Source: Bryum argenteum
Taxonomy: Eukaryota > Streptophyta > Bryopsida > Bryales > Bryaceae
Direction: 5' to 3'
DNA length: 64,000 nt
NCBI GenBank assembly: GCA_037043015.1
Contig: CM073330.1
Coordinates: 1,513,263 to 1,577,262, forward strand
A model generated the notes under the pieces. The model did no database searches, was not told the DNA's origin, and saw nothing but the letters and a program-made list of their open reading frames with translations. The translations under genes and the position numbers were made by a program. Positions 1 to 64,000 of this stretch are shown here, piece after piece; positions within the stretch are counted from its first letter, which is position 1, and the number at the start of each line of letters is the position of its first letter.

Positions 1-1075
1 CTCAAACCAATTCATAATGAACAAGACAAAACACCGTGTCGTTCCTCTCAAACTGTACTGCAATGTCCCCCGTCACATCTTTCTCTTGTTTCCACTTCAA
101 ATGATGCTTGCAAGTTTGAAACCAAGAAGCAATACGTCCCGTCGAAAATCAGTCCTTCCAAACTTCAATCAGACTCTCCAATAAATAAGCCGCTTTGCGT
201 TGCACCAGAATGGCCAGTATCCTGTTGTAGGCACCGGCTCCTAAGAACTACGACATATGAGCCTTCGTAACCGCAGAAGTTTTCCTGATCGCAAGCTTCA
301 TAATCCTGGTATCCAAGTCTCTGCGTGACGAGCACTACGGCATTGCAAGCATTCCCTGTACGAGTTCGACGGCAGCTTACCAACACTCCTGAACACAGCT
401 ACGACTATAGCATCCACGCATACTGGCACCCGACGGCCCAGGAGTCAAACGGAACACCACCGCTGACTTCCAGCTGCCAATTCAACAGTAATCTCCTCCT
501 GTAACTACAACTGTAATTCTCACCAACCAAACGGCGCCGCTCACACCCTGAAACTTTATATCAAAGGAACCTTCCAGCTACTTCCTTTCTACTCATGCCA
601 TCACATCCAGATGCTGCTACATTCCCCGATTAATCTACCAGCATTTTCTCTAATGATCCCGGATGCAAAAATAAGCTAGTTTTCGAAGCTCCTCTGCATG
701 AGCTACATCACCAAAGCTAATCCCTACCACTTTGTTTCCCGAAGTAAAACTAAGTAATGTGCGAGAAGTTCCTAACCCTGGGAGTGGCGTAACTGCTACG
801 ATACGGCACGAGAAAGCCCACGAAATGGCTCAAAGGATGCACCGCGACGGCGTGCGTGCGATCGTGATGTTTACTTGACACGCAATGGCGATGGCGGCTC
901 TCGAAATCCTCGGCAACCGTCCGTGTTCCAAACGACCGAGAGTTTTGCCCCCAGCCGCGCGCGCTGAGGTTAGCGAACGATGAAAAGGAGGGAGACGATG
1001 TTCCCTGTGGCGTTCCCCATGCGTTCGTCAACGCTCCCTATCCACCACCCCTTCTGATCATTACTACTGTACCAG
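1..1075. other. GC-richer unassigned segment at window edge
   Basis: This stretch is clearly more GC-rich than the AT-rich DNA that follows from about 1080, and the change is abrupt. In this window such islands usually mark exons, promoters or the LINE. Short open frames occur on the minus strand (for example 750-1031), but none shows a recognisable domain and I cannot assemble splice sites into a convincing gene. It could be the edge of a gene that continues left of the window. Confidence 0.3.
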
Positions 1076-3639
1076 AGCCAATTAACTTAAGTGGCAGGTA
1101 TGGAAACATTCTATTATGCAAATGAATGCAATTAATACACAATGAATTGCATGTGACGCTTGATCCAAGTTTGGAGAAATATCATAATTTAGTTAGTAAA
1201 CGATGACTATTTTGGAGGTTTGACTTTGCCCTTCAATGAATATAATTGCACTGGGCCCTTTTATTTGGACAAATAATGTCAAAGTTGAGTTTTTACGTTG
1301 GATTCTTAGGTGTCTAAGTCATTTTAGTTAATTAAAAAATGTCTTGGTCCACATTTTTTCTTCAAGATTCAATGATATATAAACTTGAGGTGAGCATAGA
1401 ATATCTATCAATCAACTGAGTACGTCATTTATTTTTAAATGTTTCAAAGTAAACCCTTCTATAGTAAGCAATGGGATTTGGACCTATATTTTGAGGAAGC
1501 TAAGGTATCATCAAATGAATGCACATCTTGATCCTCAAAAGTTTGATACAAGGGATTCTCATGTTTTTGCAAATACTTCCCAAAATGCTCCATTTCTAAT
1601 GTGCATGTACATAGAATGTGTGAGGATTTCATTCACAGATATAATGACACTACAACTATAGTTATTTCATTAGATTTGTTATTGTGCAAAGCTTAAACTC
1701 TCATGTATGTTTTAGTGTGTCACTACTTAAGTTGGGTAACTATGTAGTGATTGCAACAATAATTGAACATGTCAATACCATTAATTTCCAAGAACTGTTA
1801 CATTGTATCAAACTATTTCAACATAAAAGAGAAATACCTTACAACTCAGTCACTTTGTTATGTGAGTTCCAAAACTCCTATACATCACTTCCCCATCCAA
1901 AAGAAAATATCAAAACATACGCTTCAAAGAACATCGTCCATGAGGATTATATATGGAAAAATAAATGTAAAATCTCCCGCTCTTACACACATTTTTGGAA
2001 TAGAACTGTCCGCTTGCTATGACAAGGTATGATGATCATTCAATACTGTCAAGCAATCACAACGATTTCAAATCAAATCTCCTGGAGGGAATTTCAGTGT
2101 GTATGACAAAAGCTGCATGTTGGAATATGCTCCAGAGTCAGCTCCCAGTTGATGAGTGAACGTCGTACAATACTGGAGCATTCTGGGCCTTCAGGTTTCT
2201 AACTTACATTCCTGGCATCTTTCATATTTCATCCAATTTGTCAGCAACTCATTGGTATTCTAACGTTTATTTACAAAGACCTTGCGACAGGTGTATCACT
2301 GTGTCATGAACGGTAATATGTAGACAATCATTCAACATTCATCCTTTTTCTGATTGATGTAAGATTTAACCTCATTTAAAAACTGAAACAGAGAAACCAT
2401 TGAAACAGGTTTGTTTGCCTCCATGATGCCACAGAGAACAAGGCTTCAATCGCACACGCTCAGCAGTTGACTACCAATTCGACAAACTATCAATCTGAAC
2501 CTGGTCCTTGAAGTGGAAGACAAGTCCAAAGGCAAACCGTTCAAGTACTTTTACAACAATGCATTGACAAAATAGTGGCAAAAACTTCCACTCTCATGGC
2601 TGCTAGCCAGTGAACGTGCGCGGCCACGCTTCTTGTGTGGCCATCTTGTGAGCCAGTGGAAGTCAAATGAACCTGGTATATTCATTCATCTACAAGTGGG
2701 GTCCGTGGAAGAATGTTAACAAATCTTCCGAATATTCGCAAACATTCAACACTTGCATACTTCGAGGAGAGAGGCTGGCGAAGGAGAAAACAAAAAGAGC
2801 GGAGAAAACAAAAAGGATGCGCGACTTCAGACGCTAAAAATAGCTACACGCAAGTGGGAGTACTTCCCTTTCTCTGAAATCACATAACATACGGTGGCGA
2901 ATTTCTGCAGATAAGAACAGAAACGACAAGGGCACATTCGTTACGTGGTTGTAGATGCAGCTTCATCTTATCACACTCGCCATCTATTGAAAAACTGAAC
3001 TTGGGGGAGGAGAAACTCGCACGGTCAGCCGTCATTTGTGCGGCCAATTTTTGACCAGATCTAGAGTCGGCAGCAGTTTTCGTCATATCCCACTGCTTTC
3101 ATCCTTCCTCATCGAGGTAGGTGGGGTGGGTCGACAATACGAACTGCAACCAGCCTCGTCACGGGTACAGAAGAAAAACGTAGTTTACAGACATGCCCTC
3201 ACAATGTCAACAGTGAATTCAATGCAAAAACGTAAGATTTCAAGCAACATTTGACTGAATTTATACGGCCAGGGTGGAAGGTACATTGGAATACTAGAAT
3301 GAGTCAGGGCACTCGAGAACAATTCACCACCGATACAAGCGAGGTCTTCCAGTTTACTATTTATAACTATTGCTGATGCTGTGTCAATACTCAATAACAA
3401 ACCAGCGGGTTCCATCTGTCTCTAGAACTTTTCTAAACATGGCTACAGTAAAATGAAACCAGCACCGATCCTCCGAACGGTGAGAAAAGTTTGTGATTGC
3501 GATCGAGTGGCAGCTGAAATTGTGATCACTCGATAGCAACTGAGGTACGTCGGCCTTATCGTTTCGCCATCCACAATCCACGTAATAGAGTTAAAGGATG
3601 ATGACAGTGCTCCATTCAACAACTTGGGGTTCCTGCTCA
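1076..3639. other. Unassigned AT-rich then mixed DNA, no gene seen
   Basis: From 1076 to about 2400 the DNA is AT-rich with only short, low-complexity open frames. From about 2400 to 3639 it is more balanced in composition, but again shows no domain, RNA gene or repeat that I recognise. I see nothing to annotate here beyond the boundary with the TIR element at 3640. Confidence 0.4.
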
Positions 3640-3641
3640 TA

Positions 3642-3669
3642 GCCTGGGCACACCGAGGGTCACCAGCCC
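3642..3669 (+). repeat. Left terminal inverted repeat of the TIR element
   Basis: The sequence matches the reverse complement of 14261-14288 over the first 20 bases with a single mismatch (G versus A in ACCGAGGG/ACCAAGGG), then diverges into CAGC-rich sequence on both sides. Confidence 0.75.
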
Positions 3670-3838
3670 AGCCAGTCCAGCCAGCATTGCTGGTGGGCTG
3701 GCACCCCTGCTGGGCCGGTGTGACCCTGCTGGAAGCAGGTCGGTCCAGCAGGGTGAGGGGATAAAAGGGGGCAGCCGGCCCCCTTTAAAAAATTTATATT
3801 TTTAAAAATTTTTTTTTTCAAAAAATACCTCATGGCGA

Positions 3839-3840
<2 letters not shown>

Positions 3841-3872
<32 letters not shown>
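3841..3872 (+). repeat. Poly(A) tract about 32 bp
   Basis: This is a pure A run inside the left part of the TIR element, preceded by an AT-only stretch. It is separate from the poly(T) run at 4019-4054, which is the LINE tail. The two runs bracket a GC-rich segment of about 150 bp. Confidence 0.85.
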
Positions 3873-3873
<1 letters not shown>

Positions 3874-4016
3874 CAGTGCCCCCGCTGTCGGCGAAGGCTC
3901 CAGCCGGGCAGGGAGGCCCCCTGCTGGAGGTAAGGCCCTCCCTTGCCTCCAGCACCTCCAGCAGTCCCAGCAGGGGATCTGGAGGCCCCTACCCCCCGCC
4001 CCAAAAGCAGGGCTGG

Positions 4017-4055
<39 letters not shown>

Positions 4056-4639
4056 AGACAAATTGAATATTCAATTGCTATGAGAAAAAAAAGTACATAA
4101 TGACCCCGGCGAAAACCGGCCAGGCGGACCGAACAAAGGACTGGACTTAGACCAGGGCGTATGGGATTTCATCTATGGGATTAAATTGGTGTAGCACCGG
4201 AATAAAGGCGGTACCCGTCAAGTGGTCTTGCAAGGACCCACTTAACTTTGGTCTCTAAGGGTGAGTAAGACGCAAGAATGTTGTTCTTTGCACCATTGGT
4301 TAACGAATGTGGTCGATTGTATATGCGAGGTTTCTTTGGGTTCTTCTTGTTCTTTGATGAGAGTCTTCGCCATGCGACCCTCCCATAATCGATCAATCCG
4401 AGCCGATTTTCCGATACACACCTTCTCTCGCCCGCCCACACAATACCATTAAACACTACATCGTTCGATCTGACCCGGACGGTCCACATCACGATGCCTC
4501 ATAGGCGAGCCTAGATGAACCCAAATGCGCGGAATCGCCGTGGGATTCTCGGCGCTAAAGATTGCCTGTTTCCGGTTGAGCCGCATCCATGGTCCGGATG
4601 TCCGAGTTCCGGTAGTTGCCATGAGGTTAAGTATGTATA

Positions 4640-6970
4640 ACGCCCAATGCCACGCCTTGCGAGCTACATCACACTCCCGAGAATCGATGTAGGATAGTCT
4701 CGCGTGCTCCAATCGTGCATGCGGGCGATTCGATCAATCGCCGCATTGTCTTGCCCCCCCACTCGTTGGCGAGTAGTCCACGATTCCACGCTGTCCGGTC
4801 GAGCCCGGCCTCTCTAACCGTCCGTCCTTTGGACCAGGCGGTTGTCCACCGAAAAGTAGTGGTGCTCGGGTAGTATGCCACCACTTCCGTGAGAGATCGG
4901 GGATGAGGTGCCGTTTCCGGCGAGCGCGACCTTGTTTCGTAGTGTATGACATAAAGTGATTTCATCATGAAACAACAGTTTACCGGGATCAAAGTCGAGA
5001 AGGTCGATTCTACCGTAGTAAAGCTTGACTTTCGTTTTCCGCTGGCCACGTTCGATGGACACCACTCGTACTTTGCGGATCGACCATTCACTAAGGAGAG
5101 GCCGGGCGCTTCCATCGGGGTTCACCACGGCTCGATTGATCGCCGAGAGTCGTCGATGCGAGCTAGGCAGTGAGTCCGCGGCAGGACCGTGAAGGTCGGA
5201 CAAGAGAGAGGAATGTGGACCGCCACCGTGCCTTGGTCACGGAGCGGGACACGCAGCCCAGGTTGGTATTCCACGACACAGATGGGAAATGCGTCATCCT
5301 CCGCAGCGAAGATGCCCGCGTATTCAGAAGGGACGAGGTAGTCGGCGTGTCCTGACTGGTATCCCCCCCACCGATTGCAGAAGACGGTCACAGCTGCGTC
5401 CCAAGCACCGTATTCTTCGGGAAGGACCTCGTACATGGAGTTCGCTTCGGGTCCAGTGAAGAATCTCACCACCCGCTTGTTCCAAACATCTCGCACACGC
5501 TGGAGTCCACGCGCATGCAACTCGCCAGCTCTTGCTCGAGAGAACCCAGGGCCGATGACCGGAGCATGCGCATTCCACCAGAAGCTATTGTTCAAAAATT
5601 CTTCAAAGCATTGTGGCTCTATGAAGCTAACCTCCGGCAACATCTTCTGCCAAGCCGCTACAATGCGATCCCACACCTTCGAACCTCGCCGCGACTGGTG
5701 GCGAGATATGGTGAAGTAGTCCATACTAAGCGCCCAACGATCGCATGAATATGGCTGAAAGTTAGACAGGCGGAATCTAAGCATTCGGTGTAGGTTGGTC
5801 GAGAGTAGGTCACAGGCCTTAATAATCCATTTGGTCATGAGCCCCACGAGAGCATCCTCGGGGTTGATAAGATTGAGCCCACCTTTGTCTTTTGGCTGGC
5901 AACAGGTGGTCCAGCTCACCCGATTCCTGCCTCGCTTGTCTTCACCCGTCCATAAATAGGAGAAAAGTTGACTCCTTATTTTGGCTACTCCAGCGCTTGT
6001 ACCTCCCCAAATAGAGAGGAAAAAGTACATTCCAGATAGTAAAATTCCGTTTACTATGACCGCCCTACCTGAGACGTTTAGTTTGGTCGTGCTCCAGTAG
6101 CCCAGGGCGCTATCTATTCGAGCTTTCAAGAAGGAGTTTGCGTCAGCTGTTCCAGGATCTAAGCCGAACACTACTCCCAGGAGTTTGCTCAAGTCTGTAC
6201 CTGCGGCCCAGGTGACCGGGAGGGCGTTGCACCAGTCCGGCTGCCCACCACTATGAGCATTGCTCGCCCAGTAGGCTCGAGATTTTGACCAGTTCAAATC
6301 TAACCCGGACGCTGTACAGAAGGTTTGAAGCGTAGCGATGAGATGTTCTACGGAGGCTTGATCACCCCTCAGGGTCAGACTAGTGTCATCCGCATATTGC
6401 AACATCACCTGCTGCTGACCAAATGGTAAGGCTATACCAAGAACAAGGCCTTGATCGGTCTGCTTCTTGACCAGAGCATTGAGTGCTTCGGCCACGATCA
6501 AAAATAAGTATGGTGCGACAGGACACCCCTGTCGCACCCCACGCTGAATCTGGAAGTCAGGGGAGAGCCGACCATTGACATTCACGTGGTTCGTGGCGTT
6601 GGTGAAGAGTAGTCGAATCAGCTGAAGGAACCCGGGAGGGAATCCCATTTTCGCCATAACTGCAAACATGAAGTCCCAGTCAACGCGGTCGTACGCCTTA
6701 CTAAAGTCTAGCTTGAGGAAAATGAGCGGCTGGTGCGATTAACGAGCCCACTCGATCGTCTCGTGCGTCAGGAGTATGTTATCGAGGATGAAACGGCCTG
6801 GAAGGAAGGCTGACTGGTCGTCACTGATAAGCTCACTCAAAACCGGTTGCAGTCGAAGCTGGATCGCCTTTGCGAAAATCTTGTAAGCAACAGTTAAGAG
6901 AGCAATCGGGCGCCAGTTATTGAGCTGGTTCCGCGCGCCACCCTTGTGTAGAAGTGCCAGAACTCCTGTC
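4640..6970 (-). pseudogene. LINE ORF2, 3' part: reverse transcriptase core and zinc-finger end
   Basis: The coding sequence resumes beyond the Copia insert with IFAKAIQLRLQPVL, AFLPGRFILDNIL and, after an in-frame stop near 6735, FSKAYDRVDWDF. The long open frame 6669-5122 carries GVRQGCPVAPYLF and the catalytic QYADDTSLTL box, then the thumb and connection regions. Beyond 5122 the match continues in other frames to about 4640. There the pattern C-x2-C-x3-ETILH, then C-x3-AxKAW, resembles the zf-RVT zinc finger that ends plant L1 ORF2. At least one stop and two frame changes are needed to explain the remains. No RNase H domain was recognised after the finger. Confidence 0.8.
6884..6970 (+). 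repeat. 87-bp direct duplication, left copy
   Basis: This copy is identical to 10127-10213. It is a piece of the LINE reverse-transcriptase sequence repeated on both sides of the Copia fossil. Normal Copia integration duplicates about 5 bp, so an 87-bp flanking repeat is abnormal. Confidence 0.95.
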
Positions 6971-9900
6971 TTGTGGTGTATGGACTTCAGTGTCGCTAAG
7001 CCACCTGATCTTACTTATGACTTGCTGCTCAGTGATCGGTTGACCAAGATCAGTCAATTGTTTAGCAAGTTTTTGAAGACCGCTAATAAAAGCAGCCATC
7101 GACTCGCCCGTTTGAAACTTCGCACTGTATGGCTCTATTATGAATAATATATACGTATCTTTATATTATGTACGTTTAGTCTATTATGTATGTCGTTCTG
7201 AAGTTATAGTTTAAGTAGCTTTCAGACTTTATATGCTTTGTCTAAAAACACGACAGGCAATAAAATCGTTCATTTACGTACTGATAACGGTGGTGAATAC
7301 CTCTCATCAGCGTTTCAAAACTTCTTGAATACCAAGGGTATTCGGCACGATCTCACTGCTCCGTATTCTCCCGAACAAAATTCTGTAGCAGAACGAGACA
7401 ATAGGACAATTGTTGAGTGTGCTCGTTCAATGTTATATCATCGAGATCTAGCCCTTGGATTCTGGGGTGAGGCTGTAAATACAGCTGTCTACACATTGAA
7501 CCGCGTAGCTAGTCGTACACTTCATGGATGCACTCCTTATGAAAAATGGAGTGGTTCGATTCCAGATGTTACTCATTTTCGTGAGTTTGGCAGCCTTTGC
7601 TATAGCCATCTTCCAAAACAGCGACGACAAAAATTGGATTCAAAGGCGCGAGAGTGTGTTTTTGTCAGTTACTGTAGCACTTCAAAGGCATATCGGCTTT
7701 GGTGTCCAACAACTCGTCGAATTATTGTGAGCAGAGATGTCATATTTGACGAATCGAGCTCTCTCCAGCCGGTACTCCAAGCATCAAGTCAACAGCACTC
7801 CAATAACTATGAGTTGTTGTTTCCCTCGATATCAGTGCGCAAAGAGGCTTGTGACAATTTGCCAGCATCTCATGATGATCCTGCGTGTCCACGGCTTAGC
7901 AGCTCATCAATGTTACCAAGCGCTGATCGGCCAGAGACTCTAGGCGACAGTGGGAGTATCGACATTCAACATAGTAATTCTGACAACGGGAGTGGAGCTT
8001 CCGTGGGAGTTTCCGAACGTGCTGTGGACGTTTCAAGTTCTCCAGATGTTTTGAATCCAGTCTTGCGAACTCGCACTTTGGACGACGTTTTTCAGTCATG
8101 TGATAGAGCTCATGAGCTTGGGGTGCTAAAACGTACAATGGAGACTACGCCTTCGTCGTCTTCATCATGTCTTGCTGTTCTCGAATCTCCCGTTCCGAAT
8201 ATCGCGCGCGTCACCGTTTTACCGGAGGAGCCACTTTCTTACAAGGCAGCTCTTGCCTCTGAATACAGCAAGGAATGGTATGTTGCCATGGTCGAGGAGA
8301 TTGATTCTTTGATCAAGAATAACACTTGGTCACTTGAATTTTTGCCTGAAGGACGGAAGGCCGTGAAAAATAAATGGGTGTTCCGTGTTAAAGTTAAATC
8401 CAATGGTACCATTGAGCGATTCAAAGCTCGCTTAGTGGCCAAAGGCTTTACGCAGACTCATGGCATTGATTATCAGGAAAATTTTGCTCCAACTGTTCGA
8501 GCCGAGAGTATTCGTATTCTGCTTGCTGTTGCCGCAGCTGAGGATCTCGACTTGGTCCAATTCGACATCAAAACTGCTTACCTCAATGCTACACTGCACG
8601 AAGAAATCTACATGGAATTACCGCAAGGCTTTGAGGAAGAAATCTATCGTCGCTTTCCTGGAAGTCATGGCAAGCTTTGTCGCATTCGCAAAGGACTTTA
8701 CGGCTTAAAGCAATCCGCTCGGGAATGGAACCACACATTCTCAGATTTCTTGAAGCGGTACAATCTTCTTCAAAGTCCCGTGGACCCGTGCATCTTCTAC
8801 TCAAACACTCAACCGAGGTTGACGCTTTCATTGTGGGTGGACGACGGACTCGCTATGTGTCAAGATCCCAAGCTTTTACATAACGTCGTGGAGTATCTGA
8901 AAAGTACTTTTGAAGTGACTGTTGGTGCTGCGGATACTTACGTGGGACTACACATAACACGCCACCGATCCTCCAAGACACTATATATCGATCAGCATCG
9001 GTATACGGAGACGGTGTTAACCCGTTTCGGCTTCCAAGATGCAACTCCGATTTCCACACCTTCGGACAGTCACGTTCATCTTACTTCACCGCAAAAAGAT
9101 GACGGAGCTATTCTTCCCATATTTCCTTACCAGGAAATCGTTGGTTCTTTGCTATATTTAGCAACACATACGCGACCAGATATAGCTTATGCTGTCTCGG
9201 CCGTCGCTCAATTCAAAGACTAACTTCCGGGAGATACACTGCACGGCAGTCAAGCGTATTTTAAAGTACCTACGTGGTACTACAGATTATGCTTTATGTT
9301 ACTCGTCCGACACCAAATCCAACCATGTTATTGTGGCTTACGCAGATGCAGATTATGCTGGGGACGTCAACGATCGGAAGAGTCGCACAGGTGGCATTGT
9401 TATACTCAACAACGGTCCCCGCTCGGCTTAGCAGAAGCAAGCGTGCATCGCAACCTCAACCACCGGCTGAATATGTAGCGGCATCTGTTGTCGATGAGGA
9501 AGTCGTATGGGCTCGGAGATTACTTGAAGCCGTTGGTTACCCACAAAAAGAAGCTACGCGTTTACGCATGGACAATCGATCGGCAATCGAGTTGATCCAC
9601 AACCCCGAATTCCATCGAGGACCAAACACATTGACATCATGTACCATCAGTTCGCGATTTACAAACCCGAAGCGAAATCAATGCGACATATGTCCTGCTC
9701 AAGTGCAACTCGCAACTCGATATATTGACAAAGCCTTTGGTTCCCGATCTTTTCGCGAAACTGCGTCTTTCTCTCGCGCGTTTTAAAGAAGGTACACCAA
9801 AGACGTGGGAGGTAAAGTTTAATGCCATTTGATCGTTCATCGACAACGCGCGTGGGAGTATTGAAGTAGGTCGTTGATGAAGAACGTAGATGCTTCACAT

Positions 9901-10126
9901 TCACAATGGATGAATCTTTAGATAGATGAAATTCGTGGAACACAGATGAATGAAGTTACTGTCGTCCCGCTTCTTGGACGCGGTCACTATCGTCTCCCCG
10001 CCGATATACCTGCACGATGCTCGTAGTAGGTTGGTTGTTGTTTTCTACTCATCTCAAGGAATAAAGTGATTCCTGTGTTGTGCTACTTTGTGTCTGTGAG
10101 TACTTGTCTGGTTCGTATACTCAATA
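6971..10126 (+). mobile_element. Copia (Ty1) LTR-retrotransposon fossil, incomplete and rearranged
   Basis: This is a fossil Copia element inserted in the LINE. Its main part reads on the plus strand in the order integrase core, reverse transcriptase and RNase H, followed by one LTR at the right end. Family evidence includes WVFRVKVKSNG, LVAKGFTQTHGIDY, the SLWVDDGL box and YADADYAGDVNDRKS. A short gag-like stretch at the left end lies in the opposite orientation, so the insert is a rearranged partial copy with a single LTR. It is broken, with a few breaks beyond its partial extent. It is younger than the LINE, and the identical 87-bp flanks argue for a fairly recent event. It is closely related to the Copia fossil at 58.6-64 kb, sharing YIDQHRYTET and TRFGFQD. 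Confidence 0.9.
9859..10126 (+). repeat. LTR of the Copia fossil (single copy)
   Basis: The boundaries were chosen from the purine-rich GCGTGGGAG just before 9859, the inverted ends TATTGA and TCAATA, and the exact junction with the duplicated LINE sequence at 10127. The length is about 268 bp. No second copy was seen at the left end of the insert, so age cannot be estimated from LTR divergence. Confidence 0.6.
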
Positions 10127-10213
10127 TAAGCAACAGTTAAGAGAGCAATCGGGCGCCAGTTATTGAGCTGGTTCCGCGCGCCACCCTTGTGTAGAAGTGC
10201 CAGAACTCCTGTC
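10127..10213 (+). repeat. 87-bp direct duplication, right copy
   Basis: This is the partner of 6884-6970 with no differences seen. It starts immediately after the TCAATA end of the Copia long terminal repeat. Confidence 0.95.
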
Positions 10214-11772
10214 GTAACTCCGTTGGGTAAGTGACCAGAGTTGATGGAGTTCAAAATCATCAGCCAGTAGTCCTCGCGGATCAAGTCCCAATACTTCTGG
10301 TAGAATTCAGTAGTAAGTCCGTCCTTCCCAGGAGCTTTATTAGCTGCCATATCTTTGAGGCCAGCTCCCAATTCGGCCAGAGTAATCGGTTGGCTCAGGC
10401 GGTCCTTAGTATCAGCTGATAGGCGATCGCCGAGGCAGTCCAAGACTACAGATCGGGCCGCCTCTACTTCGTGTGTCTGAGGGCCACGGGTATATAGCTC
10501 TCGATAGTACTGGATGCAGATTTCTTCCAGTTCTGATCGATCATGGCAGGTAGTACCTTGGCTGTTGAGGAGTTCCGTGATGTATGACGCGCCGGATCGT
10601 TTCTTCGACGCTCTGTAGAACTCCTTCGAACCTGAGTCACCTGCCTGCATCCATTTTGTCCGGCTGCGGATCCGCTGGCCTTGCATCTTGCGTTCCTCCA
10701 CCTTTTCCAGCTTGTCCGCGCAATCGCTTAGCTTCTGTTGGTAGGTCGAGTTTTTAGGTTGGCCTTGGAGAAGTCCCATGGCCTGTGCCAATTCGGATCG
10801 AAATTGAAGCTCGGTCGCCCGATGTTCCTTCGCTTTCCTTTTACAGTAGCCTTTGTAGAATCTGGTGCAACGCCGTATCTTCCCAAAGAACCCCAGCGAA
10901 GGGTGGGAGCTCCAAATCTTGTTGAAGGTGTCCTTAACAATTGGGTCCTCCAAGTAGAATCCGCTCATCTTCCAGGAAGAGGGGCGCCGGTCAATGGCCT
11001 TAAGCTCCACCTCGAACCAGACAGGGAGGTGATCAGCATGATTACTGTCACCTAGGATGAAGTACATGGTTTTCATGGGCTCACCAGCCGGTGCCACAAA
11101 GGCATAAAATCTATCTAATCTCGCTAAAATGCGTTGCTCACCTGACCTTTTATTGTTCCACGTGTATCGAATCTCATTCGTTCTATCAAAGGAGTCCAGG
11201 ACTTCTAATTTCTGTAGCAGTTGGTGGAGACTAGTCTTCTCAGCTCCTGCCAGGATACTACCATCCTCACTGGATTTGTCACGAGGGTCCTCGACTACAT
11301 TCCAGTCGCCTCCTAATATCCATCTGCAATCTTGGGGTAGGATGGTAGTTAACTCATCCCACAAAACTTGTCTCGCAATGGGTGAGTTTGGTGCGTAGAC
11401 ATTCAAAATAGAAATGTCACCTCCCGGGATGCCTGCCAATCGAATCCATTGAGCTCGCCCCGATCTGGACTGGCCAGTGGATTGCACAAGGTGCTTAAGA
11501 GCTGGGGCCACCCAAGTGCAGATGCCACCGCTCCCGGCACCTGGTTCATCGGCTTCATGCCCATAAGCGGGAGCAGCATCGACAGAATAGAACCCTGCTT
11601 GCGGCCAGAAGGATTGGCCTAGTGCTGATGTTCGATCACCACGTAATTTATGTTCTTGGAAACTTAACATATCTATTTTCGAAAGCATGGGGGAGAAGTA
11701 ATTGCGGATTTTGGAGAGGGAGTCGGGATTGTTGAGTCCCTGGACGTTTTGAGATAAAAGCGTAAGTTTCAT
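10127..11772 (-). pseudogene. LINE ORF2, 5' part: endonuclease and start of reverse transcriptase
   Basis: The frame starts at 11772 (MKLTLLSQNVQGLNN), overlapping the ORF1 end by a few bases as in bicistronic plant L1s. Residues 1-230 are an APE-type endonuclease. NVQGLNN, FQEHKL, GGDWNVVEDPRD (Asn and Asp of the active site) and GDSNHADHLPVW (the SDH-like box) are all present. A linker rich in charged residues follows, then the reverse transcriptase entry motifs NKAPGKDGLTTEFY and NNWRPIALLTVAY. At that point the frame meets the Copia insert at 10127. The endonuclease residues look intact, so decay came mainly from the insert and from changes further downstream. Confidence 0.85.
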
Positions 11773-13930
11773 ATTTCACTAATTGGGGAGGAGTGCTGGT
11801 ATGTTCTGGAGGAAGGGCCTGCTGACATTGACCGTCGAGGAGGTTGACCTGTCCTATGTCGGTTGAGGTTATCAAGTTTGCGTTGTGCCGAAGCATCTGA
11901 CGCTGCATTTCGCCTAGCACGGGACTTAAGATTGACATGGGTTCTATTCGGGGTGAGCTGGTTACTATCCGGAGGTACTAGCTGCCTCTCACGGAGCCAG
12001 GCATAAAACAGCGGTGGTAGGCATTCTGGCACGTCACGGAGGGTACCGTTCGAGGATTGCGCATGGAAGGCGTACGGGGATCTGGGGGTGGAGGTGCTGG
12101 AAGCTGGTTCTCTAGCAGCAAGAGTTCCGGGACACTGGGGTGTCGGGTCATGGTTGTCAGGTCCGTTGTGCAGAGGGGGATCATCGCAGGTACTAGAGCT
12201 GGGATTACTTGAGAGCGATCTTGATCGGAGGTTGAGATCGAAGGGCTGTCTAGAGGGGTCTAAAGTTGCATTCGGTCCTAGGCGGGCGTCAGGATTCTGT
12301 CCTGGCGGGGACTGAAGTCGCACAGCCGAGATCGTGTTGGGTACTGGAACTACTGTCGGAGTAGACGGGTTCTTATAAGGGTTCTGATAACGGTGAGTAT
12401 CGGAAGGTGCTGCAAGAGTCTCGTCTAATGTATCGGCCATGTGCGAGTCGGGGTCAGGAGTAGGGGTGCTCACTGGACCTGCCGGGATAGGTCCCAATCC
12501 AGGAGGAGACTGGGGATCGTACTGGGAGTGAGAAGCAGGGTGTGGAGGTTCACTAGCGCCAGACGGGATTTCATGGGATGCTGAGAGATTTGGGAGTTCT
12601 TCTGCTGGGAGCCATGTGAGATGGTTTTTTTTTTTTTTTTTTTTTTTGAGGATTTTGATGGGCGTTGATAACTAACAAAACCGTCTGCATCAGGGGCGGA
12701 GTGATTTCTACGAGATGGGCCAGCCCCAAGTGAGGCAGTCGGTGGAAGGCAGTTCGTCCCGGACCGGAACGAGTCTGTACCAGTGGAAAGCTCTGTGATT
12801 GGGGTGGCTGGTTGGCCACTACTAACGAGGGGAGGCCCTATAGGGGGGACTACCGCAGTGGGGGAGGCAGGTCTGGAAGAGGGAGCGAGGCTGGAGGGGA
12901 CGAGGGGGAGGATGGGGGGAAGCTGTTGTCGCAGGAGATGGGCCGGCATGACGGGGGGAGGAGGGAGATTAGCAGGAGGGTGGGCAAGGGGCTGCGGATG
13001 ACAGGGAGCAGCTGAGGGCTGGACCTGAGAACTGACCTGAGGTGCGGGCGGAGCAGCATTGCTGTTCCGGTTGAGCAGGGTCGCGAGGGCCGGGCAATCT
13101 CGAGCTTTGTGTTGTGTATCGTAGCAGAATCGGCATCTGATGGGTAGGTTCGTGTAATCCACAATCACGGATGTCTGCTCCCCCGTTACATCGTTTATAA
13201 CTTCCACGGTAGTGACCCATCCCTCGCCGGCAGGTAGGGCTACACAAAACCTCTGATCTTCCAACGTCGAATTCTGCTTGTCTCCTCCCAGAACCTCTCC
13301 AACACCTTCGGCAAGTTGTCGTGCCACGCACTGAAACTCGTCAGGAACACGTCTCAATGTGATCCACGTGGGAATTTTCATACCTCGTGGATTCGTCGGG
13401 TCGAAGTTTGCCACCCAGCTTTGCATGACACAGTTCCCCCACCGGGATTTCAGGGGTGTCAGCGTGAGTAGCTTTTGAGCCGTGCTCGCTTCTTTCGTGC
13501 GGAGCTGGAAGAATCCACGCCCCAGATTCCTTCCTATGGCAATGTGGCCCCCGGCTTGACGTCGTGCAGCATCAAGCCATTGAGGGAGGAATTGTTGGGG
13601 AGGTCGCCCTCCTACGAAGAACGCGATTAAAACATGGCGCGATAGGTACTCCATTTCTCTTCTCACCATTCGTTGATCGACAGTGGTGATGCGCGTTTCT
13701 TGTCGCAGCAGGAACCCACTGTAGCTCCAAGAGTATCCCTCTGGTAACGCCTCACCCACGCACGCCTTGGTCGGATGGATTTTTGCGTGGCCACTCTGAC
13801 ACATGATGACCTCGACCAGGTCGGCTTCAATGTCGTCTGACATCGCAGATTCGGTCGCTGGGTTGACGGTATTTCCTCCCAGAGCTTGCGTCCCAGGAGG
13901 TCCCCGCACCTTGTCCGCAAAGGATGTCAT
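11769..13930 (-). pseudogene. LINE ORF1 (CCHC-type nucleic-acid-binding protein), frameshifted
   Basis: The frame opens at 13930 (MTSFADKVRGPPG) and runs 486 codons to 12470; a second frame (12497-11769) continues with similar proline- and serine-rich composition. The N-terminal half resembles the DUF4283-type region common in plant L1 ORF1 proteins. A zinc knuckle follows around residues 267-282 (C-x2-C-x4-H-x4-C in RCRFCYDTQHKARDCPA). After it comes a long proline-rich tail. Within that tail a T run at about 12626-12648 encodes lysines and probably caused the frame change, since the two frames swap just after it. The protein would coat the LINE RNA. The original ORF1 was probably one frame ending near 11769, directly before the ORF2 start at 11772. 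Confidence 0.75.
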
Positions 13931-14233
13931 TGCGGTGACGTAGCGAAATCGAGCCCTCCCACTACGATTACGCCGCAGAGAATCCGTAAACAGGAGCTCT
14001 AAACCCTAATTTTTGACCTAATATACCAGTGTCAGCGATCCCACTGTTCTCCTTGCCTCTACTCTTCACAATTTCGAAGGCGGATCTGAATGCACTAGAT
14101 TCTGATCAGTGAACAATTGGATTGGTTAAAGCTATAGTACGATGATGATTTGCCATCCGCTCAACGGTACCGCTCTCGAGGAGCTCCGGAGCCTCTCATC
14201 GCACCGTATATAATCCTAGGACACACTCTTTTC

Positions 14234-14249
14234 GCAGGGCTGGGGTTTT
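14234..14249 (+). repeat. LINE target site duplication, right copy
   Basis: This 16-bp GCAGGGCTGGGGTTTT is repeated at 4007-4022. It marks the LINE 5' junction and proves that the LINE entered the TIR element after that element was in place. Confidence 0.9.
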
Positions 14250-14290
14250 GGGGCTGCTGGGGCTGCTGGACCCTTGGTGTGCCCAGGCTA

Positions 14291-15123
14291 TCAGAAAGCT
14301 GCTTTTGGGCACATCGATCAGATAACCGGAATGATCCACCAATTCGTTATTCGTTAACAACTGCTTCACAAGTGTCAATTTGAACTGGAATCCTGCGCTG
14401 TCCGCTGAGCTAAAGAGGGCCTTGTCTCACTTTCCGATCCAGAGCAAGAGAAATGTGTCTTTTTATGCAATAATGGCGGCCTCTCAACATCAGGAATCTT
14501 CGCAACCGTGAGTAATATTCATAGATGCTTGCTGTAAACGGGAGAAAGATAGGACGATGCTTCATGACGATGACCCTTCACTGCAGAAGCAGAACGGGTG
14601 ATGGCGGTAGGTTGCAAGGGAGAAGAGGAGAATGTGTAAATAATCTGGTAGCAAGACTATCAAGATGTGTTACAACTTTTACAGTGTAATGGTGAGTTTG
14701 GCAATATAATTTTGAAAATTTGACTATATTGCTGAGGAGACATTTGTCAAGAATCCTGTACTACAAGGTCCATGTGGAGAAAATTGCTATGTCAAGTTCC
14801 ACTTTTTAGAGTTTTTTAAGGCAAATTTTAGTTTTCCCACCTTCTTATTTATAAAATCTTACAGTTGGAAGGTCCAAAATAGTAGAAAATGTGGTTCATA
14901 CTCCCAAGAGTGCATGAAGGTGGGAAATTGCAGTTTTGAAGTTTGAGGTTCCAAAAACACTAAAGGAAATTTAGCTAAGAGTGATTAGACTAATTTTTGT
15001 GATACTTTCAAAGATGATAATACAATTTAATTTTTTTCATCAATAACATTATATTTTATCCTCTATGATACTATGAAATGTAAAAGTCACCACAAATGTT
15101 TTTTTCTTCTAGTGTTTGAGCTA
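14291..15123. repeat. Intergenic DNA with a dispersed AT-rich repeat copy (about 14700-15000)
   Basis: No gene is seen. From about 14700 the sequence matches, with gaps, other places in the window. The recurring motif order is: TCTTACAGTTGGAAGGT, a short AT run, TGCATGAAGGTGGGAAATTG, AGTTTTGAAGTTTGAGG, then CCAAAAACAC. Related copies are at 20.6-20.8, 36.6-36.7 (reverse) and 38.0-38.2 kb. Confidence 0.5.
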
Positions 15124-15203
15124 TAGGTCATGGACATCGTCTAGGTTAGGTCATGGACATCGTCTAGGTTAGGTCATGGACATCGTCTAGGTTAGGTCAT
15201 GGA
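15124..15203 (+). repeat. 23-bp tandem repeat, about 3.5 units
   Basis: The unit TAGGTCATGGACATCGTC plus TAGGT occurs three times without a visible difference (15124, 15147, 15170) and then partially. Its lack of divergence suggests recent slippage. Confidence 0.95.
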
Positions 15204-15559
15204 GACAGTGAGCCAACTTCTGTTAGCTTCTGTTGCATTGCAGCCTTCTTCGCACTTTTATTTGAACTTCGCGATGAACGGAGTTAGGGAGCCAATGCAC
15301 TCTCTACTTGACGCACGATAAACAGAGCCACTCAAAGCCACGCCACCCAACTTCGTGTTTTAGGGCCTCAAACTTTGAGGGCCGTGGAGCAAGTTGGCGG
15401 ACCAAGGTAGCGGCACGATCTAGCCGTTTTAGGGTTTTGAAGGTGACGATGTAAGCAAGCTTTAATAGCAGAAGCGAGCTTGAGTGGTGGAGCAAGCTTG
15501 AGGGCGGCGCTAGCTGCTGTTCGATAAAACATGTAGGTTTACCATCATTCTATGCAAGT

Positions 15560-18541
15560 TTGAGTGAGTTGTTGCATGATTATTTTTGTTTTGCAATATT
15601 TGTTTGTAGTTTACAATGGTTGGAAGATCTCAAAAAATCCGAGCTCCTCTTCGTAGCTTTCTTTATGTACAATGGGAGAGTATTGCCTTCATCATATGAT
15701 GTGTTGCCCTTGGTGAATGAGTCTCAAGACAATGGTGACTGTGTCATATGTAGAGGTCTTGGATCTCAAGATCATAACAAACAAAAAATTATGAACTCAA
15801 TCGTCACTTCCAAGATTCATAGGCAACCAGATTCTATAGGCTTAAGCTGTTATTAGAAGAGACGGTGGAGTTACTAAAGTTCGGTGTATGTTTTATTGAG
15901 AGGTATATAGATGAGAGAGAGAAATTGTTTGTTCCCAAAATGACTTACTCTGGAAGCATGCTGGTAGGCGGAAAGCTCTTGCAAACATGGGCAAGATTCC
16001 GCGCGGAGAGCATTACCTCTTGGGCACTTGTCAACATGTGAAGAAGGAGCGGACTTATTTCGCCAAGGGTGGTAATACAATTGTACAACAACCACAGTTA
16101 GCGTTTCGGGGGAGCAAAAGTTGAAGATTGTATTTGTTCAACATCATGAAGAAGAGTGGCCCATGTGTGACTATTCAGCCATGGAGGGTCTTCTATCAAC
16201 TCTGAATGTTCCACACATGCCTAAGAAGCATTGGAAAGCCTCTGGGATGGGAGTTTGCCTATTCTATAGCAAAGGTTTGTAGTGATCGGCAAAGTTATGA
16301 CATTGCAAAGGTTAATAGGGCAATGGTAAGCTTGGGGTATCACTTTTTGGACACACTAATTAGGTTATTTTTATTGAAAGCCTCCAAAGTTTGTCTTATT
16401 TAGTCACTTTAATCAAGTAAAAAGACCCTAAAATAGAAAATAAAATATCATGCACCTCACTGAAATCAAAGTATATATGCCTATAGATTTTCTTTTAGAT
16501 TTTTTATTTTTTTTGGATCCATTCATAGATGAGGGAAAAAGTGTTGAATTTGGGGATTTGCAGGCATTATAGTGCACAATGAATTAATTTTTTTATTATT
16601 AAATAAATTATTTTGTATTCTATACAAGTAGATGTAGGTCATATTCAAAAATTATAATAAAATAAAAATGGTTGATATTCCATTTGCTTGATTCTATGGA
16701 TTTTAGGTTATTGGGACATGACTTACTTTTTCAACTAAAAAATCAAATAAAATTACTTCAAAATATTTTTCTTAATTTTTAATTTTTTTTCTTGATACAT
16801 TATAAGTATAGACAACTAAAACCACATCTAATGAAGTCTTATTGTATTACAGTTTAAAAATGGATATGTTTGTCACACCAGCATAGAGTGCAATTGTTCA
16901 TGGGACAACCTTTTTGGGTACCCCAACTAGACCATCACCCAATAAGTACATCTCTTTAAGTGCTGATGAGGTTACTCTTGTGACAACCAACAATGGTTGA
17001 GTGTGTGCCACATCTACTAAGTCTAAGTAAATTTTTGCCGTGAAAGTCACATGCTGAGTATTAAGAGAATTCGTGATGATGCCACAGGCAGAAACCTTAC
17101 TGTAATGATTACTGAGCAGCTACATCTCCATGGACTTGCAAATCTAGATACTGATTATTCATCTACAGTCAAGTTTTTTGTTGAAAAATTAATTTCGTTT
17201 GGAGCGGATGGTGTTGATGCACTTTTCTACGTTTCTAGGGCTGGAGTTATTCACCGCTTGAAGGAGGAATTTGCTCCTTATGTCATTGGTATCCATGACT
17301 TTGCACACCAAACCGATTTGGCAATTGAGGCTCTCACAAATCTCCCTCTCGTTGGAAACCCTTTGCAAGTCTTTAGACCAATGAATACTTTATTTGCTCC
17401 CCAAAGGCCATCAAGAGTTCACTAAGCTTGCGGAAGTTGCGGAGACAAAAGGTTTGAAGATTCTCAACAAGGTAGACACTTGTTGGATATCTTTGTTGGA
17501 GCCTTTGAAATGCATCTCTGGTGAATACAAAACATTGATTGTGTCAAAGCTTGCAGAGGATTGCTCAACGCAATCTTTTCTCTTCTTTGTGATGTTACCA
17601 CATTGCTTGCTCTACCTTGCATCCTACATATGCTCGAATGTGTGCAATTATTGATAAAATTTCCACAATCCCGCAATATTTTTGTATCAGATTTCATTGC
17701 GGATGTGAAAATTTGTCAAAGTGAATTATTTGAAATCTATTGCGACGATATCACTTCATACCAACCTTTTGCATTTTTAGCTCTTCATGATGTGGTGAAT
17801 AACCACTTATACACCATTTTGCAAGTATGGATTATGGACTTGAACAAGCAAGGTAAGACATTATCCTTTTGTATCAATGATCAAACTTATCCGGCTCATT
17901 CCATTGGACCTTTAACCTCTCGGGTGATTTTGGCGGGGAAGGATGACTTCTAGGATGCCATTGGAAGCGTTAAAGGACACAAGCTGTGAGCTGCAGTTGG
18001 AGAAGTTGTTCCCTAATTGTGATATTATGGAGGCATCATGCATCACATTTCCCCATTGTGATGAGCTTTTCTCCATTCACTTGGTCACAATTAAAACGTG
18101 GTTTTGTACAACGAGGTATATGACTGATCTATCTAACAACTAGTTGCCAAGGCAGGAAATTGGTGCTCCTCTATGCTAAGCTCTTGAACATGCAGGGCAT
18201 TGTGTTCAAGATGACGATGTGCAGTCAAGCGTTGAAGGCTATGGAGAATCTAGATTCTATCAATCACAAAAAATTGGGGGTGTAATGCATTGCTTTTAAA
18301 TAAGCTTAGTGAGTATATGAAACTTGCACAAATTGCCATCACGGCCGTGTTGGGGTCTTGCAATGACGAGAAAACCTTCCAACATAAGCGTTCACAAAGA
18401 ACCGACTGTGAACCAGTTGGGTGGTGGACTAGAGACATGTATCCGTTTGCACATGCAAGATTGGTGGATGAGTTATTCCCATATGCGGAGGCATATGACA
18501 ATTGGAGGCAGTCACGGGAGAGGATTGGAGTGAATTACTAA
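15560..18541 (+). pseudogene. hAT-like transposase relic (KIAA1586/ZNF862-like family)
   Basis: Scattered frames on the plus strand follow the order expected for this hAT-related family. Around 16150-16230: EEWPMCDYSAMEG and MPKKHWKASGM, which resemble the family's PMTDF and KHW motifs. Around 17150-17420: KLISFGADGVDALF, APYVIGIHDFAHQTDLA and EALTNLPLV. After a frameshift near 17400: EFTKLAEVAETKGLKIL, then TCWISLLEPLK and GEYKTLIV. At the end (18330-18540): NDEKTFQHKRSQRT and LFPYAEAYDNWRQ, the position of the hAT dimerisation region. The family carries an RNase-H-like transposase core. Several frame changes and an AT-rich insert of another repeat around 16500-16860 show that it is dead. 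No terminal repeats were identified, so a decayed domesticated gene is an alternative. Confidence 0.7.
16580..16860 (+). repeat. AT-rich dispersed repeat inside the hAT relic
   Basis: The segment has the same word order as the reverse complement of about 35905-36180: TACAAGTAGATGTAGGTCAT, AAAAATTATAATAAAA, ATGGATTTTAGGTT, CTTGATACATTATAAGTATAGA, CTAAAACCACATCTAAT. It interrupts the transposase order and is therefore probably an independent non-coding element inserted there. A third partial match lies at about 35640-35710. Confidence 0.55.
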
Positions 18542-18812
18542 TTCTCTCTATCTTCACCTTGCTGGTCCATGGCATGTTTTGGTTATCTCATAAAAGTGGT
18601 CACTAACTGTGGTTGGGGTGATGGGGTTTGATGCTGCAAAGGGCAGACTGCTTGGGAGAGGGGTTCGAATCCCCCGTCAAACTGTGTTGTAGTTGAATTT
18701 GATGGGGTCTGCTATTCAAGGATGAGCAGCAGTCACAAATATCGCTCAATTTGGCATGGCACGAAAAAAATGGTCATACACGACACGGTTAAGGAGAGAA
18801 AACTATTTGAGA

Positions 18813-18823
18813 GCTCTGATACC
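18813..18823 (-). other. Copia primer-binding-site-like sequence
   Basis: On the minus strand this reads GGTATCAGAGC, the core of the initiator-methionine tRNA primer site used by plant Copia elements. No LTR or coding sequence of such an element was recognised beside it, so at most it is a relic. Confidence 0.3.
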
Positions 18824-18848
18824 GATTAACTTTTCTACATTGCAATTA

Positions 18849-19267
18849 AGGCCTGTTCGTACTTGGTCTTAGAGGAGGTCTTAGGAGGGGGTCTTAACTC
18901 TATTAAAAAGTGTGTGTTCCCACCTACATTCATTAGTAATTACCAATCCTACATGGATGTCCACATGGCACACTTTAAAGAGTAAGGTATTAGTAAACAT
19001 TTAGGAGGACCAAAGAGATTTGAGCAATAGTAGGCAATACTTAAGGGAGCACCAATATTGAAAAGATTCTCAAATTTTCCCCACTTAAGAGTGGTCTTAT
19101 GTATTGTCCCACTTGAGGGGCCATTACGTAATCCCCTCACTATTGATTACACCTTTACGAACCTCATTGATGACACCTTTCCTAAAAAAAAATGTATTCC
19201 TCCCCAAATTGTAGGGGTGTTAAATTTTTATCCACGCTCTTTGCAAAGACCAGGTGCGAACAAGCCT
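18849..19267. mobile_element. Harbinger/Tourist-like MITE
   Basis: The ends are inverted repeats. The left is AGGCCTGTTCGTACTTGGTC. The right, read on the minus strand from 19267, is AGGCTTGTTCGCACCTGGTC. Both are flanked by TTA (18846-18848 and 19268-19270), the usual PIF/Harbinger target duplication. Length is 419 bp with no coding capacity, so it needs a transposase from elsewhere. Confidence 0.8.
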
Positions 19268-19559
19268 TTAGTCACTCACAAGGTTCTCCAAGTGAGTACA
19301 AGTTTGAGATTTGGTTTTTGACGAAAAGTGGGGTGATTGAGAGTGGCAAGGTGAATTGGGTAATGTGGCAAGTAGTCATGCAGGTGACCATTCGATGATC
19401 ATTTTTTCTTGCCATGCCTGTGTCGTTCCATGAGGATTCCTTTGTGGGGTAGGTTTCCTTTGAGGAAATTCTCCTTCATTAAATGTAAACTCAATTCATA
19501 TTTTGCAAGGTTTGGAAAGTTTTAATCTCTTTTTAAAATCGCCAAATTCAAATCCTGAT

Positions 19560-19930
19560 ATGCATGCACATTCCACTTAAACCCTAAAGATCCAAGGGGA
19601 CCAAATCGGCGTTTTGCTATTTTGGGCAGCCTAGATGAATAGTTTAAAAGTAATATTTTTGCCTAAATTTTTTAATGGGTGCTCCCTATACTGCAAAGTG
19701 TATGTGGTCAAATTTGCAAAGCCAAATTCCAATTTTTGAGTCTTCTACGACAATTCTAGGTTTAGGAGCCGAACTGGGGCAGTTTAACCCTTAAGCGGGC
19801 CGAATGTCGAAAAACGACATTTTGGATGACACCAACTTTGGAGAGCCATAACTTCTTCATCCGGACTCCGTTTTGGACGAAATCACTTGGGTTGGGTCCC
19901 AAATCAAGTCTAGTTCATGTAATAAAAATC
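19560..19930 (+). repeat. Dispersed AT-rich repeat family, plus-strand copy
   Basis: Landmarks in order: AAACCCTAAAGATCCAAGGG, GCCTAGATGAATAGTTTAAA, GCTCCCTATACTGCAAAGTG, GCCAAATTCCAATTTTTGAG, then GAGCCATAACTTCTTCATCC and GACGAAATCACTT. The first part recurs in reverse at 22500-22760, the last part in reverse at 23440-23590, so this region is one arm of a large, interrupted inverted repeat. Confidence 0.75.
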
Positions 19931-20589
19931 TCAGACCCATACAATGAAGTATGAATTAATGGCATGCATTTCAGTGACAGCAGCCTAGTTTTAGACATTT
20001 TTTCCTTTGTAAAATTTAGGGCAGTTTTCACCATTGCAGGGCCATAATTTGCACAAAGAAATTTTTCTCATGGTTTTTTTTTGTTCAAGGATGCTACTGA
20101 GATGAAGGTGAACAACATTCTAATTGGTGACTTTTTCATTGCAATAAGTCTAATGGTAGCATTTTCACTTTAAAGTGAAAATGATGAAATTATGTGATCA
20201 TTTTTTAGTATTAATACATTATGATCTCGCAATCTATGAAGCCTCATGACTCAAAATTTGACCCACATGATGTTCAATATGTCTACGACAAGATTGTACG
20301 GTTGAGATTTGGATAACACACTTTTACCTCCACCTATGACAATGCTTTTGAGGATGTGTTCATTTTACTACAAATGAGTCAAACCATTTAGGGGTTAAAT
20401 TTAGTATTTTTTTGAGATTTTTTTTTGGAAATATGTTCATGACCAAATCACTACTTAAGTTCCAAAGGGCCCCAAGTCACAAAGAGTGCCAATTTTACAA
20501 GGGCAGCCTCCAAAAGTGTCAAAAATAATCTCAACAATGCCCAAAAAAACTTCGTAGACAAACTTTGGATGTTATGATCTCCCAAATGG

Positions 20590-20800
20590 TAAATATCCAA
20601 CCGTCAATTTTAAAATCACACACTGAAAATTGGCTTTCGCACAATATCTTACGGTTGGAAGTTAAAAAAAGAATAAAAAAATTGTTTCGCACCCCTTGAA
20701 GTGCATAGAGGTAGAGAATTGGAGTTTTGAGGTTTCAAGCTCCCAAATACACACAAGGATCTTTAGGGGTTAACTTTGGGGTAGAAAATACTTGTGGAGC
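20590..20800 (+). repeat. Dispersed AT-rich repeat family, plus-strand copy
   Basis: It contains ATATCTTACGGTTGGAAGTT, a short AT run, GTGCATAGAGGTAGAGAATT, GAGTTTTGAGGTTTCAAGCT and CCCAAATACAC, the same order as at 14.8-15.0 kb and 38.0-38.2 kb. Confidence 0.55.
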
Positions 20801-22500
20801 AAGTTAATGCTGCCTATGAATTTCTCCGTTCGCATTTACCTCATTTTGCAAAAAAAAAAATGGGTGCTAGTAAACCCTATTTTGAAACTTTAGGGTTAGC
20901 AAGAGAGGCCCGAGATATAGGACGGGGTAGGGACTCGCTCTACCTCCTGAATTTATCAAATTAAAGGCTGTCATGGATCAACCTTAAGATACATTAACCA
21001 AATTTTATTAAATTACTCTTGACGAATCTACCAAATCATGTTGTTTGTTTTGATGTGCCTACGTCAAATTATTACTACGCGGTCGTCTCGTAAACCTATG
21101 CTTCCATTATCCCAAGCTAGACCATCATTGTTGAACCATGCTAGGGTGTCCAATGCTACTCCGCCATCACCTGCTCCTACACCATCATCATCTCATGCTA
21201 CGGCTAACAATAGTAGAATATTTAAGAAAAGTGACGTCCTTAATGACTTGTTCCTAATGACTAAGAGTGCATGTTTAAATTGTACTTTAACAACATCAAA
21301 ATGTTTTGTAATATTTGTCACTTCTCTTTAGATATTATTTGGTGTAATATGCTATACTACAACCTACTAGATTGGCAAATATTCAAGTTTATTGAAAGTT
21401 TTAAAAGCACAATTACTTGCGTTATTAGAGACAAGTCACTACGAGTGTCACTTTTTGTGCAATTTTCTACTAGTGACTATGTCCATATTAAGGAATGGAT
21501 TGCATAAAGATAGGTGATAGGTGATTTTTACCGCGTGAGTTATGAACAAAATATACCTGCTAGGGTGAATGTGTCATTTAACCATATTGAGACACACATG
21601 GAATTTTTAACAAAGTGCAGAGTATATTCCAAGAAAGTGACATTAAAATGTGACTCATGTTTACAAAAAGAGAACATGTAAGGTTGAGTTCGAACTAAAA
21701 AAGGTAAAGTTGCATCAAGGAACTTCTAATCTACTCACAAATTCAGTCACTTGTGACCTTAAGGGATGAAATTCAAAGATTGATTACTGCAAGGTTGAGA
21801 AATGAAATATTCTCCAAAAAAACATTCAAAATTATGACCAAGGCTGCAAGTTATCTTAACCCCTAAATCTCCTTGTTGCAAAACTGTCTAAGTCACAAAA
21901 TTTGACTTTCCTTTAGATTGAGCTCAAGAAATCTCAATCTAAGCATTATTCAAAAGATTCAACCGTAAGATCTCAAAGTTCACTTGACATTCTTCTCACA
22001 CACCAAATTTGAACCGTTCATTCTTCCTCATTTGTGAGATTATAATGGTCAAAGTTGGCCAATTTTCTTTCCTCCGGGGATCTCTGAAACCCGTTTCGGG
22101 TTTTAAGGAGAGTTAGGGGTTAAAACGAGAGGTGATCTCTTGAAAAGATTGGAGGCGATTCAAAGCTCTGCTATGAGTGAATTCGGAACATGATAGACTT
22201 TGTTAGATTATGAGTGGTAACTTTTTATATTTTATTATTTGATGTTATTGCATTACATTGAATCTGGTATTTCCATCTCAAAAAGTGCTAATTTCTAATG
22301 TTTTCAGGTACAAAATACAAAGATTCCGATTCGGGAAAGATTACATTTCAGTTGATAAACTTCATGTTAAAATGACGTAATTATTCAACCGGTTCTGGGC
22401 TAAGGGAGTTCAGAAGTCCCTGATCACAAGATTTCCCGTCCGCCATGTGCCGAGACACTTTAGGAATGCGATTTGGGGATATGACAAGAATATAAAGATA
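20800..22500. other. Unassigned AT-rich DNA
   Basis: A 97-codon frame at 21038-21331 is rich in Ser, Pro and Ala but has no recognisable domain and no second exon that I can support. Near 22080-22120 the words GAAACCCGTTTCGGGTTTTA and AGTTAGGGGTTAAAACG echo the dispersed repeat family. No gene is called. Confidence 0.35.
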
Positions 22501-22760
22501 CTTGGATCTCCCTAAATTCGGCTGGCAAACCAAGAATTGTTGTAAAAGACTCAAAGATTGGAATTTGGCTTTACAAATTCTACACTTTGCAGTATAGGGA
22601 GCAGTGGAGCACTCATAAAAAATAGAAAAAAAAGAAAAAAAATATTACTTTTAACCCATTCATCTAAGGCGCGGGAAATAACAAAATCCCCATTTGGTCC
22701 TCTTGGATCTTTTGGGGTTAAGTAATTGGAGGTGAAATTTGATATATATTCAAGCATTTT
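22500..22760 (-). repeat. Dispersed AT-rich repeat family, minus-strand copy
   Basis: Its reverse complement matches about 19570-19790 in the same order: CCCCAAAAGATCCAAGAGGA, then TTAGATGAATGGGTTAAAAG, GCTCCCTATACTGCAAAGTG and AAGCCAAATTCCAATCTTTG. The two copies are inverted with respect to each other about 2.8 kb apart. Confidence 0.75.
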
Positions 22761-23439
22761 CCCAATATTCTGCAAATGAAGGGATATTTTTTAATAAAGA
22801 AGCAACAATAGACAACACATTGTTTATGAGTTTTGCAATAACTAGGAACTACAACTGCATGCCCCATAATGATCAAGATAACAACAACTTCGGCTATATA
22901 AAGGTATTTTAATTGGCTTATAAATCTAATACTAGTAAAATTTATATATTGCTTGATGTTTTGCGTACTTATTCACTTTTTGATGTTTCAAAATTTCAGA
23001 TGAAATACATGAGAGATTGTTATTAGACTCTTTTCCACAATTAAGTGTAATTGATGATTTCAAGTCTAAGGTTTCTACTACATGACTATAGACTTAAATT
23101 GAAATTCATTCCAAAAATTAAGTCAAAATCCAACAGTGAATGTAGGAGGTATAGATCCTCAAAGATCATCCATTTATTCACTTTCCTCATTGTAGAAACA
23201 TCATTGCAAATCCAATACCAAAGTATCTAGATCTAAAATCCTCCAATTAGAAAGTTACTAGCTTCATCCCAAGATCAATATTCGATGAAAAGAATTCATG
23301 AAAACATCCCTTTGATTTCCCATTTAATTGCCTTACAATGGTCATACATGCCCCATGTTTGAAATGTCAAAAACAAGAGATGCCTTCACTAAAGTGCGTG
23401 AAATATATTCATACTAAGTTGATGAATTTCCAATTGTTA

Positions 23440-23600
23440 CCACACAAAGTAGAGTTGATTTGAAACCCATTTTAAGTGATTTCGTCCGAAACAAACTCTA
23501 GATGAAGAAGTTATGGCTCTTGAAAGTTCTTATCCTTCATAGATCTACAATGTTTTTTTATGACAGTCGGCACGTTAAGGGGTTAAACACCAATAAAACT
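23440..23600 (-). repeat. Dispersed AT-rich repeat family, minus-strand copy (end piece)
   Basis: Reverse complement landmarks are AGAGCCATAACTTCTTCATC and CGGACGAAATCACTTAAAAT, matching 19845-19895 on the plus strand. Confidence 0.7.
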
Positions 23601-24412
23601 TATTTTTAGGCATGTTCTTCAATTTGCATTTCCAATAAAAAACTCCAATATTTATCTTGTTAAGATGTGACCAATGTGACAAAAAATAATATATACTTCA
23701 ATGAACAAGTGATATTTTTGAGATTACATACACTTGCCTATACATTTTAGATTAGTAAGTATTATGTGCAAAACTAATTTATATGGAGTCCTTGGAAACG
23801 TAACTCAGTCTTACGATGCTTAATGATAACACAAGTAGATTATAGGTTGATGATTATTACAGTGTCCACCCCGAGAGGGATTAGTAGTCCTATACCACTG
23901 TTGGTATGTCTTGTGGGCATACCACCAAGGGTAGGTCGAACAGACACTATATGAATTCACGCCAACCCATAGGGTATGGTCTTTTTCTTCTTCTTCTTTT
24001 TATGATTGTAAAAATCTCCATTGTTTAGGGTAGAGGTTGAAACCTTACATGCTGAAATTATCAAATGTCCTGATAAAATTATCAAATGCCATGTGTTGAG
24101 ATTGGAAGAGACATGAAACTTATGGAGCTTATAGCTTATGTAATATAACTATCAAATCCCTTTTGTCTAGGTTGTAAGAGGCTTAAAACACGTTTTGGAG
24201 CTGTTATGATATATTCTTTTCATTCCGACTACTTGTCTCCGGTAGTACTCATTTGAGTGCGTAAAGCCCATCACCGTGCCACTAGACTTATAACATGTCA
24301 TATCACTTTGATGGTAGGTGACATTTTTCACGAGCTTATATGGAGGAATACGCCCCTCTTTGAATACGCCCCAAATTACAAGACCATCCGATAACCATCC
24401 TCAGTTATATTT
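23600..24412. other. Unassigned AT-rich DNA
   Basis: No frame, RNA gene or repeat was recognised. A slightly GC-richer patch at 23865-23985 (CACCCCGAGAGGGATTAG) is non-coding as far as I can see. Confidence 0.35.
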
Positions 24413-25140
24413 CACTACTAAAAAAGAAAGAGGACTACAACATGACAAACGTTTCTATTGTGTAAACGTCGCCAAAGTTTAGTAATATTTTGAAACGTTT
24501 TCAATAATCTAATAAATAACATTGTTTGGTCACTACTACAATTTGAGGGGGTTTAACCCCAATTCCGTTAAAATGGCACTATGCCATGTGCCATTTTGTC
24601 ACACTAGATCCTACATTTGTGCTCATATAAAATGGTATATTCTGTAGTATCACTTCTTTATATACATCGTCACTCAGTTTTCCTAATATCACCTCAACAT
24701 TATGTTATATCACATGGTTTTTGAACTACAGTTCAAAAAGTTGAGGTGTGCCATTTTACCGGAATAATGCCATTCTTAACGAAATTGGGGTTGTTTGCAA
24801 CGTTATCTTCTCAAATGTTACGTAATTTTAGCACCATTTTCGAACTTGCTTGAGCAACATTCTCAAGAAATAAACTGCGTTGTTATCTAATTACCAAACA
24901 ACGTTATCTCTCATCACTAAGAAACGTTATTTATAATCTAGATAGTTATGAACCTTGCTTATTTTCTTGAGAACGTAGCTCAAGCAAGTTCCAAAACGGT
25001 GCTCAAGGAAGTTTTAAAACGTTGCTCAAGCAAGTTTTAAAACGTTGCTCAAGCAAGTTCTAAAACATTGCTAGATTTGGGCAACGTTTACTCAAAAGAA
25101 ATGTTTGTGGCGTTGCAAACACCCTTCCTTTCTAGTAGTG
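24413..25140. mobile_element. CACTA-like MITE with a nested inverted-repeat element
   Basis: The left end is CACTACTAAAAAAGAAAGAG. The right end on the minus strand is CACTACTAGAAAGGAAGGGT. Similarity continues inward for about 70 bp (CAAACGTTTCT / CAAACATTTCT, GTAAACGTCGCC / GTAAACGTTGCC). The CACTA termini indicate the En/Spm superfamily. There is no coding capacity. A clear 3-bp target duplication was not seen. Inside, AACGTTGCTCAAGCAAGTTT is repeated, and a second element sits at 24553-24792. Confidence 0.65.
24553..24792. mobile_element. Small inverted-repeat element nested in the CACTA-like MITE
   Basis: The left arm is AACCCCAATTCCGTTAAAAT followed by GGCA. The right arm on the minus strand is AACCCCAATTTCGTTAAGAA followed by TGGCA. 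The element is about 240 bp and non-coding. A CACTACTA word at 24531 just outside may be its true terminus. Confidence 0.55.
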
Positions 25141-25163
25141 GGTAATTCGATAATCTTCCATAA

Positions 25164-25311
25164 ACACGTAATTTGTTATAATGGGAATATTCAGATTATC
25201 AAATTGAGCTTGAGTTGAGCCAAATGTACTGTGTGGGTACATTTAGCTCGACTCCACCTAAACCCACATTTCTCAAAATCATTGCATAATACCATTATAA
25301 CGAATTACGTG
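25164..25311. repeat. Short inverted-repeat unit next to the CACTA-like MITE
   Basis: The left arm ACACGTAATTTGTTATAATG matches the reverse complement of the right arm (ACACGTAATTCGTTATAATG) with one difference. About 148 bp end to end, non-coding. Confidence 0.6.
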
Positions 25312-25409
25312 TTCATATTTTATTGAGAACATTGCTCGAAAAAGTTCCAAAACGTTGCTAAACTTGAGCAACATTTGAAAAGTAAATGTTGTGAACCCTT
25401 CAAATCCTA

Positions 25410-27300
25410 GTGGTGGTTACAGGGCAATGCTTAAGAAGAAGTAGAACAAATTTCGGACTCGGAAGCTGCAAGTCCTACCAACTTGCCGGACAACTTATCC
25501 AAGTCAGTTGCCAACATTTAGATGGAGTTGTAAGCGACGCTTACGTGGTATCACGTGCAGGTTATGAGAGATGTTTTACGTGGTTCATGTGCTCCGCATG
25601 AAACCGGTTTTGGGGATACCGGCTCTCAATAAGAAACATTTTAGCAATTCTACATTCCGAGGATCAGGCACCTGCGACAAAAGCACCTCGACTGTTCTTT
25701 GCAGTGAGAAAACCATCGCAGAGAAGTTGCATTGGAAGCAACGTCGACACGGACCAAAGAGCAAGATATCAGAGTACTTCGGAGTCAATCTGATAAAAAA
25801 GACGGGGAAATGGGAGGCGCATATCTGGTATGAACAAATATGATCTCGTTACTGTAAGTGTGGGTGCTTTCATCATGATTGTGTTTCATGTCGATTTTCC
25901 TTCATTGCTCTTACGGTATGCTGTGCTTTTCCTTTCAGGTACCAGGGGCAGACAAATTTATCTCGGTGAGAACTTAACTTCTATGTAGTTGCAGTTTCTG
26001 TTGTTGCAGAAGATGAACCGATTGATGTGCATAGACTCGTTCATGGTAGTACTGACGGCTGATTCCATATGCTTTGCGAACGTGTATGCAGGTGCATCAA
26101 CCACTAAGATTCATGTTGCACAGTAGTAGGTAAGTGCTACTCATCATCGTCTTCCATTACAACGTCAACTTCTGAACCATTCTGATGGCAGATTATAGCC
26201 GGTGTTCTCGAAGATGTTTAGAGGTGCTGAAGGGAGCTTTGTAATCTATGGCCCCATAAAATGTCTTCGTAGTGTGACAGTTGTTGGGTGCGATACCCAA
26301 GTACGCAACTCCGCAAGCTTTGGCGATTCCTCACAATAAAACTGATGAATGACATGGATCGAACCAGAACCCTACCAAGAGGAGTACGAATTTGTAAGTA
26401 ACAGGGGATCCAATCTCCCAATTTGAGCCATGACGTTCATTCCTCGATGACATATGCTTTCGGTTACATGCATTTACGAGGGGGTGAATGTGCTGATTCG
26501 TTACTGTAAGCTCTGAGGGTACTACCTAAGCTGTGTTTTTCATGTACCATTGCAACTTTGCAAGATGCAACTTCCATTGCAAAAGAGTGTTTCAGAAGAG
26601 TTTTGAAAATGATTTGAAACGTTTCAAAAAACGCTTCCAAGAATCGTTTCAAAAATCGTTTCAAAAATTGTTTCAAAAACGTTCACTACTAGATTTTGTC
26701 CCCATTTGCTAGGTTTGTGTTTTCATAAAAACCATGTTTGGGGATGAGCTTTAACTACGTAACAAATGAGGTAAAATTTGAGTAATGGGTTTGGAAACTT
26801 TTCGAGATATTTGAAATAGGAAGCCACGACTAGCAAAAATTTCGACATGGTTGAGAAGATAGTGGATGTCTACCACCTTCTAACGGTGAAGCCAGTGCTC
26901 ATCAAGAAAAGTCGTACTAAAACGTAGTAAGTATACTTTGTATTTGAATTATTGCTTACGATCAAAATCCTCTAAGATGTAGAATGCTTGAATGTCACAG
27001 ATCAAGTAGCTGTGCATGATTTTAGTATTAACATGTCATGAATGCTTGCCTTACCTACTAAATTACACGAAAGGGCGACGGTTGAGTCGATTCGTGGAAT
27101 TCACCCGATTGATTGTACGTTGAATCATTCGAATGCTGATGCAAGTTGTGTTTGGAGAGAAGTCCAAAGAACCGTTGGATCTCATACTAAGAAGGTGGTG
27201 GTTGCAAAAGTCTTCAAGAAACGTTCAGACCGTTCTAGGAGCTCTTCGGGGATGGCAAATCCTGCAATCCAACCAAAGGCAGATATATTACCTACCTAAG
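25410..27300 (+). pseudogene. AP2 transcription factor gene copy B, decayed
   Basis: This is a plus-strand paralogue of the intact gene at 42357-46918. Exon 1 (to 25827) keeps HGPKSKISEYFGVNLIKKTG and KWEAHIW, the start of the first AP2 domain. The microexon at 25939-25965 (27 bp; 26 in the intact copy, so the frame shifts) encodes GRQIYLG. The 31-bp exon is at 26092-26122. Only the end of exon 4 remains near 26366-26393 (PYQEEYEF). The end of the second AP2 region is at about 26833-26925 (DMVEKIVDVYHLLTVKP), and an exon-8 copy at 27042-27299 (NHSNADASC). The linker exon and last two exons were not found. Introns are altered by repeats. It ends near 27330, tail to tail with copy C. Confidence 0.85.
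26533..26690 (+). repeat. TTTCAAAAACG-type repeat, copy in AP2 pseudogene B
   Basis: GCAACTTCCATTGCAAAAGA, GTGTTTCAGAAGAGTTTTGA and several GTTTCAAAAA words recur, inverted, at 27415-27585. In both places the repeat lies downstream of the AP2 exons on the sense strand, so it may have been present before the two copies separated. Confidence 0.65.
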
Positions 27301-27414
27301 AGGTTGGTTGTATTCATGAGCTAGAACAAGTATTCACAAATAGAATAATGTGTGTAATTTTGATCACTTTTATTCTTATCCTTATCTCAGAACTTATAGG
27401 ATATAATTTTGGAG

Positions 27415-27585
27415 GCGTTCCAAAAAATTGAAACTTAACATATTTCAAACGTTTTTGAGACGTTCTTGAAACTTTTCAAATCATTCCTGGAACGTTACAA
27501 ATCATTTTTGAAACTCTTTTGGAACACTCTTTTGCAATGGAAGTTGAATCTTACACTGCTACATGAAAAGCACGGTAGGGTACTA
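27415..27585 (-). repeat. TTTCAAAAACG-type repeat, copy in AP2 pseudogene C
   Basis: The reverse complement reads CAACTTCCATTGCAAAAGAG and GTTCCAAAAGAGTTTCAAAA, as in 26533-26690. In copy C it follows almost directly after the exon-3 relic, so the exons between are gone. Confidence 0.65.
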
Positions 27586-27589
27586 CATA

Positions 27590-29068
27590 TGCATAAATGT
27601 TGGTAGTTGATGCACCTGCATACACGATCGCCAAATATATATCAGCCGTCGAACGATTCTATGCACATCAGTCCGTTCATCTTCTTCAACTACAGAGAAG
27701 TGGAAGTTCTCACCGAGTCTGCCCTCGTACCTGGAAAGCACAGCATACCGTAAGTGCAATGAAGGATATAATATTTAACATAAAACAGATGAAGAAACCT
27801 CCCTACACTTACAGTGACAAATCAGCAACCATGATCTAATGCAAGAGCAATTACATTCGTACCACGAACAGAGATATAAAAAATTGACAATCGGAGTATC
27901 ACACTAATCGTTCATACCAGATATGCGCCTCCCATTTCTCCGTCTGCTTGTACAGATTGACTCCACGGTACTCTACTATGATGTCTTGCTCTTCGGTCCC
28001 TGTCGACTTTGCTTCCACTTCTCTGCGCTAGATTTCTCACTGCAAAGAACAGTCGGGGTGCTTTCGTAGCAGGTGCGTGATCCTTGGAACTTAACATTGC
28101 GGAAATGTTTCTTATCCGAGGATCGGTATCCTCCGAAACTGGTTCCATGCTGAGCACATGGACCACGTAAAACATCTCTCATAACTTGCAGGTGGTACCA
28201 CGTGAGCATCGCCCACAACTCCATCGGAATGTGTGGGAGCTAACTCGGATAAATTGTAGAGCAAGTTGGTAGGACTTGGAGCCTCTGAGTCCGATGACGG
28301 AACTCGTTCTACTTCTTCCTTAGCATCGAACCTGTAACTGCGACTCGGAATTGTTACAAGAAGGTGCCAGAGTGGTGGTCCCAAGCTCGATTCCCACTGG
28401 AGTCCCACCTTCGGAGGGCAATGACTGTTGGCTCGGATCCTAGCCGGCATGAAGCTGCTGAAGGAAAGCAGGTGGAACTGAATCGATAGCTGTTACCGAT
28501 AGCTGTTACCTGGCCTCGCGAGCTTCCCACGAAAGGTGGAAGCAAAGTGACGCAAGCGCTCAAACAAGGTGGCCAGCACAGCCGGTGGGAGGCTTGCCAG
28601 GAATTCGAAGACGGGCGTACTCCAGCCTGTAAGAACCTTGAGTCAGGAACGGCTGAAACACACCCGTGTTGATCGCAGTCTGCACGAACTCGAAGTTGAA
28701 GCAGACACGGCTGACCATATGGACTCATCACGAATGCTCCGTAGAGCAGCTTCCCATTTCCAGAGGTCGCCTGGACAAAGTCACGGTGGCCACCCTGAGC
28801 TACCCCATACAGCTCTGTGATGACAAACCGCCCTGGCACCGTAGAAGCTAAGCACTGTGCGGCTACAGGCACATCAACCTCCCAGAACTGGTCGTCAGGT
28901 GTTGGAAGCCCGCGTGCTGTCCCTGTGAGGAACCACTGAGAGTTTACGTGCTGCATCTTTGGAGAAGGAGCGTGCAGCCGTTCGTTGAAGTCATTGTTGT
29001 TTTCCGCCTCCACCGGGGAGACTACATGCTCGCGACCCAACGCATTTGGTACCGGTTCGCTCTCCATG
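27590..29068 (-). pseudogene. AP2 transcription factor gene copy C, decayed
   Basis: This is a minus-strand paralogue of the intact copy. The start-like ATG at 29068 (MESEPVPNALGREHVVS) aligns with MASMPVPKALDRAPVVS. The N-terminal region is well kept (FVITELYGVAQGGHRDFVQA, then GKLLYGAFVMSPYGQPCLLQ), after which the frame shifts. The first AP2 domain at about 28030-27915 still shows RQGPKSKTS and EKWEAHIW but is out of frame. The microexon near 27710-27730 is nine bases shorter than in copy A. Exon 3 is at about 27600-27612 and is cut short. Nothing later was found. Upstream similarity to copy A continues through the 5' region to about 33.2 kb. Confidence 0.85.
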
Positions 29069-29439
29069 ACGGCCAATAAAGGCGTTGAGGCAATCTCCAG
29101 TGTGTCCTTATCGAGAGTGAAAACGGCTAGAAGGTCGGCCCTGACGTAGTAAACTCCAATCGAGTAGATCGACCTTAGCAAAGTGAGATAATTACCAATT
29201 CCTGCACACATGCACCCATGAGAGCACTCGAGAACCACTTGAGTATAACACAGAGGAGCAGGAGGAAACAAATCTTGCAAAAGCTCCGAAAAGCTTATGA
29301 TAGAGGTCGGCAGGTGTTGTGAACTTAGGTAGCCCACGTATGACGAAGGCGTGGGTGGGGTGGACCCTGCGCCGGCAATTGGACTCCCTTTTGTAGAAAC
29401 AAGGTTTCCCAAGCGGTACAATAGCCCTCAGGGTGAATA

Positions 29440-29537
29440 GCGAGCAATAGAAGCGTTGAGCTAGCAGTAGAAGCGTTGAGGAGCGACAAAAACGTTGGGG
29501 AGCGATAGAAGCGTTGAGGAGGGATAGAAACGTTGCA
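29440..29537 (-). repeat. Minisatellite in the 5' region of AP2 copy C, about 18-bp unit
   Basis: On the plus strand GAGCGATAGAAGCGTTGAG-like units repeat about five times with small changes (AGCAGTAGAAGCGTTGAGG, AGCGACAAAAACGTTGGGG and so on). No matching array was seen upstream of copy A, so the array arose in this copy. Confidence 0.75.
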
Positions 29538-29675
29538 CAAGCTCCGAAAAGCTTGGGATGAAGGTTGCTCACTGTGGGGTGATAAGGGCCACGGCAACTA
29601 CAATCGTGCAATATGTAGGTGGAGCAGTCGGGGACGTGAGTGTCCCAACATCCGCATACAAACTGTGCAGGAGCA

Positions 29676-29785
29676 CAGCGGAGAGACAATTCGAGTGCAG
29701 GAGCTGAGCGGAGAGACAATTCGAGTGCAGGAGCTGAGCGGAGATACAACGGAGCACAGCGGAGAGACAATTCAAGTGCAGGAGC
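29676..29785 (+). repeat. Minisatellite upstream of AP2 copy C, about 30-bp unit
   Basis: GGAGAGACAATTCGAGTGCA followed by GGAGCTGAGC is repeated about four times with minor changes. It lies in the presumed promoter or 5' leader of copy C. Confidence 0.85.
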
Positions 29786-29799
29786 AGCTCAGTAGCTAG

Positions 29800-32700
29800 T
29801 AGCGAGGGTATGCGAGGGTATGCATGACCAGTGCACCAGCTAGGGCCTCTTACTTTTTGGCAGGTCCTCAAAATACCGACTTGTTGACGTTTGTTCAGTA
29901 GGATGTCCTCACTCATGACGAATGGTATCTTAGAATATAATATGACGAGACTTTCCAAGGAAGAATGTCATTATAAGCTTATAACTGAAATATAGTTATT
30001 TAAAAGTCTGCATGATTCTTTGGAGAAGTGTAATTAAATATTTCTGAATACAAACATTGCAAAGCCTTTGATATTCAAGCCCCTACTTTACATTCAACTA
30101 TGTTTTCTATTTTTTTGCTTGATTAAATATAGTTCCCTTAAGGAGGCTACTATAGTAAGTAATGCATCACAATGGGATAAGTTTCTTTAAAAGGTTAGAA
30201 AGAAAATCAAGCCAATGGGACTTGTGGGGTTGCCACTTTGGTGAGAGGAAGGGTAAATCAAGTTAAATAACCAACAAATCCACTACAATCCATTTGTTAA
30301 AGTATTGTACTTGTATTTTGTTGGTTCTTAGGTCTTGATTTTATAATATTCATATTGGAATCAATATTGGTGTTTTATTATGTGAGCTTATTAGGCTATT
30401 AGCCATGTGAGTATATTTATCATGTCATGTCACATGTGAGCATATGAATCATACTAATCTAAATTAATCCATAGAGTTTAAACAAACTTAATCTATCATA
30501 ATAAAGTTATAGATTAAATTAGGATTCATATTCTAATAAATTTTGAAACACCATATTTAAATTTTTTACTTAAATATTCATATCATAATAAATGTTGAAA
30601 CACCATACTTAAATTTATCCATAGAGTTTAAATATGGTGTTTCAAAGACTTTAAATTTTGAAACACCATTATAATAATAAAGAATATGGCTAATTTTGGG
30701 TTTATATTATTTGTGAATAGTAGAATCATAGAATGCAAAATAGGTTGTGCACTTTATTAACACTAGTAGAAAATAGTGTCCAGAAGTTGTCTGTCATTAC
30801 ATATCTGGAACTACATATAACCGCTTTTTTTTCATACAACTTTGTATCCTCAAATCAATCAACACAACTACCAATATCTCGTAATTTTTTATTAGTGTAG
30901 GAGTCCAACCTACACTTGTATTGTACCAGTAATTTTTTTATGAAAATTGACAATAGTAGTAATAGATTGAAGGTACACAAAGTCATTGAAAAAAAATGTT
31001 TCCATGTAACGCCAGACATGTAATTGCAAACAAATTTTGGACACCATTTTCTACTTATTAGTGGAAACTATTCTCTAAGATGAACCTAAAGTGCTTAGAA
31101 TATGAGGTCGCCTAAAATTATTGTCAATCGTTTTGGTCTCTATAAGCAATGTGAATGTTCGACGTGAGAATGAAAAATGTAGGATTTGAACCTAAATATA
31201 GAGTACAATCACCTGATTGTTTCCTAATGAGAAGTTGTGTATGTACTAAGTCAAAACACTTTCCATCACCACCAAATAATATAAAATTTGTTCTTACATT
31301 TAGAGCATTGTCCCTTTATTTGCGTAACTAACTACTTCATAGATAAAATTATGTGTAACATATTCTCTTGAGGTAACGTTCAATCTTATTACAAATAACA
31401 ATGAAAATACATGAAATTGAATGTAGGCACCAAGTTCTAGGTATTCCAATAATAAGAAGAACTTGATGATGGAAACCAAGCCAATGAGTTACAAAGACCC
31501 TTGCTCGATAAATTTGGTTTAGGGTCATAATTACTCACTTGGTTTTAAGGAGCCTTGTCCGTGAGGCGAGAGCTTTACCCATCTCCAAAGGTGGTGGCTC
31601 TCTAAAAGGCTAAAAATGCCTTAGGGTGAAAGCACACTAAGGTGGGTGCACTTGCTCATTGTACTAAAAAAGTACCAAAAGTCAACAAGAAATTTAGGAA
31701 CAAAATTCTGTGGTACTTCGAGTACAAATTTTTTAAGGCATCAAATAACTCAGAGAGAAATAGATGGAATCCAATGCAAGTTGTTGGAATGCACATGTCT
31801 TATTAAGAGCTTTTAATTCTAGAGGTAACCATCGATGGATGTCAACCCCCACTATAAGAAAACGCTGCCATTATGAAGTCAGCACAGGTACAATACTACA
31901 ATCTATACTTTTATGGAAAAAAAGTGGGGTATCCAAAAAGGATAAAATCATTATGATTTCCAAAGAATTAGCCATGTACCACCTTTTTGTACGCCATGCA
32001 GAGAGGATGTGCAAAAAAAAAAAAAAAAAATGGATCATATTTCACTGAATTCTCCGCAAAACCAATTCTGGCCCTTTGACCGTAAAAAATTACCATAAGA
32101 AAAAAGACTTCCTCACATGCTTAGTGTGCTTTTGAAGGCTTTATGCATTTATTTACATAATTCATGTGTGAATTTGTACTATCCTCAATTCAAGGCAAAC
32201 TTTGTACTTTTGTAATTTTTTGGCAGGCGTGAGTGTACTTTGAAAAAGGTCTAAAAGTACAAATTTGTAAGTGTTCCCTTTTAATTTTAAAGAGGAGTAC
32301 AATGAAATTGTAATATTCATAAGTATTGACATCATTGCCTCGAATAAGATTAGTACTCATAGATTGGGGTGTAGCCCAAACTAGCCCTTGAAGTTGGCTA
32401 CCCCTGCTGAAGTGAATTTGAAACGTACTAAGTGATCCACCTTAGTGTGCTTTGGCCCCTTAATGGGTAAAATTCCTTTATCCATTGTAAACCATCGGAC
32501 TGCAATGTCTATTCATGCGCGTTTAAATTCAAACTGGATAGATTCTCGTTGCCAACTAGGTATAGATGCCAACTAAGATGATTCTGTTACCTTCTTCCAA
32601 AGTGTATGTGAGACTCGCGACCAATGCTTTACAAAATATTAATATCTTTCATATTGATTTCCATTTGATTATGCTCACCTTTAAATATTGACATCATTCA

Positions 32701-33220
32701 AGGTTACCACCTCAAAGTGTATGCGTGCCAACATAGATGATGCTATAATCTTCTTCTAAAGTGAATGGTAGACTCACCAATATTGCTTTGTAAAATATTG
32801 GCCTTGATATGACTTTTGAATTAGTTGTCAGCTTAGAGTATGCGTGCAAGCTTAGATGATGTTGTAATCTTCTAAAGATAATGGGAGATTCACAACCAAT
32901 GCTTTACAAAATATTAGCCGCCATATGGCACTTTGATTGTACTTGTGACTCTTAAGTACAAATTATATTTGATAAATCTTTAAAATTATATGGCTTTCAA
33001 TTCAAGAACAAATTGTACAAAGAAAGATGGTGTAAGCTATCATGACCACCTAACACTCATTTTGGATCTCTCACATTATGATTGTTTCATGCATTTAGTT
33101 ACAAATTTAAAAAGTTAATGGGAATGGTTTTCTCTCAACATTGTTACTTGAAGAGGGAGTTCTAATTGAATAATAAGGACCCTACCTTTGAGCATGGCCT
33201 AAGTAAAAAAAGAAATGAAG
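29800..33220 (-). repeat. Upstream part of the AP2 segmental duplication (copy C flank)
   Basis: On the minus strand this region parallels the DNA upstream of the intact gene (about 47750-48620). 29860-30090 matches 47760-48000 (GGCAGGTC, ATGAAGAATGGCATCTTA against ATGACGAATGGTATCTTA, AAGCCCCTACTT against TAGCCCCTACTT). 32455-32545 matches 48250-48345, and about 33120-33220 matches 48490-48590. Extra DNA of about 2 kb between 30.3 and 32.4 kb has no counterpart upstream of copy A. No gene was recognised. Confidence 0.6.
32565..32935. repeat. Three diverged tandem copies of a unit of about 120 bp
   Basis: Each unit contains, in order, GTGCCAAC(A)TAGATGAT-like, CTTCTTC(T/C)AAAGTG-like, AGACTCRC and GCTTTACAAAATATT-like words. 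Units begin near 32565, 32700 and 32830. Upstream of copy A (about 48350-48450) only one such unit is seen, so it multiplied in the copy C flank. Confidence 0.6.
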
Positions 33221-34568
33221 GACCCATTGTTATCCATTGCCTTGCTCAAAATGAAGAAAAACATCAAGAGATTGAAGGAAAATCTATTGATAGTGAAAGA
33301 TAATATAATAGCGCACAAAAGCAATAGAGCCTTCGGCTTATTAAGACAATCAGATTTGTATGGTTATGACAATAATATTCAAAGAGCTCTAAGAATGTTA
33401 AGATGCCCACAATTTAATAATGACCTTATACAAGTTTTAACCACCAATCGATGAATTAATAACACCTTCACACAATTTTAAGGACCGTTTGATGGATTGA
33501 TGATGACCTTTACATAATGTCTTTTGAAGGCCTATATAAGAAACATTGCCCTTTGTCTTCAAATGTTGTTCAAAAACATTTGAGGGACAAAAACAATAAG
33601 ATATGGTCAATTTCAATTGAAGACTTTTTGTACAAATTAAGACATCTCTGCTCATTAGAATCCCTTCATGGATGCCCGTCTAAGAATTATTTGAGAAAAC
33701 TTTTCATGCCAACTCTTGAACTTTCATTGGCAATCGAGTGGTTTTTACTCAAAATTTTAGTCCAAGAATTATTGCACTTAATGCCAATTGTTGACCTTTC
33801 ATCTACTTGACACTCTTGGTAGAGATTGTCATCCGAACATCTTAACCCTTCATGAATTGGCACTTGTAATAGGAGATTTTTGGTCCAACAATACAAAGTT
33901 CTTCAAAACTAAACTCGTACTCACAATTGTCTAGTTATAACAAAATTATCATTAAAAGTTAAAACATATAATATAGGAAAGTTTCCAAGTGATAATATGG
34001 AGTTTAAGTTATATAAATATATAGGATATAATGGGAAAAATGAGTGATGTTAGAAACATGTGGCATTTATAAGGCATAATCAGATATGGCTCTAAAATCA
34101 TACGGAGGATAACAACTTGACTCCAAGAGAGCCTAACGTTGGACTCAATACTAAATTAATCCCTGAAGCAGTTGGGTAAACATCAACCAAACTCGCCTAC
34201 AAACAAGAATTTGGAGAGCATGATAATGAGAAAGTATATAAGAATTAATCATACCTTTTCCTACACATTCAACATATCAACCATGAAAAGTCTCACCTCC
34301 AACTAAACAATAAACACATGCAACACATGATAAGAGGAAGGTCATTTCATGTAATTTTATACACTTTAAAGAATCAAGAATGGCTAGATGGTGTACTCGC
34401 ACCTCTTTTATGAAAAGTAAACAAAATCCAAAATGGTACATGTACCTTTCATCTAAGGTCCAAATTTTATAAATTAACATTTTCTCGGGGGAAAAGGTAA
34501 AGATAGAAGAGATAAAAATGTCATAGGGGGGTATGAGTTCGTGTGACCAAATGGTTATCCCCTACCGG
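33221..34568. other. Unassigned AT-rich DNA
   Basis: Frames at 33215-33454 and 33517-33810 are short and lysine- and leucine-rich, and show no known domain. I treat them as chance frames. No repeat or RNA gene was recognised. Confidence 0.35.
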
Positions 34569-34739
34569 CACCCACTTTTAAAAAGTATACATTTCTATTT
34601 CTTTACTAATGAAGAAAATATAGCTTTGCATTATGTATATGCAATTTAACAAAAACATCATCAATGCATATGCTAATTTAACTATTCCCTTTCAAACATT
34701 TGATCAAATTAGCCTCTAATTTTGGCTATTATGCTATAA
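34569..34739 (+). repeat. 171-bp direct repeat, left copy
   Basis: It matches 36310-36480 over its whole length with apparently one difference (CATCATCAATGC against CATCACCAATGC). The two copies bracket an unrelated 1.57-kb segment. They lack TG...CA ends, so they do not look like LTRs. Confidence 0.95.
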
Positions 34740-36309
34740 CTAGTGGGACCCGTGCCGTTGAGCACGTTCAACTTGGATTGCCTAAAGCTATAAAACATTC
34801 ATAAACTTCAAATAAGTTAATAGAGAAAATATTAAAAAATACATATCAAATTTATATATTTAGAATAATAAAATATACATCAATGGTCTCAAACATGGTC
34901 TCTTTTTTATTTTACGATAACATTCCATTGGATCATTCCTCAAAATGGGTATTGACCGGTGGAATCCCTTTACTCTTTGTAAAAGGGTATCATAACGTTC
35001 GTTTGCAGGTTCACTACTGAGCAACCGTAGGCCATGAGTGTATATCTCATAATCTGTGGACGAAATGTCACTGTCTTCATCAAAATGCTATCCTTGATGT
35101 AACATACACATCAATAGCTAAACTAAATATAGCTACTTCTGATCCATAAACACTCATTAAAGATGGATCCACCCAAGGCCGTCTTATTCTATCTGCCTCC
35201 AATTCTTTTTGTGATGGATATACATAGTTGGATAGCAGAGGAAACTCTATCTTATATGCAAATCCCCAATCACAAACACCTATGTACATATTATCTTCTT
35301 CTTTGTGTAATAAGATGTTGTCGGGAGACAAATCACAATGTATGCTACCATTTTTATACATAATAACAGAAATAGCATACCAAATAAAAAGTGCCAAGAC
35401 AATCGGATTCGTAGTCGTTGAAAGAACTTCACATTGTCAGCATCCACTCCTCGCTCCATACGTGATTTTCCATTGCACTTGAAGACCATACTTCTCATCG
35501 AAAAAATAAATTATTTAAATAAAAGATAAATAAAAGATAAAATTGAAATTGAAAATCTATCTATACATCATGCTTTAGATGATACATTAATCAATGAAAT
35601 CAGGCACATGAAATATCAAACAAATTTATTTCAATATTATATTTCAGTATTACCTACATCCAATTGAATAGAGTACAAAATATTTCATTCCATTGTTAAA
35701 ATAATTGATTAATTGCGTAATATAATACTTGAAAATTCCAAAATCTATCATTTTTTTCCTCATTATGAGTTTCTAAAAAAACTCTTTAGCCATATATAAT
35801 TTGATTTCATTCTGGTGCATGATTTTTTAAGGTCTCTTTAGTTCTTGATTAGAAAGAATAAATTAGACAAACTTTAAAAGTTATAAAAAAAATATTCTTA
35901 TTACTTAGTGTGTCACATGATCAGATGTGGTTTCAGTTTTCTATACTTATGAAGTATCAAGAAAAATAAAAATAAAAATGATAATCAATGATATTGCTCA
36001 GGCAAATATAATCAATTAAAATAATCAATTATTTTATTTGGTTGAAAAAGTAAGTTATGACCTACTTACCTACAATCCATAAAATCAACCAAATAAAGCA
36101 TCATAAAAGTTTATTTTAATATTATATTTAGAATGACCTACTACTAATTGAATAGGATACAAAATAATTTATTTTAACCCCTAAAGTCCACACTACATTA
36201 AAAAAATAGTCTGAAATTGAGCGGAAAGTGTGGATACAGGAGGCAAGTCTCGACGACGGATTCCAGCACGGAACCGTCGTGTGAGACAAAGCCTCCTGTA
36301 TTGTACCCA
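34740..36309. other. 1.57-kb insert between 171-bp direct repeats
   Basis: The insert begins CTAGTGGGACCCGTGCCGTT and ends with the right arm of a long hairpin. It carries a protein-kinase relic (35080-35440) and, at 35905-36180, a reverse copy of the AT-rich repeat found inside the hAT relic at 16.6-16.9 kb. The near-identical flanks suggest a recent arrival. No terminal inverted repeats or LTRs were seen. Confidence 0.6.
35080..35440 (-). pseudogene. Protein kinase catalytic-domain relic
   Basis: The minus-strand frame includes IHCDLSPDNILLH, which fits the kinase catalytic loop H-x-D-L-x-x-x-N (here HCD instead of HRD). It is followed by VCDWGFAYK in the position of the DFG metal-binding motif (DWG here). 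Downstream, RRPWVDPSLMSVYGSE and AIDVYVTSRIAF resemble the activation segment and the DVYSLG-like helix F region. The N-lobe was not found. Upstream of about 35440 the frame closes with a stop, and no start or splice site was convincing, so it is a fragment. The plant kinase subfamily cannot be named from this piece. Confidence 0.65.
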
Positions 36310-36312
36310 CAC
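36219..36312 (+). other. Long imperfect hairpin of about 94 nt
   Basis: The left arm GTGTGGATACAGGAGGCAAG then TCTCGACGACGG pairs with the right arm CCGTCGTGTGAGACAAAGCC then TCCTGTATTGTACCCACAC, around a loop holding CCAGCACGG. Arms of about 35-40 bp pair with a few mismatches and bulges. It lies at the right edge of the 1.57-kb insert. It could be an element terminus or a foldback RNA. No function is shown. Confidence 0.7.
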
Positions 36313-36579
36313 CCACTTTTAAAAAGTATACATTTCTATTTCTTTACTAATGAAGAAAATATAGCTTTGCATTATGTATATGCAATTTAACAAAAACATC
36401 ACCAATGCATATGCTAATTTAACTATTCCCTTTCAAACATTTGATCAAATTAGCCTCTAATTTTGGCTATTATGCTATAATTTCGGGAAGCCTAGATAAA
36501 AAGGTTCGAATTAATCTTTCCAATGATTTTTACATAATATTTCCTATACTACAAGAGATATGTGAGAAAAATTGTAAAG

Positions 36580-37180
36580 TCAAACTTCAGCTTAACCCCT
36601 AACTTTCCTTAGTGTTTTTTGGGAGCTTGAAACTTCAAAACTGCAATTATCTACTCCTATGCACTCCCGGGGTGCGAACAAGATTTTTTTCCTTTTTTAA
36701 AACTTCCAATTGTAAGATCTTGTACCTAAGACTATTTTTAGTTGTTGATCCAAAATTTGACCGTTGGGTGTTGACCGTTTGAGAGATCATAACATCCAAA
36801 GTTTGTCTCCCAAGTTTTTTTGGGCATTGCAAAGATTGGTTTTGAAAATTTTGGAGGCTGCCCTTCTAAAATTGGTGAGCTGTTTGACTTGGATCACTTT
36901 GAAATTTGAATAGTGATTTAGTAATAAACATATTTCCAAAAATAAAATTTTAAAAAATTACTTTTTAAAGGTGGCCTTTTTCGACTTGAAACCTAAAATT
37001 TTCTGCATGAAGGAACTTCTAAAATTGGAATTTGACTTTGCAAATTTTACCACATACACTTTGCAGTATAAGGAGCACCACGAAAAAATCTTAGATAAAA
37101 TCATTACTCTTGACTACTTCATCTGGGGTGCCCGAAAGTGCAAAAACCCATTTCGGGCTTCAAAGAAAGTCAGGGGTTAA
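36580..37180 (-). repeat. Dispersed AT-rich repeat family, minus-strand copy
   Basis: It contains the reverse forms of the family landmarks: CTTAACCCCTAACTTTCCTT, TTGGGAGCTTGAAACTTCAA, TTTTGGAGGCTGCCCTTCTA, GCAAATTTTACCACATACAC then TTTGCAGTATAAGGAGCACC, and GGTGCCCGAAAGTGCAAAAA. This is the longest copy recognised. Confidence 0.65.
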
Positions 37181-40100
37181 GAGCTTTAAAATTCAGGTTT
37201 TAGTTTTCAGCTTTGAAGCGGCAAAATAAATAAATTATTGCTAACATTTTTTGAGATCGATTGCTTTTTTTGAAATTTTTTGTAATTAATTTTTTAAGTA
37301 CTCAGGTTTTGAAGCGACCAAAATTAATAGTTTTACTAATTCAACACGTGTGTCCCCCAAAAATTTCAAGAGCTAGATTCAAAGTTATCCATAATATTAC
37401 AGTTTGTCTTTCTAAATTGCTAAAATTTGAGAATAAGGAATTTTTTGAATTTATTTCTTCTCGAAATCCTCAAACTCATATCTAGAGATACCTACTTACC
37501 ATTCAACTTCCCCTAAACCAATGCAATAAATGTAGTGCATGTTTTACCGAGATTCTTGATTTCTACCTTCTTTTAATAAATAGATTGCATAAAGGTTCAA
37601 AAAGCCAAATGAGTGTCTAAAATTTTGCATGAGCATGCTCAATTTACTTATCTACATGGAAAAAAATCTAAGGAAGATGTTTGAGGTAATATGCATGACG
37701 TTTTACTTTGCACAAAGTAGACTATGTTCTTTGAAAAAAAAGTTTGCATCAACTTTGATGACATATTTAACTAAATATGGACAATCCACGGTCTACAATT
37801 AAGAACAATAGTTGCAAAATGATTTCTAGAATCTAGGTTCTACGAAGATACTCTTCAAATATGTAGATTTTAAGGTCATGGATGGAGGGATCTCCCCATG
37901 TTTTAAAGTCCTTTAAATAAGCCCAAAGTCCATATTTAGTTAAATGATGCATTTTGGATGTTATAATCTTACAAGCAAAGATCCAACAGTTGAAATCTTA
38001 CCCACTACCTTTGATGGTGCATTTTTTAAAGATTCTACGGTTGAAAGTTTTAAAAATGTGAAATAATATTTCTCATATTCCAAAGTTTTACAAGGTGGTA
38101 TGAAATCACAATTTTAAAGTTTGGAGCTCCCAAAACACCATGGTCGTTTAGGAGTTGAAAAAAGGGTTCTTATGTATTTGTATAATGGAAATTTGAAAGA
38201 CTTTTGGAGTAAAATAAAGAGTACTTAATCAATCAAACATTGCCCTATTATGACCTTGAACGTTATAGAAAGCACAACAAAGTTCATATAAAATGTAAAC
38301 TACCGATATAGTTCTGGTTTTACTTTTTCTTAAAACATATTTATGCAATGCCCTCTATTTACAATCTATCATAGTTTTAATAGGCATATAGATATCACAA
38401 ATAAACACGCATATAATTGTATTGGTGCAAGGTACTTTCAAATGTTTCAATAAGTAAAGTTTGAAGAACAAGTCAAGCGTGAAGAGTGAAGTGATGGCTT
38501 GTGTATTTTGATGTAATTAATCGCTTTTGTCCTTTTTGAGTCCAACCAAGGATAGGGTGTATCAATGATTCTCCCCCATAGACTTTTCTATCTCAAACTC
38601 ATCATCTATGGCCAGGCTGTTGTTTTTCTTGAACACGATTCACATAACATTGAACAAAAATTTCAGATTAATTGTTGTACTAATTATGTCAATAGAAATA
38701 ATACTCGAAATTTTCTTTGGTGTAAAGTCTTCATAACATAGTCTTAGCGCTTATTATTACTGTTGATAATAACCTTCATGTCCCCAAATCAATTTCCATG
38801 ACCAATACTTTCTCTGAAGTTTTTATTTTAGAGCATGCGAGTTTACACTAGTAATTTATTAGTAAATTCTAAAAACAAATTGGCCATTATAATAAATGGT
38901 TCAAGTACATTAAGTTTTAACATATAATAAGTGTTTTTCTATTATAATGAACAAATCAATCTACAAATTTTGAAAGCCATATTTTACAAGCATTTGTTTT
39001 TAATCATATTTTTGAGCAACCAACTCTTAACTTTGGAATTGATAGCTTCATTCTTATTGTAATTGTGAACAAATACTTTTATCTCTGATTTGAACCTACT
39101 TATATTGTCAACTTTTGATCAAGAAAGAAGCCCATCCATCTACATTCAGTTCTCTTAGAAATAATTAAACGCACATTCTTTAATTAGTTGCTGTGAACCG
39201 TCGAAACAGTTCACGCTTGCGGCAGTTGCTTTTTATAAGATTTAGTTTAGTTTATTCTTATTCTAATTTCCTAATTGGGACATTTAGACCAAATTTTTTG
39301 GTTCTTGGGAAATCCATGACCTGGGTGGAGTTTCGCCTAAATGCCCTGGCTTTGATTTATTTTATTCTAATTTGGTAATTTTGATTGGTGTCAATGTACT
39401 TATGACAAGTTTCGGGTATTTTTTATGCTTCCACTATTATTCATAGTTTAGCGCATTTGCATTATAATTGCTTGGATTCTTCCTATCTAAATAATCAAGG
39501 AATTTGTTAAACCGTGCGGAATTGCGGATGAATTAGTGGATGAACGCGGATTTATCCAGTGGAGCGGATGAAGCTTTTGCTCCCACTACTCCAAATTGGA
39601 TCAGGGATGAGGGAGTTAGCCCAGAGAAAAGCCAGATCTTCTAAGGAGGCTTTGCCGGCTTGAGGTCGACTTCGTAGATCAGTGTTGCTGACTTTGGAGG
39701 ACGATTGCAGACGATTGGTGAAGATTTTACAAGAGTTCTTTGGTGGAGGAAAAGCACTATCAAGTTAGCTTTCTAGGAAACCCTAACTTGTTTCAAGAGG
39801 AGCAAGAATGAGTACGAAGCAGCCATTCTAGTGGCTAGGGTACTGCTGTGGTGGTTAGCGCTTCCCTTTGTTTGCTTGTGATTTTTATTGCAGTTTCATT
39901 AATTTTGTGCTATCCCATTGTTGAATGAAATCTTGCATGTTCACATAGATGTATGTCGTCAATGCTCTTTAGATGTGGAGTTCATTGCTTACAATAGAAA
40001 GATCACTTTACAACCACCCACTAGCCACGTGTAAACTCTTACCGGGTCACCAGTATTTGCCCTTGAGCACACTTGCCCCCCAAGTATGATCCCATAACAA

Positions 40101-40249
40101 AAAAGTGTAACTTCTTGGTATAGTTCATCTACTTCTATAATAAAATATTGTACGATGATCCTTCCTACCCACCAATGTACCAACCTACCTACCTTCTTTT
40201 ATGTTTTTTGAATTATGTAAAAATAAATTTTAAAAAATTTAAAAAATTA

Positions 40250-40252
<3 letters not shown>
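37181..40252. other. Unassigned AT-rich DNA with one repeat copy (about 37960-38180)
   Basis: At 37960-38180 the dispersed family recurs on the plus strand (GATTCTACGGTTGAAAGTTT, GTTTGGAGCTCCCAAAACAC). A more balanced patch at about 39520-39880 (GCGGATGAATTAGTGGATGA onward) has no frame or known motif. No gene is called. Confidence 0.4.

Positions 40253-40319
<67 letters not shown>
40253..40319. repeat. (TA)n microsatellite, about 33 units
   Basis: An uninterrupted TA run, flanked by an AT-only stretch on both sides. Length is likely to vary between individuals. Confidence 0.98.
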
Positions 40320-40322
<3 letters not shown>

Positions 40323-40741
40323 AATAGATAAATAGATTTTAAAAAACAGTAAAATAGACATATAACAAATAAGTCTCAAAAGACTCAAAAGTGATTTATC
40401 TGATATAAAAAAATCACTTGAGTTCTATGACAAATAATGCCTTATTGATCTCCAAAGGACTAAGGAGTTTGCACAAAACTTATTATAAAATATGCATTGT
40501 GCAATTCTTATGAGATATTTCTTAAAAGCAACGCAAAGATCCTACTCCTTAAATTAGATCGATACGGTTGAATTTAAGAAAATGGATACTATTTATCCAA
40601 TAATCAATAAAAGAGAGTAAAACCTTAAATATCAACAAAAATTATGATTTTTTTTACTATTGATAATTGGTCAAATCGGTTAAAATCACGTACTATATGA
40701 TAGCATAGAGAGAGGCCACAAATAATCTATAAGGAACACCA

Positions 40742-41850
40742 TTAGTTTAACACTGAAGAAACCTTGCCCGGTGTGTAATTTCTGAACTTCTTCGTCGGAC
40801 AGCTCATCGACTTCGTTGGACAGCACCTCTTTGGTACTCCTGGTTGAATACAAATAATTACCGGAATGACTTTGACCATTTCCTGGTGAATGTCGACGTG
40901 TTCTGACTTCTGACAGACAGAAGACATTCGGAGTATTTCAGATTTTTCCTCCACTTTCTCAGGATAATTCACCAGGCTCAGACCACGACCGATCAGAGTG
41001 GGCTACGTAAGACTGCGTATTTATCTTCGATTCAGCAATATTTGCCGGCCATGGAAAAGGGTTTTCAGGTGCAATCGCTACGGAAGTCTTTGGGGACGCT
41101 GAGTTCACCATCTTTACTAAACTGGTCCCCTGGACCTTGGTTCGGTCGATCACAAAGAGAGCAAGTGAAACAATAATTTAATTGAACTTGACTGAGTACA
41201 AGGAGAACTTTATACATGCTGATCGATCCAATTTCTTGTAGCAGGCCCGGCACTCCCGTCGCAGCATAATAATGAAGTCATCCACACAGCTTCTCCCTCT
41301 GCATGCGAATCGTGGCACCAAATATTGCATAGTAATGTCAGCATTTAGAAAACCTGGCTCCCAAAAACATCAACTCGGATCGATGTCTATCAAGCAATAA
41401 CTGGTGGCAGGGTCTAGTGGCAGGAACTGGTGGCGGTCCCGGACGCCTTATTAACTGGTGATGGGAAATGGCTAGGCTGGCCTGTGCTTTCATATTTACG
41501 ACTTGATCCATGCTAATTCCTTCCTTATTCTACCACTGAATCTTAAGTTTGCATTGATACAACGGCGGTGTTGATTGTTGAAGTTACCAGTTTAGAACTT
41601 ATCCTCTCATACTCGGCTCTCTCAAAAAATTGTGGTTGATTCCATTCTTCATGCTCGGATCGGTTTTCATTTTTATGAGGAGGGCGCTGTCTTGGCACCT
41701 GCACGGTGACAAGCTAACTTTCTGTAGAGTGCTCCATGCAACAATGGGAAACTGAAATGTGAAGAGAGCGAGCATGCCCATGTTCATTCTATCACAAGGA
41801 TTTTGATGATTGACATACCTAGTTCCCAATTTATCTATCATATAAGTGCC
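40742..41850 (-). pseudogene. Gene 2, copy A' (downstream of the intact AP2 gene), decayed
   Basis: This is a paralogue of the gene at 52605-55011, about 500 bp downstream of the AP2 stop on the same strand. The 31-bp exon at about 41815-41845 has an internal stop in the frame used by the fuller copy. The next exon (about 41600-41700) holds QRPPHKNENRSEH and the one at about 41230-41300 CVDDFIIMLRRECRACYKKL. The acidic exon seen in the fuller copy is largely gone; only HQEMVKVIPVI remains near 40860. I do not recognise the family. The CVDDFI-x-MLR segment faintly resembles the helix 2-3 region of TAF13-type histone folds, but this is too weak to name it. Confidence 0.6.
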
Positions 41851-42356
41851 TGTTTCTTAATTATTACAAGTTGATTGATCACTTAAGCTCTCAGTAGTAA
41901 GAAATGAAGAAATAAAATAGGAGATATGAATATTTTAAAATGAAGCACTACGATACAAAACCTCTATCAAAGGGTTCTCAAGAGGGAGAAGCTATTCTAA
42001 TAGAAAATAGAATATAGAAGACGAAGCTCCACAAACCATTTTGTATGATAAAATGTAGCCTAATGGAGTACTGAGCATGCCCAACAAGTGTGTTCATGTT
42101 TGATCAATGGGCATTCCTGTAGTAAGCAATTACAAATAGTTCAGTCTAGTCTTTCACCGCTCAAAAATTGGTGTGTGTTCAAAGGTTACTAATTCATAGT
42201 CGTGTATACATAATGCATTCCGAAAACATATATATTACAAAAACCATTTACATGATCAAGTTCTAGCTTGTAGAATCAACTCATCCTGAGCTTAAAGTTA
42301 CACCAAGCCGATCAGATCCCGATATGATAGTCCAAATACTCCCTTCACTTCACTGT

Positions 42357-45300
42357 CTAAGCTGGAGGAGGCCCGAAACGCTTCGCAGCTGTAAGAAGAT
42401 CACGATCCAAATTAAACAAACGATCCTTCCAGCTCTGGCCACCGTCTCCGGCATCACTCATCTGCGTCCGAAGAGTTAAACGTCGTGCCACTGGACGTAT
42501 AACGCCTGAAGATTTCGATGATGCTGTCGGGTCCAACGAACCTTGCATGCTACTTCGATCCATGTTCAGCTCCATGTAAGAAACATAGGGAAGTCCGCTG
42601 CCATTGGGAATGGCTCCACTGGACTCGCAGTCAAAGCTGCTCGGGGTGCCGGATGATTGACCTTGAATGCCTGGTTGAGTCGGAATAAGACTCGACCCGA
42701 TTTGAGGGCCAGTTGAGCTTCCTGACCTGCTGGCGTAGACTGCTGGGGGCGACTGGTCTTCCGTCTCTGCGCTGGCCGCAGGAGATGTTGGAGCTGCAAC
42801 TTGAGTCTCGCTGAAGGACTCCAGAGCAGCAGTACAAAACACCTCGCTGAGGGCTGGTGTACGTCTTGGTACGCGAGTCGCCTTGCTTCTGGACTTCCTC
42901 GGCAGATACACCCGCAATGTCGCACTAAGGGCTGTAGGCAATTTCTCTGCCACGCCCTCTGTCTCCTCGAGCTGCTCAGGTCGGGAAGACTGTGCGCTGT
43001 ATGAACCGGTATTCTTTGCATCTGGTGCTGAGTGACTCTTGATCGTGCTCTTCCTCTTTCGGGAGGCTCGGTCTATCTGCGGCAGAACAAAACACCAGGC
43101 ATTGATTGAGAAATTTCATAACGATTTCATAATCTGATAGAAACCCGCACAGTTGGGTATGACTTGTATATAAAATCTTTCAATCAATCTAACACGTATC
43201 TATAATATTGATTTTCAACTTCAATGATATATGACGGCACGGTAGAAATCTGCAGTTCATCGACTGAAACCAAATAATCGTGCAGCTAATATTCAAGCTC
43301 GACCGATACCTGACCAGCTCGTGGTTCTGCGTCAATCATGACAGTTCTTGGAAGGCTGACCTCCCGAACACGAAGTGCTTCTTTCGCGATCTTCTCAAAG
43401 GCATTCTCCTTTACACGTTCTCTGCAATATTTCTTCCGACCGGTTGTCCTCGTGGGGCGTGCAACACGTCCAGAGCTCTGCAATTGAAAAAAGCAAAATG
43501 ATCCACTTAGTACATCCTTGATTCAATGTTTACAAAATAGCCGAAAGGCCATTGTTCGTTCTGAATACACTGTAAGAGAGCCACTACTTAGTTACCTGGT
43601 TGATGGGCAGATCGATCAACATACTTTCTGTGGCACTATCCAGCGGTGCAGCCAATGACTTCGCCTTTCTGATGTACTGCCGCTTTGGAGACACACAACC
43701 CACCTCCTGGGTAGGTGGTGCATCTGCCTCTGGTTGGATTGCAGGATTAGCCATCCCCGAAGAGCGCCGAGAACGGCCTGAACGTTTCTTCAAGACTGTT
43801 GCAGCCACCACTTTTGGTTTTTGAGCTTCTGTCCAACCACAACTTGCATCAGCATTCGAATGATCCAGCAAACACTCGTATGAGTATATTTCGGGACTCG
43901 TCTTAGATCCGTCTGACATCGACGGCGGGCCGTGTAATCTAGTCGGTAACTCGAGCATTCATAACATCCAGTTACTCAGAATACGCACAGCTACCGGAAC
44001 AGCGACGGTCTGGAAGCATTCTAAATGACAGCAAAGCAGTCTTCCAGGGTTAAGCTCTGTGAGCGGAGATTCACATGGGGAATGTACTTACTCCGTTTCT
44101 GTTTGCTTATTCCTGGTGCTGGCTTCACTGTTCGAAGGTGGTGGACATCGAAGATCCTCTCAACCATGTCGTAGTTTCCGCGTGTCATGGCTTCCCTCAC
44201 AACAGCTCTGCATGCATAGCAAGACATTTAACATAGCAAGACACTCGATACGCCAATGTTCTCGCAAGTCCGGCGAAAGCATCCCATATCAACACAAGTC
44301 TGTAAACGATGCGTGTACAACCAAATGTTGATATAACCCGATCAGATATGCCACAAAAGAAAAGCTTAATAAATTCGCTAACATGCACAGAAGATAAATG
44401 ATCGCAATAGTCTCTCCATGAGACGATTCTTTGAACGGGTCAACTTACCTCACGGCTTCATCCTCGGTCGCGTAACATCCGATGGGCTCGTGTGACCTGA
44501 CGTGCACCCATCATAACTTTGGTGAGTAGAAGGCCCAGCTCATGTACATACAGATTAATCGACTTCAAGCGTAATGAGGAGTTGATGCTGTCATGTGCGA
44601 AGTACGAGGGCTGGAGAATGATGAAGATTACATTCAAGGAACTAAGGGAGGGATCCAGAAGAATGAGTAGGTACACGTCTTACGCTTTGTCCTTCCTCGG
44701 CCTGTAGGATGCCGTATACTTGCCCACTTTGTCCTTGACGACCCCCGGGTATCTGGCCTCCTCACCAGTCTGTCTGCTCTCTCGACGCAAATATGCCACC
44801 ATCTGGGTGTGACTCAACCTCTGCATCTGCTTTCCACAATCCCAAGTATAGGCGCACCATAGTGAACGCATGCGAATGCCTCTGTCATCGAGAAATAAAC
44901 ATCATGGAATCGGCTCAGATTAGGAGATTGGTGTCTGTGCGACTTACGAATTCGTATTCCTCCTGGTAGCTTTCTGGTTTGAAGTTGATATCAGCGTCGG
45001 GTCCGAACAGGAAGAGCGCGGCTCTGTCATACACTCTGCAAGCATTGGTTTATGTCACTAATCAGGAGAATAGTGATTAACTGAGGTGGGAAAATGCCGA
45101 TGTCTGCAATGTTGCATGCTTATGTCCTGTACAGAATTTGTAACAAGGCACTAAAAAGCTTCATTTAGCAGTTCAAACGCATCACTGAGAACACCAACTA
45201 TGATATACCAGCAGCTTGCTGAGTGACCTGCGATATAAAGGAAGGAGATGAGGGATCTTACTGTGCTGCATGAACCTTGGTAATTGATGCACCTGCGGAC

Positions 45301-46918
45301 ATGTTCGCAAATAACATGGGTTCACCAGTCAGTACTACCATAAAAAATTCCATCCAGATGAGTCGATTCGACTTCTTCATAGATAAGAAACAACGCAACT
45401 CATAGTTACGCGTACAAAATTAGACTTCAGGTAATTCTACGAAAAGTAAACATCACGTCTGCACAAGCGGGAGTTCTCACCGAGATAAATTTGTCTGCCC
45501 TGGTACCTGAGAACGCAGCGTAGAACAGTATCATAAGTGCAAAGGCCATTCGACATGAATCAGCTTGAAAAACATCCCTTCACTTACTTACAACGACGAA
45601 ACATCATCCATGAGTACCACGGCAGCATTTCGTACAGACTTCTGAGGAATTTACAATCGGAATTTCAGGTTGATCGTACATACCAGATGTGCGCCTCCCA
45701 TTTCTCCGTTCTCTTGTACAGAATCACGCCGCAGTACTCCGATGTCTTGCTCTTTGGTCCGTGTCGCTTTTGCTTCCTCTTGCGCTTCCTCGTGCTGGTT
45801 TTCTCACTGCACAGCACAGCCGGGGTGTCTTCGTCGCAGGTACTGGATCCTTGAAACATCGCATTGCTGAAATGTTCCTCGCTTAGCGCTGGTAGCCCCC
45901 AAAACTGGTCGCATGTGGAGCACATGGACCAGGCATAACACCTTTTGTGCAGGGGCTCATGCTCAACAGGAGCAGACAGATATGTCTTAGGCGATGCAGG
46001 TGCTATCGCCTCAGCACCCCCCCGAACTTTTACCGAATGCGCAGCTGCCGTCTCGGGTGCAACATGAGTCAAGTTGGTAGCGGTCGGAGCACGCAAGTCT
46101 GATACTGGTGCTTGTCCTCCCTCAGCATCGTCATGTAACTGCGACGGTGCCGCAGTGGTGGTCCCCGGCTTGATTTCTACCGGAGTCCCACCTTCGGAGG
46201 CCAATGACTGTTGGCTCGTGTTCGGGTCCTCGTCGGTATGAGGCTGCTGATCGTCTGCAGGCGGAACAGGATGGATAGCTGTTACCTGGCCTGGCGAGCT
46301 TTCCACGAAAGGTGGAAGCCAAGGCATGATGGTGATGCCGGCTGAGCTCATACAAGGTGGCCAACGCAGGAGCGGGGGGAGGCTCGCAATAGTACCAGGA
46401 ATTCGAAGACGGGCGTACTCCAGCCTGTAAGCGCCTTGAATAAGGCCACCCACAGTCGGGATCGGCTGAAACACGCCCGTGTTGATCTCAGTCTGCACGA
46501 ACTCGAAGAGTTGAAGCAAACACGGCTGGCTCTTCGGACTCATCACGAACGCCCCATAGAGCGGCTTGCCATCGCCGGAGATTGCCTGGACAAAGTGACG
46601 ATGGCCAGCCTGGGCTATCCCATACAGCTCCGTGATGACAACCCGCCCAGGCTCGTTCTGCACAGTAAGGACTAACATCTGCGCAGCTACAGGCACATCG
46701 GCCTCCCACGACAGGCCGTCGGGTGTTGGAAGCCCGCAGGCTGTCCCTGTGATGTACCACTGTTGGTCCACGTTCTGCTTCTCCGGGGAAGGAGCGTGCG
46801 GAGTGGTTAATGGCGATCGCCGCATCAGTCGGTCGTAGAGGTCAGTGTTGTTTCCTGCCTCCACCCAGGAGACCACAGGCGCGCGATCCAGCGCCTTTGG
46901 CACCGGCATACTCGCCAT
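42357..46918 (-). CDS. APETALA2 (euAP2-type) transcription factor, ten exons, copy A
   Basis: Model (minus strand): 46918-45684, 45506-45481, 45292-45262, 45035-44948, 44826-44684, 44496-44449, 44207-44092, 43912-43596, 43477-43310, 43076-42357. All introns are GT-AG, phases agree, and the total is 2892 bp (963 residues). The start is the first ATG after an in-frame stop. A basic stretch RKRKRKQKRHGPKSK (376-391), a likely nuclear signal, leads into AP2 domain 1 (393 to about 455): SEYCGVILYKRTEKWEAHIW, GRQIYLG, QVYDRAALFLFGPDADINF. The missing ten-residue insert and DADINF point to euAP2, not AINTEGUMENTA. Linker QMVAYLRRES leads to a divergent domain 2 (485 to about 540): ARYPGV, IGCYATEDEAV. 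The tail is Ser/Pro-rich with basic patches. Expected role: DNA-binding nuclear regulator. YCGV and QVYD replace usual YRGV and RAYD. The exon 8 start is the least certain junction. Confidence 0.85.
42508..42528 (-). promoter_or_regulatory. miR172-site-like sequence in the last AP2 exon, probably degenerate
   Basis: The coding strand reads GACAGCATCATCGAAATCTT. The known euAP2 target of miR172 is CTGCAGCATCATCAGGATTC. Ten bases (CAGCATCATC) agree, in the same reading frame (A-S-S) and downstream of both AP2 domains as in euAP2 genes. The part that would pair with the microRNA seed matches poorly (about half), so regulation by a standard miR172 is unlikely. It may be a relic or chance. Confidence 0.3.
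45262..45506 (-). other. Two microexons (26 and 31 bp) encoding the core of AP2 domain 1
   Basis: 45506-45481 (26 bp) supplies YQGRQIYL. 45292-45262 (31 bp) supplies ASITKVHAA, with split codons at both ends. Acceptors are CTCAG and CGCAG; donors are GTGAGA and GTAAGA. From memory, euAP2 genes of seed plants have microexons of these sizes at these places, which supports lineage and model. Both are recognisable in pseudogene B and, altered, in C. Confidence 0.8.
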
Positions 46919-47780
46919 GCGTCCGAACGAAGCGTGAGGGCGAGCTCCAATACGGCCTCAGATCTCCAGTTTGTCCTTTTCAGCAGTTGAGCACCGATCG
47001 GAAGTGCAAACGGCGAGGAAGGTCCGTTCTGACGCAGAAAACACCACTCGAGTGGAACGATTGGGATACGAAGTCCTGCACACAAGAACCGAGGAGAGCA
47101 ATCAGAAATCACTCGAGAACCTTTTGAGTACAGCGCCAGAGGTGCAGGGGGAGAAAAACCTTGCACGAGCTCCGAGAAGCCTATGATGAAGGTCGGCAGG
47201 CAGCTGTGAAGCAAGGTAGCCTACAGTTGGACGAAGGCAGGGGTTTGGGTGGACCCCCTGCGCACGCAATTGGATTCCCTTGAGTAGAAACGAGGGTGCC
47301 CAGGCGATGCAATAGCGGTCAGTCGTAAACGAAAAACTGGCACCAGTGGCACAGGGAAGCGATGTGTCCCTGGGGTTGCTCAGACAATCAGATCTGTCGG
47401 GTGATAAGTGCCACAGCAACTACAATCGTGCATCATGCAGGTGGGAGCAGTCGGGATGTGAGTATCCCGACATGCGTATGCAAGTCCACGAGCAGAATGG
47501 AGACACAGCGGTCCTCTGTTTCACTCACCTCAGGCGGAGAAAACAATCTGACCAGCAACATAAGCAGCGCGGCAGAGCGAGATCCAAGGTTAGTGAAGCA
47601 GTGAAGGACCGAGGGCAGGCGATGAAGGCTGGTGCAAGAAATGTGCGGTGTCGGGGATGAGCATGGCGGAGGTTTAAGAAGCCATCGCGCCTGGGTCCCG
47701 GCGATGGTGTGGTCCACGCAGTTGACCACTGGACCCGCAGCACCCTCTCACTTTTTTTTTGGCAGGTCTTGAAAACACCG
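46919..47780 (-). promoter_or_regulatory. 5' region of the intact AP2 gene
   Basis: This GC-richer region precedes the start codon and is shared with copy C (29069-29870), for example CTTGCACGAGCTCCGAGAAG against CTTGCAAAAGCTCCGAAAAG. Overlapping open frames on both strands differ between the two copies and look non-coding. It probably holds the promoter and 5' leader, perhaps with an intron. I could not place a transcription start. Confidence 0.45.
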
Positions 47781-48650
47781 ACCGAATTAATTATTTCCAT
47801 TCGGGAAGCTGTGCTTACTCATGAAGAATGGCATCTTACAGTTTGTAATGAAGAAACTTACCAATGAAGAATATTATTTCTACTGAAATACGGTTATTTG
47901 AAAGTCTATCATTCTACATTGGAGGAGTGTAAAGAAATGCTTCAAAGTGTAAAGAATGCAGAGCCACTTGATACTCTAGCCCCTACTTAATCAACATTTA
48001 ATTGTGTCGTGTTTCTTGGTTGTCAGATATCTCTACAGGTTCATAATGCTGCCAAATTCAGTAATTTATCTCCATTTGATGAGTTGCTTCGAAAGTTTAA
48101 TAAAAAAAATAGAGTTGGTTTAGGGGCAAAAATACCACAGGGGCATTCTTGGTTTGAAGAAGCCGTGGCCATGTGCGTGAGGCGGTGACGGCTCTATACA
48201 ACCCTTGAAGCACAAGTTTTCAAAAAAACAAGAATGCCCAAAATTAATGGATAAATTATGTTTTACCCGTCTTAATCCATTGGACCACAATTTCTATCGC
48301 TACGCATTCAAATTCAAATTGGGTATATTCTTATTGCGAGCTTCGATTATGGGTGATGGCTAGCTCTAATGATATTGTAACTCTCCTAAATGGTAGACTC
48401 ATAACCAATTCAAAATATTAACCTTAATATGCAATCTTTTAATAATTTACTCATTTATTGAAAAGTCAAAAACTTGGTGCCAACGGTTCTTTCTCAAGAA
48501 TGGTCCGCTTCTAAGAGGAACTTCATTCATAAAAATCCAATGGATAAGCAAGCCTTAGTGAAAATGGGTAACAAAGAGTGAATCTTTTGGCATGCCTTAC
48601 AATGCAAATTGTTAAAAAAGAACCTAATTGTTAAGCAGAGTCGTCCTAGT
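47781..48650 (-). repeat. Upstream part of the AP2 segmental duplication (copy A flank)
   Basis: AT-rich DNA matching the copy C flank at 29.86-33.2 kb in the same order and orientation relative to the gene. No frame of note. It shows that the duplication unit reached at least 1.7 kb upstream of the AP2 start. Confidence 0.6.
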
Positions 48651-51600
48651 TGGGTTCTTATATTTAATTTTGCACTTCTTAAGAACATTTGTATCATACA
48701 CAATTTGAACCAAGTTAGGTACGCTCATGCAAAATTTTAGGCACTCATTCCACGTTTTTGACCTTCATGTGCATTATTTTACGAAAGAAGGTCCAAAAAC
48801 AACAATATAGTAAAACAAGCACCACATATGATGTATTAAGTTTAAGAAAAATTTGGACGGAAAGTAGGTGCCTTTCTAAGTATGTGAATTTTGAAAACAA
48901 AAAAATCTTGGAAAAAATCCAATTTTGCAATTTTTGGCAATTTTTGAAAGAAAAAATTGTAAAATTACTAGAAATTGTGAAGATTATCTTTGAAAGTTTT
49001 AGAGGCTGCCCTTCTAAAATTGGTAAAAGTTTTGACTTCAGAATCTTTGAAATTTGAATAGTAAGTTGGTAATGAAATATTTCCAAAAAAGAATACTTCA
49101 AAAAAGCTAAATTTAAATTGCCCGTATTTGACTTAAAACATAAGATTCCCAAATGAAGGTTTTAAAACTTAAATTTGGCTTTGCAAATTTTACCACATAC
49201 ACTGATACACATTAAGGTATGAGAAGCACCTAGTAAAAATCTTAGGCAAAAATATCAATTTAACCCCTTGAATGAGTTGCCCAAAATCTCAAAAAACCAA
49301 ATCGGTTTTCCTAAATTCTTAGGAGTCAGATAAAATATTAATATTTTAGTTGAGCACGGATTTGAGATCTTGTGTAAGTTCTAATAAATTTGAGATATTC
49401 TAATTATAGCCCTCATGTTTTCAAAATCTACTATTATCCTACATTTCTTAATAATCGTCATAGTATTCTTGTTGTATAATTTGCCTTTACCTTGTAAATG
49501 AAGCTTGTACACAATGAGCCGTGTTGAATCTCTACCAACCACGTCTGACAAGAAAAACCCTTCACACGTTATACTCGTACGCTTGATCTTGCATTTTACA
49601 CCATTGAAAGAAAATCACTTAACTGACAATGACATTAACTCCTAGTCTCCAACCAATTGATTGTTTCAAGTTCTATTTTTTTCCAAATTGATTCAATGTA
49701 TCCATTTTACACCCTCATTATAACTTCACTTGTCTTTACATATCTTCAAAAAAATCTCAAAAAAAAATCAAATATGATTTTGAGGATTGAATTGATTAGT
49801 CAACAAATCTTGCACATTTCTCAAGCTTGATGTAAGCAAATATGGGGAATACAGTTACCAAATACCAACTTTTATGGGAAATTAATAACAATTACCTAAA
49901 AGCTGAGAATTCAACGTGCAAATGTTAATTTCAAACAAAATTTGAATGAATGGTAATAACAAATAACCTTAAAAAGTGTAAGGACATTAACCATCTCCAA
50001 GGTCCTCTTAGAGTAGCTAGGAAAACAAGTTATCCTTCTGCATAGAACTTTCCAAGCGAAAAGCAAGCTTCATAGCATTACTCCTCAAACCCTGCTAAAG
50101 GTTGTTAAAATGTACTATGCGACATTAAGGGCTTATTTGTATTTATATTGTGGAGTATTCATCCTAGATTTTGAAGATATTTGAGGTAATAAGGCTATTT
50201 ACTTCTATGTAAGGTCATGAGTTTAAATTCGGTCATAGTTTATGATTGTAGAGTTTGAACAATGTGTAAATATTGAACAAAGAAATTGATTGCCCTAAAA
50301 TTATTCACTTCGATTAACCATTCCCAATTAATCAAACCATATCTCACAAGTTTGGTAAGTACATACTTATGCCTACTTTATACAAAATTAAAGGCAACTA
50401 GAAATTTTCAACCTTATTTTATGGACCAAAACATCGTAGACAGAATATTTAGCTCAGGATGCGAAGAGAGGAAAATTATATGAAAAGTCATATTGAATTT
50501 TTTGAGAAATGTACAATGAACTTAAGAATTCAAATCCAAGTAATTCCTAGTTTTAACGCAAATTGTGGGGTCGTAGAAGTCAATGGCGACCGTAGAAATT
50601 ATGGGGTCCTGGAAGTCAATGGCAAACCCGGAAATTTTGGCTATTTAAGTCAAAATTAGCTAGGATTATATTTTCTTCACTATAAGATACATTGTACCAT
50701 CTATTAGGTGATAAATCTGACACAAGTTCAAAAATGAAATGATTCATATTCTTGATCGGATCTACCATATGACTCGAGTGCCACCTTTTCATCTTACATT
50801 GGTGACATTCCATTGAAAATGAGAGATATCAGAGTCGAAGGGTGTCAACTTAAGACTGGCTCTCAATACAAGTGATGGACCGCATAAGGTTTCATATGTG
50901 AATTCTTGCTTCTCGACAGCCCTAATTATGACCATTTTTGACACCTACAAAGTTCTCCTCAACTTCCAATTGGATATGCCTGGACTATTCTTGTGAACAT
51001 GAATAATATAGTCTATATTATTCTTAGATTTATATTTAGTTTTTCTGAAATCAAGAGTTTATAATAAACTTACAAAAAATAAATAATCTCCAAAGAAGAG
51101 TTTATACTCTTGAAATAGGAATATTTAGACACTCATGGCCCAACGTAAATAACAAGGAAGAGCAATTATAGAATGCAAAAAATGAACATAAGCATTTACA
51201 AGTGCAAATCCAAAGTAGGTATAGATATCATGAGAGGAAGAAATTATATATTTCTTCTACGTGCATCTTGAACATACCAAGCATGATTTCCTTTGTAATG
51301 TTCTCTTTTAAACTCATTGTTTTTAATTAAAACTTGAATTACTTCAATGGAGGAACATAATTTTGTGTATATTCATTAAGTGGTATAGGTACCTCTTCAT
51401 GACTTAGCAATACATCACATGTAGGCAAAACACAAAAGCTAAGAATGCATATGCAAACATTTATTCTTCAAACATCATATCAAAAGAGGATTTCTTAATG
51501 TATTATCCACAGCTCGCTGAGCTATAGCAAGTGTAATCAATCAAATAGAACACTCTAGATAATGAGGTCCCATGACTCCCATGAAGCTTTATAACTAGAA

Positions 51601-52604
51601 CCTCAAGTATATTTCATGATAGAAAGTAGTTCAAACCTTTAAGTCGTCTTTTTAGAAACATATGCGATGCCCTCGATATACTTAGTTACGTACATTTTGT
51701 CAAATGAATGTTTCATTCAACACATCAGATATTATCAAAGGCCAAATCTAATAAACAAATGTGGCAATGTAATCATTGCTTCAGCGAGTAATCGAGTACG
51801 GCCTCGAAAACGAGTTGATTTCTTGTGTATGTTGACGTACTCACTTTTGTCCTCTTTAAGTCAAACCAAGAGAAGAGCTGTAGCAATGACACCCTCTATG
51901 AACTTAGCTACTTCCATCTCATCATTTGTTGCCATACCACTCCGCCTCCTACACAAAGTCGACATAGTCATCATTTCATTGTATTTCAATCTAGTCATTC
52001 TATAGTTTACAGTGATAGAAATAAATTATTTCCAAAGTGTTGAAAAATCTATTATACATGTACAAAGTGTCTATAATCACATGGAAGCTCTTAATATTCC
52101 TATCAATTACTTTATGTTCATAAATGGCTAAATCATTTACCACTATTTGACAACGAATATCACTTTCTCTCAAATCTAAATAATGTACTATTAACCTGAT
52201 TGTACCTTTGGTAAAATAAATGCAAAATCCTGAGACAAAGAGGCAATTATAATATTGAATTTAACTATTTAAGGACTTGAACGATATAACATATTAAGTT
52301 AGATTGTCATCATTATGAACAAATCATTCTAAACTGGTTGTGAACATCATTTTCTACTAGTATCACAACCAATTCCTAGCCTTTCACTTGATACTTTGCT
52401 ACATTCTCATTGTAAGCATCCTACACAACAAACAAAAATAAACAAAAAGCCTATCCATCTAAATAATATACTCATTGGTCATGATATACTCTTAGTTTGA
52501 TGATACATAGTTACACATTCTTCGATGACTGCCTCCCAAGTACGACCCAGTGACAAGAAAGTTCTCATTTTTGTTTACTCAAGTATATGAACGATATCAA
52601 GAAA
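48651..52604. other. AT-rich DNA with a dispersed repeat copy (about 48960-49340)
   Basis: At 48960-49340 the dispersed family recurs in reverse form (TTTAGAGGCTGCCCTTCTAA, TTGGCTTTGCAAATTTTACC, ACATACACTGATACAC). The rest, 49340-52604, has short AT-rich frames only (for example 51667-52005) and no motif that I recognise. Confidence 0.4.
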
Positions 52605-55011
52605 TTAGACTTCAATAAGATTTAGGAAAATATTATTGTACAAGAAGATCTCACTCTGTACACCTCTGGTGTATGTCCATCGACAGCATATACATTCCTG
52701 CGTATCAGTTTCTGTTAGTGTACAACCGTTCAGTGCAGTGATGTCTGAATGTGGAAGGAGAGCATAGTTACCTTCTTCCTGCCCATTTCGGAGGCACATC
52801 TGCTTCCGCAGGACCACGGGCCACAGGTGCAGCAGCAACCGCTGAAGCGAGCGGCTCAGCAAGCACAGGAGCGACAATGGCAGTAGCATCGAATGAATAG
52901 GGATCTTCAGCGTCCGGAGTATAATCTTCATCTTGGCTACCCTCGTCAGTCTCGCTCTCACTGAACTCCTCATCTTCTTCCTCGTCGGGCAACGCATTGA
53001 CCTCTTCGCCATCGTCGGACACCTCCTCATCGACTTCTTCTTCATCGTCGGACACCTCCTCTTTGATGCTCCTGGTTGGCAGCACACAGGATAACACCGG
53101 AATGAGTTTGACCATTTCCTGATGATATAGACATGTTCTAACTGACATGTAAGAGAATCTGAGCATTTGAGTTTCTGCCCCCATTGTCACAGAATAATTC
53201 ACAAGGCTCAAACCACGATCGAACAATGTGGGCTAAATACGGCTGCGTATTCACTATTTGAGAAATATCTGCTTCACATGGGAAAGGATCTTTGGATGTG
53301 CAATTGCTGCAGAACTCTCTGCGTAGGCTGGGACGCTATTATCATCATCAATAGAAGGTGTTGTTAAATGATCAGATTCCATGAGTAATCGGGTACGATT
53401 CTTACTTGCCCTTGGAATCAGGGGAGGCAGCCGTCTCCAAGTTGGAAAGGTTCCCTAGAGCGACTTCCTCAGCCATGAATTTGGTGAGACCTGAAAGTAA
53501 CAAAGCACATTGTAATGGCTTAATATCATTCAAAGCCCTGATTAGAGTTGCTCCATTACTCCTGTCAAAAACACAAGATGGTTCTGTCGATCACAGGGGG
53601 GACAAGTGAAACAATTGAACTTGAATGAGTAGTACTAGAAGTCATACATGCTGTTCGTTTGAATTTGTTGTAGCGAGCCCGGCTCTCTCCTCGCAGCATG
53701 AGGATGAAGTCATCCACACACAGCTTCTCCCTCTGCACGCAATGACACGAGTTACCGAATCGTGCACCAAATATTTGCATAGTCATGTCAGCAATTAGAA
53801 AACCTGGCCCCGAAAACATCAACTCGAACGTCTATCATGTAAATAATAACTGGTGGCAGGCAGGAACTGGTGGCAGTCCCGTACCACTTATTCACTGGTG
53901 ATGGGAAATGGCAAGACTGGCCTGTGCTCCCATAACTATCCCCGACATGATCCAGGCTATTCCTTATTAGAAAAATCTGAGTCTTTGCACTGATACAACA
54001 GACAGTGTGTGGTGTTGATGGTTGGGCTTACCATCTTTTTATCCTCTGCATAGTTGGCTCTGTCAAAATTGAGCTTGATTCTAGCCGTCATGCTCCGATC
54101 GGTTTCCATTTTGAGGAGGACGCGGTCCTGGCACCTGCATGATGAAAACCTATGATCCCTCTGTAGAGTGCTCCATGCAACAATAAGAAAACTGAATGTC
54201 AAGAGAGCGTGCACATGTTCATTGAACACAAGGATTCTAATAATTGTACCTCGCTGCCAACCTCTCCGTCAAATGAGTGCCTACATCACACATCACACAT
54301 AGAATCGATTATCAAGCTCCGCAATCGGAAGCAACTAGCAACTTGATCAATATCAACGAAAGCACAGTGAGAAGCCTCACTGAAAATCAGAACGAATTTT
54401 AGATTCCATGCAGCAACTTGTACTCTTTTGCTGCACGGTGGAATCCTGTCATGTGATTGATGTCAAGGGAAGCTCGCCATCCAACCAACCTGCTTATTCT
54501 GAAAGTTGATTGTGTTGTGAATTGAGTTTTTGCAGAAACGATGAAACTTTCCTTAAGTTTATGATTGTCAAGCGATGGACCTACCTAGAAATCTCCGTCT
54601 CCCTTTCGTTTTCGGTTCCCTGCTCACACATTTCACAATGGAAAGTTGACCTTGTTAGTAGGGAGAAATCGGAGAATCAGTAGGGAGAATGATTGGGTGA
54701 TTATATTGCTTTCATTGAATGCGTGATGAAACGATACATTTTAGAGCTGAAGCAACAAGTTGTGATGAATCAAGTGCTTAATACTTCTTTCATCTTGTGA
54801 TTCTTAAAATTTTGTGATTGTTGGATCTATCGATATTTTTCATTTTCGTGGTTTACAGCATTCGTAGGTCATGTAGAACCGTGAATTATCTTGTGAGCCT
54901 TGTAAACAGAGGTATCCTTCACCATTCTTTCTTTCCTATGCGAAGAAGAGCAATAAGTCATAAAAACTCTAGTAGAAAGAATGATCTACTTACCTCACCC
55001 AAGCTCCCCAT
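52605..55011 (-). pseudogene. Gene 2, fullest copy (E); unknown protein with acidic C-terminal part
   Basis: Exons with good splice signals: 55011-54994 (MGSLGE), 54619-54585 (GTENERETEIS), 54280-54250 (RHSFDGEVGSE), about 54137-54038, and one near 53737-53654 encoding REKLCVDDFILMLRGESRAR. Then short pieces lead to an acidic exon (about 53140-52769): EEVSDDEEEVDEEVSDDG and SESETDEGSQDEDYTPDAE, ending PPKWAGRR before a GT. The first three exons agree in phase, but the fourth meets a stop in that frame, so this copy is probably broken or my exon is wrong. CVDDF-x-x-MLR recalls the helix 2-3 segment of TAF13-like histone folds, and an acidic tail would suit a nuclear protein. That is only a hint, and I do not assign a family. 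Confidence 0.5.
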
Positions 55012-56660
55012 GGCTGTGTGTTCTCGTAGAAATGCACATGCGTGTACAAGCTTGAGTGACGCTTAGGGTTCTTGCACTTGCTGCGAGAACCTGAATTTGC
55101 ACTTTTGGGAGATATACCTCGCAAAACAAATCCTGCAAAAACAAATCAACTATGCCGAAGAATTGCAAGTAAACAGCATTTGCAATACTTGAAAAGCAGA
55201 AAAATGCTTGAGTATTTATAATTTGGTCTTTACAAGTATGCTTCTTGCCACTTTTTAAAGATTGAATATTAAGCCGCATTAGTGAGAAACTGAGAAACAA
55301 AATAAGTTTGATCTACTTACAAATGATAGCAAAACAAATTCTCCAAAACAAACCAACTACACGAAGAACCGCAAGCAAACTTCAGATACCGTAGTACTTC
55401 AAAATAAAAAACATGCAGCAAGATTCATAGGCGTAGTACTTGAGAAGAAAAATGATTCATTAAGATCCTTTTTCAAATTGATCGAGCTACTACAGTGAGA
55501 AAGGGAGAAACAAAGAAAAATTGTTCTACCTACAAACGAGAGATATAAATGTTGTGTAGAGAAGTATTAATGGTGATTTAGACCAATTACGCAAACAATC
55601 TTGTTATAATGTACAACATGACAAAAGCTAAGTATGGTATTTTGTATAGTCATATATAACCCTAATAGAGTACCACGCCTTAAAATTCTTCTACCTCTTA
55701 TCAACTACACCTAGTAGCAATAGAGTTTTGGAGAAAATATAACCATTCATCTCAACTATAAAGGGATGCTTTAAAGTGGGAGTCAAGCAATCATGAGGCC
55801 TATGAAGGATTAAAGCTCTCATGTGGTTGGCCAGTTCAAGATTTTTGAAGAGATGGACCAATCACATAAGGGGAATTTTTTCCTCTTTCGGCTCCATGAT
55901 TGGCTTATTTAACTCTTCATGTAAGAGTTCATAAAACCCAATGAACTAGTTTATGTGATTGTTGATCTTTTAAGATCACCACAACAAAAATAAAATGAAA
56001 TAAAATGAATAAAATAAAAATAAATCTCCTTATAACTTAAAACCGTACATTAAAATTTTGAAAGATTAGCTTGTGAAAATTTTGCACTTTATAAAACCTC
56101 TTCTGAAGTTACAAAGTATTTCTATTTGTAGTTAACTACAAACAAGGCAATTGCAGTACTAGAGAACTTTTTAGTTTTAGAAGCCAATCATTGGGATGTA
56201 AAATTCTCAATAACTAGTCATTCTCAAGTTGATCTTGTATGATGACATTTGAGAGGATCAAAAACAATGTTGAACTTTAGATGATGAACCTATCATTTTT
56301 ACAAGTTTTGAAACTTGTAGTTTTTCTATTCAAACTTAATGATTAATATTGAAAACATCTCTTGGTGTTCCTCATATTTTTTTTTCTTTAAATATAAGCT
56401 TCAACTTTCTTTAAACTCAAAAAGTCAATTAATTAACTTTTAGATGTTTATTATAAATATTTGAAAATTTAGAACCAAAGGATCTCAAGAAGTAGGGGTA
56501 TAAGACTTAGATAAAAGTAATCAAATTTGTTATGTCTCACACATTGGGAGATCATTCCATATATTTGTTATTGAAAGGGCATCAAAAAATATGTGGTTGT
56601 TGCACTCTAGACTTACTTACCAATCTCTTGGTCATCTTGGAATAAACAGAGATTTACAAA
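55012..56660. other. Unassigned AT-rich DNA
   Basis: The first few hundred bases may be the 5' leader of gene 2 copy E. Beyond that, frames are short and without domains, and no repeat boundary was recognised. Confidence 0.35.
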
Positions 56661-57120
56661 TATAGGTAATTGTCTATCAAGCAATATAACCGGTGGCAGC
56701 GTCTAGTGGGAGGAAATGGTGGCAGTCCCGTACTCCTTATTAACTGGTGATGGGAAATGGCAAGGCTGGCCAGTGCTCCAATATCTACGACGTGATCCAT
56801 GATTCCATGCAAATTACTTCGTTATTCGCTAAAGAAATTTGGATATTTGCATTGATACAACAGCGGTGTTGATGGTCGAAATTACCAGTTTCTCATCCTC
56901 TCATACTCGGCTCTCTCAAAAAAATGAGGTTGATTCTATCCGTTATGCTCGAATCGGTTTCCATTTTGAAAAGGGCGCGCGGTCTTGGCACCTGCATGCT
57001 AAAGAGCTAACTTTCTGTAGAGTGCTCCATGCAACAATGGGAAATGTCAAGTTAGAAAGTGAACATGTTCATTCTATCACAAGGATTTAGATGATTGTAC
57101 CTAGGTGCCAATTTATCCAT
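56661..57120 (-). pseudogene. Gene 2, copy F, partial
   Basis: It matches 53870-54290 and 41385-41850. It includes the relic of the 31-bp exon (about 57103-57133, with an in-frame stop in the frame of copy E) and of the next exon, preceded by GCATGCAG at its acceptor. Similarity stops sharply near 56665 at TGTCTATCAAGCAAT, so later exons are missing here. It lies about 700 bp downstream of AP2 copy D, the same arrangement as AP2 copy A with gene 2 copy A'. Confidence 0.6.
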
Positions 57121-57831
57121 CAAATAAGTGCCTACATCACAAATAGAACTCAATCAAGTCAATCAACAATCAAACTCTGCAATTGAAAGCATCTAGCAAC
57201 TTGACCATTATCAATTGAAGCAAACCAACTATGCAAATTAAAGAATCGTAAGAAATGACAAATTGTACTTTTAAGAAGGATTCCCACACTTGTGTATCTA
57301 TAAGTAACTATGATGTTTTTAAACAATTACAAGTTGACCACCTAAACCGATCAATAAAAAAGGTAGAAAATGAAAACGTTTCATGAATAATTACTCACAA
57401 ATTATAGGAGATATGGATATTTTAAAGAGAGAGTTCTACAATTAAAAACAATTCAATCATGTTGTAGTATTGTGAAAGAGCTTTTTCAACACTGCGGAAA
57501 CATTCTTAATGAAATTATGAAAATAAATATAGAAGATGAGATTGCACGCACCATTTTAAGTAGTAGTAAGATGTAGCCCTCTTAGACTACCATGCCCAAA
57601 TAGTCTTGTTATTTATTGATCCATGGTCATGCTTGTGCTAACCAATAATGAAAAGTTACGCTTAATCCTTCTCTGGAACTCAAAAATTGGTGTGTGTCCA
57701 ATTGAACTTAGGTTATTAATACATAGTCGTGTATACATAATGCATTTTGAAGTCAAATATAACACAAAACTTATTTACATGGTCAAGTTCTTGCTTGTAG
57801 AATCATCTCATCCTGAGCTTACAATTACTGT

Positions 57832-58554
57832 CTAAGCTGGAGCAGGCCCGAAACGCTTTGCAGTTGTAAGTAGATCTCCTCGTTCACGCTCCATACAAAC
57901 GATCCTTCCAGCTCTGGCCACCGTCTCCAGCATCACGGATCTGCACCCGAGGAGTCAATCGTCGTGCCACTGGACGTATAACGCCTGAACATTTCGATGA
58001 TGCTGTCGGGTCCAACGAACCTTGCATGCTACATCGGTCCGTGTTCACCCCCATGTAAGATACATAGGAAAGTCCGCTGCCATCGGGAATGGCTCCAGCG
58101 GACTCGTTGTCAAAGCTGTTCGGAGTGCCGGATGATTGACCTTCAATGCCTGGTTGAGTCGGAATAAGACTCGAGCCGATTTGAGGGCCAGTTGAGCTTC
58201 CTGACCCGCTGGCGCTGACTGCTACGAGAGACTGGTCTTCCGTCTCTGGGCTGGCCGCAGGAGATGTTGGAGCTGCAACTTGAGTCTCGCTGAAGGACTC
58301 CAGAGTAGCAGTACAGAACACCTCGCAGTGGGCTGGTGTGCGTCTTGGTACGCGAGTCGCCTTGCTTCTGGACTTCCTCGGCAAATACACCTGCAATGTC
58401 GCAGTAAGGGCTGTAGGCGATTCCTCTGCCACGCCCTCTGTCTCCTCGAGCTGCTCAGGTCGGAAGACTGTGCGCTGCATGAAGCGGTCTTCTTCGCATC
58501 TGGTGCTGAGTGACTCTTAATCGTGCTCTTCCGCTTTCGGGAGGCTCGCCCTAT
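57832..58554 (-). pseudogene. AP2 gene copy D, last exon
   Basis: It aligns along its length with exon 10 of the intact gene (YLPRKSRSKATRVPRRTPA, ESFSETQVAAPTSPAAS, SMQGSLDPTASSK, PVARRLTPR). The acceptor GCCGCAG is kept. One base is missing relative to copy A in TCTTCCGACC (copy A TCTTCCCGACC), shifting the frame early in the exon. A changed end produces a stop after KDRLYGA instead of the usual RFGPPPA ending. Upstream exons would lie beyond 64 kb, because the Copia fossil sits in the preceding intron (junction at GATAGAAACC, 58623). High similarity to copy A suggests that this is the youngest duplicate. Confidence 0.85.
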
Positions 58555-58623
58555 CTGCGGCATACCAAAACACCAGGCATTGATTGAGAAATTTCATAAC
58601 GATTTTATAATCTGATAGAAACC

Positions 58624-58853
58624 TGTGAAGAATTGATGAATTAAGGAAACTGATACTCTCTTATTGATACGAATGTGAGATTGTACATTCTCTGGTGGTC
58701 ACCTCTAGACTGAGATCTAACAGAGTCTCTCTTGCAATCACACCCTCTAATGAACAACTACATCTGCACGAGAACACAAATACTACTTATGCTACGAGAG
58801 AGACGATGTCCAAAATGGATGAATGAAGACTGTGAATGGATGATATTCTCACA
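58624..58853 (-). repeat. 3' LTR of the Copia fossil, about 230 bp
   Basis: On the minus strand it starts TGTGAGAATATC directly after a purine-rich GAGTGGGAG tract and ends ATTCTTCACA, giving TG...CA ends with short inverted similarity. The outer junction returns to the AP2 copy D intron sequence. Confidence 0.7.
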
Positions 58854-60823
58854 CTCCCACTCATACAGTTACAGTCTGATAAGAACGCTACGCTTCATCT
58901 CCCACTCGTTCGCACAGCAGACAGTTTATTGAAAAACCAACTAAAAAGTAAAAATCTACATCTAAGAAACATTGAATGATGCTCTTATTTTGCGAATTGT
59001 ATCTGAAACTTCTGTCAAAGGTTGAGTGCACTCCGAAGCTTGTAGAAACTTTCGATCACAACGGTTTGGTCATTATGTCGGCCACCTGCAAAGAGCTTGG
59101 AACATATGAAATGTGAATCAATCCCTTCTCCTGCAAATCACGAATCAAGTGAAACGTGACGTCGATGTGCTTTGACCTTTTGTGAAACTCCGGATTTAAA
59201 ACCAATCGGATTGCTGATTGATTGTCCGAGTAAAGTGCTGTTGGACCCTGTTGCGTAGAGCCAAATACTTCAAGTAGCTTGCGCGTCCACACCACCTCCT
59301 TACTTGTAACAGAGGCAGCCACATATTCACTTTCGGTCGTTGATGTCGCGATACAAGATTGCTTCCTACTCAGCCAAACAATAGGACCACCATTGAGAAG
59401 CAGAATACTACCAGAGCGACTTTTCCTCTCGTTCAAATCTCCAACATAGTCTGCATTGGCGTAGGCCGTCAAGAGATGCTTCGGGTGAGGATTGGCCGAG
59501 TAAGCCAATGTCATATCTGGAATTCCACGCAGATAACGAAGGATTCGTTTTACAGCTGTGCAGTGAATCTCTCTCTAGCAAGTGCTGAACTGGGCTACCA
59601 CCGAGACCGCATAAGCAATGTCCGTGCGTGTATGGGTAGCAAGATAGAGTAGACAACCTACAATCTCCTGATACTGGAATTGAGGTGGAGATTCTTCGTC
59701 GTCACATCTCGGTCGTAAAAGATGAATATGAGGATCAGCTGGTGTAGATATCGGTGAGGAATCCTGGAAACCGAACCTGGTAAGGAGCGTCTCTGTATAT
59801 CGGTGCTGATCGATGTAGATCGTTTTATTCGCTCGATCGCGCACAAAATGAAGTCCAACGTACGTAATTATCAGCATCACCAATAGTCACCTCGAATGTT
59901 GTTTTGAGATGGCGTAGCATTTTCTGAAGCATAGCTGCATCTTTGCATGAACCGAGACCATCATCTACCCATAAAACAAGGGTCAATATAGAAGTGGTAT
60001 GTGTATAAAACACACACGAATCGACGGAACTCTGAATAAGATTGTATGTCTTCAAAAAATCCGTGGAGGTCTTATTCCATTGTCGAGCAGACTGCTTCAG
60101 CCCGTAGAGCCCCTTCTGAAGTCGACACACATTTCCTCGACTCATCGGAAAGTGTTGATGAAAATGATCTTCAAAACCATTGGGCAAAGCCATGTAGATT
60201 TCTTCGGATAACTTCGAGTTGAGATAGGCTGGACATCTTAATGTCAAACTGGAGAAGCTCGAGATCTTCAGCACCAGCAATAGAAAGCAATATCCGAATA
60301 GATTCGGCTCTGGCCGTAGGAGCAAATGTCTCATCATAATCAAGGCCATATGTTTGAGTGAATCCCTTTGCGACCAATCGAGCCTTAAACTTCTCAATAG
60401 ATCCATCAGCCTTTACTTTGACCTTAAACACCCATTTGTTTTTGATAGCAGTTCGGCCAGGCGGTAGAGATTGAAACGTCCATGTTTCATTCTTCGTCAA
60501 CGATTCAAGTTCATCGATCATGGCTTGATACCAAGCAGCGCTCTCATTTGATTTCATTGCCTCAGCGAATGTTCGCGGCTCATGTGGTAAGATTGGAATG
60601 CACGCATATGGTGGTTGTCCTCGTTTTGTTGCAGCTATAAAACTACTTGAATGCACACCACTGGATGACATTTGGAGCTGAGCGTTATCACAATCGTGAT
60701 ATATCTCGGTAAGAGATCAAGTCTTTAACACAGGGTTGAGAAGATCCGGTGAATGTGAAGCTTCCGGGAAGCTATTTGCTCCCACTAAATCTCCCACCGA
60801 GACTGGCACGGAAGGTATAAGCA

Positions 60824-60919
60824 CTCCCACTGAACCAGGTGTCGAGGCTCCCACTGAACCTGGTGTCGAGGCTCCCACTGAACCTGGTGTCGAGGCTCCC
60901 ACTGAACCTGGTGCCGAGA
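60824..60919 (-). repeat. 24-bp minisatellite inside the Copia fossil, four units
   Basis: The plus-strand unit CTCCCACTGAACCTGGTGTC plus GAGG repeats four times, 24 bp each. It lies between the integrase and reverse-transcriptase parts, a region variable in Copia polyproteins. Confidence 0.95.
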
Positions 60920-63516
60920 CTCCTTCAAGAAGCCGTGCTCGTTTGTAAAGAATCGTCCACTAACGAGATTGCTCGTGGAATCTGAGCAGGCGCATCATCC
61001 AAAAATACATCCAACGTACTCGTCAAAGTGCCCTGGCTTGGAAGGTCGGGTGTGTACTTTCCATGATTTTCATCGATGCGAAAGTCACTGCATTCAATAA
61101 TCTTATTGGAAATAGGATTCCAAAAGCGATATGCCTTACTAGTATCCGAATATCCAACAAAATATGCTTTGAAACTTCGTTGGTCAAACTTTCCATGCCT
61201 CTGTTGTTTGTTGAGAAAAACATAAGCTAGTGCTCCAAATATTCGGAAATGAGCCACAGATGGTTTTTTACCAAATAGCTTCTCGTAAGGAGTAATTACT
61301 CCAACTGAAGCTGTTTGTTGATGGTTCTATTCAGAATATGAATAGTTGTATGGACTGCTTCAGCCCAAAGTGATGTCGGGAGATTTTGAGCATGTAAAAT
61401 GCATCTACTCATCTCCATAATGGTTCGATTATCGCGCTCAATGTATCCATTCTCACGCATGCGTGTATATCATGCTCGCCTCATGTACAATACCGTGATC
61501 ATCAAGAAACACGCGAAAAACTTGGTTACAGAATTCGGTCCCTTGATCAGTTCTCAACTTTGAAACTTGGATGCCGGTTATTTGCTTCAACTCTTTCACC
61601 ACCTTCTTGAAAAACGAGAATGCTTCATTCTTATGCTTCAGAAAACGTATGAATCGGTAACCAGTTGCATCATCCTTGAATAATGCGTAATATAAAGAGC
61701 CGGCCAAAGATGGGGGTTCAATCTTCCCTGATAAATCACCGTGAAGAAAAACTCCCGCAATTTGTGAGCGTTGCTTATCCGGGTCTGATCGATACGTTGA
61801 TTTAGAAAGCTTCCCAAGTTGACATCCTTCACACGGATGTTCACTATAAGTGGAATTAACTTTCTTCAGTGCCAAACCTTCCACACTTGAAGCCTTCGCC
61901 ATATCTTGTAGTGTCCGATAATTGATATGCCCCATACGAGCGTGCCACACAGCAGGATCACTTGGCATAGTTGTCGTAACAAGAGCGTGGTCCAAATTAG
62001 TGGCTCTTTCTGAAGAAGAAGGATGTGGTGGAGGAAGAGTCGCTGTGAAATGTAATTGATAAAGCTTATTGACTCGAGTACCTTCCACAAGTAGATCTCC
62101 TCCCATCGTTCGAATTTCACATCGACCTCCAGGTATTGTCAGGAAGTGATTCTTTCGCTCAGTAACGGCTCCCACCGAGAATAGATTCTTCCCTAGATTA
62201 GGGACATAGAGAACATCATGCAATCTCCCGTGATGTTTCTTGCCTTGGACAGTTGATACGATTGGAATACTGCCACGACCTCGTACCCATAGTATGACGT
62301 TGTTAACACTTTGTACCGGATGTGTATAATTATCAACCGGTTCAAAATTGTCAAACCAATCACGATGGTCGTCATATGTTCAGAAGCACCGGAATCAGCA
62401 TACCAGACGATCGAGTCTGTGTGAGAGACCAAGAAAGCTGAACTGAAGCTTGTAGTGATAACAAACGCAAACTCAGGAGATTGAGGAGCATCTTGATCAC
62501 CGCTGGAAGTAGATGAACTAGAATCGTCAGAAAGTCGGAGACTCTCAACGAGATTAGCTTCACTAAATCCATGATCGATATTTTTCTTGCCTGGAGGATG
62601 AGTTTTCTTCGGTAAGGGACAATCAGCCGACCAGTGATTATACTGGCCACAATTATAGCACTTCGTTCGAGCTTTTAAGTCCTTCAGGTATGATATGTCC
62701 TTGAGCCATTGTTCCTTCTTGCTCAAAGTCTTGCTCAAAGACTGCTTCCCGGTTGTCTCGGTAGTTGATGGTCTTGAAGAATGATGTGACCGCGCGAAGA
62801 AAGCTTGATCGGAAGCATCCTCTTTAAAGCCTTGAGTGAGCAATAAGCCTTCATGTCGAAGAAGTCGTTCTTCAAGGTTCTCAACTGTCTGTTCTCCACG
62901 ACCAACGTTCGACCAAGCAGCCACAATACTATTGAAGCTTGGCGGTAGGCTGCAGATTATCTTAGAAATAATCATCGATGTCGGAATAGGACTGCCAAGA
63001 TCTCCAAGAACCAACACCATCTCATTGATATTTTGTATGTGTGACGATATGTCATCGGTAGATGCCATTTTGTAATCAAAGAAACGCGCCTGTAAAGTGA
63101 ATATACTCTCCGGAGTCTTTTTCAGGAATAACTTCTGCAACTGTAACCACATAGACGCGGCTGTTGATGATCCTGTTAATTTTCCTAAGATTTTCTGTGT
63201 TACTCCACTTGAAATCAGCATACGCGCTTTAGCGTTCTTTTTCTTCCACTCAGCTACTCGACTTTGTTGAGCAATCGTGAGTTCATCATTGTCCACACTC
63301 TCATTAAAGACAGGAAGCTTTTCGGTGCCATTTGCAATTTCAAGAAGATCCTTCGCTTCGAATACTATCTCCATATGGTACTTCCACAGTGAAAACCCGT
63401 GTCCATCGAATAGCTTCACACTTATCTTATCTTCCTTGTCCATGACGAAATCAAAAGAGAAAGGATACTAAAAAAAAATCGAGAAAGCTCTAAAAATCAG
63501 AGGTCTCGGTAGTTGA

Positions 63517-63943
63517 TCATTGATCGTTCACTTGTTTGACTCCAAAATGAAAACACAAAAAAAAAACTTACGATGTATAGCGTTGCGATACGAGTTCTCC
63601 ACGGAATACCGTGAAGGCGATATTCGTTATATTGAGACGATTTGGAGTGTCATATTTCATCCGGGGATAAAGAAAAACCGTTCAATATTGATTTCTTTTT
63701 ATAAATTGAGGCTTTTACATATTAATATACATGAATACCTCTAGTGCCCAAAGGTTGCATTCAAGTTTTATCCCCGGCCCGGGGATAAATCCAGCAGACC
63801 TAAAATATGCTCAAAGTCTCAAAGTGTACATATTGTCTCAATGTAACGAATATGGCCATCGTGGTAGACGACTGTTCGTAACGCTTCTTGAAAAGAAAAA
63901 AACAATTCTTCTAACAATGATTGTAGAAAAATACTTCGATCGC
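63517..63943. mobile_element. Possible foldback insertion in the Copia leader
   Basis: CTCGGTAGTTGA occurs at 63505-63516 and again at 63944-63955, as if duplicated on insertion. Between the copies the DNA folds back: GCGATATTCGTTATATTGAG (about 63616) pairs with sequence near 63832-63854 (TGTCTCAATGTAACGAATAT), and TTTATCCCCGGCCCGGGGAT is itself palindromic at about 63766-63789. No coding capacity. A 12-bp duplication is long for a DNA transposon, so the class is uncertain. Confidence 0.4.
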
Positions 63944-64000
63944 CTCGGTAGTTGACGTGATGTTTCTTGAAAAAGAATATCACAAATCAAGAATCAAGAA

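Follow-up and report, generated by a model that had tools for sequence, protein, structure and literature searches.

A tandem array of divergent AP2-like genes with one unbroken copy in Bryum argenteum

When a single open gene stands among broken relatives, has it been kept by selection, or has it simply not yet been hit? The question is raised by a locus of Bryum argenteum, which we analysed in a window of 64 kb (C10:1513263-1577262) and followed through the whole genome (258.8 Mb, 25 contigs). A preliminary description of the window had proposed four AP2-type gene copies, A to D, that arose by repeated segmental duplication followed by decay and left one survivor under constraint. The sequence shared among the copies is far beyond chance, and we asked which of them are separate copies, how each is broken, what the open one encodes, and whether its substitution pattern sets it apart from its neighbours.

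A tandem array that extends beyond the window

Two of the copies described within the window are old fragments in mutually opposite orientations. Copy B (25569..27311, plus strand) is 5'-truncated, begins at the end of exon 1, reaches exon 8, and contains gaps and stops, and copy C (27882..29431, minus strand) is 3'-truncated and consists of exon 1 and the upstream flank with a broken frame. In a self-comparison of the window, A matches B at 77% over 269 bp and at 69% over 523 bp, and matches C at 69% over 1736 aligned bp. With their frames disrupted, B and C are older broken copies related to A, as had been proposed.

The same comparison gave 82.6% similarity between A and D (57519..58623, minus strand) over 1163 bp, so that the reported likeness of D to A stands, but the count of four copies does not. 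Once the neighbouring sequence beyond the window is included (positions marked w), A aligns to a copy E at w74864-70422, then at w64824-64411, and then to D at w58623-57519, in blocks that meet on A with overlaps of just 9 and 5 bp. Both gaps between the blocks are LTR elements, sited in introns 9 and 8 of E. The intron 9 element (w58624-64410) is a copia-type LTR retrotransposon on the minus strand, occupying 58624..64000 and continuing past the window edge to w64410; its LTRs are 98.7% identical over 234 aligned bp, its frames hold copia gag and integrase domains, and AAACC on both sides forms a perfect 5-bp target duplication (read by eye). The intron 8 element (w64824-70424), whose copia-like label was read from its frames by eye rather than from a domain scan, has LTRs that are 99.6% identical over 464 bp and is bounded on both sides by GTTAG, again a perfect 5-bp target duplication read by eye. 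Both elements are young. As the A-E blocks abut and the gaps are LTR elements with target duplications, D is the last exon (exon 10) of E, together with the end of intron 9 and the 3' flank, and it can be ruled out as an independent fourth copy.

Further copies were looked for outside the window and were found: the array runs on with E, H, I, F, and G at C10:1.58-1.69 Mb. Across a 214-kb stretch (C10:1503263-1717262), matches cover all of exon 1 through exon 10 in A, E, F, and G; H begins only at the end of exon 1 and reaches exon 10, and the remaining copies, B, C, and I, are fragments. B alone lies on the plus strand, with A, C, E, F, G, H, and I all on the minus strand, and the flanks of A, E, F, and G match in discontinuous blocks over at least 12 kb. 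The proposed segmental duplication is thus borne out, more exactly as a tandem array of adjacent copies that lie mostly in one orientation and, for A, E, F, and G, share flanks. When the tree is rooted on H as outgroup, A falls outside (E,(F,G)) with a bootstrap of 100, and a tree of the stretch preceding the AP2 region places B, C, H, and a piece at C2:24.41 Mb apart from A, E, F, and G, also with a bootstrap of 100. Processed pseudogenes were considered and ruled out, as E, F, G, and H retain introns.

Searching the whole genome at the DNA level with 1201 bp from exon 1 and the edge of intron 1 returned 15 matches, nine of them within C10:1538831-1694823. A protein search of the genome, in which 48 of 75 candidates were scored, gave at least 56 matches and may thus have missed some. 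Neither the DNA search nor the protein search at that coverage found a further full copy elsewhere in the genome.

Measured against A's frame, E is disrupted by two stops, an insertion of 5 bp, and a deletion of 1 bp; F by two stops and by loss of the exon 6 donor; G by a fold-back insertion of 167 bp in exon 1 and by a stop in exon 7 beside a 9-bp insertion; and H shows many disabling changes, its exon 1 aligning poorly. B, C, E (including D), F, G, and H are therefore each broken differently, in agreement with the decay first proposed. The locus comprises eight copies or fragments (A, B, C, E with D, F, G, H, and I), of which A alone is unbroken, and A is also the one survivor in the genome searches that were run. 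The insertion in G (C10:1693.9-1694.1 kb, w180651-180839) is a near-perfect fold-back with arms 91% alike over 162 bp, similar to a small inverted-repeat element, and has no second copy in the 214-kb stretch.

Elsewhere in the window, an 87-bp perfect direct repeat of LINE sequence (6884-6970 and 10127-10213), unusually long for a target duplication, flanks a copia fragment of ~3.1 kb (ORF 7238-9223, plus strand) that lies inside a LINE (ORFs 5122-6669, 10054-11772, and 12470-13930, minus strand); no LTRs were found in the fragment between the repeats. A 105-aa ORF at 35080-35397 (minus strand), in repeat-rich surroundings, is similar to a portion of a protein kinase (Pkinase E 3.4e-7, 30.4 bits against a cut-off of 31.7). 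The 64-kb window contains no tRNA and no Rfam match above threshold. Elsewhere in the genome a single LEAFY gene was detected, on C5, with D and C at the sites numbered 312 and 345, probably the moss type. Bryopsida mosses carry type II LFY (PMC6588583).

Copy A and its relatives

Copy A (42357..46918, minus strand) is a probable divergent double-AP2 gene of ten exons encoding 961 aa, a model based on splice sites, the open frame, and similarity to WRI1. Its splice signals and phases are kept over all ten exons from 46918 down to 42357, as previously noted: GT and AG are present at nine of nine introns, and a single open frame spans 961 codons. Exon 1 (45684..46918, minus) encodes the N-terminal arm, an RCx5CxxC motif, a basic stretch, and the start of AP2 repeat 1; exons 2-7 (44092..45506, minus) supply the remainder of repeat 1, the linker, and a degenerate repeat 2; and exons 8-10 (42357..43912, minus) supply the C-terminal arm.

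One detail of this model, the exon 8 acceptor at 43912, appears doubtful. Just downstream of it an additional AT is found in E, F, G, and H, and another 17-18 bp in E and H. An alternative acceptor at 43828 leaves the downstream frame of A unchanged and gives a protein of 933 aa; the AG before 43828 is common to A, E, F, G, and H, and a CTGAT upstream, which we take to be a candidate branch point, is found in these five copies and also in B. The two-base gap at the start of A's exon 8, relative to E, F, G, and H, is probably an intronic position. We dropped the AT and 17-18 bp differences as disabling changes and kept them out of the count of nine given below, because the shared 43828 acceptor preserves the frame. 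Near the C-terminus, the frame of A differs from that of E, F, G, and H.

The best solved relative of A is the double-AP2 factor WRI1 (PDB 7wq5, E 3.7e-13), and TEM1 (7et4) is also matched (E 0.011). Against Pfam AP2 (PF00847) the whole protein scores 15.2 bits and its AP2 part 18.5 bits, below the cut-off of 33.3, and A is absent from the 74 genome matches to that family; it thus lies outside AP2/ERF by the Pfam cut-off, while its significant similarity to solved AP2 domains would make it, by homology, a divergent member. As in WRI1, there appear to be two AP2 repeats in A, joined by an LRR(E/Q)S-type linker, and repeat 1 and the linker align to WRI1 with significance; repeat 2, without a Pfam match, was recognised by eye and from the exon order of a relative on C4. 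Unlike WRI1, A falls below the Pfam cut-off, its repeat 1 is without the long insertion, its repeat 2 is degenerate, and an N-terminal arm of about 320 residues is unmatched. The YRGV of repeat 1 also reads YCGV, a change to cysteine of an arginine that presumably contacts DNA. The N-terminal arm was modelled with AlphaFold2 on a five-sequence alignment at a mean pLDDT of 28, so nothing can be read from that model. The basic stretch before repeat 1 could be a putative nuclear signal, and the product is most likely, as predicted from these features, a nuclear DNA-binding regulator, or recently was one. The opening parts of the abstracts among the best literature matches do not describe the gene.

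In the C4 relative, three exons (26, 31, and 88 bp) correspond to A's exons 2-4; unlike A, this relative passes the Pfam AP2 cut-off (36.0 bits), keeps YRGV, and has no counterpart of A's N-terminal arm. Matches to it lie on C4 (2.52 and 2.64 Mb), C2 (3.89-4.05 Mb), and C5 (17.61 Mb), and the RCx5CxxC motif before repeat 1 is common to A, the C4 relative, and one C2 relative. By eye, a C2 relative (L029, C2:3885600-3890100) seems to be without part of the exon matching A's exon 4, so broken copies may be present in the C2 cluster as well. With the first 220 residues of A as query, 13 matches up to E 10 were obtained in the genome, eight of them at this locus; those elsewhere are broken fragments at C10:4.55 Mb, C9:10.85 Mb, and C5:13.95 Mb, a weak match (E 0.006) at C2:24.41 Mb, and a last match no better than chance. 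Some 21 codons of AP2 repeat 1 also recur, 95% and 90% identical to A, in two C1 stretches (L025 near 4790-4852 and L026 near 4246-4308, respectively) that resemble each other and are otherwise unrelated to A.

Substitution and frame retention in copy A

Codon models with separate omegas per branch were fitted to five sequences with our own script, stops and gapped codons being scored as missing data. The outgroup H is distant and without most of exon 1, which leaves N-terminal-arm changes poorly polarised. The first whole-protein fit used all 961 codons; codons 561-588 were left out of the subsequent whole-protein fit and of the regional and core/rest fits. Codons 412-460, within a tract of apparent conversion (see below), and those after 944 were also left out of the second whole-protein fit and the core/rest fit, and the regional AP2 fit does include codons 412-460.

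On the A branch omega was 1.10 over all 961 codons (p=0.75 against 1) and 1.02 without the doubtful and converted codons, a fit in which 1 was not rejected (p=0.94) and both 0.6 (p=0.046) and 2.0 (p=0.035) were. On the broken-copy branches omega for the whole protein was 0.59, and 1 was rejected (p=0.0014). Over all branches, constraint was evident in the AP2 region of exons 2-7 (codons 391-560, omega 0.28, p=8.9e-8) and in the Cys-rich stretch (0.35, p=0.001); the N-terminal arm gave 0.83 (p=0.28), and in the C-terminal arm (codons 589-944) no constraint was detectable (0.97, p=0.83). When the Cys-rich and AP2 parts were combined as a core and fitted with branch lengths shared between core and rest, core omega on A was 0.43 (p=0.063), with 0.46 (p=3.8e-5) for the older branches and 0.44 (p=0.001) for the broken-copy branches; outside the core the values were 1.23 (p=0.46), 0.90, and 0.62, respectively. 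A fit of AP2 only was based on a very small number of changes and put A's omega at the upper bound (p=0.17 against 1); the three AP2 replacements of A are K494, A515, and D518.

The claim of a survivor under constraint therefore finds no support over the whole protein, where replacement and silent change come out equal, the result set beforehand as counting against it; in the core there are hints in its favour, at a value that the broken copies match. That the core constraint of the broken copies equals A's fits recent decay. The best sign of maintenance that we found is frame retention, which moderately favours it: no disabling change fell on A against nine on E, F, and G (conditional p=0.017), or none against seven up to the AP2 end (p=0.042), on branch lengths of about 0.05 substitutions per site for A and 0.089 in total for E, F, and G. 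If the C-terminal frame change of A, which stands outside the main count of nine, is counted, p becomes 0.073. Taken from these patterns, the suggestion that A is kept by selection is weak.

Probable birth and death, possible exchange, and the standing of copy A

We consider it likely, with some reserve, that the locus records tandem birth and death in a divergent double-AP2 family, with A as the present survivor whose core matters while its arms drift. A divergent double-AP2 gene would have been duplicated along with its flanks into a tandem array, which may have grown by unequal crossing-over. What is seen directly is that the other copies are disrupted by stops and frameshifts, by loss of a donor site, by a fold-back insertion, or by missing exons, that LTR elements have entered two introns of E, and that A and E share a tract that looks converted. 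The core constraint on the branches of E, F, and G resembles that of A and suggests that these copies may still have worked not long ago. The product of A would be a nuclear DNA-binding regulator in which the Cys-rich and AP2 core matters and the long N- and C-terminal arms drift almost freely, and A would be the current survivor of a birth-and-death turnover with further family clusters on C2 and C4. Tandem gain, independent decay, and exchange between copies are as in known birth-and-death tandem families, from which we saw no departure.

The most serious rival is that A is not maintained at all and is a pseudogene in waiting that by chance has not yet been hit. An omega of about 1 on its branch, its unconstrained arms, and its C-terminal frame change relative to E, F, G, and H all fit such an account, but the lack of disabling changes on A's branch against nine on E, F, and G, and the core omega of A, both borderline, speak against it, and we regard it as rather unlikely. 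Much less probable is that A was kept or partly restored by gene conversion, the array acting as one pool, rather than by selection on A alone. From 45591 to 45092 on A (45092..45591, minus strand), 23 sites join A and E against F and G and one groups otherwise; A and E fall together at 45490-44800 with a bootstrap of 100; introns 2-4 are 96-98% alike between them, against 90-95% for the other six introns; and exon 4 is identical among A, E, F, and G. The tract over exons 2-4 fits gene conversion in either direction, but outside about 0.5-0.7 kb the tree separates A from E, F, and G with a bootstrap of 100. We give least credence of all, and very little, to a mobile element that captured the gene and carried its copies, for which the N-terminal fragments on C5, C9, and at C10:4.55 Mb and the numerous mobile elements in the window might be cited, but A, E, F, and G share a single array and orientation, have flanks in common, and retain their introns.

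Beyond the birth-and-death reading, it is conceivable, though speculative and somewhat less probable even than the chance survival of A, that A belongs to a lineage-specific AP2 offshoot, marked by a new arm of ~300 residues without a Pfam match, by RCx5CxxC, and by loss of the YRGV arginine. Such an offshoot would perhaps have exchanged ordinary AP2 DNA binding for another role, with rapid turnover of its clusters on C10, C2, and C4 of the kind seen in genes in conflict.

An open frame among broken neighbours is not by itself proof of selection, because the substitution pattern here hardly separates A from the broken copies. On the birth-and-death reading, the locus would be a clear case of birth and death among tandem genes of a divergent plant transcription-factor family, in which exchange appears to have been caught between an open copy (A) and a broken one (E).
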